This document shows, piece by piece, positions 1 through 45,447 of a stretch of 45,447 nt of DNA. The notes below the pieces were generated by a model, which saw only the letters and a program-made list of their open reading frames with translations, was not told where the DNA came from and searched no databases. Position 1 is the stretch's first letter; the number at the start of each line of letters is the position of its first letter. A program made the position numbers and the translations under genes. The DNA comes from an uncultured Bacteroidales bacterium (lineage in GTDB: Bacteria; Bacteroidota; Bacteroidia; Bacteroidales; UBA932), in the NCBI GenBank assembly GCA_944326335.1, contig CALVDM010000019.1, positions 1 through 45,447 on the forward strand. Direction: 5' to 3'.

Positions 1-1
1 C

Positions 2-2512
2 ATAGCCTCGATTGAAGTCCTCAAGGATGCGTCTTCGACCGCAATCTACGGCAACAGGGGCGCAAACGGAGTCATAATGATCACCACCAAGAAAGGCCGC
101 GGCTCCTCAGGGCGCATCCAGTACAACGGATATGTGAGCATGCAGATGCTTCCGCGCAAGCTCGACATGCTCGATTTCAGGGGCTATGCCTCGATGATGA
201 ACGAGCTCAACCCGTCCTACCAGCTTTTCTCGGATGCCGACGGGAATCTCAGGAATTTCGATTTCGACAGGATAGAGAGCATAGACTGGCAGGACAGGCT
301 CTACAGGACAGGATTCATCCACAACCACAACCTGTCCATCCAGAACTCCACCGACAAGACCAATTTCATGATAAGCGCATCGTTCATGCAGAACGAGTCC
401 ATAATCATCGACACGGACTGGAAGAAGTTCACTGCAAAGGCGAACATAGACCACCGTTTCACGGACAGGTTCAGGCTCGGCGTGGACATATATTACAGCC
501 GCATACAGGATGACGGGGTGCCTACTTCCGGGGGCGAGGGTACGGCTATAGGCACTGTCATGAGCGCGCTGGTGTCCCAGCCGTTCGACCTCACGGACCC
601 GGACACCCAGGCCTATTTCAGGAGGGCTGGCGTGCAGCAGTATCAGATAGACCAGTTCAACACCGCCAACAAGCAGAATCCGGTGGTGATGGCGAACGAC
701 ATAGACATGTTGAAGATACTGAACCGCACCATAGTGAATGCCTACATGGAGTACGATATCCTCAAGGACCTCAGGGTGAGGGTGACCGGCGGCATCGACA
801 ACTACTCTCTCGAAGACAAGCAGTTCTATCCGTCGACCACGCCTCGCGGCTATCTCTACAGCGGACAGGCCTGCATGGCCGGCATATCCACATTCGGATG
901 GCTGAACGAGAACACTGTCACATGGACTCCTGTATTCGGAAAACACAAGCTGAATGTCATGGCAGGCATCACCGAGCAGGGAAGCCGTTACTACTACACC
1001 TCGACCGACGCTTCTTCATTCGAGAACGAGACCCTCGGGTTCAACAACCTGCAGATGGCAACCGACTTCAATTCCTTCTCGAACACCAGCACCACTGCAA
1101 TGCTCTCTTTCGTGTTCCGTACCCATTATTCATACGATGACAGGTATATCGGGACCTTCACATTCAGGAGGGACGGCACATCGGCATTCGTGAAGAACAA
1201 GTGGGGTTCGTTCTATTCCGGTGCAGTCGCGTGGAATGCAAAGGAAGAGGAATTTCTGAAATATGTGCAGCCTGTAAGCACACTCCGACTGAGGCTTTCC
1301 ATCGGCGAGGTAGGAAACTCCAGCGTGCCTACCACAGGGTCTTTCGCGCAGCTGTACAACACCAATACGGCCTTCGGCACCGATCTGGCTGTCGGCCAGT
1401 CTCCTGTCACCCTTGCCAATGAGGACCTCACATGGGAGAAGACGCTCGAATACAATCTCGGACTGGAACTCGGATTCTTCAACGAGCGGCTTCATTTCGA
1501 CCTCGACCTTTACCATAAGACCACGCGCGACCTGCTTCTCGAAGCTCCGGTACTCAACATCTCGGGATATACAAAGGCATGGCAGAATATAGGAAGCATC
1601 AGGAACATGGGTGCCGAGCTGTCCATGTCGGCAGTGCTCATAGACAGGCATGATTTCTCGTGGTCCATGAACGCGAACATGACGCGCAATGTCTCCAGGA
1701 TTCTGAAACTCGGACAGAACGGGGCTCCGATATATCTCGGAATCACCTGTCTGAACGGGCAGAACGCCGTGATTCTCCGCGAGGGAGGCAGTGTGGGAGA
1801 ACTGTTCGGCTACCGTGCGACAGGACTGTATCAGCTGGACGAGTTCAACACCGCACCGAGCATTTCGGAGCCCGGAGAGGTGGTCTATACGCTTAAGCCG
1901 GGGATTGCCGGACAGGGAGGGGAACAGCCGGGTTCACTCAAGCTCCTGGACAAGGATGGCAGCGGGACAATCGACGACGAGGACAGGGAAGTGATAGGGA
2001 ATTTCCTCCCGGACTTCTACGGAGCCTTCTCCACCACGTTCGACTACAAGTCGTTCAACCTGTACCTCGGATTCCAGTATTCCATAGGAAACGACCTGTA
2101 CAACGCCAATCACACCATGATTGCGGCATACGCGGGGACCGCCGACAACCAGCTTTCCACATGGAACGACAGATGGACCCTGGACAACCAGTCTTCCCCG
2201 TACTATGCCCGGATACCTGACGGTCTCGTGTCGTCGGCCTTCGTGGAAGATGCTTCATTCCTGCGTTTCGCTACGGCAAGGCTCACATACACCCTTCCGC
2301 AAAGGCTCCTGCGCCGTACCAGACATCTTGAATCATGCCGGTTCTACATTTCGGCCGACAATATCTACGTGTTCACCGGATATTCAGGCTATGACCCCGA
2401 AGTCGGCATCAGCCAGAACTCTGCAGCGGCGATATTGTCCCAGGGCTTCGACTATGGCAACTTCCCGAAGGCAAGGACATTCACCTTCGGCGTGAACCTT
2501 TCTTTCAAATAG
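2..2512 (+). CDS. SusC/RagA-family TonB-dependent outer-membrane transporter (5' partial)
   Basis: Outer-membrane beta-barrel that imports oligosaccharides with a SusD lid, powered by TonB. The reading frame is open from base 2, so the start, signal peptide and most of the plug lie outside the window. The first visible residues read IEVLKDASSTAIYGNRGANG, the hallmark end of the SusC plug domain, followed by VIMITTKKG. The remainder is barrel, ending in the aromatic-rich strand FGVNLSFK expected for recognition by the BAM machinery. A calcium-loop-like stretch DKDGSGTIDDEDR lies near residue 660 of the visible part, as is common in SusC proteins. The stop TAG overlaps the AGGAGG that serves the next gene, susD, so the two are co-transcribed. 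Family assignment is certain. The substrate is inferred only from the neighbouring GH110 gene. Confidence 0.96.
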   Translation: MASIEVLKDASSTAIYGNRGANGVIMITTKKGRGSSGRIQYNGYVSMQMLPRKLDMLDFRGYASMMNELNPSYQLFSDADGNLRNFDFDRIESIDWQDRLYRTGFIHNHNLSIQNSTDKTNFMISASFMQNESIIIDTDWKKFTAKANIDHRFTDRFRLGVDIYYSRIQDDGVPTSGGEGTAIGTVMSALVSQPFDLTDPDTQAYFRRAGVQQYQIDQFNTANKQNPVVMANDIDMLKILNRTIVNAYMEYDILKDLRVRVTGGIDNYSLEDKQFYPSTTPRGYLYSGQACMAGISTFGWLNENTVTWTPVFGKHKLNVMAGITEQGSRYYYTSTDASSFENETLGFNNLQMATDFNSFSNTSTTAMLSFVFRTHYSYDDRYIGTFTFRRDGTSAFVKNKWGSFYSGAVAWNAKEEEFLKYVQPVSTLRLRLSIGEVGNSSVPTTGSFAQLYNTNTAFGTDLAVGQSPVTLANEDLTWEKTLEYNLGLELGFFNERLHFDLDLYHKTTRDLLLEAPVLNISGYTKAWQNIGSIRNMGAELSMSAVLIDRHDFSWSMNANMTRNVSRILKLGQNGAPIYLGITCLNGQNAVILREGGSVGELFGYRATGLYQLDEFNTAPSISEPGEVVYTLKPGIAGQGGEQPGSLKLLDKDGSGTIDDEDREVIGNFLPDFYGAFSTTFDYKSFNLYLGFQYSIGNDLYNANHTMIAAYAGTADNQLSTWNDRWTLDNQSSPYYARIPDGLVSSAFVEDASFLRFATARLTYTLPQRLLRRTRHLESCRFYISADNIYVFTGYSGYDPEVGISQNSAAAILSQGFDYGNFPKARTFTFGVNLSFK

Positions 2513-2523
2513 GAGGACGACAG

Positions 2524-4104
2524 ATGAAAAAAGCATGTTTGATATTGATTCCGCTTCTTATGCAGGTCTCCGCGTGCGATTTCCTGGAGACAAAGGTGGA
2601 GAGCAACATCACCACCCGGAACTTCTTCCGGACCACAGCGGATTTCGACATGGCCCTGACGGGAATCTACTACACATTCACCTCGGTGGAATGGGACAAC
2701 CAGCACCGCTACGGTAACTACTTCACGGGCTTCATGTACTGGGGAAGGATAGGCACCGACGAGGCATACATCCTTAACGGGAACAACGGGGAGGAGATGA
2801 TAGGCTATTACACCTACACCCCGGAACATCTCTTCGTGGAGAAGGTCTGGTTCATGCAGTACCTCGGCATACAGAGGGCGAACGTCGTCCTGAACAGGCT
2901 TGCCCTGTATGACGGGGACGCCATATCGGAGGAGGACAGGAACAGGATAGCGGGGGAGGCGTATTTCCTGCGCGGATGGTTCTATTTCCAGCTCGCCCGT
3001 TATTTCGGGGAAGTGCCGCTTGTGCTCACGGAGACCACCGATATCGATGACATGGACACGCGCAAGGCTTCCCTTGCCGAGGTGTATGACAGGGTGATAA
3101 AGGACTATGAGGAAGCCGAGCGGCTCCTTCCGGAGACAAACACCGTGGGACATGCCTACCGGGATGCGGCCACGGCATTGAAGGCCAGGGCATATCTGCA
3201 GATGTCCGGGGAGCCTCTCAATGACAGGTCTGCCGCTTCACTTGCCGCACAGGCATGCCGCACTGTCATAAACGGCGGCCGTTTCTCCCTCGTGGAGGAT
3301 TATTTCTCGCAGTTCGACGGGCGTCATGAGCATAACAGCGAGTATATCTTCGACGTGGAGTTCGACAATTCACACAGCAATTCCCTCTATGGAGGACAGG
3401 TCGGCACCACCGACGGCATCCCTCATCCCGACCAGATATACTGGACTCAGGTGAGGGCATTCCCGGAGATGTACGGTAAATTCGAGGATAATGACCTCAG
3501 GCGCGGCTCTGTGAACCATGGCGGCCAGGTGCTGCAGAATCCGCAGACCGGCAGGATGGAGCTTGTCTATGACGGACAATACGAGAATGACTACTGGATA
3601 TACAAGTTCCGCCATGCACTTGAGAGTGCGGACAGGGGAACAGGATGGGCCAACTGGTGCAACAACATCAATTTTCCGATAATCCGCTATGCCGATGTGC
3701 TGCTGATGCTTGCAGAGGCCGAGTGGAGAGACAAGGGGGCTCCGTCAGCGGAAGCCATAGAGTATGTGAACATGGTGCGCCGCAGAGGTTATGGCGTCGA
3801 CATCTATACTCCTGACGCCGCGGTGGACTATGATCTTGCGGACGAGCCTTTCGAGGACTTCATCCTCGACGAGCGCAGCCGGGAACTCTGCTTCGAGGGA
3901 CACCGGTGGGCGGATCTTGTCCGTTTCGGGAAACTTCAGGAGGCCTACCGTTCTGTCGGGAAATCCGACCCGGACTGGCTCCCCGGACAGTATATCGAGA
4001 TGGTGATAAACAATTGCCAGGAGAAGCACAGCATATTCCCGATTCCGCAGTCGGTGATAGACTCTTCCAATGGTTCAATAACACAGAATCCGTTATGGGA
4101 CTGA
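2524..4104 (+). CDS. RagB/SusD-family glycan-binding surface lipoprotein
   Basis: Surface lipoprotein of 526 residues that caps the SusC barrel and captures glycan. The signal peptide ends in the lipobox VSAC, with the acylated Cys at residue 18 followed by DFLE, the usual SusD beginning. TPR-like helices follow (for example AGEAYFLRGWFYFQLARYFG). The C-terminal part contains LLMLAEAEWRDKG and the typical FDLVRF-like signature, here WADLVRFGK, and the protein ends in IFPIPQSVID...ITQNPLWD, a classic SusD terminus. The start is supported by an AGGAGG about 8 bases upstream, which overlaps the stop of susC. The 3' end overlaps the next gene by 10 bases. The binding specificity cannot be read from sequence. 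Confidence 0.96.
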   Translation: MKKACLILIPLLMQVSACDFLETKVESNITTRNFFRTTADFDMALTGIYYTFTSVEWDNQHRYGNYFTGFMYWGRIGTDEAYILNGNNGEEMIGYYTYTPEHLFVEKVWFMQYLGIQRANVVLNRLALYDGDAISEEDRNRIAGEAYFLRGWFYFQLARYFGEVPLVLTETTDIDDMDTRKASLAEVYDRVIKDYEEAERLLPETNTVGHAYRDAATALKARAYLQMSGEPLNDRSAASLAAQACRTVINGGRFSLVEDYFSQFDGRHEHNSEYIFDVEFDNSHSNSLYGGQVGTTDGIPHPDQIYWTQVRAFPEMYGKFEDNDLRRGSVNHGGQVLQNPQTGRMELVYDGQYENDYWIYKFRHALESADRGTGWANWCNNINFPIIRYADVLLMLAEAEWRDKGAPSAEAIEYVNMVRRRGYGVDIYTPDAAVDYDLADEPFEDFILDERSRELCFEGHRWADLVRFGKLQEAYRSVGKSDPDWLPGQYIEMVINNCQEKHSIFPIPQSVIDSSNGSITQNPLWD

Positions 4105-5237
4105 CACCCCGGATATCGTTTCTGCTCCTTGCGTCAGGTCTTGCAGCAGCCGTATGTGCCTGCAGCAAGGTCTGGGTTCCGGTGTCTGACAGCGGATACG
4201 GCGACACCTCCGTGCCTCTCCCCGGAGAGGACGAGGTATGGACAGATGTCACCGGCAATGTGGCGGTTGGCCGGACCAGGGTCGTCGGGCAGACTTCAGA
4301 GACATTCATGCGCGGATACTGGCCGGACGGCAAGCTCATACCGGTGAAGAAGGGAGACGTGTGGCAGCTGTTCTGGTGTGAATCCACCGATGCCATGACT
4401 GTGGCTTCCACCCCGTACCCCGAAGACCATATTCCAGGCCTTGTCTCCGGGAGCGAAGTGTGGGGAAAGGGATTTGCAGAAGGTGTGACAGACGGGTTCA
4501 ACGACGGAGGTTCGTGGTTCATCGCCATATATCCGCTGGACACTTCAGGCAATTATGTGGGCTTCTTCCACGCGGAAAGCCACTGGGATGACAGCGGCAC
4601 GGCACACAAGTCCATAGGTGTCGTCTATTCCGGAGACTACGGGCAGACATGGCATGGCCACGAGCCTGTAATCACGGACAAGTCCCCGAAGCCGGAAACT
4701 CCTGCATGGACCGGTCTCGGAGACGGCTGCGTCATCTGGGACGAAGCCTCCTCGATGTACATCTGCTACTATCAGGGCAGGATTTCTTCCGGGGCCAATG
4801 CAATCTGCATGGCAGCCTCCACCGACAGGAACGGCAGATCCGGCACATGGCTGAAATGGGACGGGAGCGGTTTCACTATCCCTGCATACGACAAGTCCAC
4901 TGGGCTCGGCGGGGAGAACATACCTGTCGCAGGGCTTCTGTCCGTGCCGGGGGCCAATCCTTCGGTGATGTGGAATACTTTTCTCGGGAAGTGGGTCATG
5001 GTCTATGCCTCGTGGGGCAAGCAGGTGTACATGTCTTTCAGCGACGATGCGCTCACATGGAGCACTCCGGAGCTGATAACCGGGAGCAAGGATGCCCCGG
5101 CATGCTATCCCAACCTCATAAGCGGGGACGGCGACCTTGAGGGCGGGGAGACCGTGACCATGTACTGGTCCCATAATCAGGACGGGCTCACGGGGATAAG
5201 AGAGATGGCATACGCAAAAATCAGATTCAAGAAATGA
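4095..5237 (+). CDS. Lipoprotein with sialidase-like (Asp-box) beta-propeller
   Basis: Predicted lipoprotein of 380 residues. I chose the ATG at 4095, inside the end of susD, because it gives a clean signal peptide (hydrophobic stretch residues 8-20, then VCACSK with Cys21/Cys23). The longer open frame upstream only shadows susD. An Asp-box of the form SxDxGxTW is seen at residues 179-186 (SGDYGQTW), and a degenerate second one (SFSDDALTW) lies near residue 320. This is the signature of sialidase-like beta-propellers and of several glycan-binding or glycosidase families. No full catalytic set of a GH33 sialidase (RIP motif, arginine triad) was recognised. It may be a surface glycan-binding protein or a glycosidase of uncertain family. 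Overlaps on both sides (10 bases with susD, 4 with the GH110 gene) show translational coupling within the locus. Confidence 0.7.
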   Translation: MGLTPRISFLLLASGLAAAVCACSKVWVPVSDSGYGDTSVPLPGEDEVWTDVTGNVAVGRTRVVGQTSETFMRGYWPDGKLIPVKKGDVWQLFWCESTDAMTVASTPYPEDHIPGLVSGSEVWGKGFAEGVTDGFNDGGSWFIAIYPLDTSGNYVGFFHAESHWDDSGTAHKSIGVVYSGDYGQTWHGHEPVITDKSPKPETPAWTGLGDGCVIWDEASSMYICYYQGRISSGANAICMAASTDRNGRSGTWLKWDGSGFTIPAYDKSTGLGGENIPVAGLLSVPGANPSVMWNTFLGKWVMVYASWGKQVYMSFSDDALTWSTPELITGSKDAPACYPNLISGDGDLEGGETVTMYWSHNQDGLTGIREMAYAKIRFKK

Positions 5238-7087
5238 AAAATACCATATTCCGTACAGCATTCCTGCTTCTGCCTCTGGTCATGCAGGTCTCATGCGGGC
5301 CGAGGACGGTCCGTATAGAGTATGACGCGTCCGTAAAGGACTACACTCCCGTGGTGAGGGAGATTCTCGAGGACAATCCTGACGGGAATGTCGTGCTGCA
5401 TTTCCCGGAGGGGAAATACGAGTTCTTCCCCGAGTCCGCCTGCACGGAATACCTCAGCATGTCGAACAACGACAGCGGGGACCGCAAGGTGGCATTCCTT
5501 ATCAAGGACATGAAGAATGTCTCTGTGGAATGTGACGGCGCCGAGTTCCTTTTCCACGGGGCGATGGTCCCGTTCGCGGTAAAGGACTCGGAGAACGTGA
5601 GGCTCTGCGGTTTTTCGATAGACTACGATTATCCGTGGACATTCGAGGGAGAGGTCATAGCGAACGACCCTCGGAACAGGACTTTCACTGTGAAGGTGTT
5701 TCCTGACAACAGGTACCGGATTGAGGACGGAAGGCTTTTCTTCGGAGGCTACGACTGGGAATACCCTCTTGCAGAGAACATTGTCTTCGATCCGCAGACC
5801 CGCAGGCCTCTTTACAATACGGCAATTTATGAACATCGCCATTGGGCAGGAGAGCTGAAGGCGAGGGAGATTTCGGAGGGGATTGTGGAATTTTCGGATT
5901 TCCTTGCCGTGGATGTGCCCCCTGTCGGCAGCATCTACGATGACAAGGGCCCTATGGAACTGAACCGGTCATGTCCGGGCTTCGCCATCCTCGGAAGCAG
6001 AGATGTCGAAGTCTCGGATGTCCACGTTTACAGGGCCGGTGCCATGGCTCTGATTGCCGAGTTTTCAGAGGACATAAAGGTATCCGGAGTCTCCACTGCT
6101 GCAAGGCCAGGTTCCAGGCGGATGATAACAATCTCTGCGGATGCCACGCATTTCGTGGACTGCAAGGGGACAGTCATTCTCGAGGACTGCGTGTTCGAGA
6201 GCATGCTCGACGACGCGACAAACATACACGGAGTGTATATGAAACTCGATTCCCTTGTGTCAGGTACGGTCTTCAGGGCATCTTTCGGGCATTTCCAGCA
6301 GGAAGGCAATCATTTTGCCGATGAAGGGGACATGCTCCGCTTCATAGACAGGAAGACCATGCGTCCCGTGGGCGAATCCACGCTGGAAAGCCTGCGGCGC
6401 ATCGGACGCAACTGCTACGAGATGGAGACGGGGTTCGACCTTTCCGCATGCGCAGATGTCTCTTCCCTTGCAGTGGAGAATGTCTCGAGAGGATGCTCGG
6501 TGATAATCAGGAATTGTACCGTGCGCTACAACCGGGCAAGAAGCCTCCTCCTCTCCACACCTGGAGACGTGCTTGTCGAGAACTGCGATTTCAGCTCCAT
6601 GATGGCCGGCATAAGGATATGCGGGGATGCGAATTACTGGTATGAGTCAGGGAACACGAGGAACATCGTGATAAGAGACAACACGTTCACCGACGGCGGT
6701 CTCGGAGGCGGCCATCCCCAGGCCATTCTCCAGATAGATCCGATTATCCCGCAGGAGTCGCGGGGGAACGACTTCTTCTATCACGGCAATGTGGTTTTCT
6801 CGGGAAACACCGTCAGGACCTTCGACACCCAGGTAATCTACGGCCTGAGTGTGGAGAATCTCGAGATTTCGGACAACGTGTTCATCGACAGCAGGTCTCA
6901 CGAGCCGATATTCCCCGGTCTGTCGGTAATAGATGTGCAGCATTGCGGGAATGTGGACATACACGGGAACGACTTCTCCCGCTGGAAGGAAGACGCCACA
7001 ATCAGTGTCCACGACTGCGTCGATGTCTCGAACTGCTCGGACCTTCCTGTAGTGGACAACCCCAATCCGTTCTTCTACGGCAGCTGA
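5234..7087 (+). CDS. GH110 family alpha-1,3-galactosidase, lipoprotein
   Basis: 617-residue right-handed beta-helix enzyme of glycoside hydrolase family 110, whose members release terminal alpha-1,3-linked galactose (blood-group B, linear alpha-Gal, some algal galactans). Recognisable family features are VVLHFPEGKYEF near residue 53, the SNNDSGDRKVAFLIKDMKNV block at 77-96, SADATHF at 301-307 and MLDDATNIHGVY at 324-335. The acidic residues D303, D326 and D327 lie in the region where the family has its catalytic acids. The later part has repeated NxI-xNNTF-like coils typical of beta-helices. The signal peptide ends MQVSC with the lipid Cys at residue 21, so it is probably membrane anchored. 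The start ATG overlaps the stop of the preceding gene (ATGA). It is the last gene of the locus in this window. Subfamily A or B, and so the exact linkage context, is not decidable here. Confidence 0.9.
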   Translation: MKNTIFRTAFLLLPLVMQVSCGPRTVRIEYDASVKDYTPVVREILEDNPDGNVVLHFPEGKYEFFPESACTEYLSMSNNDSGDRKVAFLIKDMKNVSVECDGAEFLFHGAMVPFAVKDSENVRLCGFSIDYDYPWTFEGEVIANDPRNRTFTVKVFPDNRYRIEDGRLFFGGYDWEYPLAENIVFDPQTRRPLYNTAIYEHRHWAGELKAREISEGIVEFSDFLAVDVPPVGSIYDDKGPMELNRSCPGFAILGSRDVEVSDVHVYRAGAMALIAEFSEDIKVSGVSTAARPGSRRMITISADATHFVDCKGTVILEDCVFESMLDDATNIHGVYMKLDSLVSGTVFRASFGHFQQEGNHFADEGDMLRFIDRKTMRPVGESTLESLRRIGRNCYEMETGFDLSACADVSSLAVENVSRGCSVIIRNCTVRYNRARSLLLSTPGDVLVENCDFSSMMAGIRICGDANYWYESGNTRNIVIRDNTFTDGGLGGGHPQAILQIDPIIPQESRGNDFFYHGNVVFSGNTVRTFDTQVIYGLSVENLEISDNVFIDSRSHEPIFPGLSVIDVQHCGNVDIHGNDFSRWKEDATISVHDCVDVSNCSDLPVVDNPNPFFYGS

Positions 7088-7100
7088 GGTTTTTTCTATG

Positions 7101-7256
7101 AAGAGGGGTGGCCCAAAAGCCCTAACAAGTCCCACAGGGACCGCACCGGGTAGGTGCGAAATCCCCCCTAATAGGGGGTATAGGGGGTTAGGATGGGGTC
7201 AGTCTTTCGCAGAAAGACATTTGAGGGCGACACAAAATTTCTTTTGTGTCACCCTC
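7101..7256 (+). repeat. Dispersed hairpin-rich intergenic element, copy A
   Basis: First of three related intergenic elements (others at 20904-21114 and 36216-36300). It holds, in order: a short stem GTCCC/GGGAC (7129-7133 with 7137-7141); a 6-bp stem CGCACC/GGTGCG (7142-7147 with 7153-7158); CCCCC/GGGGG (7164-7168 with 7174-7178); GTCTTTC/GAAAGAC with loop GCA (7202-7218); and a long hairpin 7223-7256 (15 positions, one C-A mismatch, loop TTTC). It lies between convergent genes, after the GH110 gene and facing the 3' end of the DUF3127 gene. The last hairpin could end transcripts from both sides, although there is no strong T-run after it. Confidence 0.85.
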
Positions 7257-7289
7257 CTCCCGGCTTCTTTCTCCGGCAGTCTTTTCAGG

Positions 7290-7724
7290 TCAGAACGGTA
7301 AATCGTCTTCTACCTGATCAACGCTGCCTTCTGCCACATACCCGTGGTTCGTACTGGCTGCTTCGGCAGGATTCGGCTTGTATGTGTCGCCGGACCCTTC
7401 AACGCCAGTAGGCGCGAAACCAGTGGTGTAGTTCTCCGCAATATGGGATTCCGCCTCAATCTTCCATGCGCGCAGGTCGGTGTACCACCTGTTGTTGTAC
7501 TCCCGGCTGCTGATGTTGAAAGAGACTTTGACCTTGTCCCCGATCTGGTATTTCTCCAGATCCTTGACCTTGTCTGGCCCCCATACGCTGAGGCAGACCT
7601 GCGAAGGGTAGTTGCCCTCCTGGTATTCTATCACGAATTCCTGTTTGGACCAGTCTCCCCTTGCCGATGTCCCGCTCTGTACACCAAGTTTCCTGATGAT
7701 TTTACCTTCAATTTCCAAAGCCAT
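7290..7724 (-). CDS. DUF3127 protein with SSB-like C-terminal tip
   Basis: 144-residue protein of the DUF3127 family, widespread in Bacteroidota and usually predicted to be an OB-fold. The N-terminal 100 residues (MALEIEGKIIRKLGVQSG..., then WSKQEFVIEYQ, GDKVKVSFNISSREY, WYTDLRAWKIE) form the domain. A low-complexity Gly/Ala/Asn-rich linker follows, and the protein ends in EDDLPF. That layout (OB-like domain, flexible linker, acidic tip ending in Pro-Phe) is the layout of single-stranded-DNA-binding protein SSB, whose tip DDDIPF recruits repair proteins. A DNA-binding role is therefore an inference. It sits 8 bases after the FKBP gene, probably in one operon, and recQ is the next gene beyond. 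Confidence 0.85.
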   Translation of the reverse strand: MALEIEGKIIRKLGVQSGTSARGDWSKQEFVIEYQEGNYPSQVCLSVWGPDKVKDLEKYQIGDKVKVSFNISSREYNNRWYTDLRAWKIEAESHIAENYTTGFAPTGVEGSGDTYKPNPAEAASTNHGYVAEGSVDQVEDDLPF

Positions 7725-7732
7725 GGTTTATG

Positions 7733-8518
7733 TTATTTATTGTCTTCGGTTTTCTCTTCTTCAGCGACTTTGCCCACCTTCACGAGCTCCACGTCGAAAA
7801 TAAGGGCCGAATTTGGCTTGATGTCACCTGTTCCGCGGGCGCCGTAACCGAGTTCCGCAGGGATGAAGAGTTTTATCTTGCCGCCTTCACCGATATACTG
7901 GAGACCTTCCGTCCAGCCTTTGATTACGCGGTTCATCATCATCTTCACAGGGTCCTTCTCAGGGTCTGATGCGTCAAATTCGGTATCGTCGATGAGTTTG
8001 CCGGTGTAGTAAACATAGACAGTATCCTTCTCGCCAGGCTTCACTTCATTGCCCGGATTCTCGATTTTGTACTGGAGACCGCTTTCAGTTACGACCACGC
8101 CGTCGTTCTGTGCATTGGCTTTCAGGAATGCCTCGCTCTCGGCCTTGTTGCTCTCGGCCTCGAAGTTGTTCCTTGCGGAGAGGAACTCGTTGAACAGCCT
8201 GTTCATCTCGTCAGGGTTGATGTCGAACTGCTCGTTGAATTCCGGTGTGTTCATCCTGCCGTCGGCATTGATGAAGTCCATCATTCCCTTCTTGATTTTT
8301 GCATAGTCGAGGTCGTTGCCGAAATTGTTCGCCTTGATGAAGTATCCGAAGTTGATACCTACAAGGTAGCTTACGGAGTCGGTGAGTGATGCGCTCGGAA
8401 GAGATACCGTCACCTGCTCCCCATCCTTGTCCACTGTGATGCTTTTTGGCGAGCTTGTGCAACTTGCCATGATTGCTGCGACTACGGCAGCTGCCGAAAT
8501 GAATTTGAGTGTTTTCAT
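7733..8518 (-). CDS. FKBP-type peptidyl-prolyl isomerase lipoprotein (FkpA/Mip-like)
   Basis: 261-residue envelope chaperone that isomerises Xaa-Pro bonds. A signal peptide with the lipobox MASC gives an acylated Cys20. Residues about 40-135 are the helical N-terminal dimerisation domain (SVSYLVGINFGYFIK...), rich in Glu/Lys/Asn. From about 140 to 245 is the FKBP domain: VTESGLQYKIENPG, VYVYYTGKLIDDTEFDAS, VIKGWTEGLQYIGEGGK, FIPAELGYGARG and LIFDVELVKV. These include the Tyr, Phe/Asp, Trp and Ile positions that line the proline pocket. The tail is acidic (EEEKTEDNK). Transcribed leftwards together with the DUF3127 gene and divergent from recQ. A promoter -7 box is annotated at 8591-8598. Confidence 0.93.
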   Translation of the reverse strand: MKTLKFISAAAVVAAIMASCTSSPKSITVDKDGEQVTVSLPSASLTDSVSYLVGINFGYFIKANNFGNDLDYAKIKKGMMDFINADGRMNTPEFNEQFDINPDEMNRLFNEFLSARNNFEAESNKAESEAFLKANAQNDGVVVTESGLQYKIENPGNEVKPGEKDTVYVYYTGKLIDDTEFDASDPEKDPVKMMMNRVIKGWTEGLQYIGEGGKIKLFIPAELGYGARGTGDIKPNSALIFDVELVKVGKVAEEEKTEDNK

Positions 8519-8578
8519 TTTATCTGGAGTTATTTGTTTTTATGTCAAAACCGAAATCATGCAAATATCGTAAAATTA

Positions 8579-8610
8579 TTTGTAATAAGGCAAAATTAAT
8601 TCTAACTTAG
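8579..8610 (+). promoter_or_regulatory. Probable promoter of recQ (TTTG-N20-TAACTTAG)
   Basis: TTTG at 8579-8582, a 20-base spacer and TAACTTAG at 8603-8610 (one mismatch to TAnnTTTG). Transcription would begin near 8617, leaving a leader of about 16 bases before the recQ ATG at 8633. Confidence 0.55.
8591..8598 (-). promoter_or_regulatory. Probable promoter -7 box for the FKBP gene
   Basis: On the minus strand this reads TAATTTTG, an exact match to the Bacteroides -7 consensus TAnnTTTG. No TTTG is found at the expected -33 distance. It lies inside the recQ promoter on the other strand, so the two divergent promoters overlap. Confidence 0.5.
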
Positions 8611-8632
8611 TAAAGATTAATTCTGCGAAACT

Positions 8633-10834
8633 ATGGCGATCGACTCTAAAACACTACATTCCAGACTAAAAGAATTTTTCGGTTTCGACTCGTTCAAGGG
8701 GGATCAGGAGAAGATAATCAGGCACCTGACATCGGGCAAGGATGCGTTCGTGCTCATGCCTACCGGCGGCGGCAAGTCCCTCTGTTACCAGCTGCCTGCC
8801 CTTGTGATGGAAGGCACCGCCATAGTGATTTCCCCTCTCATTGCCCTGATGAAGAACCAGGTGGACGCAATCAGAGGATTCGTGGACGGCAACGACGGCA
8901 TTGCGCATTTCCTGAACTCATCCTTGTCCAAGGCCCAGATAAGCGAAGTGAGGGAAGACCTCCTGTCGGGAGAGACCAAGCTCCTGTATGTGGCCCCGGA
9001 GTCCCTGACCAAGGCCGAGAACATCGAGATGCTGAAGGAGATAAAAATTTCGTTCTATGCCGTGGACGAGGCCCATTGCATATCGGAGTGGGGGCATGAC
9101 TTCCGCCCCGAATACCGGAGGATAAGGGCCATCATAGAAGATATCGGCACTGCACCGATTATCGCCCTCACCGCCACGGCCACCCCTAAGGTGCAGAGCG
9201 ACATACAGAAGAATCTCGGCATCCAGGACGCGGCGGTCTTCAAGTCCTCCTTCAACAGGCCGAACCTTTACTATGAGATAAGGGACAAGTCTGACCCGAA
9301 GAGGGATATCATCAGGTTCATCAAGCAGAATCCGGGGAAGTCCGGCATAATCTACTGCCTGAGCAGGAAGAAGGTGGAGGAGCTTGCGGAGCTCCTGAAC
9401 ATAAACGGGATAAAGGCTTTGCCGTACCACGCCGGCCTCGACGCGAAGACGAGGGCGGAGAACCAGGACAGGTTCCTGATGGAGGAGATAGACGTGATTG
9501 TGGCCACGATAGCTTTCGGTATGGGCATAGACAAGCCTGACGTGCGCTTCGTCATACATTACGACATACCGAAGAGCCTTGAAGGCTATTATCAGGAGAC
9601 AGGACGTGCCGGAAGGGATGGCGGCGAAGGCAAGTGCATCGCATTCTACAGCTACAAGGACATAGTGAAGCTCGAGAAATTCATGCAGGGCAAGCCTGTG
9701 GCCGAGCAGGAAATAGGGAAACAGCTCCTGCTCGAGACAGTGGCCTATGCCGAATCGAACCAGTGCCGCAGGAAGCTCCTCATGAATTATTTCGGGGAAG
9801 ACTATCCGCAGGACAACTGCGGGGCCTGCGACAACTGCCTGAACCCCAAGCGTCAGTTTGACGGCCAGGAGGAGATGTGCCTGATAATAGAACTCGTGGA
9901 GTCAATGCCGGAGCATTTCAAGATAGAGCATCTCGCCAACATCCTCGCAGGGGAGTCGAACGCGCTGATAAAGTCGTACGAGCACGACAAGATAGAGTTT
10001 TTCGGGGCAGGGAAGGACCATTCCTTCCGTTTCTGGTGCGATGTGATCCACCAGGGGATTGTCCGCCACTTCCTCGAGAAGGACATCGAGTCATACGGAC
10101 TGATATATGTCACGGAGCAGGGCCGCGAGTTCAACCGCAAGCCTTATCCGCTCATGCTCACCGAGGAAAGGCATTTCGTGGACGGAGAAGATGACGACGA
10201 TGATCTCCCGGCAGGTGCTGCGCGGTCCGGCGGAGGCGGTGACCAGGTACTTCTCGCAATGCTGAAGGAGCTCCGGTCAGACCTCTCCAAAAAGCTGCAT
10301 CTCCAGCCGTGGATACTGTTCGGGGACCCGGCACTCGAGGACATGTCCATCACATATCCCGTGACATGCGACGAACTCAGGAACTGCCAGGGGGTTGGAG
10401 AAGGCAAGGCCAGGAAATACGGCAAGGAGTTCACCGAACTCATTGCCAAGTATGTGGAGGAGAACGGGATAGAGCGTCCTGACGACTTCGTGGTCAAGTC
10501 TGTCGCAAACTCTTCATCCGCCAACAAGCTCTTCATCATACAGGGGATAGACCGGAAACTGGCCCTTGAGGACATAGCTGCCGCAAGAAGCCTCGAGATG
10601 GATGAGCTTCTATCGGAGATAGAGTCCATAGTCGCCGCCGGGACAAGGCTGGACCTCGACTACTATATCCGTCAGACAGTGGATGATGACGTGGTGGAGG
10701 AAATCTACGATTATTTCAGGAACGAGGCAAAGTCCGATTCGGTGGAAGACGCCATGGCAGACCTCGGCATGGACTATGACGAGACGGAGGTCAGGCTTGT
10801 CAGGCTGAAATTCCTCTGCGAGGTGGCCAACTGA
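8633..10834 (+). CDS. recQ: ATP-dependent DNA helicase RecQ
   Basis: 733-residue 3'-5' DNA helicase for recombination and fork repair. Walker A is TGGGKS (residues 44-49), the DEAH box is at 145-148 and is followed by CISEWGHDFRPEY, the RecQ aromatic-rich loop. The second helicase lobe contains GIIYCLSRKKVEELA, AFGMGIDKPDVRFVIH and the motif VI stretch YYQETGRAGRDG. The zinc site of the RQC domain is formed by CRRKLL...CGACDNC (about 378-408). An HRDC domain lies at about 530-610, and an extra C-terminal helical tail to 733 is longer than in E. coli RecQ (about 610). Long RecQ proteins of this type are usual in Bacteroidales. The start is fixed by the short leader after the promoter. Confidence 0.97.
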   Translation: MAIDSKTLHSRLKEFFGFDSFKGDQEKIIRHLTSGKDAFVLMPTGGGKSLCYQLPALVMEGTAIVISPLIALMKNQVDAIRGFVDGNDGIAHFLNSSLSKAQISEVREDLLSGETKLLYVAPESLTKAENIEMLKEIKISFYAVDEAHCISEWGHDFRPEYRRIRAIIEDIGTAPIIALTATATPKVQSDIQKNLGIQDAAVFKSSFNRPNLYYEIRDKSDPKRDIIRFIKQNPGKSGIIYCLSRKKVEELAELLNINGIKALPYHAGLDAKTRAENQDRFLMEEIDVIVATIAFGMGIDKPDVRFVIHYDIPKSLEGYYQETGRAGRDGGEGKCIAFYSYKDIVKLEKFMQGKPVAEQEIGKQLLLETVAYAESNQCRRKLLMNYFGEDYPQDNCGACDNCLNPKRQFDGQEEMCLIIELVESMPEHFKIEHLANILAGESNALIKSYEHDKIEFFGAGKDHSFRFWCDVIHQGIVRHFLEKDIESYGLIYVTEQGREFNRKPYPLMLTEERHFVDGEDDDDDLPAGAARSGGGGDQVLLAMLKELRSDLSKKLHLQPWILFGDPALEDMSITYPVTCDELRNCQGVGEGKARKYGKEFTELIAKYVEENGIERPDDFVVKSVANSSSANKLFIIQGIDRKLALEDIAAARSLEMDELLSEIESIVAAGTRLDLDYYIRQTVDDDVVEEIYDYFRNEAKSDSVEDAMADLGMDYDETEVRLVRLKFLCEVAN

Positions 10835-10844
10835 GCCGGTCTTT

Positions 10845-11672
10845 TCAGATTTTTTCCATCACCGGTCGGCGGCTTTCGAAGTGCACGGCATATCTGAAGC
10901 CGCAGTCCTTTATGAACTCCGCGTACTGCCCGAACTTGTCCCCGACACGCTCGGGACAGTGGGAGTCAGACCCGAGGCTGATGTATTCTCCCCCGAGTTC
11001 CCTGAACCGCAGGAGTATATTCCTGTCAAGTTCAGGCGTGCGGCCGTTGTAGTCCTGATATGTCTTGGTGTTTATTTCAAGGGCTTTCCCGTTTTCCGCA
11101 AGATATTCCAGTATGGCGTCTGTCACGTCCGGGAAATCCCTGTAGAATATGCTGCACTGCGGATATGGTGCATATCTCGCCACATAGTCGAAATGCCCGA
11201 GGATGTCGAAATCCTGGAGCTGCGACATCTCCTCCAGGATGGTTTCGAGGTAGTGTCCGTATGCTGTCTTCCAGTCCTTGCCCTTGTAATATCCGCCCCA
11301 GAACGGGTCGGTGTCGTCCAGGTAATGCACCGAGCCTGTCACCTGGTCGAACCGGTGCTCGGACAGGAGTTTCCTGTTCCGGTCCCGGCTCTTTTCCTCG
11401 AGCCCTATCTCTATGCCCTTGAATATCCGTATCCCTGGCAGGATAGACTGTACCCTGTCTATCTCCTTCTGCTGTGCCGGGATGTCGAACTGCTCCGGAA
11501 TCAGATGTTCGTAGCTGGCCTTCATCGCAGGGACGAAGAAGTCGCAGTGGTCCGTGAAGCACAGGCCGGCGAGCCCGCATTCCAGTGCCGCCCTTGCGGA
11601 CGATTCCACTGATGCATTCTTCCCGTCGAAAGAGAACTGGCTGTGGTTGTGGTTGTCGTAAAGTCCTGTCAT
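10845..11672 (-). CDS. PHP-domain histidinol-phosphatase-like phosphoesterase
   Basis: 275-residue metal-dependent phosphatase of the PHP superfamily, HisK/HisJ group, which removes phosphate from histidinol phosphate. Metal-binding motifs are HNH at residues 8-10, TDHCDF at 40-45, GSVHYLDD, GHFDYVARY and the C-terminal SLGSDSHCPERVG. No other his genes are nearby. The gene starts 11 bases after the stop of the formate-THF ligase gene, so it is probably the second gene of that operon, and its natural substrate may differ. It converges with recQ, with only 10 bases between the stops. Confidence 0.85.
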   Translation of the reverse strand: MTGLYDNHNHSQFSFDGKNASVESSARAALECGLAGLCFTDHCDFFVPAMKASYEHLIPEQFDIPAQQKEIDRVQSILPGIRIFKGIEIGLEEKSRDRNRKLLSEHRFDQVTGSVHYLDDTDPFWGGYYKGKDWKTAYGHYLETILEEMSQLQDFDILGHFDYVARYAPYPQCSIFYRDFPDVTDAILEYLAENGKALEINTKTYQDYNGRTPELDRNILLRFRELGGEYISLGSDSHCPERVGDKFGQYAEFIKDCGFRYAVHFESRRPVMEKI

Positions 11673-11683
11673 GGCGCGAATTT

Positions 11684-13360
11684 TCAGCTCAAACCGTCTA
11701 TCTGGCCGTCCACTATGTCTATCTTGAGCGCCTGGGGCGACTTCGGAAGGCCAGGCATCCTTATTATGTCTCCGGCTATTGCAACCGTCATCCCGGCACC
11801 AGAGTTTATCACGATGTCGTTGATTTCAAAATCGAAGCCTTCAGGGGCGCCGTATCTTTTAGGGTCCTGGGAGAAGGAATACTGTGTCTTGGCTATGCAG
11901 ACCGGATACCGGTCCATGCCCGCCGCCTTTATCCGCTCGAGTTTCTTCAGACTGCGGTTGCTGAATGAAACGGAGCCTGCCCCGTAGATTCCCTTAGCGA
12001 CGGCGGTTATCTTCTCCGCGGTGCCGGCCTCGTCCGGATATGTGAAAACGACTGGCCCGGACGGGTATTTCTCTATGATGTCAACCACCTTCGACGCGAG
12101 TTCCACCGCACCATCGCCTCCGCGTGCGTATGCATCGTTGACTGCGAAATGGACTCCTGTCTGCCTGCAGTGTTCCTCGACAAGGGCAATTTCCTCCTGC
12201 GTGTCGGATGCGAACCTGTTGAGGACCACGAGCACCGTCTGCCCGAATCCCTTCATGTTCCTGACATGCCTGTCGAGGTTGGCGAACCCTTTCCTCACCC
12301 CTTCCGCATCCGGCAGCGTGATTTTCTCCAGAGGCACGTCTCCATGCATCTTGAGCCCCTGCAGGGTAGCCACTATCACCGTCAGTTTGGGGCAGAGCCC
12401 GCTCTTGCGGCATTTTATGTTGAAAAATTTCTCGGCTCCGAGGTCTGCACCGAAGCCTGCCTCGGTTATGGTGTAGTCTCCGAAAGTCATCGCCTCCCTG
12501 GTGGCTGTTACAGAGTTGCAGCCGTGCGCGATGTTTGCGAAAGGTCCGCCGTGGACTATCGCCGGTGTGCCTTCGGTGGTCTGCACGAGATTCGGCTTTA
12601 TGGCATCGGCCAGGAGGGCTGCGATGGCCCCTGATACGCCGAGGTCGTTGACAGTGAAAGGCTTGTCGTCGAATGTCCAGCCGAGAGTGATGTTCCCGAT
12701 TCTCCTTTTCACGTCCTCGATATCCGTGGCCAGACACAATATGGCCATTATCTCAGAGGCGGGGGTTATGTCGAATCCGGATTCCTGCGGCAGGCCGTTC
12801 GTCCTCGGTCCGAGTCCCGTGACTATATTCCTGAGAGACCTGTCGTTGACGTCGAGGACCCTTTTCCACACGATTTCCTTCAAGGCGAAACCTTCTTGCT
12901 GGTGCTGGTAGAGATAGTTGTCGAGCAGGGCCGCTATCATGTTGTGTGCGGAAGTGACCGCGTGGAAGTCTCCGGTGAAGTGGAGGTTTATCTTCTCCAT
13001 CGGGAGCACCTGGGCATATCCTCCGCCGGCAGCTCCGCCCTTCATTCCGAAGCAGGGCCCGAGGGAAGGTTCCCGCAGTGCGACGACCGCCTTTTTCCCT
13101 ATTTTCGAAAGCCCGAGGGCAAGACCTATCGAGGCGGTTGTCTTGCCTATGCCGGCCTTTGTCGCGGTTATCGCTGTGACAAGTATCAGATTGCTTTTCC
13201 TTGCTCTCTCTTCGTCTATCAGCTCCACTGGAATTTTGGCCATGTAGCGGCCGTACTGTTCGATTTCATTTACTGGAATTCCGATTTCCGAAGCGACATC
13301 GGTGATTTCGCGCATTTTTATGCTTCTCGCTATTTCAATGTCGGATTTGTGTGGTTTCAT
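11684..13360 (-). CDS. fhs: Formate--tetrahydrofolate ligase
   Basis: 558-residue enzyme that makes 10-formyl-THF from formate, THF and ATP, feeding purine and formyl-methionine synthesis. The full-length family pattern is present: a P-loop variant KAGIGKTT (the Bacteroidota form of the usual PxGEGKTT), then [93 protein letters not shown] and [16 protein letters not shown]. It is followed by the PHP phosphatase gene on the same strand. A good promoter lies upstream, shared back to back with the DUF308 gene. Confidence 0.97.
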
Positions 13361-13396
13361 AATTAAAAAATAAGCAGGCCGGAGCCCGAAGACGCG

Positions 13397-13429
13397 CGAA
13401 ATTAGTAAAATTATTCTTAATTTTGCAAA
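13397..13429 (-). promoter_or_regulatory. Probable promoter of fhs (TTTG-N21-TAATTTCG)
   Basis: Minus strand: TTTG at 13426-13429, 21-base spacer, TAATTTCG at 13397-13404 (one mismatch). Start of transcription would be near 13390, about 30 bases before the fhs ATG. Confidence 0.55.
13418..13425 (+). promoter_or_regulatory. Probable -7 box for the DUF308-dnaG-metG-murB-murA run
   Basis: TAATTTTG matches TAnnTTTG exactly and would start transcription near 13432, 24 bases before the ATG at 13456. No TTTG at -33. It lies within the spacer of the fhs promoter on the other strand. Confidence 0.45.
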
Positions 13430-13455
13430 ATTGCATACCTTAAAGACAAATCGTC

Positions 13456-14097
13456 ATGATAACTTTCGGATTCAAGAATAAATTCAGTGGCTGGACAAGG
13501 GCCGCAATCGCCATTCTCGTGGGCTGCTTCATGCTTGTCAGGCCCGGTTCGGCAATAGACATCCTCGTGTATGTGCTTGCTTCCATACTTGTGGCTTCAG
13601 GCATAGTGTCCCTTGTGTACGGCTTCGCCAACAGGAAGGCCGGAGGGCTCGGGCTGCAGCTGTTCAACACTGTCGTGGACATACTGATAGGCGCTCTCAT
13701 ATTCGCTTTCCCGCAGGTCGTTACCAACATCATCATGTGGGTCATAGGTGCGGCTCTCGTGGTCTTCGGCATGTTCCAGATAATCGTGATGATAAGCGCG
13801 GCCCCGTATCTCCGGATGACTGCGTGGACCTTCATCCTGCCGTCCGTGTGCGCTGTCGGCGGCGTGGTGCTCCTGTTCAACGCTTCCGATGTGACGGTTG
13901 CAATCACCCGTATCGCCGGAGCGGCAATCCTTGTCTACGGCGTGTCCGAGATATTCTCGACGTGGAAGATGAAGAAGGCCGTGCATGAATACGAGATAAA
14001 GTTCCCTTCATCCGGTCCTTCGGGAACAGCCGGCACTTCCGGATATGCAGATGTCAAGGATGCCGAGTTCGAGAAGGTCTCCAAGGATGAGGAGTGA
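13456..14097 (+). CDS. DUF308 (HdeD-like) membrane protein
   Basis: 213-residue integral membrane protein. Six hydrophobic segments are visible: about residues 13-30, 33-55, 70-90, 92-115, 125-142 and 145-165. They occur as repeated pairs, as in the HdeD/DUF308 family (for example IAILVGCFMLVRPGSAIDILVYVLASILVASGIVSL split over two helices). A soluble, Ser/Gly-rich acidic tail of about 45 residues follows. HdeD itself is linked to acid resistance in E. coli, but the role of the Bacteroidota members is not established. The dnaG start lies 3 bases after its stop, so it is translated in one transcript with dnaG. Confidence 0.85.
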   Translation: MITFGFKNKFSGWTRAAIAILVGCFMLVRPGSAIDILVYVLASILVASGIVSLVYGFANRKAGGLGLQLFNTVVDILIGALIFAFPQVVTNIIMWVIGAALVVFGMFQIIVMISAAPYLRMTAWTFILPSVCAVGGVVLLFNASDVTVAITRIAGAAILVYGVSEIFSTWKMKKAVHEYEIKFPSSGPSGTAGTSGYADVKDAEFEKVSKDEE

Positions 14098-14100
14098 CAG

Positions 14101-16086
14101 ATGATTCCGAAGGAGACTGTCGGCAAAATACTGGATTCTGCCCAGATAGTGGACGTGGTAGGTGACTTTGTCTCGCTCAGGAGGCAGGGTGCCAACTTCA
14201 TAGCATGCTGTCCTTTCCACAATGAGAAGACGCCTTCGTTCTATGTGTCCCCGGCCAAGGGGATATTCAAGTGTTTCGGATGCGGGAAATCCGGCACGGC
14301 TGTCGGATTCGTGATGGAACATGAGGGGCTCACCTATGTCGAGGCGTTGAAATATCTTGCAAGGAAATATCATATAGAAGTCGTCGAGAAGGAGGAGACC
14401 CCGGAGGAGATTGCCCGGCGCCAGAGAGGCGAAAGTCTCCTGCTCGTGTCGGAGTTCGCCTCGAAATTCTTCAGGGAGAGCCTGGAAACGCCGGAGGGCA
14501 GGACAGGCTACGCATATTTCAGGACAAGGGGCCTGGAGGACTCCACCATCGTGAAGTTCGGTCTCGGCTGGGCACTGTCGGACAGGCATTCGCTCCTGGA
14601 CGCCGCAAGGAAGGCCGGCTACAGGGAGGAGTTCCTCATAGACACCGGGTTATGTTACAGACGGGATGACGGCGTTGTCGTGGACCGTTTCCACGACAGG
14701 GCCATGTTCCCCATACATTCCCCTTCCGGAAGGGTCATTGCATTCGGAGGACGCACGCTCAAGTCGGACAAGACAGTGGCGAAGTACGTCAATTCCCCGG
14801 AGACTGAAATATACGTCAAGAGCCGATCTCTTTACGGTATATGGTTCGCGAGGAACGAGATAGTGAGAAAGGACAGGTGCATCCTCGTTGAGGGTTATCT
14901 GGATGTGATTTCCATGTACCAGCTCGGGATTCACAATGTCGTGGCTTCAAGCGGCACGTCCCTCACGGTCGAGCAGATAAGGCTGATAAGGAAATACTCC
15001 GCGAACGTGACCATAATATACGACGGCGACTCTGCAGGGATAAAGGCGGCCCTCAGGGGTATAAACCTCGTGCTGAAGGAGGGGCTCAACGTGAGGGTGG
15101 TCCTTCTGCCGGACGGAGACGACCCGGATTCGTTCTCGAGGAAGCACACCCTGCAGGAGGTGCAGGATTTCCTCGACAGCCATGAACAGGATTTCATAAG
15201 TTTCAAGTCCGACATCCTCCTTGCGGAGGCAGGGGATGACCCTCTGAAGAAGGCCAATCTGATAAACGACATTGCCGACACAGTGGCGATGATTCCGGAT
15301 GCGGTGAAGCGTTCGGTCTATGTGGAGACGTGCAGCGCGCGCTTCAATATCTCGGAAGCCATACTGTTCGAGAGGATAAGACGGACGAGGGAGGACATGC
15401 TGCTGGCTGAGAGACGCCAGGAAGAGATGGCAAGGCGCAGGGAGGAACTTGCTTCCGGAATTTCGGAGGCCGGGACTGCCGGCACTACGGTCGCGGCAGT
15501 GCATGAGGCGCCTGGTGATGCCGTGAAGCTGGAGGATGCATTCCTCGCCCCGTGCGAGAAGGAGCTTCTCGGCTTTATTGTGGAGCACGGCCAGACGCCG
15601 CTGGAGTTCGACAAGGATTCCGAATACCATGTCAAGGACGACCGGCCGGATACAGTGGCGGAGTTCATAGACAGTGCCTTGTCTGCGGACGGGGTGTCAT
15701 TCTCCAATTCCGCCTACCGCAAGGTTTATGACAGCTACTTCGAGATGTACGACGCCGGGCTCACACAGGAGCAGATACAGACGAGGCTCATGAACAGCAC
15801 GGATGCCGACATGGCGGCTGTCACGGCGGACCTTCTGGTGGACAAGTACATGCTTACCGTGGAGAATTACCGCAATTCCATGACTGCCCTTGCGACGCAA
15901 TTGGTTATATTTGTCCCCAAATCCCTGCTGGCGTACCAGAGCAGGAGGCTCGACAAGATGTCGAAGGAGCTGTCTTCACGCCTTGCATCGTCGGAAGACT
16001 TTGCCGGTCAGGGGGACATACTTGCCGAGATGGACAGGCTGAACAAGACGAGGATATTGATAAACAAGAAATTGGGAAGAGTTTAA
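14101..16086 (+). CDS. dnaG: DNA primase
   Basis: 661-residue primase that makes RNA primers at the replication fork. The CHC2 zinc-binding domain uses C37, H40, C58 and C61 ([13 protein letters not shown] ... GIFKCFGCG). The catalytic core follows with [20 protein letters not shown]. The TOPRIM domain has E264 in [14 protein letters not shown] and D308/D310 in IIYDGDSAG. The last 200 residues are the variable helicase-interaction region, with an Ala/Glu-rich stretch at about 440-480. The length is normal for Bacteroidota. It starts 3 bases after the DUF308 gene and metG begins 5 bases after its stop. Confidence 0.97.
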
Positions 16087-16091
16087 AGTAT

Positions 16092-18263
16092 ATGGACAAG
16101 AATTTTGAAAGAACACTGGTTACATGTGCGCTGCCGTATGCCAACGGTCCGGTGCACATCGGGCATCTTGCCGGGGTGTATGTGCCTGCAGACATTTATG
16201 TGAGGTATCTGAGGCTGAGAGGGGAGGACGTGCTCTTCATCTGCGGCTCCGACGAGCACGGGGTGCCGATTACGATAAAGGCTAAAAAGCAGGGATGTAC
16301 GCCTCAGGACGTGGTGGACAAGTATCACAACATCATAAAGCATTCGTTTGCCGGCCTCGGCATCAATTTCGACATTTATTCGAGGACTACATCCGATACG
16401 CATCACAGGAATGCCGCCGCATTCTTCCGCAGGCTTTACGAAGACGGAAAATTCATAGAGAAGGAGAGTGAACAGTATTACGACGAGGAGGCTAAGACTT
16501 TCCTGGCCGACCGCTATATCGTGGGTACCTGCCCCAAATGCGGCAATGAAGGCGCCTATGGCGACCAGTGCGAAAAGTGCGGGAGCACGCTCAGTCCTGA
16601 CGAGCTTATCAACCCGAAATCGGCCCTCAGCGGAGGCGAACTTGTGAAGAAGACCACGAAACACTGGTATCTTCCTCTCGACCAATATGAAGGCTGGCTC
16701 AAGGAGTGGATTCTTGAGGGGCACAAGGAGTGGAAGACGAATGTCTACGGGCAGTGCAAGTCGTGGCTCGACGGAGGACTCCAGCCCCGTGCTGTGAGCC
16801 GGGACCTCGACTGGGGCGTTCCCGTGCCTGTCGAGGGTGCGGAGGGCAAGGTGCTGTATGTGTGGTTCGATGCGCCTATCGGCTACATATCTAACACCAT
16901 GGAATTGCTCCCGCAGTCGTGGGAGAAGTGGTGGAAGTCCGGGGACACCAAACTGGTGCATTTCATCGGAAAGGACAACATCGTCTTCCACTGCATCGTA
17001 TTCCCGTCCATGCTGAAGGCCGACGGCACCTATATCCTGCCGGACAATGTGCCTGCAAACGAGTTCCTGAACCTTGAAGGCGACAAGATATCGACTTCGA
17101 AAAACTGGGCAGTATGGCTCAACGAATATCTTGAAGAGTTCCCGGACAAGGAGGATGTGCTCAGATACGTGCTGTGCGCCAACGCTCCCGAGACCAAGGA
17201 CAACGACTTCACCTGGAAGGACTTCCAGGCACGCAACAACAGCGAGCTCGTGGCGATTTTCGGCAATTTCGTGAACCGTGCCGTGGTGCTGACCCACAAA
17301 TATTTCGCAGGCAAGGTGCCGGCAAACCTCAAGCCTGAGCCGATTGATGCCGAGACCCTGTCGCAGATTCCTGCAATCAGGAAATCAATCGGGGAAAATA
17401 TCGAAAACTACAAATTCCGCGAGGCTCTCAAGGAGGCTATGAACATTGCCCGTATCGGAAACAAATACCTGACGGACACCGAGCCGTGGAAGGTCGCAAA
17501 GACAGACATGGACAGGACTGCATCCATACTCAATGTGTCGCTCCAGCTGTGCGCCGACCTTGCTGTGGCATTCGAGCCGTTCCTGCCGTTTTCTGCGGAA
17601 AAGTTGAGGAAAATCCTGAACGTGGGTATTTCTGCAGGGTTTGACCACAGGGCCGGAGAGGAAGGCAGCATCAAGGACAATATGTTCAAGGACGGGGAAT
17701 CAGCCGCTCTCCATACTTCTGGCGGGGTGCAGTCTGAAGGCTTGGTTCTCTCGTGGGAAAGCCTGGGCAACGATGTCATACTTCCTGAAGGACATCTTCT
17801 CGGCGAGCCTGTCCTGCTGTTCAGCAAAATCGAGGACAGCGTGGTAGAAGCGCAGGTGAACAAGTTGAAAGAGGCAAAGGCTGCCAACGAGGCTGCAGCA
17901 AAGGCTGCGGAAGTCCTGAAGGCGGCTCCGCAGAAAGCCGGATGCACTTTCGAAGATTTCGAGAAAATGGACATCAGGACAGCCACCGTCCTTGAAGCGG
18001 AAAGAGTTCCGAAGACCGACAAGCTGCTCAAGCTCACGATAGATACTGGCATCGACAAGCGTACCATAGTGTCCGGCATCGCCGAATACTATACGCCGGA
18101 GCAGATGCTCGGCAGGCAGATATGCATACTTGCCAACCTTGCCCCGCGCAAAATCCGAGGCATAGAATCCAAGGGAATGATTCTCATGGCACGCCAGCCG
18201 GACGGCAAGATGCGTTTCATCACCCCTGAAGAAACCCTCACCAACGGTGCAGAGATAGGATGA
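16092..18263 (+). CDS. metG: Methionyl-tRNA synthetase
   Basis: 723-residue class I aminoacyl-tRNA synthetase that charges tRNA-Met. The HIGH motif is at residues 22-25 ([10 protein letters not shown]). A zinc knuckle with two CxxC pairs ([18 protein letters not shown]) lies near 145-162. The KMSKS loop is KISTSK at 332-337. An anticodon-binding helical domain follows, then an Ala/Lys-rich linker, and from about 620 an EMAP/Trbp111-like tRNA-binding domain ([54 protein letters not shown]) that usually gives dimerisation. The stop overlaps the murB start (ATGA). Confidence 0.98.
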
Positions 18264-19303
18264 GAATCGAGAATAACCATAGTCTTCTGAAGCAGAACAC
18301 GTTCGGGATGGATGTGTCCTGTGCCTGCTATCTGGAATACGGAAGTGCGGAGGAACTTGTGGAATTTTTCGCTTCAGGAAGACAGTTCACCCTGCCTGAG
18401 CCGTTTCTGCACATCGGCGGCGGCAGCAATCTGCTGTTTACCAAGGATTTTCCCGGGACAGTCTTCCATTCCCGCATACGCTTCATAAAGGAATTGTCCG
18501 GGAGCGGCGGAAATGTCCTGATTGAGGCAGGTGCAGGCACTCTGTGGGATGACGTATGCGTCTTTTGCGCCGAAAACGGGCTCTGGGGGGTTGAAAACCT
18601 TTCCGGAATACCGGGGGAGACAGGTGCTGCGGCAGTCCAGAACATAGGGGCATACGGAGCAGAGATAAAGGATGTCGTGGAAGAGGTCAGATGCTTTGAT
18701 GCAGTGACACTTGCCATGAAAACCATCAAGGCGGAAGACTGCGGGTACGGCTACCGGACCTCCATATTCAAAGAAGGGGCAAAGGGACGCTATACCGTGA
18801 TGTCCGTTGTGCTGCGGCTTTCGGAGACTCCGAAACCCCGTCTTGAATACGGGCACCTCAGATCCGCTGTGGAAGCAGGTGATGCGGAAATTACCCCGGC
18901 ACACGTGCGTTCCGTGGTTCTGGAAATAAGGAATTCCAAACTTCCAGACCCGTCGAAAATCGGAAATGCGGGAAGTTTCTTCAAGAATCCGATTGTGCCG
19001 AAGTCCTCTTTCGATGTAGTGGAGAATTATGCAAGGTCAAAATACGGGAAAGAGTATGAAGTGCCTCACTTCGATGCCGGTTCCGGCTTCGTGAAAATTC
19101 CTGCCGCCTGGCTGATAGAGCAGTGCGGCTGGAAAGGGTACAGGGAAGGCAATGTGGGTGTATATGAAAAGCAGCCACTTGTGCTCGTGAATGTCACAGG
19201 CCAGGCCCGTCCGTATGAGATTCTCGGACTTGAGACCAGGATAACGGCTTCCGTCCGGAATCTTTTCGGAATCGAACTTGAGCCCGAGGTCGAGCATATC
19301 TGA
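18260..19303 (+). CDS. murB: UDP-N-acetylmuramate dehydrogenase (UDP-N-acetylenolpyruvoylglucosamine reductase)
   Basis: 347-residue FAD enzyme that reduces enolpyruvyl-UDP-GlcNAc to UDP-MurNAc, the second committed step of peptidoglycan synthesis. FAD-binding features include [15 protein letters not shown], the substrate loop [20 protein letters not shown] and YGYRTSIFK. The C-terminal domain shows the catalytic Ser region [12 protein letters not shown] and [20 protein letters not shown]. It resembles the type I (E. coli-like) form. It overlaps metG by 4 bases and precedes murA by 29 bases, so two successive cell-wall enzymes are adjacent but in reverse pathway order. Confidence 0.97.
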
Positions 19304-19332
19304 TATGATTCACCGGACTGAAAAATTTGATT

Positions 19333-20646
19333 ATGAGCTCATTTGTCATAGAAGGAGGTTACAGGCTTTCAGGAGCCATCAGGCCTCAGGGAGCGAAGAA
19401 CGAAGCTCTCGAAGTCATCTGCGCAGTCCTGCTGACTGACAGGGAAGTCGTGATTTCCAACATCCCGGAGATTCTCGATATCCGCAACCTGATTTCCCTG
19501 CTCGAGGGCATGGGAGTGAAGGTCAGGCGTATCGAGAAGGGAAAGTATTCCTTCATCGCGGACAATATAGACCCCACCTACGTGGAAAGTGCCGAATTCG
19601 TGCGCAAGTGCGCCGCGTTGAGAGGGTCTGTCATGATTACCGGACCGCTTCTCGCAAGGTTCGGACACGCATATTTCCCGAAGCCGGGAGGCGACAAGAT
19701 AGGCAGACGCAGGGTTGACACGCATATTGCCGGGATGATGAATCTCGGAGCGTCAGTCCACTACGACAACGACAAGAAGGCATATTATCTCCACATACCT
19801 GCCGGCACACGCCTTAAAGGCTCGTATATGCTCCTTGACGAGGCGTCCGTGACAGGTACGGCCAACATCCTTATGTCCGCTGTCCTGGCTGAAGGCCGGA
19901 CAGTGATATACAACGCAGCCTGCGAGCCATACGTGCAGCAGCTGTGCAGGATGCTGGTGAAGATGGGGGCCAGGATAGACGGGATAGGTTCCAACCTCCT
20001 GACAGTCACGGGCGTGGATTCCCTCGGCGGTGCGGAGCATACGATATTGCCGGACATGATAGAGGTCGGCAGTTTCATAGGGATGGCTGCCATGAACAGG
20101 AGTTCCATAACCATAAAGGATGTCTCGTATGACAATCTCGGAATAATCCCGGAATCCTTCCGGAGACTTGGTGTGAACCTTGAGCAGAAAGGAGACGACA
20201 TATTTGTCCCGGAGCAGGAGAGCTATGTGATTGAGTCCTTCCTTGACGGGTCGATAATGACCATTGCGGATGCCCCGTGGCCGGGCCTCACTCCGGATCT
20301 GCTGAGCGTCATGCTCGTTGTGGCGACACAATGCAGGGGCAGCGTGCTCATACACCAGAAGATGTTCGAAAGCAGGCTTTTCTTCGTGGACCATCTGATA
20401 GACATGGGTGCGCAGATTCTGCTGTGCGACCCACACAGGGCTGTGGTTATAGGCCACGACCACAAGTTCCAGCTGCGGGCCAACAACATGCTTTCCCCGG
20501 ACATAAGGGCCGGTATCGCGCTTCTGATTGCAGCCATGTCGGCAAAAGGTACGAGCGTGATTGGAAACATAGAGCAGATAGACAGGGGCTACGAGGATAT
20601 CGACATCCGTCTGAACATGCTCGGGGCGCACATTACGCGGCAGTAA
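19333..20646 (+). CDS. murA: UDP-N-acetylglucosamine 1-carboxyvinyltransferase
   Basis: 437-residue enzyme that transfers enolpyruvate from PEP to UDP-GlcNAc, the first committed step of peptidoglycan synthesis. I prefer the ATG at 19333 over an in-frame TTG two codons earlier because MSSFVIEGGYRLSGAIRPQG matches the usual family start. Signature stretches are GAKNEALEVICA, KPGGDKIGRRRVDTHI, LLDEASVTGTANILM, PDMIEVGSFIGMAA and ADAPWPGLTPDL. The residue that is Cys115 in E. coli MurA, the target of fosfomycin, is Asp here (D121, codon 19693-19695). Asp at this site in other bacteria keeps activity and gives fosfomycin resistance. Last gene of the + strand run. Confidence 0.96.
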   Translation: MSSFVIEGGYRLSGAIRPQGAKNEALEVICAVLLTDREVVISNIPEILDIRNLISLLEGMGVKVRRIEKGKYSFIADNIDPTYVESAEFVRKCAALRGSVMITGPLLARFGHAYFPKPGGDKIGRRRVDTHIAGMMNLGASVHYDNDKKAYYLHIPAGTRLKGSYMLLDEASVTGTANILMSAVLAEGRTVIYNAACEPYVQQLCRMLVKMGARIDGIGSNLLTVTGVDSLGGAEHTILPDMIEVGSFIGMAAMNRSSITIKDVSYDNLGIIPESFRRLGVNLEQKGDDIFVPEQESYVIESFLDGSIMTIADAPWPGLTPDLLSVMLVVATQCRGSVLIHQKMFESRLFFVDHLIDMGAQILLCDPHRAVVIGHDHKFQLRANNMLSPDIRAGIALLIAAMSAKGTSVIGNIEQIDRGYEDIDIRLNMLGAHITRQ

Positions 20647-20903
20647 GGCGAAGGTTTTTGTCCGGCTGAAATATAAAGTATATCGATGGTCCTGATAAAA
20701 TTTTCTTGGTAGACCGCTTCATTTACGTGTGATTTCCGATATTATCTGATGTATGTTTTCAATGCAACCCGTATCGTCTTTATTGCCGGTCTTGTCTATA
20801 TAAACGGGAGAATGGCATTTCAAATACTGTTTCCCACTATTTATTTAAATGTCCATCAAGACACGACAAATTTACATATAAATTTCGAATTCTCCATTTG
20901 TAT
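20647..20903. other. AT-rich intergenic stretch without a gene
   Basis: The first half of a 494-base gap between the convergent genes murA and the AAA+ ATPase. It is clearly more AT-rich than the surroundings. No credible coding frame, tRNA or strong hairpin was seen. Small open frames here have no family resemblance and lack start signals. The second half is repeat copy B. Confidence 0.6.
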
Positions 20904-21114
20904 AAAAGAGGCCGACTCAAAAGCCCTAACAAGTCCCGCAGGGACCGAGCCGGAGGCTCGAAGCGCCCCTAATAGGTCGCGAACGTTTTCACGAGAATGT
21001 CCTGTGGACATTCGAGAGTGAGCAGATAGACAATAGTCTACGGGGGTTGAGAGGGGTCAGCCTTTCGCAGAAAGACATTTGAGGGTGACACAAAATTCCT
21101 TTTGGGTCACCCTC
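20904..21114 (+). repeat. Dispersed hairpin-rich intergenic element, copy B
   Basis: Same order as copy A at 7101-7256. GTCCC/GGGAC (20933-20937 with 20941-20945); a 6-bp stem CGAGCC/GGCTCG (20946-20951 with 20955-20960) in place of CGCACC/GGTGCG; then an extra segment with two stems not present in copy A (GAATGTCC/GGACATTC at 20995-21013 and TAGAC/GTCTA at 21027-21040); the GCA-loop hairpin at 21062-21074; and the long terminal hairpin at 21081-21114 (one A-G mismatch). It lies between convergent murA and the ATPase gene, 27 bases from the ATPase stop. Confidence 0.85.
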
Positions 21115-21140
21115 ATATTGAAATTCAGATTAAGTATGTG

Positions 21141-22346
21141 TCAATATAGGAATCCGAACATCCACAGGGGTATTCGGTTCCTGCTGCCTGTCTCGATATC
21201 GTCTAATGCGAGGTAACTGTCCTGCAGATCCGCAATCTGGCTGAAATCCTTGTAACTGCCGCCCACTTCGAATATGTATTTCCCGTTTACTGTGAAGTCG
21301 CCCTGCCGTGATGCAGTCAGATCCGCAACTGCTCCGACCTGATTTGCGAAGAATGTTTCGCGTGCCGTCCCTTCCGAAACCTTCCCGGACAAGGCATACA
21401 TAAGGTTTGTATTGTCAAGATATATTTTCTTCAGACCTGTCAGATGCTTGTAGTTCTTGGTTTTGTCTGTCAGAAGCCGTAGCAGGGCGGCACAATCCAG
21501 CAGGTACAGCATTTTAAGGGTCTGGTCTCGTGTCGTTTCAAGCTGGGATGCAAGTTTGTTTATATTCGGCTCTAAAGGCACGTTCCCGGCGATGACCATC
21601 AGCAGTTTCTTTATCTTCTGTGTCGTGGCGTATGTAATATCTTCCGTAGCGGGAATATCGCTGTCAATGACGAGCCTTGCGACTTCTCCTATACGCATCG
21701 GATAATCATCTCCGGCTTCCTTGTAATACGGGTAATAGCCGCATCTCAGGTATTTGTCGAAGTGTTTGAGTATCTTTGTTTTCGATGTGATTTCAAGTGC
21801 ATATTCCACGTGGGTTGCAAGAAGTTCTTCCAGTCCTATTGGAGCGACTGTCATGATACCTTCGTATTCAAGGTATTCCCTGAATGACATTCCGTGGAGC
21901 GTATGAAGCGACTGCCTGCGTGACAGGTCTGCCTTCGAATTGTCTATGGCAAGCATTGCCGAGCCTGTATAGATGATATTCAGTCCCGGATAATTGTCGT
22001 AGAAATTCTTGAGGGTCATAGTCCAGTCCTTGTATCTGTGCACCTCGTCGAAGCAGACTGTGGTAACACCGTGCGTGTACAGGAATTCTACAAGTTCTTC
22101 GAGACTGTGGCTGTTGAACCACAGATTGTCAAGGGATACGTAGAGCACCTCATCCGGATTCCGGAAAGTTTCCCTGATATGCTGCATAAGCATGGTGGTT
22201 TTTCCTACACCGCGTGCTCCTTTTATTCCTATAAGCCTTACGTTCCAGTCTATCCTGTTATAAAGATACCGTTTGAAGTGCAAGTCTGTCGCTGCAAGTT
22301 TCCTGTGAAATGCGTTCAGCAAAGGTTGTATGTCAGAATATTCCAT
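21141..22346 (-). CDS. AAA+ ATPase of the accessory AAA_14/DUF4143-like type
   Basis: 401-residue predicted P-loop ATPase. Walker A is GARGVGKT (43-50) and Walker B is VCFDE with D100/E101, followed by VHRYKDW. YTGSAMLAI near residue 135 is the sensor-1-like strand. The C-terminal half contains a winged-helix-like part (LEPNINKLASQLETTRDQTLKMLYLLDCAALLR split over helices) and a nuclease-like ending (FEVGGSYKDFSQI). The layout matches the widespread accessory ATPase group annotated as ATP-binding protein/DUF4143, whose role is unknown. Codons are more AT-rich than in neighbouring genes, which suggests recent acquisition. AAGGAG lies about 9 bases before the start. Two 21-bp direct repeats precede it. 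Confidence 0.85.
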   Translation of the reverse strand: MEYSDIQPLLNAFHRKLAATDLHFKRYLYNRIDWNVRLIGIKGARGVGKTTMLMQHIRETFRNPDEVLYVSLDNLWFNSHSLEELVEFLYTHGVTTVCFDEVHRYKDWTMTLKNFYDNYPGLNIIYTGSAMLAIDNSKADLSRRQSLHTLHGMSFREYLEYEGIMTVAPIGLEELLATHVEYALEITSKTKILKHFDKYLRCGYYPYYKEAGDDYPMRIGEVARLVIDSDIPATEDITYATTQKIKKLLMVIAGNVPLEPNINKLASQLETTRDQTLKMLYLLDCAALLRLLTDKTKNYKHLTGLKKIYLDNTNLMYALSGKVSEGTARETFFANQVGAVADLTASRQGDFTVNGKYIFEVGGSYKDFSQIADLQDSYLALDDIETGSRNRIPLWMFGFLY

Positions 22347-22368
22347 AATGCATTTCTCCTTTTCTCTG

Positions 22369-22376
22369 CAAAAATA
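22369..22376 (-). promoter_or_regulatory. Probable -7 box for the AAA+ ATPase gene
   Basis: Minus strand TATTTTTG, an exact TAnnTTTG match, 23 bases from the ATG. The downstream copy of the palindromic repeat (22379-22399) begins 2 bases away and covers the -33 to -10 region, so a protein bound there would block this promoter. Confidence 0.5.
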
Positions 22377-22378
22377 AT

Positions 22379-22399
22379 AAAATCGCTTTTTGAAAAGTG
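22379..22399. repeat. Operator-like repeat, copy 2 (promoter-overlapping)
   Basis: 21-bp unit sharing 19 of 21 bases with the copy at 22412-22432. Its core at 22384-22399 is an imperfect palindrome built around TTTTGAAAAG with outer CGC/GTG arms. Position over the promoter suggests a repressor operator. Confidence 0.6.
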
Positions 22400-22411
22400 A
22401 AAATAATGCTG

Positions 22412-22432
22412 AAAATCACCTTTTGAAAAGTG
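22412..22432. repeat. Operator-like repeat, copy 1 (promoter-distal)
   Basis: Second 21-bp unit, placed exactly 33 bp from the first, about three helical turns. The core at 22417-22432 is an imperfect palindrome with outer CAC/GTG arms around TTTTGAAAAG. It lies in the gap between the O-methyltransferase stop and the ATPase gene. Confidence 0.6.
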
Positions 22433-22451
22433 TTTTTGTCCGGAATGGGAA

Positions 22452-23108
22452 TTACAGTTTCCTGATGAGATTGAGCCCGTCCCGCACGGGGATTATCACG
22501 GATTCCACGCGCGGGTCGGATGCGACGATGTCGTTGAAGCGGGCTATGCCCAGTGTCTGCCGGTCCTGAGGCATCGGCGACTGCCAGACCTTCCCGTCCC
22601 ACAGCACGTTGTCCGCAAGGATGTAGCCTCCCGGCCTCACGATGTCGAATACGAGGCCATAGTATTCCGGATATTCCCTCTTGTTCGCGTCGATATAGAC
22701 GATGTCATATTCCGGACGGCTCCTGTCTTCGAGAATCTCTTTCCGGAGCATCTCCAGACTTTCCCTGGCATCCCCGAGCATGAGGGTTATCCTGTCTTCC
22801 ACGCCTGCCCTCCTGAACCCTTCGAGAATCAGGTCTTCGAGCTCGTCGTTTATCTCGAGGGTGTCGAGATGTCCTGTCTCAGGCAACGCCATGGCAAGGC
22901 ACACTGCGGAATACCCCGTGAATGTGCCTATCTCGAGAATCCTTTCCGGCGAGAGGGCTTCCGCAAGCATCTTTATGAACCTGCCCTGGACTGCTCCGGT
23001 GAGCATCCTCCCGTGGTTTGTCCTGATGTGCGTCTGCTTCTCAATCCACGACAAGGCTTCCGTCTGGGCCGAGGAATGTTCCGTGATGTATCTCAAACTG
23101 TCTTCCAT
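22452..23108 (-). CDS. SAM-dependent O-methyltransferase (class I, catechol-O-methyltransferase-like)
   Basis: 218-residue soluble methyltransferase. The start at 23108 (MEDSLRYITEHS) is preferred to one eight codons upstream, because it matches the family start and avoids a 14-base overlap with the peptidase gene. The SAM-binding motif I is LEIGTFTGYSAVCLA at about 58-72, an acidic residue after motif II is in LDTLEIN, and DIVYIDANKREYPEYY followed by GGYILADNVLWDGKV gives the metal-binding and catalytic region of the family. The substrate (a catechol, a caffeoyl-type or another hydroxylated compound) is unknown. It is the third gene of a leftward operon with the M16 peptidase and a secreted protein. 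Confidence 0.9.
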   Translation of the reverse strand: MEDSLRYITEHSSAQTEALSWIEKQTHIRTNHGRMLTGAVQGRFIKMLAEALSPERILEIGTFTGYSAVCLAMALPETGHLDTLEINDELEDLILEGFRRAGVEDRITLMLGDARESLEMLRKEILEDRSRPEYDIVYIDANKREYPEYYGLVFDIVRPGGYILADNVLWDGKVWQSPMPQDRQTLGIARFNDIVASDPRVESVIIPVRDGLNLIRKL

Positions 23109-23118
23109 AGCTGGAAAA

Positions 23119-24357
23119 TTAAAGGAATACAAGCCGGCACAGGCTTCCTTCGTCGAACACCTTCCTCGCCGCTTCCCTTATCTGTCCGGAACTCACGGCT
23201 TCTATCTTTGCTTTCGAGGATTCGTCCGACAGCACATTGCCGTATGCGAGGAGGCTTTTCCCCATGGCAAGACATTGGGTCTCCCCGTTGTCCGAGCTTA
23301 TCGCGAGCTGCCCGAGGAACTGTTTCTTCGCTGCGGCGAGCTTCGACGGGGACAGCAGCGTGGTCTGGAGCCTGGATATCTCCTTCCCCGCCAGTTTCAG
23401 GCATCTTTCAAGGTTTTCCTTGTCGCAACCCATGCACACGGTCACGATGCCGCTGTCGCTGTACTGCGTGTAGGAGCATTCGACACCGTAGACGAGGCCG
23501 TTCTTTTCCCTGAGGATGTAATTGAGGATGGAGTTGCTCGCAGGCCCTCCGAGTATGTTGCACATGAGCACCGTGGCAATCCTGTCTTCTTCATCATAAA
23601 GGGAAGGCCCTATCCCTCCTATGACGCAGTTGACCTGATGGTTTCTCTTGTTCACGGTCTTGTCGAACTTCCCCGGACCGGACGGTGCGCATGCCAGGGC
23701 TCCGGCTCCTTCTTCAACATTCCCGATGTGTCCTGGAAACCATTTTCCGGCAAGCCTGGTGGCGAATTTCACCATCTTCTCCTCATCGATGTCGGCCACC
23801 ACGCTGAATGCCATCTTCCCGGGCAGGAACTTCTCCCTGACGAATTTCTCCAGTTCCTTCCTCCTTATCTTCCTGACCGAAGCCACAGTGCCGAGTATCG
23901 GAGCGGAAAGCGGATGCCCCTTGAACAGCATCTCCTCGAACTTGTCGTATATGTCCTCCGACGGGGAATCCTTGTATGAATTTATCTCGTCCGTCACCAC
24001 TCCCTTCTCCAGTTCTATCTCGTCTTCGGGGAATGTGGCGGAGGTGGCGAGCTCGAACAGCAGATTGGCCGCCTTCGGCAGGTCCTCCTTGAGTACCGTG
24101 GCATGCAGCACGATTTCCTCCTTGGTGGTGAATGCGTTGAGCTCTCCGCCGAGTTTGTCGAGGTAGCTGCTTATCACCGACGCACTCTTGCCGGATGTCC
24201 CCTTGAACATCGTGTGCTCCGTGAAGTGGGCGATTCCCGAACTGTAGCCGGCCTCGTCCCTCGTGCCGCACTTTATGCTGAGGGCACAATAGGCCACTGC
24301 CGACCCGGACCTCCTCACGGCATACTGCAGTCCGCAATCTGTACTTCCGTATATCAT
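23119..24357 (-). CDS. M16-family zinc metallopeptidase
   Basis: 412-residue member of the pitrilysin/processing-peptidase family. The inverted zinc motif HxxEH is HFTEH at residues 44-48, in the context GIAHFTEHTMFKGTSGKSA. The distal glutamate region is LEKGVVTDEINSYKDSPSEDIYDKF. The second half is the non-catalytic M16 domain with the family's YGVECSYTQYSDSGIVTV stretch. No signal peptide is visible, so it is probably cytoplasmic, unlike the many periplasmic M16 proteins in this phylum. It starts 2 bases before the stop of the preceding gene region ends, so the operon is tight. Substrate unknown. Confidence 0.93.
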   Translation of the reverse strand: MIYGSTDCGLQYAVRRSGSAVAYCALSIKCGTRDEAGYSSGIAHFTEHTMFKGTSGKSASVISSYLDKLGGELNAFTTKEEIVLHATVLKEDLPKAANLLFELATSATFPEDEIELEKGVVTDEINSYKDSPSEDIYDKFEEMLFKGHPLSAPILGTVASVRKIRRKELEKFVREKFLPGKMAFSVVADIDEEKMVKFATRLAGKWFPGHIGNVEEGAGALACAPSGPGKFDKTVNKRNHQVNCVIGGIGPSLYDEEDRIATVLMCNILGGPASNSILNYILREKNGLVYGVECSYTQYSDSGIVTVCMGCDKENLERCLKLAGKEISRLQTTLLSPSKLAAAKKQFLGQLAISSDNGETQCLAMGKSLLAYGNVLSDESSKAKIEAVSSGQIREAARKVFDEGSLCRLVFL

Positions 24358-24359
24358 CC

Positions 24360-25202
24360 TTATCTTGTAGCTATCCTGTGAATGTCTTCGAGAAGGAATC
24401 CGGAGCCCGTGTGGCTGTTGAGCCTGTGCTTCCTGTAATAGTAGAGTTCATGGGTCTGTGCGTCGATGAGCATCTTGTAGCAGAATGAACCCTTCCGGCT
24501 GTCTGCCGGCGTCACGGTGAAACTAACTATCGTGTCCGGGGTGTTGTCCGACATGACCCTGTCCACGCTGTCTGCCGGAGCCGCGCCGATTCCGTTCTTG
24601 AAATACACCTTTCTCACCTTGTCCGTAATCTCGTCCGACAGGTCTTCTTCCGCGAAAAGTATCTTCTTGCCGTCTGTCTTTCCTATCTTTGCGGTATAGA
24701 GCTCGAGACCGGAATAGCCAGCCACATCCTTCTCCATGGAAAGCAGTATATGTTCCTGAAGGATGTCGAGAATAGCCGGAAGGAACGCGAATTCCCTTCC
24801 GGAAGGGTCTTTAAGCGACATTATCGGCACAGTGACGACGTCGAGCATCCTGTTGAGGCCCTTCGAGGCGTTTTCACCGCCCTTCACGACCGTTATCATG
24901 GACAGCCCGGGCTCCATCTCCTTGCGGAACTGCCCTTTCACAAGCAGCAGGAAGTAGTAGTCGCTGTCGGTTTTCAGCTCCTCGAATTCCTGAGGGGAGC
25001 AGAACTCGAACGGTGATATCCTCCACCTGTTCTGGACCTCGTCCTTGAACACCTGGTCGAAGAAGAGATTTCCCCCGAGCACAACTTTCAGCGTCTTTTC
25101 CGTGAAGTCCTCTATCTTTACCTTTTTCGTATTTATCTGTGCCTGTGCCGACATCAGCACCGGAATGACGGCAGCCACGGCAAGCAGAAGAAATTTTTTC
25201 AT
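24360..25202 (-). CDS. Secreted protein of unknown function
   Basis: 280-residue protein with a clear signal peptide (MKKFLLLAVAAVIPVLMSAQA). I chose this start over longer in-frame starts because it places the signal peptide at the N-terminus. Not recognised as a named family. The mature part alternates short beta-like and helical stretches (VKIEDFTEKTLKVVLGG, DSDYYFLLLVKGQF, TPDTIVSFTVTPAD) and has a phrase LIDAQTHELYYYRKHRL near the end, similar in style to periplasmic domains that read as beta sandwiches. It is the first gene of the operon with the M16 peptidase and the methyltransferase, and is divergent from dnaX. A role in the envelope is inferred from the signal peptide only. Confidence 0.75.
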   Translation of the reverse strand: MKKFLLLAVAAVIPVLMSAQAQINTKKVKIEDFTEKTLKVVLGGNLFFDQVFKDEVQNRWRISPFEFCSPQEFEELKTDSDYYFLLLVKGQFRKEMEPGLSMITVVKGGENASKGLNRMLDVVTVPIMSLKDPSGREFAFLPAILDILQEHILLSMEKDVAGYSGLELYTAKIGKTDGKKILFAEEDLSDEITDKVRKVYFKNGIGAAPADSVDRVMSDNTPDTIVSFTVTPADSRKGSFCYKMLIDAQTHELYYYRKHRLNSHTGSGFLLEDIHRIATR

Positions 25203-25229
25203 CTGATACACGTTTTTATTTTTCCGCGC

Positions 25230-25237
25230 CAAATTTA
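25230..25237 (-). promoter_or_regulatory. Probable -7 box for the secreted-protein / M16 / methyltransferase operon
   Basis: Minus strand TAAATTTG, exact TAnnTTTG match, 27 bases from the ATG at 25202. No TTTG at the -33 distance. Confidence 0.45.
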
Positions 25238-25250
25238 CAAAATAAATAGT

Positions 25251-25258
25251 TACTTTTG
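25251..25258 (+). promoter_or_regulatory. Probable -7 box for dnaX-lptB
   Basis: TACTTTTG matches TAnnTTTG. Transcription would start near 25265, giving a leader of about 42 bases before dnaX. The divergent -7 box is only 13 bases away, so the two promoters probably compete. Confidence 0.5.
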
Positions 25259-25306
25259 TAAGATAACGGGAAACTGTCTGCAGATGGTTTCCTTTACCCG
25301 GTAAAT

Positions 25307-27118
25307 ATGTCGCAGTATATAGTCTCAGCAAGAAAATACAGGCCTGACAGCTTTGAATCGCTTGTCGGGCAGGAAAACATAGCAAGGACACTCAAGAACT
25401 CAATCAAGCGCGGGCAGCTTGCCCATGCCTACCTGTTCTGCGGTCCGAGAGGGGTCGGCAAGACGAGTACGGCGAGGATTTTCGCCAAGACGATAAACTG
25501 CGAGAATCCGGGACCGGACATGGAACCATGCGGGAAATGCGAATCCTGCCTTTCCTTTGCAGAGGGCCGTTCATACTGCATCCATGAGCTCGACGCCGCC
25601 TCCAACAACGGGGTGGACGACATAAAGGCTCTCATAGACCAGGTGAGGATACCTCCGCAGACCGGGAGATACAGCGTGTATATCATAGACGAGGTGCACA
25701 TGCTCAGTTCGTCCGCCTTCAACGCCTTCCTCAAGACCCTCGAGGAGCCGCCGGCATACGCCATATTCATCCTGGCCACGACCGAGAAGCACAAAATCCT
25801 CCCTACGATACTTTCCCGCTGCCAGACATACGATTTCAACAGGATAACCGTGGAGGGCATAGTCGGCAACCTGAGGGCAATAGCGCAGAAGGAGGGTGTC
25901 GACATAGACGACGAGTCCCTGCATGTGATAGCCATGAAGGCGGACGGAGCCATGAGGGATGCCCTGACCATCTTTGACCAGACCGTCGCGTTCTGCGGCA
26001 GGACAGTCAGGTACGCGGAAGTGCTGAAGAATCTGAATGTCCTGGACTATGAATATTCCTTTTCTCTTGTGGATGCGTTCCTTGCAGGGGATTACAGGAC
26101 GGCTTTCCTGAAGTTTGACGAGATTCTGTCCAAGGGGTTCAATGCCTTGCATTTCGTGTCTGCCATGAGTTCGCATTTCAGGAATCTTCTCGTGAGCAGG
26201 ACTTCGGGGCTGGATGCATTGCTTGAGCTGCCCGAGTCTCTGAAGCAGAGATACAGGGAGCAGTCGTCGAGGTGCAGTCTGCAGTTCATATACGAGGCCA
26301 TGAATATCACTGTGCAGTGCGAGTCCGCATACCGTGCAAGCACGAATCCGAGGTTGCTTATTGAGCTGGCTCTGATGAAGTTGAGTTTGCTTGAGGCGCG
26401 GCTGGGCGGGCAGCCTGCCAAGGCTGCGGAAGCTGGCGTGCCAGCTTCCCAGGCCCCGGCCCGGCCGGAGCCTGCGGCCCGTTCAGCGTCATCTTCCGCT
26501 CCTTCACCTGCGGCCCGTTCAGCGTCATCTTCTGCCCCTTCGCCTGCGGCTTCCCATGCCGCTCCGGCAGCGGCTCCTGCGGAGCCTGCCGCCCCGGCGC
26601 AGCCGTCACCGACGCCTGCGCCCGCTCCCGCTCCGCGGAAGCGCGCGGCCAGGAACTCCGCCCTGTCCCTCAATTCCCTGATGAACCAGCCTCAGGAACA
26701 TTCCGCGGCTGCCGCTCCTGCAGACACTGCGGCTGCATCCGGAGCACAGGTCTCCGATGCCGATGTCATTGCAAAGTGGCCGGACCTTGTCACCCTGTAT
26801 AGCGGCAAGCCGCGTCTGCACAGCGCACTCGGCTCTGCGAGCCTTTCCATATCCGCGGACTCAGGCAGGCGCATCCTCACATTCAAGGTCTCGAATGAAG
26901 CCCAGAAGTCATGGATCGAGTCCAAACTCCTCCACGAACTTGAAGGACGCTTCAGACAGGTCTCCGGAGTGGACGACATATATCTCAGGGTGGACACGGC
27001 GCCGGAGGAGGAACGGCCCCAGACCATCTACATGCCGAGCGAGAAGGCAAAGGACCTGATGGCGCATAATGGCGAGGTACGTGATTTGGTATCGGACTTC
27101 GGACTTGATGTGAAATGA
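25307..27118 (+). CDS. dnaX: DNA polymerase III subunit gamma/tau
   Basis: 603-residue clamp-loader ATPase. Walker A is GPRGVGKT (46-53), the zinc module is C65, C75, C78, C81 (CENPGPDMEPCGKCESC), Walker B is YIIDEVHMLS and the arginine-finger region is TILSRCQTYDF. The AAA+ lid and collar domain run to about residue 365. From about 370 to 450 there is an Ala/Pro/Ser-rich linker that contains an exact 12-residue tandem duplication (codons 390-413). A small C-terminal domain follows (about 480-580) and probably contacts the polymerase. I saw no A-rich slippery site of the kind used in E. coli to make the short gamma form. lptB starts 18 bases after the stop. Confidence 0.96.
   Translation: MSQYIVSARKYRPDSFESLVGQENIARTLKNSIKRGQLAHAYLFCGPRGVGKTSTARIFAKTINCENPGPDMEPCGKCESCLSFAEGRSYCIHELDAASNNGVDDIKALIDQVRIPPQTGRYSVYIIDEVHMLSSSAFNAFLKTLEEPPAYAIFILATTEKHKILPTILSRCQTYDFNRITVEGIVGNLRAIAQKEGVDIDDESLHVIAMKADGAMRDALTIFDQTVAFCGRTVRYAEVLKNLNVLDYEYSFSLVDAFLAGDYRTAFLKFDEILSKGFNALHFVSAMSSHFRNLLVSRTSGLDALLELPESLKQRYREQSSRCSLQFIYEAMNITVQCESAYRASTNPRLLIELALMKLSLLEARLGGQPAKAAEAGVPASQAPARPEPAARSASSSAPSPAARSASSSAPSPAASHAAPAAAPAEPAAPAQPSPTPAPAPAPRKRAARNSALSLNSLMNQPQEHSAAAAPADTAAASGAQVSDADVIAKWPDLVTLYSGKPRLHSALGSASLSISADSGRRILTFKVSNEAQKSWIESKLLHELEGRFRQVSGVDDIYLRVDTAPEEERPQTIYMPSEKAKDLMAHNGEVRDLVSDFGLDVK
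26474..26545 (+). repeat. 36-bp tandem duplication inside dnaX linker
   Basis: Two adjacent 36-base units (26474-26509 and 26510-26545) encode AARSASSSAPSP twice. The units differ at only a few third positions, so the duplication is fairly recent or is kept similar by slippage. It lengthens the flexible linker without breaking the frame. Confidence 0.85.
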
Positions 27119-27136
27119 CAAAACAGATGTTGCAAA

Positions 27137-27877
27137 ATGAAACTTCGCTGCGAGAATCTTGTAAAGAAATATGGAGTCAGGACAGTTGTGAAAGGCGTCT
27201 CGATGGAAGTCGAGCAAGGGGAGATAGTAGGTTTCCTCGGGCCGAACGGGGCAGGCAAGACAACGAGTTTCTACATGATTACGGGACTGATTGTCCCGAA
27301 TGCCGGGAAGATATATCTCGACGATGAAGACATCACCGGGCTTCCGATGTACAGGCGGGCCCAGAAAGGTGTCGGCTACCTTGCCCAGGAGGCTTCCGTG
27401 TTCAGACGCATGACAGTCGAGAACAATATCATGTCCGTCATGGAGATGTCCTCCTTCACGAAGGCCGAGAGAAAGGAACGCCTTGAATCCCTTATCGACG
27501 AATTCAACCTGCACAAGGTGCGCAAAAGCCTCGGAGTCCAGCTTTCAGGAGGTGAACGCCGCCGTTGCGAGATAGCGAGGGCCCTTGCCATAGACCCCAA
27601 GTTCATCCTGCTCGACGAGCCTTTCGCCGGAGTGGACCCTATCGCTGTGGAAGATATCCAGCATATAATCGCAAAGCTGAAATACAAGAATATCGGAGTC
27701 ATCATCACTGACCACAATGTGGGCGAGACCCTCGCAATCATCGACAGGGCTTATCTGCTTTACGAGGGGAACATACTCCAGAGCGGCACTCCGGAGGAGC
27801 TTGCGGCCGACGAGGAGGTGAGGACGAAGTATCTCGGTTCCACCTTCGTGCTGAAACGCTCCGCAGCCGTGAAGTGA
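27137..27877 (+). CDS. lptB: LPS export ABC transporter ATP-binding protein
   Basis: 246-residue ATPase that powers extraction of lipopolysaccharide from the inner membrane with LptF/LptG. Walker A is GPNGAGKT (35-42), the ABC signature is [15 protein letters not shown], Walker B is [15 protein letters not shown] and the switch His is in [12 protein letters not shown]. The phrases [17 protein letters not shown] and [20 protein letters not shown] are those of LptB rather than of the related branched-chain amino-acid transporters. It follows dnaX in the same direction. lptF/G are not in the window. Confidence 0.94.
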
Positions 27878-27908
27878 CGCATCCCGGACTCCGGACAGAG
27901 GGTACAGA

Positions 27909-27947
27909 AAAAAAGTGTGGAAGGCAAACCGCTTTCCACACTTTTTT
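27909..27947. terminator. Bidirectional Rho-independent terminator between lptB and efp
   Basis: Perfect 14-bp stem (27909-27922 with 27934-27947), core GTGTGGAA/TTCCACAC flanked by A6 on one side and T6 on the other, loop of 11 bases. The A and T runs make it work in both directions, which suits the convergent lptB and efp genes. Confidence 0.92.
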
Positions 27948-27983
27948 CGATGTGACATCCTGCTGCCGCGCAGGCAGCTGACA

Positions 27984-28550
27984 TTATTTCACCCTTTCTC
28001 CGTATGAGTGGTCGGTGGTGTTGACCCTGATTTTCTCTCCCTGGTTGATGAACAGAGGAACCATTATCTTGGCTCCGGTCTCGAGGGTCGCCTCCTTCAT
28101 TGCGCTTGTGGAAGCGGTATCTCCCTTGACTGCAGGCTCGGTGTAGGTCACCTCGAGCTCCACGTATGTAGGAAGCTCGCATGTGAGGCACCTTTCCTCG
28201 TCCGCGAGGAACATCATCTCCACATGCTGGCCTTCCTTCATGAGGTCCGCATTGTCCACGAGCTCCTCACCGAGGTGTATCTGCTCGAAAGTCTCCTCGT
28301 GCATGAAGTTGTATCCGTCCTCATCCTTGTAGAGGAACTGGTACGGACGCCTCTCGACATTTATCGTCTCTATCTTTGCCCCGGCGGTGAAAGTGTTCTC
28401 GAGTATCCTCCCGTTCTCCAGGTTGCGGAGTTTCGTCTTCACGAAAGCAGGGCCTTTCCCCGGCTTCACATGCTGGAACCATACTATCGAACACGGCTTG
28501 CCGTTGTAATTGATGTAAAGACCGTTCTTGAAATCAGCTGTTGTTGCCAT
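27984..28550 (-). CDS. efp: Translation elongation factor P
   Basis: 188-residue tRNA-shaped factor that rescues ribosomes stalled at polyproline. The start at 28550 (MATTADFKNGLYINYNGKPC) matches the family. A longer in-frame start upstream would add 34 residues and would run through the promoter, so it is rejected. The loop that carries the modified lysine is VKPGKGPAF, with Lys32 as the likely modified residue. EF-P OB domains follow (LPTYVELEVTYTEPAVKGDT, ATLETGAKIMVPLFINQGEKIRVNT). A consensus promoter is upstream and a strong bidirectional terminator lies downstream, so it is a single-gene unit. Confidence 0.97.
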   Translation of the reverse strand: MATTADFKNGLYINYNGKPCSIVWFQHVKPGKGPAFVKTKLRNLENGRILENTFTAGAKIETINVERRPYQFLYKDEDGYNFMHEETFEQIHLGEELVDNADLMKEGQHVEMMFLADEERCLTCELPTYVELEVTYTEPAVKGDTASTSAMKEATLETGAKIMVPLFINQGEKIRVNTTDHSYGERVK

Positions 28551-28588
28551 ATTTGTGTTTTTTAATGATTTTCCTGGTTTTGAGGGTG

Positions 28589-28620
28589 CAAAAATATAAA
28601 AATGAAACGTTTCCGCCAAA
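28589..28620 (-). promoter_or_regulatory. Promoter of efp (TTTG-N20-TATTTTTG)
   Basis: Minus strand: TTTG at 28617-28620, 20-base spacer, TATTTTTG at 28589-28596. Both elements match the Bacteroides consensus without a mismatch. The leader to the efp ATG is about 33 bases. Confidence 0.75.
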
Positions 28621-28648
28621 TTTTTGTCCGCAGAGGCTGTTGCGGCGG

Positions 28649-29593
28649 TCATTCTTCCGAATTGTAGGCAAGTATGTCGTTCGCTATCTCCTCAAGCAGC
28701 CATTTCGGAGTCGAGGCCGCCCCGCACACTCCCACCTTGTCGTCTTCCCTGAACCATTCCCTCCTTATCTCGTCCGGGGTCTCGATGTGGTATGTCCTTA
28801 TGTTCAGGGATTTGCACCTCTCGCAGAGCACTTTCCCGTTTGAACTTGCCTTGCCCGACACGAATATGAGGATGTCGTGGTCAATCGCGAATCTCGAGAG
28901 CTTTGCATGCCGGGTCGCCACCTGTGAGCATATTGTGTTGTGTACTGTCAGAAGCCCCCTTCCCGAGAACCTCTGCATCGGCAGCTCGTTCTCCTTGGCC
29001 ATCAGTTCCTCGAGTCTCGAGCATACGGAGGAGTATTCCGCCGGGCTCTTGGTGGTCTGGGAGAATATCTCGATATGCTTCTTCAGGTCTATCCTGCCGT
29101 CGTCAATGAGCTCTTCGAGCATCCTCATGTTCTCTACCACGATAGCATGCCCTTCCGCCTGGCCCACGAGGCCGAGGACCTCGGCATGGCCTATCTTGCC
29201 GAATATCACTATCTGCCCGTCGATGCTTCCGTCCTTTATCTTTGCGTATGCTTCCCGTATGCTCTCCTGCAGCTTCAGGACAACGGGACATGTGCAGTCG
29301 ATTATGTTGAAGTGTACCTGCCTCGCCTTGACGTATGTTGACGGCGGTTCTCCGTGCGCCCTTATGAGAAGGGACTCTCCGGCAGCGTCCTGCATGTCTT
29401 CGAGGTCCTCCTTGTCTATGGTCACGAGCCCCTTGGCCTCGAGCCGGGACAGCTCTGCGTCGTTGTGCACTATGGAGCCGAGGGAATAGAGCCGCCCCTG
29501 AGGCTTGTCGAGCTGTTCCTCAGCCTTCCTTATCGCCCTTGTGACTCCGGCACAGAAGCCGGAATTAGCATCAATGTCGACAGTCAGTTTCAT
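28649..29593 (-). CDS. ispH: 4-hydroxy-3-methylbut-2-enyl diphosphate reductase
   Basis: 314-residue iron-sulfur enzyme, the last step of the MEP pathway, making IPP and DMAPP. The start at 29593 (MKLTVDIDANSGFCAGV) is chosen because it follows cmk by 11 bases and matches the family. Cluster ligands appear as C14 in SGFCAGV, the Cys pair in IIDCTCPVV and the Cys in NTICSQVATRH. Other signature pieces are GSIVHNDAELSRLE, IRAHGEPPSTY, GKIGHAEVLGLVG and VGVCGAASTPKWLLEE. Probably second gene of an operon with cmk. IspH is enough to show that this organism makes isoprenoids by the MEP route. Confidence 0.96.
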   Translation of the reverse strand: MKLTVDIDANSGFCAGVTRAIRKAEEQLDKPQGRLYSLGSIVHNDAELSRLEAKGLVTIDKEDLEDMQDAAGESLLIRAHGEPPSTYVKARQVHFNIIDCTCPVVLKLQESIREAYAKIKDGSIDGQIVIFGKIGHAEVLGLVGQAEGHAIVVENMRMLEELIDDGRIDLKKHIEIFSQTTKSPAEYSSVCSRLEELMAKENELPMQRFSGRGLLTVHNTICSQVATRHAKLSRFAIDHDILIFVSGKASSNGKVLCERCKSLNIRTYHIETPDEIRREWFREDDKVGVCGAASTPKWLLEEIANDILAYNSEE

Positions 29594-29604
29594 ATTGCCA
29601 TGTT

Positions 29605-30303
29605 TTAATCCGATGCCCCGGGAAGCCTCGAGACGATATCCCTTATCCACACCATCTGGTCGTCCGGAGTCATGTGCGAGTTGTCGAGCACCACGGCGTC
29701 CGGAGCCTTGGCGAGAGGGGACACTTTCCTGTGGGAGTCGATGTAGTCCCTTTCCCTGACATTTTCGAGCACGTCCTCGAATTTCACGTCCTCGCCTTTC
29801 CCGATCATCTCCTTCATCCTTCTCATGGCGCGGACTTCAGGGTCGGCCGTCATGAATATCTTCAGCTCCGCATCCGGGAAGACGGTGGTGCCTATGTCCC
29901 TGCCGTCTATCACTACACGCTTCCTGCTCCCGAGCTCCCTGAGCTTCCTGTCCACATACCCGCGCACACAAGGTACTGCAGAGACCGGACTAACCTTTCT
30001 GGACACCGCAAGGGAGCGGATTTCCTTCTCGATGCATCGTTCCCCCATGTACGTCAGCGAGCCGTCCTTTCCTGCCTCGAAATGCAGGTCCAGCCCCGGA
30101 AGCGCGTCCGCAAGCCTTTTCTCGTCCACCGTGTTGTTGCTGTCTATCATCCCGTTCTCTATTGCGAACAGGGTTATGCCCCGGTAGAGAGCCCCGGAAT
30201 CCAGATACAGGAATCCTGCTTCCCTGGCAATGCGTTTCGCGAAGGAACTCTTCCCCGTGGAGGAATATCCGTCTATGGCTATTATGATGTCAGGTATATG
30301 CAT
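29605..30303 (-). CDS. cmk: Cytidylate kinase
   Basis: 232-residue kinase that phosphorylates CMP and dCMP. The start at 30303 (MHIPDIIIAIDGYSSTGKSS) puts the P-loop GYSSTGKSS at residues 12-20, as expected. The longer in-frame start lies across the promoter. Other family stretches are GFLYLDSGALYRGIT, VVIDGRDIGTTVFPDAELKIFM and RRMKEMIGKGEDV, with RDYIDSHRKVSPLAKAPDAVVLDN. It is followed by ispH, an arrangement common in Bacteroidota. Confidence 0.96.
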   Translation of the reverse strand: MHIPDIIIAIDGYSSTGKSSFAKRIAREAGFLYLDSGALYRGITLFAIENGMIDSNNTVDEKRLADALPGLDLHFEAGKDGSLTYMGERCIEKEIRSLAVSRKVSPVSAVPCVRGYVDRKLRELGSRKRVVIDGRDIGTTVFPDAELKIFMTADPEVRAMRRMKEMIGKGEDVKFEDVLENVRERDYIDSHRKVSPLAKAPDAVVLDNSHMTPDDQMVWIRDIVSRLPGASD

Positions 30304-30336
30304 CGGTGCACTCGGATGGTCAGTTTTCAAGACAGG

Positions 30337-30344
30337 CAAAATTA
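30337..30344 (-). promoter_or_regulatory. Probable -7 box for cmk-ispH
   Basis: Minus strand TAATTTTG, exact TAnnTTTG match, 34 bases before the cmk ATG. A TTTC 21 bases further up is a weak -33 candidate. Confidence 0.5.
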
Positions 30345-30373
30345 CAAAAAATTTCTGAAGTGATTGAAAAAGT

Positions 30374-30399
30374 CCGATATTTGTATCGGCAGTCTGCCG
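30374..30399. promoter_or_regulatory. Two overlapping palindromes ahead of the response regulator gene
   Basis: CCGATA/TATCGG with a TTTG centre at 30374-30389, directly overlapped by CGGCAG/CTGCCG with a single central T at 30387-30399. They sit 18-43 bases before the ATG at 30417 and upstream of the divergent cmk promoter. They could be operator sites for both genes or, if transcribed, two alternative RNA hairpins. Confidence 0.5.
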
Positions 30400-30416
30400 T
30401 TTGAAATTTCAGAATC

Positions 30417-31565
30417 ATGAAGATACTTGTCATAGACGACGAAAGGTCGATAAGGAATTCCCTCAAGGAGATATTGCTCGATGAAGGATATGAGGTGGAT
30501 GTCGCCGAGGATGGCGTCCAGGGTTGTGAAATGGCTGAGAAAGAGAAGTACAGCGTCATATTCTGCGACATAAAGATGCCCAAGATGGACGGGGTGGAAG
30601 TCCTCGAGAAGCTCGAGGCGGCGGGCATAGACTCCGCCGTTGTCATGATTTCCGGCCACGGGGACATAGACACTGCCGTGGAGTGCATAAAGAAAGGCGC
30701 ATTCGACTTCATCCAGAAGCCTCTCGACCTGAACCGCATCTTCATCACCATCAAGAACGCCACCGACAAGGTATCTCTCGTGAAGGAGACCAGAATCCTC
30801 AAGAAGAAGGTGTACGGGCAGGAGATGATAGGCGAATCCGAGCCGATGCAGCACATCCGGGACATGATAGACAAGGTGGCCCCGACCGATGCGAGGGTGC
30901 TCATCATAGGTGCCAACGGAACCGGAAAGGAACTTGTGGCCAGAAGCCTGCATCAGAAGAGCGCCCGCTCATCCATGCCTTACGTGGAGGTGAACTGCGC
31001 CGCAATACCGTCCGAACTTATAGAAAGCGAGCTTTTCGGGCATGAGAAGGGAGCCTTCACATCCGCCATAAAGCAGCACAAGGGCAAGTTCGAGCAGGCC
31101 GACGGCGGCACGCTTTTCCTTGACGAGATAGGCGATATGAGCCTTGCCGCCCAGGCGAAGGTCCTGAGGGTGCTCCAGGAGAAGAAACTCTCGAGAGTGG
31201 GCAGCGACAAGGATATCCTCGTGGATGTAAGGGTGCTGGCCGCTACGAACAAGAATCTGAAGGAAGAGATTGCAAAAGGCAATTTCAGGGAAGACCTCTA
31301 CCACAGGCTTAGTGTGATTGTGATAAATGTCCCGAAACTCGACGAGAGGAAGACCGACATCCCTCTGCTTGTGGATTATTTCATAGACCAGATATGCAGC
31401 GAGACAGGGATGATGCGCAGGAAAGTGGAGCCGGATGCGTTGAAGCTGCTCGTGGACAAGTCCTGGTCCGGGAACATCCGTGAACTCAGGAATGTGGTCG
31501 AGAGGCTGCTGATTCTCTCCGGAGACAGCATCACCGCACAGGATGTCCGCAACTACGTCTATTGA
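30417..31565 (+). CDS. Sigma-54-type response regulator lacking the DNA-binding domain
   Basis: 382-residue NtrC-family activator. The receiver domain has the acidic pair in VIDDE, phospho-acceptor D51 (FCDIKMPKMDG) and K101. The AAA+ domain has Walker A GANGTGKE (165-172), a sigma-54 contact loop GAFTSA (212-217, consensus GAFTGA), Walker B GTLFLDEIGDM (231-241), arginine-finger region REDLYHRLSV (291-300) and sensor II GNIRELRN (352-359). The protein ends 23 residues later at DVRNYVY, so the C-terminal Fis-type helix-turn-helix present in most NtrC proteins (total about 450-470) is absent. Some natural activators, such as Helicobacter FlgR, also lack it and act from solution. The stop abuts the stop of the NtrY-like kinase on the opposite strand, its likely partner. 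Confidence 0.93.
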   Translation: MKILVIDDERSIRNSLKEILLDEGYEVDVAEDGVQGCEMAEKEKYSVIFCDIKMPKMDGVEVLEKLEAAGIDSAVVMISGHGDIDTAVECIKKGAFDFIQKPLDLNRIFITIKNATDKVSLVKETRILKKKVYGQEMIGESEPMQHIRDMIDKVAPTDARVLIIGANGTGKELVARSLHQKSARSSMPYVEVNCAAIPSELIESELFGHEKGAFTSAIKQHKGKFEQADGGTLFLDEIGDMSLAAQAKVLRVLQEKKLSRVGSDKDILVDVRVLAATNKNLKEEIAKGNFREDLYHRLSVIVINVPKLDERKTDIPLLVDYFIDQICSETGMMRRKVEPDALKLLVDKSWSGNIRELRNVVERLLILSGDSITAQDVRNYVY

Positions 31566-34500
31566 TTACTGGCTGCTCTGCCTGGGCAGCCTTACCGTGA
31601 AGCAGGCCCCGTACAGGTTGTAAGACTTCCGGTAGAGTATTTCCCCGTTGCACTTCTCCACAATGTTGCGGCAGATGGCAAGTCCGAGTCCGGTGCCGCC
31701 GCTCTTTGTGGTGAAATTAGGGGTGAAGAGCCTGCTCCTGTTCTCCTCGCTCACTCCAGGGCCGTTGTCTTCGAACACCACGTCGTAGTATCCGTCCTTG
31801 GTGCTGTTCCTCAGGCATATCAGGATTTCGCCTGTCTTCACCGGCTGTCCGTTCTCAAGAGCCTGTTTCTGCTGTATCTCTATAGCCTGTATGGCATTTG
31901 TCAGCAGGTTCACGAACACGCGTATCAGCTGCGGCTTCGGTGCCATGACGTATGCCTCCGGCATCCCGAGGTATGATATGTTTATGTTGTCCTTGTTGTC
32001 GAAGATTACGAGCTGGTCCCTGAGCGTGGCGTCGAGGTCTAGCAGCACAGGCTCCTCGCTGTACAGCTTGGCGAATGTCGAGAACTCGTTGGCCGTCTCA
32101 GTGAGGATGTCGATGTGTTCCAGTATCACGGAAGCCACCTTGTCGAATTTCTCCTCCCACTTCGGGTCGTTCTTCTGCTTCAGGCGCATGAGCCTCTGAA
32201 TCTCCAGTTTGATAGGGGTGAGCGGGTTCTTTATCTCATGGGCCACCTGCCTTGCCATCTCGCTCCATGCCTTGTCCCTCTCGGCCTGGGCGAGCTTCCT
32301 TGCGCTCTCGGACAGGTCGGTCACCATCCTGTTATAGGCATTCACAAGTGTCGAAATCTCGTCGTCCCTGTCGTATTTGATGTAGTCGAGCGAATGAATG
32401 TCCGTCGACGACATCTTCTTGCCTATCTCCGTCACAGGCTTGAATATGGCGTTCACAAGCGTGGTGCTCAGGACGATGGTCGCGACAAGCAGTATTATGA
32501 ATACGTTGAATATTAGCGCGCTGTAGAAGAAGGCGTCGTGCCTGAGCACGTAGTTCTGCCCTATGTACGGCGAGTTGAGGATTGCCACCATCACGCCCTC
32601 TTCATTGAATATCGGGGCATACAGCGAATAGAACCTGTGGTCCGCCACTTTCTCCCTGCAGATGTAGAACCGCTGGTTCTTGACCCTGATGTTGTAGTAG
32701 GCCTGCTGGTTCATCCTCGACCCGAGTATCATCTTCTCGAACACTTCCGGTGTGGTGGAGCGGAAAACCTTGCCCTGTGGAGTGTAGAGCGTGAGATCCG
32801 ACCTTGTCGTCGTGCTTATGGCCTCTATCGAAGCCATCATGTCGGGAGTATTCATGTCCTGCCAAGACCTCGCATATTTCGCCCGCGACTCTATGAGCCG
32901 CTGCAGGGTGTTTATCTTGTCGGTCATGAGGTTGTACGTGTTGGTGGAGTTCCTCTTGTAGACGAAGGCCACGCTTGCGCTGGTCATGACAATGAGGGTC
33001 AGGAACAGCGACAGAGAAAGCACGGAATTGATTCTCGACCGGTAGTAGTTCTTCGGGGATGCCTGCCTCCTGTCGCTTCGCCAGAACACCACGAGATACA
33101 GGAGACCGTATATCAGTATCAGCAGGTACGAGAAGTTTATCAGGTAGGTGAGCCATCCTCTTATCGGCCGTGAGGTGATTATCACCTCGTTGTCCGATAT
33201 CCTGTTTACGAAGTGTGTGTACTTGTTCTCCCTGAAATGCGTCAGCCCCTTGTTGTTTATCCTGTCTTTCAGCCCTGAATCGAGCACGGCAGGGAAAGCA
33301 TAGTTGCCCCGGTATTTCGTGAGCTTCCCGAACATGAACCTGGCATAGGAATAGAACGGCGGCAAATCCACCTGGTCCGGCTTCCGGCTGCCCTTGAAGA
33401 TGCTCATGTAGCCGTTTTCCCCGAGATGCGTCTTCTCCTCTATCTCGAGGAACATGTGCACTACCCCTGATGTCCTTGAATAATAGATGAATGACCCGAG
33501 ATAGGATGCGTTCCCGAATTCGTCGGATACGAACCGGAATCTCGAGTTCTGCGCCAGCGGCACGCCTCCGATGAATTTCCTGCCGAAATAATCCAGGCAC
33601 GGGGCTTCCTCACCGTGAGAGTCCCTGTGGCCTGCATTGTCCCGGCAGAGTGTGACAGTGACCGAATAGTCCTGTGATATGCGGTAGAGATAGTTCTCGT
33701 TCAGCCTGTTCAATATTATGAGGTCGCTCCTGTCAAGCTCCGAAAGCGGCGCCACCATCGGGTCCGTGGCTATCGCATCCTCTATGGACCTGAGCTGGAT
33801 TTCAAGCGAGAGATCCCTGTCCACGGCGAGCCGGCTGGTGAGCACCCCTATCTTGTCCTGCTCCTTCCTGAATCCGAGCACTCCTGTCATGACGGTCATG
33901 TAGAGTGCGCAGATTGCTGAGAAGACGATGAAGCATTTCTTTGTCATCAGGTTGTACCTCCACCCTGTCAGCTCCCTGACCACCGGTCTGAGCATCTGGA
34001 GCAGAAGCAGCATGCAGAACAGGATGGCCGTGTATGAAATGTAGACTGCCATGCTGTAGACGGAGAGGTTGAACCATTGGTACAGCTCCAGGGTGATGTT
34101 CGAGTTCATCGTCAGGCTCACGATGGATACATGCACATATACTGCCGTGCAGACTATGGTGGCGATTATGCCTGTGGCGTAGAGGGCCATGCGTCCCTTC
34201 CTCCGGCTCTTGAGCATCCGTTCCATGAACTGTTTGCGGCAGATGTAGACGCATATCAGATAGCTGAACACGAGGCTGTTCAGGATGAACAGCGCCCCGA
34301 ACGAGAACAGCACCGACCCTCCGGCATAGATTTCCGGGGAGAATATGGGAAATACGTTGCGCAACTGCAGCCCCCAGCTGTAAGCCACGGCGGCGATTCC
34401 TGTTATCGCTGCCACAGTGACCGTGAAGTTCCTTATGGTCGGATGCGCCCTCAGATACAGTATCACCGACACGAGCAGGGATATCAGGGCAAGCCACCTG

Positions 34501-35177
34501 AGCAGCGCGTTCATCGGGAAGGGGATGTCCCTGTTGGTCTCGGAGATGATTTTGAACAGCGGTTCGCCGTTTATGGTTACAGGCACTCCTCCGGTGTGGT
34601 TTATGGCCATCACCACGTATTTCCTCGGCAGTTTCAGTGCAGGGTTCACCCCGGATTCGGAATTTTTCCTGTTGGCAAGGAGAGTGTTCTGTATCTCGAG
34701 CCCGTACACGGCCTTGCGGCCCATATTGTCGGACTTGTTCCCCATTATGTACCACTTGGAGCCGATGTTCATGTAACTAATTCCCTGCGGAATCGTGGCC
34801 AGGGGGGAGGACAGGCCCTGCCTGAGGTTGGACAGCTTCTGGAGCACGACCCGCGTGCTTATGTCGTCGTTGTTTATAGGGAACTGGTTGCACCACGACT
34901 TCAGCGTGTCATAGGAGTAGCTGTATATGACCATGTCCGGCGGAAGCTTCTCCAGCTCCACCCACACGTTGCAGTCAGGGTCCATGGCTTTGTCCACATA
35001 TCTGTCAAGGAGCCTGAGACGTTTCTCGACCCTCTTGCCGAGATTCTCGGCCGCCTTCTCCGCGCTCTCCGAATTGATTTTCAGAGACACGGACAATGTG
35101 AACAGGACCAGGGCGAGGCCGAGAAATATCTTCCAGCCGTCCCTTATCCAGTCTATGTGCCATCTTTTCCCTTTCAT
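31566..35177 (-). CDS. Giant NtrY-like membrane sensor histidine kinase
   Basis: 1203-residue sensor kinase. An N-terminal TM helix (about 14-32) precedes a first extracytoplasmic domain. A block of about six TM helices follows (about 225-460), then a second extracytoplasmic domain, a TM near 690 and one near 725, a third sensor domain, and a TM near 915 leading to a HAMP segment (FKPVTEIGKKMSSTDIHSLD). The H-box is QVAHEIKNPLTPIK with phospho-accepting H980. The ATPase domain has LLTNAIQAIE (N box), FEDNGPGV (G1) and GGTGLGLAIC (G2). HEIKNPLTPIK is the NtrY-type H-box, which pairs with sigma-54 regulators. The stop codon is immediately adjacent to that of the response regulator on the other strand. 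It begins 6 bases after rlmH. The stimulus cannot be inferred. Confidence 0.93.
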   Translation of the reverse strand: MKGKRWHIDWIRDGWKIFLGLALVLFTLSVSLKINSESAEKAAENLGKRVEKRLRLLDRYVDKAMDPDCNVWVELEKLPPDMVIYSYSYDTLKSWCNQFPINNDDISTRVVLQKLSNLRQGLSSPLATIPQGISYMNIGSKWYIMGNKSDNMGRKAVYGLEIQNTLLANRKNSESGVNPALKLPRKYVVMAINHTGGVPVTINGEPLFKIISETNRDIPFPMNALLRWLALISLLVSVILYLRAHPTIRNFTVTVAAITGIAAVAYSWGLQLRNVFPIFSPEIYAGGSVLFSFGALFILNSLVFSYLICVYICRKQFMERMLKSRRKGRMALYATGIIATIVCTAVYVHVSIVSLTMNSNITLELYQWFNLSVYSMAVYISYTAILFCMLLLLQMLRPVVRELTGWRYNLMTKKCFIVFSAICALYMTVMTGVLGFRKEQDKIGVLTSRLAVDRDLSLEIQLRSIEDAIATDPMVAPLSELDRSDLIILNRLNENYLYRISQDYSVTVTLCRDNAGHRDSHGEEAPCLDYFGRKFIGGVPLAQNSRFRFVSDEFGNASYLGSFIYYSRTSGVVHMFLEIEEKTHLGENGYMSIFKGSRKPDQVDLPPFYSYARFMFGKLTKYRGNYAFPAVLDSGLKDRINNKGLTHFRENKYTHFVNRISDNEVIITSRPIRGWLTYLINFSYLLILIYGLLYLVVFWRSDRRQASPKNYYRSRINSVLSLSLFLTLIVMTSASVAFVYKRNSTNTYNLMTDKINTLQRLIESRAKYARSWQDMNTPDMMASIEAISTTTRSDLTLYTPQGKVFRSTTPEVFEKMILGSRMNQQAYYNIRVKNQRFYICREKVADHRFYSLYAPIFNEEGVMVAILNSPYIGQNYVLRHDAFFYSALIFNVFIILLVATIVLSTTLVNAIFKPVTEIGKKMSSTDIHSLDYIKYDRDDEISTLVNAYNRMVTDLSESARKLAQAERDKAWSEMARQVAHEIKNPLTPIKLEIQRLMRLKQKNDPKWEEKFDKVASVILEHIDILTETANEFSTFAKLYSEEPVLLDLDATLRDQLVIFDNKDNINISYLGMPEAYVMAPKPQLIRVFVNLLTNAIQAIEIQQKQALENGQPVKTGEILICLRNSTKDGYYDVVFEDNGPGVSEENRSRLFTPNFTTKSGGTGLGLAICRNIVEKCNGEILYRKSYNLYGACFTVRLPRQSSQ

Positions 35178-35183
35178 TGTGCG

Positions 35184-35657
35184 CTACTCGTGGTGATACT
35201 GCTCTCCTCTGAGGATTGTAAATGCTCGGTACAGCTGCTCAAGGAATATCACCCTTACCATCTGGTGCGGGAATGTCATCTTTGACAGTGAGATTCTTTC
35301 GTCGGCCCTCGCGTAGACGGCTTCGGAAAACCCGTAGGCCCCGCCAATCACGAACACCATGTCGCCCGACGAATGCGAAATCCTCTTCCCGAGCCTGGCC
35401 GCCCACGCCGAGGATGAGAATTCCATGCCTTTCTCGTCGAGCAGGACCACATAGTCCCCTACTGAAATGTTCTTCAGTATGGCTTCCCCTTCCTTTGCCT
35501 TCAGCAAATCCTTCCCGTACGAAGCGGCGTTCCTGATGTCCGGAATCTCGACGATGGAGAAGTTCACGTAATGCGACAGCCTGGAGACATACACCTCCAT
35601 GCCGGACCGTACCCAGCCGGTATCCGTCTTTCCTGTCACTATCAATCTGATTCTCAT
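35184..35657 (-). CDS. rlmH: 23S rRNA (pseudouridine1915-N3)-methyltransferase RlmH
   Basis: 157-residue SPOUT-family methyltransferase that modifies pseudouridine 1915 in helix 69 of 23S rRNA. The start at 35657 (MRIRLIVTGKT) gives the usual length. The SAM-binding knot is VFVIGGAYGFSEAVYARA and the end is SLSKMTFPHQMVRVIFLEQL then YRAFTILRGEQYHHE, the conserved RlmH terminus. It is the first gene of a two-gene unit with the giant kinase, an unusual partner for an rRNA enzyme that is probably due to simple read-through. Confidence 0.96.
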   Translation of the reverse strand: MRIRLIVTGKTDTGWVRSGMEVYVSRLSHYVNFSIVEIPDIRNAASYGKDLLKAKEGEAILKNISVGDYVVLLDEKGMEFSSSAWAARLGKRISHSSGDMVFVIGGAYGFSEAVYARADERISLSKMTFPHQMVRVIFLEQLYRAFTILRGEQYHHE

Positions 35658-35684
35658 GTCTGTCCGGATGTCGATGCCATCGCA

Positions 35685-35716
35685 CAAATATACTTACGTG
35701 GCTCGGATTTTGCAAC
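35685..35716 (-). promoter_or_regulatory. Probable promoter of rlmH and the NtrY-like kinase
   Basis: Minus strand: GTTG at 35713-35716 (one mismatch to TTTG), 20-base spacer, TATATTTG at 35685-35692 (exact -7 match). The ATG follows 27 bases later. Confidence 0.6.
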
Positions 35717-35741
35717 AACAGCCTGCCGATATTTTTTTCCG

Positions 35742-36149
35742 ATGAACAATCTTGTCAAAATATTCGCTCTGGCCCCTGTAATGCTTGCGGGCTTCTGCAC
35801 CGGCTCGGCGGCGCAGGATTTCGATGTGTTCACACCGATTGCGAAATATATCAGGATAGGGGATGCGGACAAGCTTTCCGCATGGTTTGCCGACAACCTC
35901 GAGGTGGCTGTAATATCCAAGGTGACCAACGATTCGAGCCGCAGCCAGGCGAGGCAGATAGTGAAATCGTTCTTCAGCGCGTACAGTCCGAGCACGTTCA
36001 AGATAACGCACCAGGCTTCGGATTCCAACATGAAATATGCCCTTGGGGTGCTGAATGCGGGAGGCGAGAGATTCCTTGTCACGATATTCGTCAATTTCAA
36101 GGGGGATTCATTCTATATACAGCAACTGAAGATAGAACGGCTCGAATAG
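35742..36149 (+). CDS. DUF4783 secreted protein
   Basis: 135-residue protein with a signal peptide (residues 1-24, ending GSAAQDFDVF). I chose the ATG at 35742 because the longer frame upstream overlaps rlmH in antisense. The mature part (IAKYIRIGDADKLSAWFADNLEVAV, KSFFSAYSPSTFKITHQ, RFLVTIFVNFKGDSFYIQQLKIERLE) matches DUF4783, a small NTF2-like family found in Bacteroidota, usually beside rlmH as here. Predicted periplasmic. Function unknown. A sigma-54 promoter-like site begins 2 bases after its stop and points the same way. Confidence 0.85.
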   Translation: MNNLVKIFALAPVMLAGFCTGSAAQDFDVFTPIAKYIRIGDADKLSAWFADNLEVAVISKVTNDSSRSQARQIVKSFFSAYSPSTFKITHQASDSNMKYALGVLNAGGERFLVTIFVNFKGDSFYIQQLKIERLE

Positions 36150-36151
36150 GT

Positions 36152-36168
36152 TTGGCACACCTTTTGCA
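36152..36168 (+). promoter_or_regulatory. Sigma-54 promoter-like site
   Basis: TTGGCAC at 36152-36158 and TTGCA at 36164-36168. GG and GC are 12 bases apart, the strict -24/-12 spacing, and only one base (A for G after TGGCAC) departs from TGGCACG-N4-TTGCA. Predicted transcription start near 36178-36179. No protein gene begins on this strand before 39703. Confidence 0.65.
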
Positions 36169-36177
36169 AAATCTTAT

Positions 36178-36258
36178 AACCGGTTAGTTTAGTTGTTAAT
36201 AATAGGGTTATAGTTCAAGAGGAGGTGACCAAATTTTGGTCACCTCCTCTTGTCTTTC
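36178..36258 (+). ncRNA. Candidate sigma-54-dependent small RNA
   Basis: Inferred transcript of about 75-80 bases from the sigma-54-like site to the end of a perfect 18-bp hairpin (36216-36233 with 36235-36252, single-base centre) followed by TCTTTC. The 5' part is AT-rich and unstructured apart from a possible TATAACC/GGTTATA pairing (36175-36181 with 36206-36212). No open frame with a start codon is seen in it. Existence is inference. Confidence 0.4.
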
Positions 36259-36300
36259 TGCGAAAGACTGGCCTGTCTTAACCCCCTGCGCCCCTCTTGA
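36216..36300 (-). repeat. Dispersed hairpin-rich intergenic element, copy C (shortened, inverted)
   Basis: Reads on the minus strand. It keeps the G-rich segment (GGGGGTTAAGAC), the GTCTTTC-GCA-GAAAGAC hairpin (36252-36268) and the long terminal hairpin (36216-36252), here perfectly paired with an arm related to, but different from, that of copies A and B (GAGGAGGTGACC versus GAGGGTGACAC). The 5' stems of copies A and B are missing. It lies between the convergent DUF4783 and der genes, and the hairpin would stop transcripts on the + strand. Confidence 0.75.
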
Positions 36301-36316
36301 ATTTTTCCCGCTCCGA

Positions 36317-37627
36317 CTATTTCTGCCGGAAGAATATCTGCATCGGGCAACCCTTGAAGTCGAACTTCTCCCTCATCTTGTTTTCGATGAACCGTCTGTA
36401 AGGCTCCTTCACATACTGCGGCAGATTGCAGAAGAATGCGAACTTTGGACTTCTCGTCGGGAGCTGGGTCACGAATTTTATCTTCACATACTTGCCTTTC
36501 CATGCAGGCGGCGGATATTCGCCTACCACAGGCAGCATCTCCTCGTTGAGCTGCGAGGTCGGTATTTTCCTGGAATAGTTGCCGTAGACGTCGGCGGCGG
36601 CGTTGAGCACGTCGAGGATGCGCTGCTTCCTGAGCACTGAAGTGAAAATTATCGGCACGTCGCTGAACGGTGCAAGCCTTGATTTCAGGGCTTCCTCGTA
36701 ACGCTTCATCGTGTTGCTGTCCTTTTCCACGAGGTCCCACTTGTTCACCACTATCACGCAACCTTTCTGGTTCCTCACAATCAGGTTGAATATGCTCATG
36801 TCCTGTGCCTCGAGCCCGGTCTGTGCATCAATCATGAGTATGCAGATGTCCGAATGCTCTATTGCTCGTATGGATCGCATTACGGAGTAGAACTCAAGGT
36901 CTTCGTGAACCTTGGACTTCTTCCTCATCCCGGCCGTGTCGACGAGCATGAACTCGTGTCCGAACTTGTTGTAGTATGTGGCTATGGAATCCCTTGTCGT
37001 GCCTGCGACCGGCGTCACGATGTTCCTCTCGCTGCCGAGAAGCGCGTTAGTCAGGGACGACTTGCCCACGTTCGGCCGTCCGACTATCGTTATCCTCGGA
37101 AGTTCCTGATGCTCGTCCATGTCTTCGGAACTCTCGTCAGGCAGCTTCCTCACTATCTCGTCGAGCAGGTCCCCTGTGCCTCCTCCGTTTGCGGAGGATA
37201 TGCTCCAGACTTCCCCGAGCCCGAGTGAATAGAACTGGAACGAATCATACATCTTCGCCCCGGTGTCCACCTTGTTCACGGCGAGCACCACCGGTTTTCC
37301 GGACCGTCTGAGTATGTCGGCAATCTCGGCATCGTAGTCGGTGATGCCTGTCCCTGCCTCTGTCATGAAAAGTATCAGGTCGGCTTCCTCGATGGCTGCC
37401 AGGACCTGCTTCCTTATCTCTCCTTCGAATACGTCGTCAGAATTGGATGTGTAGCCTCCCGTGTCCACCACGGAGAATACGGTCCCGCACCATTCGCATT
37501 TCCCGTAATGCCTGTCCCTGGTCACTCCGGCGGTTTCGTCAACAATGGCCTGACGCATTCCTACAAGTCTGTTGAAAAGCGTCGATTTTCCTACATTCGG
37601 TCTTCCTACAATGGCTACAAGGCTCAT
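36317..37627 (-). CDS. der: Ribosome-assembly GTPase Der (EngA)
   Basis: 436-residue GTPase with two tandem G domains, needed for 50S subunit maturation. The first P-loop GRPNVGKST is at residues 8-16 with DTGG and NKVD motifs. The second P-loop GRPNVGKSS is at 183-191 with [10 protein letters not shown] and NKWDLVEKD. The KH-like C-terminal domain ends KCG-type, here [15 protein letters not shown]. It overlaps the preceding small membrane protein gene by 4 bases (ATGA), so it is the fourth gene of a leftward run starting at yihA. Confidence 0.98.
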
Positions 37628-37899
37628 ATCTTCTCTTCTGTTTTTCTGTTAAGGACGAAATCGCAACCCGCACAGTCGGAGCATCCTGCCTCTCCGCACC
37701 CGGGGGTCTGTCCGCCTCTCTTCCTGCCCCAGAGCTTCATCTCGTCTTCCTTCGCGCACTTTATCCCCAGCTTGCGCATCTCCTTGTTCCTGCTGATTTC
37801 AGTTTCGGGAAATTTTCCGTTCTTCCTGAATATTATGTTGAAACACAGTCCGAATACGCTGAGTCCTATGAATACGAGTGCCGCGATGAAAATTTCCAT
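37624..37899 (-). CDS. Small membrane protein with Cys-rich tail
   Basis: 91-residue protein with one N-terminal TM helix (residues 3-22), then a basic segment [24 protein letters not shown], then a tail with four closely spaced cysteines, [12 protein letters not shown] (about 68-79). The helix followed by KNGKFPET and N-x-x-M-R resembles a short Bacteroidota group annotated only as membrane or secreted protein. The cysteine cluster looks like a metal or iron-sulfur site, similar in style to FeoB-associated Cys-rich proteins, but this is inference. It is 4 bases overlapped with der and 5 bases after prs. A real gene is supported by the coupling on both sides. Confidence 0.75.
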
Positions 37900-37904
37900 G
37901 TATG

Positions 37905-38855
37905 TCAGAATATGAATCCGGGACTTATCGGTTCGTCGTTGTACACCTTATATATTATGCTGGCGAATATGTCGGCAACGGAAAGCACGGTGATTTTGCT
38001 CTTGTCCTTCTCGGGGTTGGATGAGAGCGGGATTGTATCCGTTACGATGACTTCCTCGAGGGCGGAGCTCGCTATCCTCTCGTATGCGTTGCCGGAGAAC
38101 ACGGCATGCGTGGCGCAGGCACGTACGCTCAATGCCCCCATCTCCTTGAGAACGTTGGCTGCCTTGGTGAGCGTGCCCGCCGTGTCTATCATGTCATCGA
38201 CTATTATCACGTTCTTGCCTGCCACGTCTCCGATTGCGGTTATCGACCCCACCACATTCGCCCTTTCGCGCGACTTGTGGCAGATTATCACAGGGCACTG
38301 GAGGTAGCGGGCGTATGCATTGGCCCTCTTTGCCCCGCCCATGTCCGGAGCCGCTATGGCAAGGTTCTCGATTTCCTTCTCTCTGAGGTACGGGAGGAAT
38401 ATGGAGCTTGCATATATATGGTCGACAGGGAAATCGAAGAATCCCTGAATCTGGTCTGCATGAAGGTCGCATGTCATGACCCTGTCGCATCCTGCCGCAT
38501 GGAGGATGTTGGCCACGAGCTTGGCCCCTATGGAGACGCGCGGTTTGTCTTTCCTGTCCTGCCTTGCCCAGCCGAAATAAGGCATCACTGCTATGACACA
38601 GTGTGCAGAAGCCCTTTTGGCTGCATCTATCATGAGGAGAAGCTCGAACAGGTTCTCCACAGGCGGAAATGTCGATTGCACGATGAAGACGGTAGCGCCT
38701 CTGACGCTCTCGTTGAAAGACGGCTGGAATTCCCCGTCGCTGAAGGTCAACACATCAGACTGCCCGAGCTCTATGTTGAGAGACTTGGCAATCTTTTCTG
38801 CCAGGGGCTTGGAACTCCTGCACGCAAATAATTTCATTTTATGCTCGTTGTGCAT
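37905..38855 (-). CDS. prs: Ribose-phosphate pyrophosphokinase
   Basis: 316 residues (or 310 if translation begins at the second Met, 38837, MKLFACRSSKPLAEKIA). It makes PRPP for nucleotide, His and Trp synthesis. Family pieces are SDGEFQPSFNESVRG, MPYFGWARQDRKDKPR (the catalytic flexible loop), TCDLHADQIQGFF, APDMGGAKRANAYA and the PRPP-binding loop VIIVDDMIDTAGTL. It lies between yihA and the small Cys-rich gene. Neither start has a convincing ribosome-binding site, so the N-terminus is uncertain by six residues. Confidence 0.96.
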   Translation of the reverse strand: MHNEHKMKLFACRSSKPLAEKIAKSLNIELGQSDVLTFSDGEFQPSFNESVRGATVFIVQSTFPPVENLFELLLMIDAAKRASAHCVIAVMPYFGWARQDRKDKPRVSIGAKLVANILHAAGCDRVMTCDLHADQIQGFFDFPVDHIYASSIFLPYLREKEIENLAIAAPDMGGAKRANAYARYLQCPVIICHKSRERANVVGSITAIGDVAGKNVIIVDDMIDTAGTLTKAANVLKEMGALSVRACATHAVFSGNAYERIASSALEEVIVTDTIPLSSNPEKDKSKITVLSVADIFASIIYKVYNDEPISPGFIF

Positions 38856-38870
38856 CTCGATATGGTTTAT

Positions 38871-39476
38871 TTAGTTGTCGTTCATGTTCTTGAGTATGGA
38901 TTCTATGTAGCCGAGAATCTCTTCCCTGCCCATCCCGGTCGTCGCCGAGCTCACGAATACGGGCGGCAGCTCTTCCCAGTATTCGAGAATCTGCTGCCTG
39001 TCCTTCTCTATCTGGGCTTCGCGGGTGCTGCTCCCGGTCTTGTCCGCTTTGGTGAAGATGATGGCGAAGGGCACCCTGTTCTCTCCGAGCTCTATGAGGA
39101 AGTCCATGTCTGTCTTGCCGATGTCGTGCCTCGAGTCTATCAGGACGAAAAGCATTGTCAGGTCCGGAGACAGGGATATGTAGTTCCGGATTATCTGGAT
39201 GAGCTTCTGCCGTGCTGTCTTGGACATCTTGGCGTAGCCGTATCCCGGAAGGTCCACGAGATACCACTCCCTGTTTATCAGGAAATGGTTCACGAGCTGG
39301 GTCTTTCCCGGTGTGGCGGAAGTCTGTGCAAGTTTCCTGTTGCCGCAAAGCATGTTTATGAGGGAGGATTTCCCCACATTCGATCTTCCGATGAATGCAA
39401 ATTCGGGAAAAGCCTGCTTCGGCCTTTCCGATATCCTTGTGCTGCTGCCTGCAAATAGAGCTTCCGTAATCTTCAT
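38871..39476 (-). CDS. yihA: Ribosome-biogenesis GTP-binding protein YihA/YsxC (EngB)
   Basis: 201-residue GTPase involved in late 50S assembly. The P-loop GRSNVGKSS is at residues 30-38, G2 is in SATPGKTQ, G3 is DLPGYGYAKMSK and G4 is TKADK, all in EngB-specific context. It starts a leftward run yihA-prs-(Cys-rich)-der, so two ribosome-assembly GTPases bracket the unit. A consensus promoter lies immediately upstream, divergent from xseA. Confidence 0.97.
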   Translation of the reverse strand: MKITEALFAGSSTRISERPKQAFPEFAFIGRSNVGKSSLINMLCGNRKLAQTSATPGKTQLVNHFLINREWYLVDLPGYGYAKMSKTARQKLIQIIRNYISLSPDLTMLFVLIDSRHDIGKTDMDFLIELGENRVPFAIIFTKADKTGSSTREAQIEKDRQQILEYWEELPPVFVSSATTGMGREEILGYIESILKNMNDN

Positions 39477-39498
39477 CAGAGGTTTTTTAAGTCGGGGG

Positions 39499-39531
39499 CA
39501 AAGATAGTATTAATCTGCCTAATATAGCAAA
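39499..39531 (-). promoter_or_regulatory. Promoter of yihA (TTTG-N21-TATCTTTG)
   Basis: Minus strand: TTTG at 39528-39531, 21-base spacer, TATCTTTG at 39499-39506. Both boxes match without mismatch. The ATG follows after 22 bases. Confidence 0.75.
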
Positions 39532-39648
39532 ATTTTGGAAACTGTTTCAAAAATCCGGAATAAATTACTGTGAAAATCACGGAAAAACATTTCGGTCACG
39601 GCATTCCGTCCGTCTGTCAGGTCTCCGATGCCCCGAGTCAAAGGAATT

Positions 39649-39680
39649 TTTGGAAAATTTCAAGACAATTTTTAAATTTA
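39649..39680 (+). promoter_or_regulatory. Probable promoter of xseA-xseB (TTTG-N20-TAAATTTA)
   Basis: TTTG at 39649-39652, 20-base spacer, TAAATTTA at 39673-39680 (one mismatch). Transcription would start near 39687, 16 bases before the xseA ATG. The remaining bases of this 226-base gap, between here and the yihA promoter, show no further feature. Confidence 0.6.
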
Positions 39681-39702
39681 CACAGATATATCCCGGCTGT
39701 TT

Positions 39703-40821
39703 ATGGACGAGAAATACATTGATTTATACGAGCTGCAGACGAGGCTGAAGCATGGTGTCGAAAGCGTTTTCCCGGGCAAGGTGTGGCTCAAGGCGGAAAT
39801 TAGTGCATTGAAGGCGCGCCCGGCCGGGCATTGCTACATGGAGCTTTCCCAGAGTTCGGAATCTGGCATGGTGGCCAAGGCGCAGGCTGTTGTCTGGAGC
39901 TCGAGATACCGGTTCCTTGCCCCGTACTTCAAGTCGGTCACCGGGGCGGACCTTTCCGAGGGGATGGATGTGCTTGTCAGGGTGACCGTGAATTTCAGCC
40001 AGCTGTACGGGCTTTCTCTAGTTATAGACGACATAGACCCTGATTTCACTTTGGGCGAGAAGGAACGGCTGCGCCGGATGACGATAGAACGCCTCGGGAA
40101 GGAAGGCCTCATGGACCTGCAGAAAGAGCTTGCTCTGCCTGTGCTGCCATACCGTCTCGCCGTGATATCGGCTCCCGATGCCGCAGGCTACAGGGACTTC
40201 ATCAGACATCTTGCCGACAACCCATACGGATTCGTTTTCAGCCCGGAACTCTTCCCTGCCGCGATGCAGGGTGCGGAGGCTCCGGCTTCCATAATCGACG
40301 CCCTCGGGCGCATCTTGTCGTCGGACGGCCATTTCGACCTCGTGCTTATAATGAGGGGCGGAGGTGCCAGGCTTGACCTTGCCTGCTTCGACGACTATGA
40401 CCTTGCCGCGGCCATCGCCACTTTCCCGTTGCCGGTGTGTACGGCACTGGGGCATGACCAGGACTTCCATGTGTGCGACATGGTCGCGAACCGGCATCTG
40501 AAGACGCCTACGGCGATGGCGGACGAGCTGATAGGATGCTATGCGGACGAGGATGCCAGGCTGCTCTCGTTCGCATCGAGGTTGAAACTCGCGTTCATGA
40601 ACAAGCTGAACATGATGGAGAACCGGCTGCAGGTGCTCCAGACAAGGATAAGGTCGGCTGACCCGAGGAATATCCTGCAGAGGGGATATGTGCTTGCGGT
40701 GGATGCTGCAGGGGTGCCGTTCAGGCAGGCTTCGGACAGGAAGGCCGGAGACATCGTGTCCCTGATGTTCAGGGACGGGGTGCTGGAATGTGAAGTGAAG
40801 AACGTCAAACTCGGTTCATGA
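39703..40821 (+). CDS. xseA: Exodeoxyribonuclease VII large subunit
   Basis: 372-residue catalytic subunit of exonuclease VII, which degrades single-stranded DNA from both ends. The N-terminal OB domain (VWLKAEISALKARPAGHCYMEL) is followed by the catalytic domain: LAVISAPDAAGYRDFIRHL, GEDPDL-type region here DLVLIMRGGGARLDLACFDDYDLA, and FPLPVCTALGHDQDFHVCDMVA with HLKTPTAMADELI. A short coiled-coil and the terminal beta strand ALILSRGYVLA-type, here NILQRGYVLAVDAAG, complete it. It is shorter than E. coli XseA (456), mainly in the coiled-coil, as is usual in Bacteroidota. The stop overlaps xseB (ATGA). Confidence 0.96.
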   Translation: MDEKYIDLYELQTRLKHGVESVFPGKVWLKAEISALKARPAGHCYMELSQSSESGMVAKAQAVVWSSRYRFLAPYFKSVTGADLSEGMDVLVRVTVNFSQLYGLSLVIDDIDPDFTLGEKERLRRMTIERLGKEGLMDLQKELALPVLPYRLAVISAPDAAGYRDFIRHLADNPYGFVFSPELFPAAMQGAEAPASIIDALGRILSSDGHFDLVLIMRGGGARLDLACFDDYDLAAAIATFPLPVCTALGHDQDFHVCDMVANRHLKTPTAMADELIGCYADEDARLLSFASRLKLAFMNKLNMMENRLQVLQTRIRSADPRNILQRGYVLAVDAAGVPFRQASDRKAGDIVSLMFRDGVLECEVKNVKLGS

Positions 40822-41033
40822 TGGAAAAAGACAGTAATGCCGGAAAGGAGTTCGACTATGCCGCTGCGGTGGAGGAACTCGAGAAGATAGCCCGTAAGGT
40901 TGAGGACCCTGACACCGGGCTCGATGACATAGACAAGTACATAAAGACTGCCGACGAACTCATCGGGAGGTGCCGGAGCTATCTCCGGACCGCCAGGGAG
41001 AAACTGGATTCATCCGGTTATGCCGGGGCGTAG
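40818..41033 (+). CDS. xseB: Exodeoxyribonuclease VII small subunit
   Basis: 71-residue helical-hairpin subunit that wraps the XseA coiled-coil. FDYAAAVEELEKIARKVEDPDTGLDDIDKYIK, split over two helices, is the family core, with LIGRCRSYLRTAREKL after it. The start overlaps the xseA stop by 4 bases. A second in-frame Met immediately follows, so the first residue is uncertain by one. Confidence 0.94.
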   Translation: MMEKDSNAGKEFDYAAAVEELEKIARKVEDPDTGLDDIDKYIKTADELIGRCRSYLRTAREKLDSSGYAGA

Positions 41034-41069
41034 CGTGATTGCGGACAAAGTCTAAAATAACCATACAAT

Positions 41070-43103
41070 ATGGACAGGAATAAAGAAGTGCGGAAAGGAA
41101 AGATGCCGATGATTTACGAGACGGATCCGTGGCTGGCCCCGTACAGGGACGCCATAGACTCCAGGCATCAGAGGATTCTCGATGCGGCCGCCGACATTGC
41201 CGTCGACGGTTCCTTGTCGAAAGGTCTCAACAACCATCTTTACTACGGCATGCATCGCACCGCCGACGGCGGCTGGGTCTTCCGTGAGTGGGCTCCGAAT
41301 GCCACCAAAGTATATCTGATAGGGGAGTTCAACAACTGGAAACGCTCCGAGGCATACGCCCTGAAGCCGGTCGGGGACGGGAACTGGGAGATAACGGTGG
41401 GGCAGATGTTCATCTCGGACGGCACCCTCTACAAGCTGTATGTGGAATGGCCCGGAGGAGGAGGGGAGCGTCTCCCCGCATACACGACAAGGGCTGTACA
41501 GGACCCTGAGACCAAGATGTTCGTCGCCCAGGTCTGGAGTCCTGTCAAGCCTTACCGCTGGAAACACGGCAAACCTGGCAAGAGGGAGCATCCTTTCATC
41601 TACGAATGCCATATTGGCATGAGTTCCGAGCAGGAAAAGGTCTCCACATTCACTGAATTCAGGGAAAACATCCTGCCGATGATTGCCAGGGACGGCTATG
41701 ACACAATCCAGATTATGGCTCTCCAGGAGCATCCGTACTACGGTTCATTCGGTTACCAGGTGTCCAATTTCTATGCACTGAGCTCCCGTTTCGGGACTCC
41801 GGAGGAGTTCAAGGCCCTTGTAGATGCGGCGCATGGTGCCGGGATAGCCGTCGTGATGGACATCGTCCACTCCCATTCTGTGGACAACGAGCTCGAGGGG
41901 CTCGGCAACTTCGACGGGAAGGACGACATGTATTTCTATTCCGGTCCGCGCGGGCGGCATCCTGCATGGGGTTCGAGATGTTTTGACTACGGCCGTCACG
42001 AGACACTCCACTTCCTTCTGTCCAACTGCAAGTTCTGGCTGGAGGAATACCATATCGACGGTTTCAGGTTCGACGGTGTCACGAGCATGCTCTACTGGGA
42101 CCACGGGCTCGGGAAGGACTTCGTAGGCTATGACAACTACTTCAACGGAGGTGTGGACGAGTCTGCCGTCACGTATCTCGCCCTTGCCAACATGCTTGTG
42201 CATGAGCTCAATCCGGATGCGTTCACGATAGCGGAGGATGTGAGCGGCATGGCCGGTCTGGCGGCTCCTTTCGAGGCGGGAGGCGTGGGCTTCGACTTCC
42301 GCATGAGCATGGGAGTGGCAGACCACTGGATAAAGTGGATAAAGGAGCTCCCTGACGAGAAGTGGAGCATGGGGGAGATGTGGTGGCAGCTGACGAACAA
42401 GCGTGCGGACGAGAAGACAATCAGCTACGCAGAGTGCCACGACCAGGCCCTTGTGGGTGACAAGACGATAATATTCAGGCTCATGGACAAGGAGATGTAC
42501 TACTCCATGAACAAGGATTCCGTCTCCGATGTAGTGGACAGGGGCATAGCCCTGCACAAGATGATACGTCTGGTGACCATGGCTACGGCCGGCGACGGGT
42601 ATCTCAATTTCATGGGCAACGAATTCGGGCATCCGGAGTGGATAGACTTCCCGAGGGAAGGCAACGGATGGTCCTACAAATACGCCCGCAGACAGTGGTC
42701 GCTCGCGGAGCCGGATTATCTCCGTTACAGGTATCTCCTGAATTTCGACAATGCGATGATAAGGCTCGGAAAGTCAAAGCATATACTCTCCGCCCGACCG
42801 GAGCTTCTGGTGCAGGACGAAGAGAAAAAAATATTAGTATTCAAAAGAATAAATTGTATCTTTGCGTTCAATTTCAATCCTTGTCTATCTTTTTCAGACT
42901 ATGGGTTTTCGGCTCCGTCCGGCAAGTACAGGGTCGTCCTTGACAGCGACGAGGCCGAATACGATGGATTCTCAAGGATAAGGACGGGGGAAGAGCACCT
43001 TACGATGCCGGAGAAATCCCCTAACGGGAACCCGGGATACGACAGCACTCTCTACCTCTATCTTCCGAGCAGGTGCGCTCTGGTTCTGGAGAAAATAGAT
43101 TGA
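41070..43103 (+). CDS. glgB: 1,4-alpha-glucan branching enzyme
   Basis: 677-residue GH13 enzyme that forms the alpha-1,6 branches of glycogen. The N-terminal CBM48 domain is at about 50-150 (GWVFREWAPNATKVYLIGEF). Catalytic-barrel motifs are DIVHSHS (region I), GFRFDGVTSM with nucleophile D335 (region II), IAEDVSG with acid E389 (region III) and AECHDQ (region IV). The C-terminal beta domain contains an AT-rich patch (about 42825-42900) with a promoter-like -7 box. It is the first of three glycogen genes. The first Met follows xseB by 36 bases, and a later Met at residue 12 or 14 is possible. Confidence 0.95.
   Translation: MDRNKEVRKGKMPMIYETDPWLAPYRDAIDSRHQRILDAAADIAVDGSLSKGLNNHLYYGMHRTADGGWVFREWAPNATKVYLIGEFNNWKRSEAYALKPVGDGNWEITVGQMFISDGTLYKLYVEWPGGGGERLPAYTTRAVQDPETKMFVAQVWSPVKPYRWKHGKPGKREHPFIYECHIGMSSEQEKVSTFTEFRENILPMIARDGYDTIQIMALQEHPYYGSFGYQVSNFYALSSRFGTPEEFKALVDAAHGAGIAVVMDIVHSHSVDNELEGLGNFDGKDDMYFYSGPRGRHPAWGSRCFDYGRHETLHFLLSNCKFWLEEYHIDGFRFDGVTSMLYWDHGLGKDFVGYDNYFNGGVDESAVTYLALANMLVHELNPDAFTIAEDVSGMAGLAAPFEAGGVGFDFRMSMGVADHWIKWIKELPDEKWSMGEMWWQLTNKRADEKTISYAECHDQALVGDKTIIFRLMDKEMYYSMNKDSVSDVVDRGIALHKMIRLVTMATAGDGYLNFMGNEFGHPEWIDFPREGNGWSYKYARRQWSLAEPDYLRYRYLLNFDNAMIRLGKSKHILSARPELLVQDEEKKILVFKRINCIFAFNFNPCLSFSDYGFSAPSGKYRVVLDSDEAEYDGFSRIRTGEEHLTMPEKSPNGNPGYDSTLYLYLPSRCALVLEKID
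42856..42863 (+). promoter_or_regulatory. Candidate internal promoter -7 box within glgB
   Basis: TATCTTTG, an exact TAnnTTTG match, in an AT-rich patch of otherwise GC-rich coding sequence, about 268 bases before the next gene. No TTTG at -33. It could give separate transcription of the debranching enzyme and glycogen synthase genes. Confidence 0.35.
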
Positions 43104-43130
43104 AATTATTAACCTATAATATATTAAATT

Positions 43131-45095
43131 ATGGCTTTTTTGAAATTCAACAAGTCAGAATTGGTAAACCTGGAGTATTCGCTCAAGAGGGAAATCATTG
43201 TGGCGAATAAGACGGGGGCCTATTGCAACACTTCCATAGTGACTTGCAATACAAGGCGTTACCATGGACTTCTTGCTGTGCCTGTCGATAAGCTGGGCGG
43301 AGGCAACTACATCCTCCTCTCGTCTCTCGACGAAAGCCTTGTAATCGGAGGCAAGCAATTCAACCTCGGCATTCACTGTTATGGTGATGTCTACGAACCG
43401 AGAGGTCATAAGTACATTGTGGACTTCGATGCCGACCCCGCTCCTGAAATCATTTACAAGGTGGGCGACATCCTGTTCAGCAAAACTATTCTTATGGCTC
43501 CTGATTCTGACCAGGTGCTGATAAAGTATCATCTCATCGAGGCTCCGGAAAAGGCGATGCTCATGCTGAAGCCGTTCCTCGCCTTCAGAAGCGTGCACAG
43601 CCTCACGAGCCAGAACCCGGAGGCAAGGACGGGATATGACGAGATTGACAACGGGGTGCGTTTCAACATGTACGGCGATTTCCCGGACCTGAATCTCCAG
43701 CTCAGCGCGAAGGCACAGTTCAAGTCTCTGCCATACTGGTACAACGGCATCACGTATTCCGACGAGATGCGCAGGGGATTCAACTGCAGGGAAGACCTTT
43801 TCGTGCCTGGATTCTTCACGACATCCCTCAAGCCTGGCGACAGCGTCATCTTCTCGGCATCGGTCGTGCAGGATGACCCGAAGGCTCTCAAACGCAAATT
43901 CAACGACGCGCTCAAGCGGCTCGGACACATACACAACTACCATGACCTCCTTGTCAGGAATGCGGACATGCTGAAATGCGCAAGGAACGGCCACAAGCGT
44001 ATCAACGCAGGGTTCTCATGGCTCGAGACCGGTCTGCTCAGGGAGACCATCATGTCGCTCCCTGGACTCACCATCTACGCCAACGGGGACTGCGACGAGT
44101 TCGAGGAGATTCTCGACAACCTGATTTCCGACGAGCAGGAGAGGCTTTTCCGCAGGACCACGCAGGTCGAGGCTCCGCTTCTCCTTACTGACACCATCCA
44201 GCAGTACATCCACTATCTCGAGGACGAGAAGAAGGAGGAGGACGCTGCCAAAAGGGTGTGGAAGAAATACGGCAAGACCCTCAAGGGCATAATCGAAAGC
44301 TATGCTCCGGGATGCCGTCACGAGGTGGCCATGCATCCTAACGGACTGCTCTGGGCCCAGATGGACGGCGTTGCCCTTTCATGGATGAACGCATACGTGA
44401 ACGGGAAGCCTGTGACAGAGAGGGCCGGCTACCAGGTCGAGACCAATGCGATGTGGTACAACGCGATATGCTTCGCACTCGACATGGAGAAGAAGTTCAG
44501 TCCGAGGAAGAAGGACTTCACCGCCAAGTGGGCTCCTGTCCGCCAGCTCATCGAGGACAATTTCCAGAAGACGTTCTGGAACTACGAGGCCGGCTATCTC
44601 GCAGACTATGTCGACAATGCCGGGCAGCACATGGATGTGCGTCCTAACCAGCTCTATGCGATAAGTCTCGACTATTCTCCTGTCGAGGACATGATAAAGT
44701 CCGATGTGGTCATGACGGTGAACAACGAGCTTGTCACCAGCAGGGGCATAAGGACCCTTTCTCCGAGGAATGTGATGTACAGGGGTGTCTACGAGGGCTC
44801 CCAGACAGACAGGGACCTTGCATACCACCAGGGATGCGCGTTCCCGAATCTCCTTGACCCGTATGTGAACATCTGCTTCCAGATGATGGGCTCCAACTTC
44901 TACAAGAAGGCCGAATATCTGACGGAAGGCTTCTATGCCGACATCAACAAGCATGGTGTGGGCGCATTCTCCGAACTCTATGACGGAGACCCGCCTCACG
45001 AGGCACACGGAGCCATAGCTTCCGCATGCAGCACAGCTGCGTTGCTCAGGGTTGACTATCTGATGGATAAATACAGGAAGGAGGGAAAGAAATGA
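43131..45095 (+). CDS. Glycogen debranching enzyme (amylo-alpha-1,6-glucosidase, GH133-like)
   Basis: 654-residue enzyme predicted to hydrolyse alpha-1,6 branch points. The N-terminal domain (about 1-270) begins with the family signature EYSLKREIIVANKTGAYCNT and RRYHGLLAVPV. The C-terminal alpha/alpha barrel contains AGFSWLETGLLRETIMSLPG, HPNGLLWAQMDG, ERAGYQVETNAMWYNAI, VRPNQLYAISL and the final YLTEGFYADINKHGVGAFSELYDGDPPHEAHG. The order glgB - debranching enzyme - glycosyltransferase forms a glycogen unit. The stop overlaps the next start by 4 bases (ATGA). Confidence 0.93.
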   Translation: MAFLKFNKSELVNLEYSLKREIIVANKTGAYCNTSIVTCNTRRYHGLLAVPVDKLGGGNYILLSSLDESLVIGGKQFNLGIHCYGDVYEPRGHKYIVDFDADPAPEIIYKVGDILFSKTILMAPDSDQVLIKYHLIEAPEKAMLMLKPFLAFRSVHSLTSQNPEARTGYDEIDNGVRFNMYGDFPDLNLQLSAKAQFKSLPYWYNGITYSDEMRRGFNCREDLFVPGFFTTSLKPGDSVIFSASVVQDDPKALKRKFNDALKRLGHIHNYHDLLVRNADMLKCARNGHKRINAGFSWLETGLLRETIMSLPGLTIYANGDCDEFEEILDNLISDEQERLFRRTTQVEAPLLLTDTIQQYIHYLEDEKKEEDAAKRVWKKYGKTLKGIIESYAPGCRHEVAMHPNGLLWAQMDGVALSWMNAYVNGKPVTERAGYQVETNAMWYNAICFALDMEKKFSPRKKDFTAKWAPVRQLIEDNFQKTFWNYEAGYLADYVDNAGQHMDVRPNQLYAISLDYSPVEDMIKSDVVMTVNNELVTSRGIRTLSPRNVMYRGVYEGSQTDRDLAYHQGCAFPNLLDPYVNICFQMMGSNFYKKAEYLTEGFYADINKHGVGAFSELYDGDPPHEAHGAIASACSTAALLRVDYLMDKYRKEGKK

Positions 45096-45447
45096 AAGTT
45101 CTGATGTTCGGTTGGGAATTTCCTCCTCATATTGCAGGAGGACTCGGGACAGCCTGCTACGGAATGACCAAAGGGCTGGCCGCGAACGGTGTCGAGGTTC
45201 TTTTCGTGATGCCTTCGGCTTCAGGAGACGAGGACCAGAGCGCCGTCAGGATAATAAATGCGAGCGATGTGCCTGTCGATACCGTATCCACTTCGGTTGA
45301 CGAATTTCTCGGCAAGGTCAGGTTCATACACATAGGGACCAACATGGTGCCGTATGTGGACCCGCAGGATTTCACCAAGATGGTGGAAGAGGAGCGCAAG
45401 AGGCAGATAAAGAGCTTCAGGGTGCAGTACGGCCAGAAATACAAGTT
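45092..45447 (+). CDS. Glycogen synthase-like glycosyltransferase (3' partial)
   Basis: The first 118 residues of a gene cut by the right edge. The start at 45092 overlaps the stop of the debranching enzyme gene. MKVLMFGWEFPPHIAGGLGTACYGMTKGLA is split here as the first strand, the GGLG donor-binding loop (KxGGLG-like, here IAGGLGTA) and helix alpha-1 of a GT-B fold glycosyltransferase (GT4/GT5 style). VRFIHIGTNMVPYVDPQDF further supports a Bacteroidota glycogen synthase. Context in a glycogen unit makes elongation of alpha-1,4-glucan its likely reaction. Confidence 0.85.
   Translation, partial: MKVLMFGWEFPPHIAGGLGTACYGMTKGLAANGVEVLFVMPSASGDEDQSAVRIINASDVPVDTVSTSVDEFLGKVRFIHIGTNMVPYVDPQDFTKMVEEERKRQIKSFRVQYGQKYK

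What the first reader, a model, noticed from the sequence alone, without database searches (positions are those of the whole stretch)
7101..36300. A three-copy dispersed structured element, always between convergent genes
Copies at 7101-7256, 20904-21114 and (inverted, shortened) 36216-36300 share a core (TTTCGCAGAAAGACA in all; CCCTAACAAGTCCC in A and B) and the same order of hairpins. All three lie between convergent genes. I know of no named family that matches; it behaves like a REP/BIME or small MITE-like element, or a mobile bidirectional terminator. No transposase or REP-associated transposase gene was found in the window, so any mover acts in trans.
Basis: partly seen in the sequence, partly recalled or inferred. 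Interest (0 to 1): 0.7.

Follow-up and report, generated by a model that had tools for sequence, protein, structure and literature searches.

The report
Hairpin-nested repeat family in Cryptobacteroides
The three look-alike stretches belong to a scattered family of small folded DNA repeats in bacteria of the genus Cryptobacteroides that sit beside long mirror-image sequences, mostly just behind genes, and whose means of spreading is not yet known.

Summary
Confirmed and extended. The window copies belong to a dispersed family: a covariance model finds 23 hits in this draft genome and none in 58 of 61 same-genus genomes, but 24-38 in three others. The body (about 85-125 nt, more with nested modules) is a string of covarying hairpins: 21 of 32 pairs change on both sides, 0 of 500 shuffles match.

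Most bodies are followed by a long palindrome (18 of 26 in low-copy genomes, 38 of 70 in high-copy). Eleven of those 18 are site-specific; some run into host genes. At eight sites the palindrome's left arm recurs before the body; at five of them this is a tandem [body+arm] array or remnant. A copy in lpxB (2 genomes), absent from 23 orthologs, shows insertion.

Not always convergent: of 51 good copies with both neighbours, 28 convergent, 22 tandem, 1 divergent; background 9/38/20.

Y1, reverse-transcriptase and intact IS110 families were not found in the five high-copy carriers. Closest kinds: BOX/RUP/SPRITE, MITEs, Rickettsia palindromic elements. Spread by fold-back template switching is my inference.

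The parts
7103..7119 (+). copy A, left arm (GAGGGGTGGCCCAAAAG), related to the arms of the right-hand palindrome
   Evidence: sequence; alignment A1 of 14 copies
7120..7189 (+). copy A, body: P2 (7129-7141), P3 (7142-7158), P4 (7163-7178) and closing strand GGGGGTT
   Evidence: folding, consensus structure, covariation over 75 distinct rows
7202..7218 (+). copy A, hairpin P6 GTCTTTC-GCA-GAAAGAC
   Evidence: all 7 P6 pairs have changes on both sides in the alignment
7223..7256 (.). copy A, right-hand palindrome (internal arm, loop, right arm)
   Evidence: 14 pairs, loop 4; terminator-like on - strand
20908..20923 (+). copy B, left arm GAGGCCGACTCAAAAG
20924..21076 (+). copy B, body P2-P3-P4-P5-P6
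   Evidence: 128 bits
20977..21025 (+). module M nested in P4 of copy B; the same module occurs in a second, MITE-like family (type II)
21081..21114 (.). copy B, right-hand palindrome
   Evidence: which gives 21077-21118 with flanking pairs
36252..36300 (-). copy C, 5'-truncated body (GGGGGTTAAGA tail and P6) with left-arm-like remnant TTCAAGAGG
   Evidence: (19 bits)
36216..36252 (.). copy C, palindrome CAAGAGGAGGTGACCAAA/TTTGGTCACCTCCTCTTG
   Evidence: 17 pairs

Best explanation
A family of small interspersed structured DNA repeats. SHOWN: a covarying hairpin body (B) is scattered over the chromosomes of a minority of Cryptobacteroides species. Most bodies lie directly upstream of a long palindrome (arm A, loop, arm A'). 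At some low-copy sites the palindrome is site-specific and A' is host sequence (inside lpxB; the end of a PEP-utilising-enzyme gene, ppdK-like; 11 nt into a tRNA-Gln; a dnaK gene end). The unit [body + its arm] can occur in tandem. In high-copy genomes a standard GAGGGTGACC-type palindrome accompanies the body. Good copies survive mostly behind gene 3' ends and on either strand. INFERRED: B spreads by a process that starts at hairpins: a strand end folds back and copies its own flank (making arm A), jumps to a B copy elsewhere and copies it from its 3' end, then rejoins; tandem units follow by slippage or recombination between arms. No dedicated enzyme was found among three families tested. 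At gene ends the hairpins are tolerated and sometimes serve as terminators. Confidence that this is a real mobile small-repeat family with this anatomy: about 0.85. Confidence in the fold-back route: about 0.3 (lowered after one search showed that five of eight duplicated arms belong to tandem arrays or remnants).
For: Copies. Structure. Palindrome (score at least 10) downstream of B in 18 of 26 low-copy and 38 of 70 high-copy copies, upstream in 2 of 26 and 6 of 70, in 4 of 600 random 100-nt windows. Arm repeated before the body, exact shared stretch: L131 21, L150 24, L143 23 (36 with one mismatch), L298 30, L142 31, L300 38, L290 46, L183 48 nt; the first three have no body tail upstream. 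Insertion: body in lpxB (PF02684) of G384 and G178, in none of 23 other same-genus orthologs fetched; [arm+body] unit in G384 111 nt, in frame. PEP-utilising-enzyme gene end: body and palindrome in G068; no body in 29 orthologs fetched, palindrome score 8 or less in 28 and 11 in one. At lpxB the new arm matches the coding arm in each species although the arms differ. Palindrome overlaps tRNA-Gln in L142. Gene context. 5'-truncated copies with intact 3' ends: copy C, L017, L251. Y1, RT and intact IS110 not found in five high-copy genomes.
Against: Near-identical copies at unlinked sites in G041 look like an efficient transposition burst, which rare template switching would not easily give. In L142, L183, L298 and L300 a body 3' tail lies upstream of the left arm, and L290 holds two bodies, so their repeated arms come from tandem [body+arm] units rather than from the insertion step. 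One lpxB ortholog without B (G032) has its own 11-bp palindrome at the same place, so palindromes may precede B. Site-specific copies L134, L138, L151, L159, L178 and L296 have a right palindrome but no left arm by my reading. In high-copy genomes the left arm matches its own internal arm no better than those of other copies, apart from tandem arrays. Eight of 26 low-copy bodies scored no strong palindrome (a few of these are inner tandem members or mis-set ends). An unknown transposase, or one on a missing contig (G000 is 90% complete), is not excluded.
Confidence: 0.45

Rival explanations
1. An ordinary non-autonomous transposon (MITE-like) moved in trans by an unrecognised transposase that prefers hairpins; where the arm is duplicated, the two strands were cut at the loop and at the foot of the arm.
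For: Terminal inverted repeats GAGGGTGACCCAAAAG/CTTTTGGGTCACCCTC and near-identical copies in G041; duplicated stretches of L131, L150 and L143 end in or near the loop; IS elements that target palindromes exist (PMC1525189, passages).
Against: No flanking target duplication seen outside the inverted repeats in G041 by reading; duplicated arms vary in length; Y1 and IS110 families not found or broken in high-copy carriers; other transposase families were not tested.
Confidence: 0.35
2. A retroposed RNA: a B transcript is copied from its 3' end at a nicked target, giving 5' truncations and target duplications.
For: 5'-truncated copies share the 3' end (copy C, L017, L251); duplications of variable length.
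Against: No reverse transcriptase (PF00078) found in any of the five high-copy genomes, while 4 of 5 non-carriers searched have one. No transcript evidence.
Confidence: 0.08
3. Not mobile now: a selected bidirectional terminator or structured RNA, duplicated occasionally by recombination.
For: 3'-end bias; some copies adjoin tRNA 3' ends; covariation; three sites are shared, with the same genes on both sides, between two genomes.
Against: No strand preference relative to the neighbouring gene (11:11); only 17 of 49 have a T-run; a copy lies inside lpxB in frame; patchy across species (3 of 61).
Confidence: 0.1

Closest known systems
BOX, RUP and SPRITE repeats of Streptococcus pneumoniae (PMC3049150, passages)
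   Same: Small, structured, modular; found inserted in one another; over-represented between convergent genes; SPRITE is terminator-like.
   Different: Different phylum, no sequence link shown; here the body adjoins palindromes that can be made of host flank. RUP's ends are linked to an IS (recalled).
BrickBuilt MITE of Porphyromonas gingivalis (PMC4596501, abstract and passages)
   Same: Bacteroidales (recalled), intergenic, repeat-rich, apparent target duplications of unequal length.
   Different: BrickBuilt is a 23-nt minisatellite with leader and tail; the passages describe no hairpin body or long palindromic arm.
REP/BIME and CGTC-tagged palindromes (PMC3733652, abstract start and passages)
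   Same: Palindromic repeats; CGTC repeats also lack a dedicated transposase.
   Different: REPs are 20-40 bp stem-loops with a GTAG or CGTC tag; here a multi-hairpin unit of about 120-210 nt; no RAYT found in 10 of 11 carriers.
Rickettsia palindromic elements (PMC10969869, passages)
   Same: About 150 bp, palindromic, can insert in frame into genes, as at lpxB.
   Different: RPEs are known from many genic insertions; this family is mainly behind genes, and its palindrome can be made of host flank.
Quasipalindrome template-switch mutation (PMC8794818 and PMC7202029, search listing only)
   Same: Would create and correct hairpin arms, as at lpxB.
   Different: I know of no case that carries a dispersed repeat to new sites (recalled, not searched further).

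Membership tests
MITE | terminal inverted repeats | tested here: met
   GAGGGTGACCCAAAAG/CTTTTGGGTCACCCTC in G041 copies; diverged in G000
MITE | short target-site duplication outside the inverted repeats | tested here: not met
   no direct repeat seen flanking the G041 copies by reading; low-copy sites show repeated arms of 21 bp or more instead
MITE | partner transposase with the same ends | tested here: inconclusive
   none found; only the Y1, RT and IS110 families were searched
REP/BIME with RAYT | RAYT (PF01797) in the genome | tested here: not met
   0 matches in G000, G041, G052 and in 7 of 8 further carriers, G068 being the exception; matches in 5 of 7 non-carriers, 4 over the cut-off
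REP/BIME with RAYT | 20-40 bp stem-loop tagged GTAG | tested here: not met
   unit of about 120-210 nt with 4-6 hairpins
CGTC-tagged repeats | CGTC at one end of a short stem-loop | tested here: inconclusive
   P6 read backwards begins CGTC in many copies but TGTC in the window; GTC is part of the stem
BOX/RUP/SPRITE | sequence homology | not tested
   no direct comparison made
Any Rfam family | gathering score | tested here: not met
   0 matches in the window; permissive scans of three copies gave only matches far below gathering scores, best E 0.028
Rickettsia palindromic element | in-frame insertion in protein genes as a common habitat | tested here: not met
   clear genic copies only in lpxB of two genomes; most other copies are intergenic
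Retroelement | reverse transcriptase in the host | tested here: not met
   0 of 5 high-copy carriers, all drafts
Phage or plasmid borne element | present on phages or plasmids | tested here: not met
   copy B has no blastn match at 1e-5 in phages or plasmids; one exact pattern has no match in viral contigs

The most novel reading that the evidence does not exclude
A repeat that spreads without its own or a borrowed transposase: host polymerases stalled at a hairpin fold back, copy the flank into a new palindrome arm, switch template onto a structured repeat elsewhere and copy it in, so that each new copy makes the hairpin that favours the next event and further modules nest in its own loops.
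Probability: 0.2. Interest if true: 0.82.

Novelty: new variant of a known kind. Interest (0 to 1): 0.55.

Why it matters
Small bacterial repeats are common, but how they multiply is seldom known. This family offers filled sites, empty orthologous sites, tandem arrays, truncated copies and nested modules in one genus, together with an arm that tracks the neighbouring coding sequence. That makes the question 'transposase or template switching?' testable. It can explain some contig breaks in Cryptobacteroides drafts, warns that covariation in such repeats may come from template-switch correction rather than from RNA function, and shows a structured repeat tolerated in frame inside an lpxB gene.

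Tried and rejected
Known RNA family: Rfam at gathering and permissive thresholds gave nothing credible. Phage or plasmid passenger: no match. RAYT, IS110 or reverse transcriptase as mover: not found or broken in the high-copy carriers. Integron attC: set aside from memory of its RYYYAAC/GTTRRRY boxes; no call. Link to 23S rRNA: the Hoylesella match, which I take to be 23S by reading, is a 19-base pattern match expected about twice by chance in a collection of that size (my arithmetic). Insertion into ordinary terminators was my first model; weakened because most sample hairpins have other sequences and because palindromes run into coding or tRNA sequence. Solo GAGG-type hairpins without body do exist. 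Arm duplication as a general step of insertion was my second model; cut down. Concerted evolution against independent insertion at shared sites is unresolved: two shared sites measured are less alike (0.754, 0.789) than the mean between those genomes (0.831, 0.845), the lpxB pair slightly more (0.878 against 0.853, n = 4).

Rows dropped. Searches gave 53 and 87 hits; I left out two weak ones (L080 1383-1499, L229 1202-1262) and used 138. Of these 44 had a contig edge on one side and 1 was an edge hit inside a gene. The headline context count uses the 76 hits of at least 60 bits, of which 25 are edges; tandem units count separately. Weaker hits: 40-60 bits 7 convergent, 8 tandem, 7 divergent, 8 edges; under 40 bits 8, 7, 5, 12 edges. 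The covariation alignment used 69 of the 136 loci scanned, chosen by me, and was fitted to the model. Gene calls come from my own codon-score script, and the background is G000 only, while copies come from ten genomes. One search used stricter filters (more than 40 genomes), so absences there are of close relatives only; the pattern misses G052, which the model finds.
Full report
WHAT IS THERE. The three stretches are real relatives. A and B share 79 nt at 86% and 57 nt at 79%; C shares the 3' tail in inverted orientation. All three fold far better than shuffles (z -5.4, -5.2, -5.7). All lie between convergent genes. The window is ordinary chromosome (a SusD-like gene, RecQ-like helicase, formate-tetrahydrofolate ligase, DnaG, MetRS, MurB, a Der-like GTPase); 30 proteins were scanned and no transposase family appeared.

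ORGANISM. The genome is a 2.34-Mb, 61-contig draft, 90% complete. A same-genus genome, G261, has a contig of the same length (20,823) as JADIMQ010000017.1, Candidatus Cryptobacteroides merdigallinarum, and 15 of 15 tested 200-mers of a 3.1-kb stretch of it are found exactly in that record. So the genus is Cryptobacteroides; the species of the window is not known to me.

THE FAMILY. Fourteen copies in this genome align over the unit: left arm, body with hairpins P1-P6, internal arm, loop, right arm. A covariance model of the body (R1) finds 23 hits in G000, 9 in G041 and 1 in G052, and none in the other 58 of 61 same-genus genomes, under stricter filters. A pattern of 15 fixed bases finds 24 of 400 same-genus genomes; some of these are chance matches in coding sequence, for example L135 and L153. 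Copy number is bursty: R1 gives 27 hits in G114, 38 in G261 and 24 in G347, but 5, 4 and 4 in G190, G106 and G178. Several contigs end inside copies (for example L040, L088, L162), so counts in drafts are probably lower bounds. None was found in phages, plasmids or viral contigs with the queries used.

STRUCTURE. On 75 distinct rows (from 69 loci chosen by me), 94.0% of cells pair, 21 of 32 pairs have changes on both sides, and 0 of 500 shuffles reach any of the five measures; slid controls fall to 36-63% paired. The alignment was fitted to the model, which favours it, and related rows inflate such counts. P6 (7 of 7 pairs), P3 (4 of 6) and P1 (4 of 4) carry most double changes; P2 is nearly invariant (2 of 5). 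Loop triplets of P2 are GNA in 118 of 127 copies, of P6-like hairpins in 88 of 97, and of P3 in 14 of the 18 that my strict expression caught; part of the P2 set was fetched with a pattern that fixes the third base A. I recall that GNA triloops make unusually stable DNA mini-hairpins; the papers were seen only as a listing.

PALINDROME NEXT TO MOST BODIES. In genomes with few copies, 18 of 26 bodies have a palindrome of score at least 10 within 100 nt downstream and 2 of 26 upstream; in high-copy genomes 38 of 70 and 6 of 70; random windows 4 of 600. Of the 18, eleven have arms of their own (L142, L151, L183, L143, L300, L296, L150, L298, L290, L131, L178) and seven have arms that recur (GAGGGTGAC- or GGGGATGAAC-like). 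Site-specific ones lie inside lpxB, at the end of a PEP-utilising-enzyme gene that I read as ppdK, 11 nt into a tRNA-Gln, and at a dnaK gene end. At L131, L150, L143, L142, L183, L298, L300 and L290 an exact stretch of 21-48 nt that includes arm sequence stands on both sides of a body. In L142, L183, L298 and L300 the tail of another body lies upstream of the left arm, and L290 has two bodies, so these are arrays of [body+arm] units; L131, L150 and L143 show no tail upstream. G000 contig 36 holds two full bodies in tandem with a 124-bp period plus a partial one. Six other site-specific copies lack the left arm by my reading.

INSERTION SHOWN. In G384 the [arm+body] unit of 111 nt lies in frame inside lpxB (444-aa open frame, PF02684). 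In G178 the body lies at the same place, without the left arm. The 23 other same-genus orthologs fetched, two of them with unrelated extra sequence there (L262, L271), have no body; 24 of 61 genomes in that search gave no match and say nothing. A strong palindrome (score 16-17) is present only in the two body-bearing genes; the next best is 11 in G032, the rest 8 or less. The right arm is coding sequence conserved in the family (..LVCHYKDGA..), and the left arm is its reverse complement in each species, although the arms differ between the two. The PEP-utilising-enzyme gene end shows the same: body and palindrome in G068; no body in the 29 orthologs fetched, with palindrome scores of 8 or less in 28 and 11 in one (L331).

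GENE CONTEXT. Hits of at least 60 bits: 28 convergent, 22 tandem, 1 divergent, 25 with a contig edge. Background intergenic gaps of at least 60 bp without the element in the window plus 255 kb of G000: 9, 38, 20. Fisher p = 2e-6 for convergent and 5e-5 for divergent. In tandem contexts the copy is nearer the 3' end in 18 of 22, and body strand relative to the gene is 11:11. That argues against a role as the gene's own leader or a one-strand RNA. Only 17 of 49 palindromes are followed by a T-run, so a terminator role is likely for some copies, not for all. Weaker hits show little bias.

WHO MOVES IT. Y1 transposase was not found in G000, G041, G052, G114, G261, G347, G384, G178, G110 and G244 and was found in G068. 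Reverse transcriptase was found in none of the five high-copy genomes and in 4 of 5 non-carriers. IS110 gave one match over the cut-off, a piece with a stop in G261, and weak ones below it in G384 and G013. The high-copy genomes are drafts of 84-97% completeness. Other transposases were not searched.

MECHANISM. At lpxB the arm joined to the body's 3' end is a reverse copy of host flank, and body copies can be truncated at the 5' side (copy C, L017, L251). One picture that covers this is fold-back priming on the flank, then a switch to the 3' end of a body elsewhere, then rejoining; units can later multiply in tandem through their arms. Insertion, and a palindrome of host flank at the junction, are shown at two genes; 'fold-back first' and 'no enzyme' are inferred. 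A hairpin-seeking transposase would give much the same product and is the main rival.

NESTING. Module M (49 nt in copy B) sits in P4 of 5 of the 14 aligned copies and also occurs in a second repeat family with inverted ends AACGTNAGTTCGANGAAT. A different module sits in the P4 loop of G261 copies, and others near P3 and P6. Insertions into one another are reported for BOX, RUP and SPRITE (PMC3049150, passages).

LITERATURE. Eight searches on Bacteroidales with REP, MITE with Bacteroidetes, Cryptobacteroides with repeats, palindromic elements, pneumococcal repeats, RPEs, GNA loops and quasipalindromes listed no description of this family; only the top rows are shown and the library holds open-licence papers only.

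VERDICT. It is a new family of small interspersed repeats of a known general kind, with an unusual junction: a palindrome that can be made of the host's own flank.

Noticed in passing
G000 C1:136946, C3:56718, C12:76013, C15:48569 and others (L043, L046-L048): Second repeat family (type II): MITE-like, ends AACGTNAGTTCGANGAAT, with module M inside; apparent 5-bp target duplications AAGTT, ACATT and AAAAT in 3 of the 4 copies read. G052 has 84 end matches.
   Followed up: partly
L077, L079, L089-L091, L139, L160, L299: Bodies embedded in another tandem repeat family (cgcagaagccgagagcaaagcaaat...); these make up part of the weak, unbiased hits.
   Followed up: no
L262 (G021), L271 (G026), L264 (G032): The same spot of lpxB carries unrelated extra sequence or a palindrome in other species: a tolerant loop used repeatedly.
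   Followed up: no
L076/L211, L217/L227, L219/L226: Same intergenic site occupied in two genomes at 74-82% nucleotide identity of the flanks, while the copies resemble their own genome's subtype: concerted evolution or repeated insertion.
   Followed up: partly
L249 2265-2308, L252 10251-10278: Solo GAGG-type hairpins without body in intergenic stretches of G000; possible relics or ancestral terminators.
   Followed up: no
G033, G042, G044, G023, G016: Same-genus genomes in which this element was not found do carry Y1 transposase matches; their own REP-like repeats were not examined.
   Followed up: no
window 27909-27947: Strong bidirectional terminator-like hairpin between convergent genes, unrelated in sequence to the element.
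   Followed up: yes
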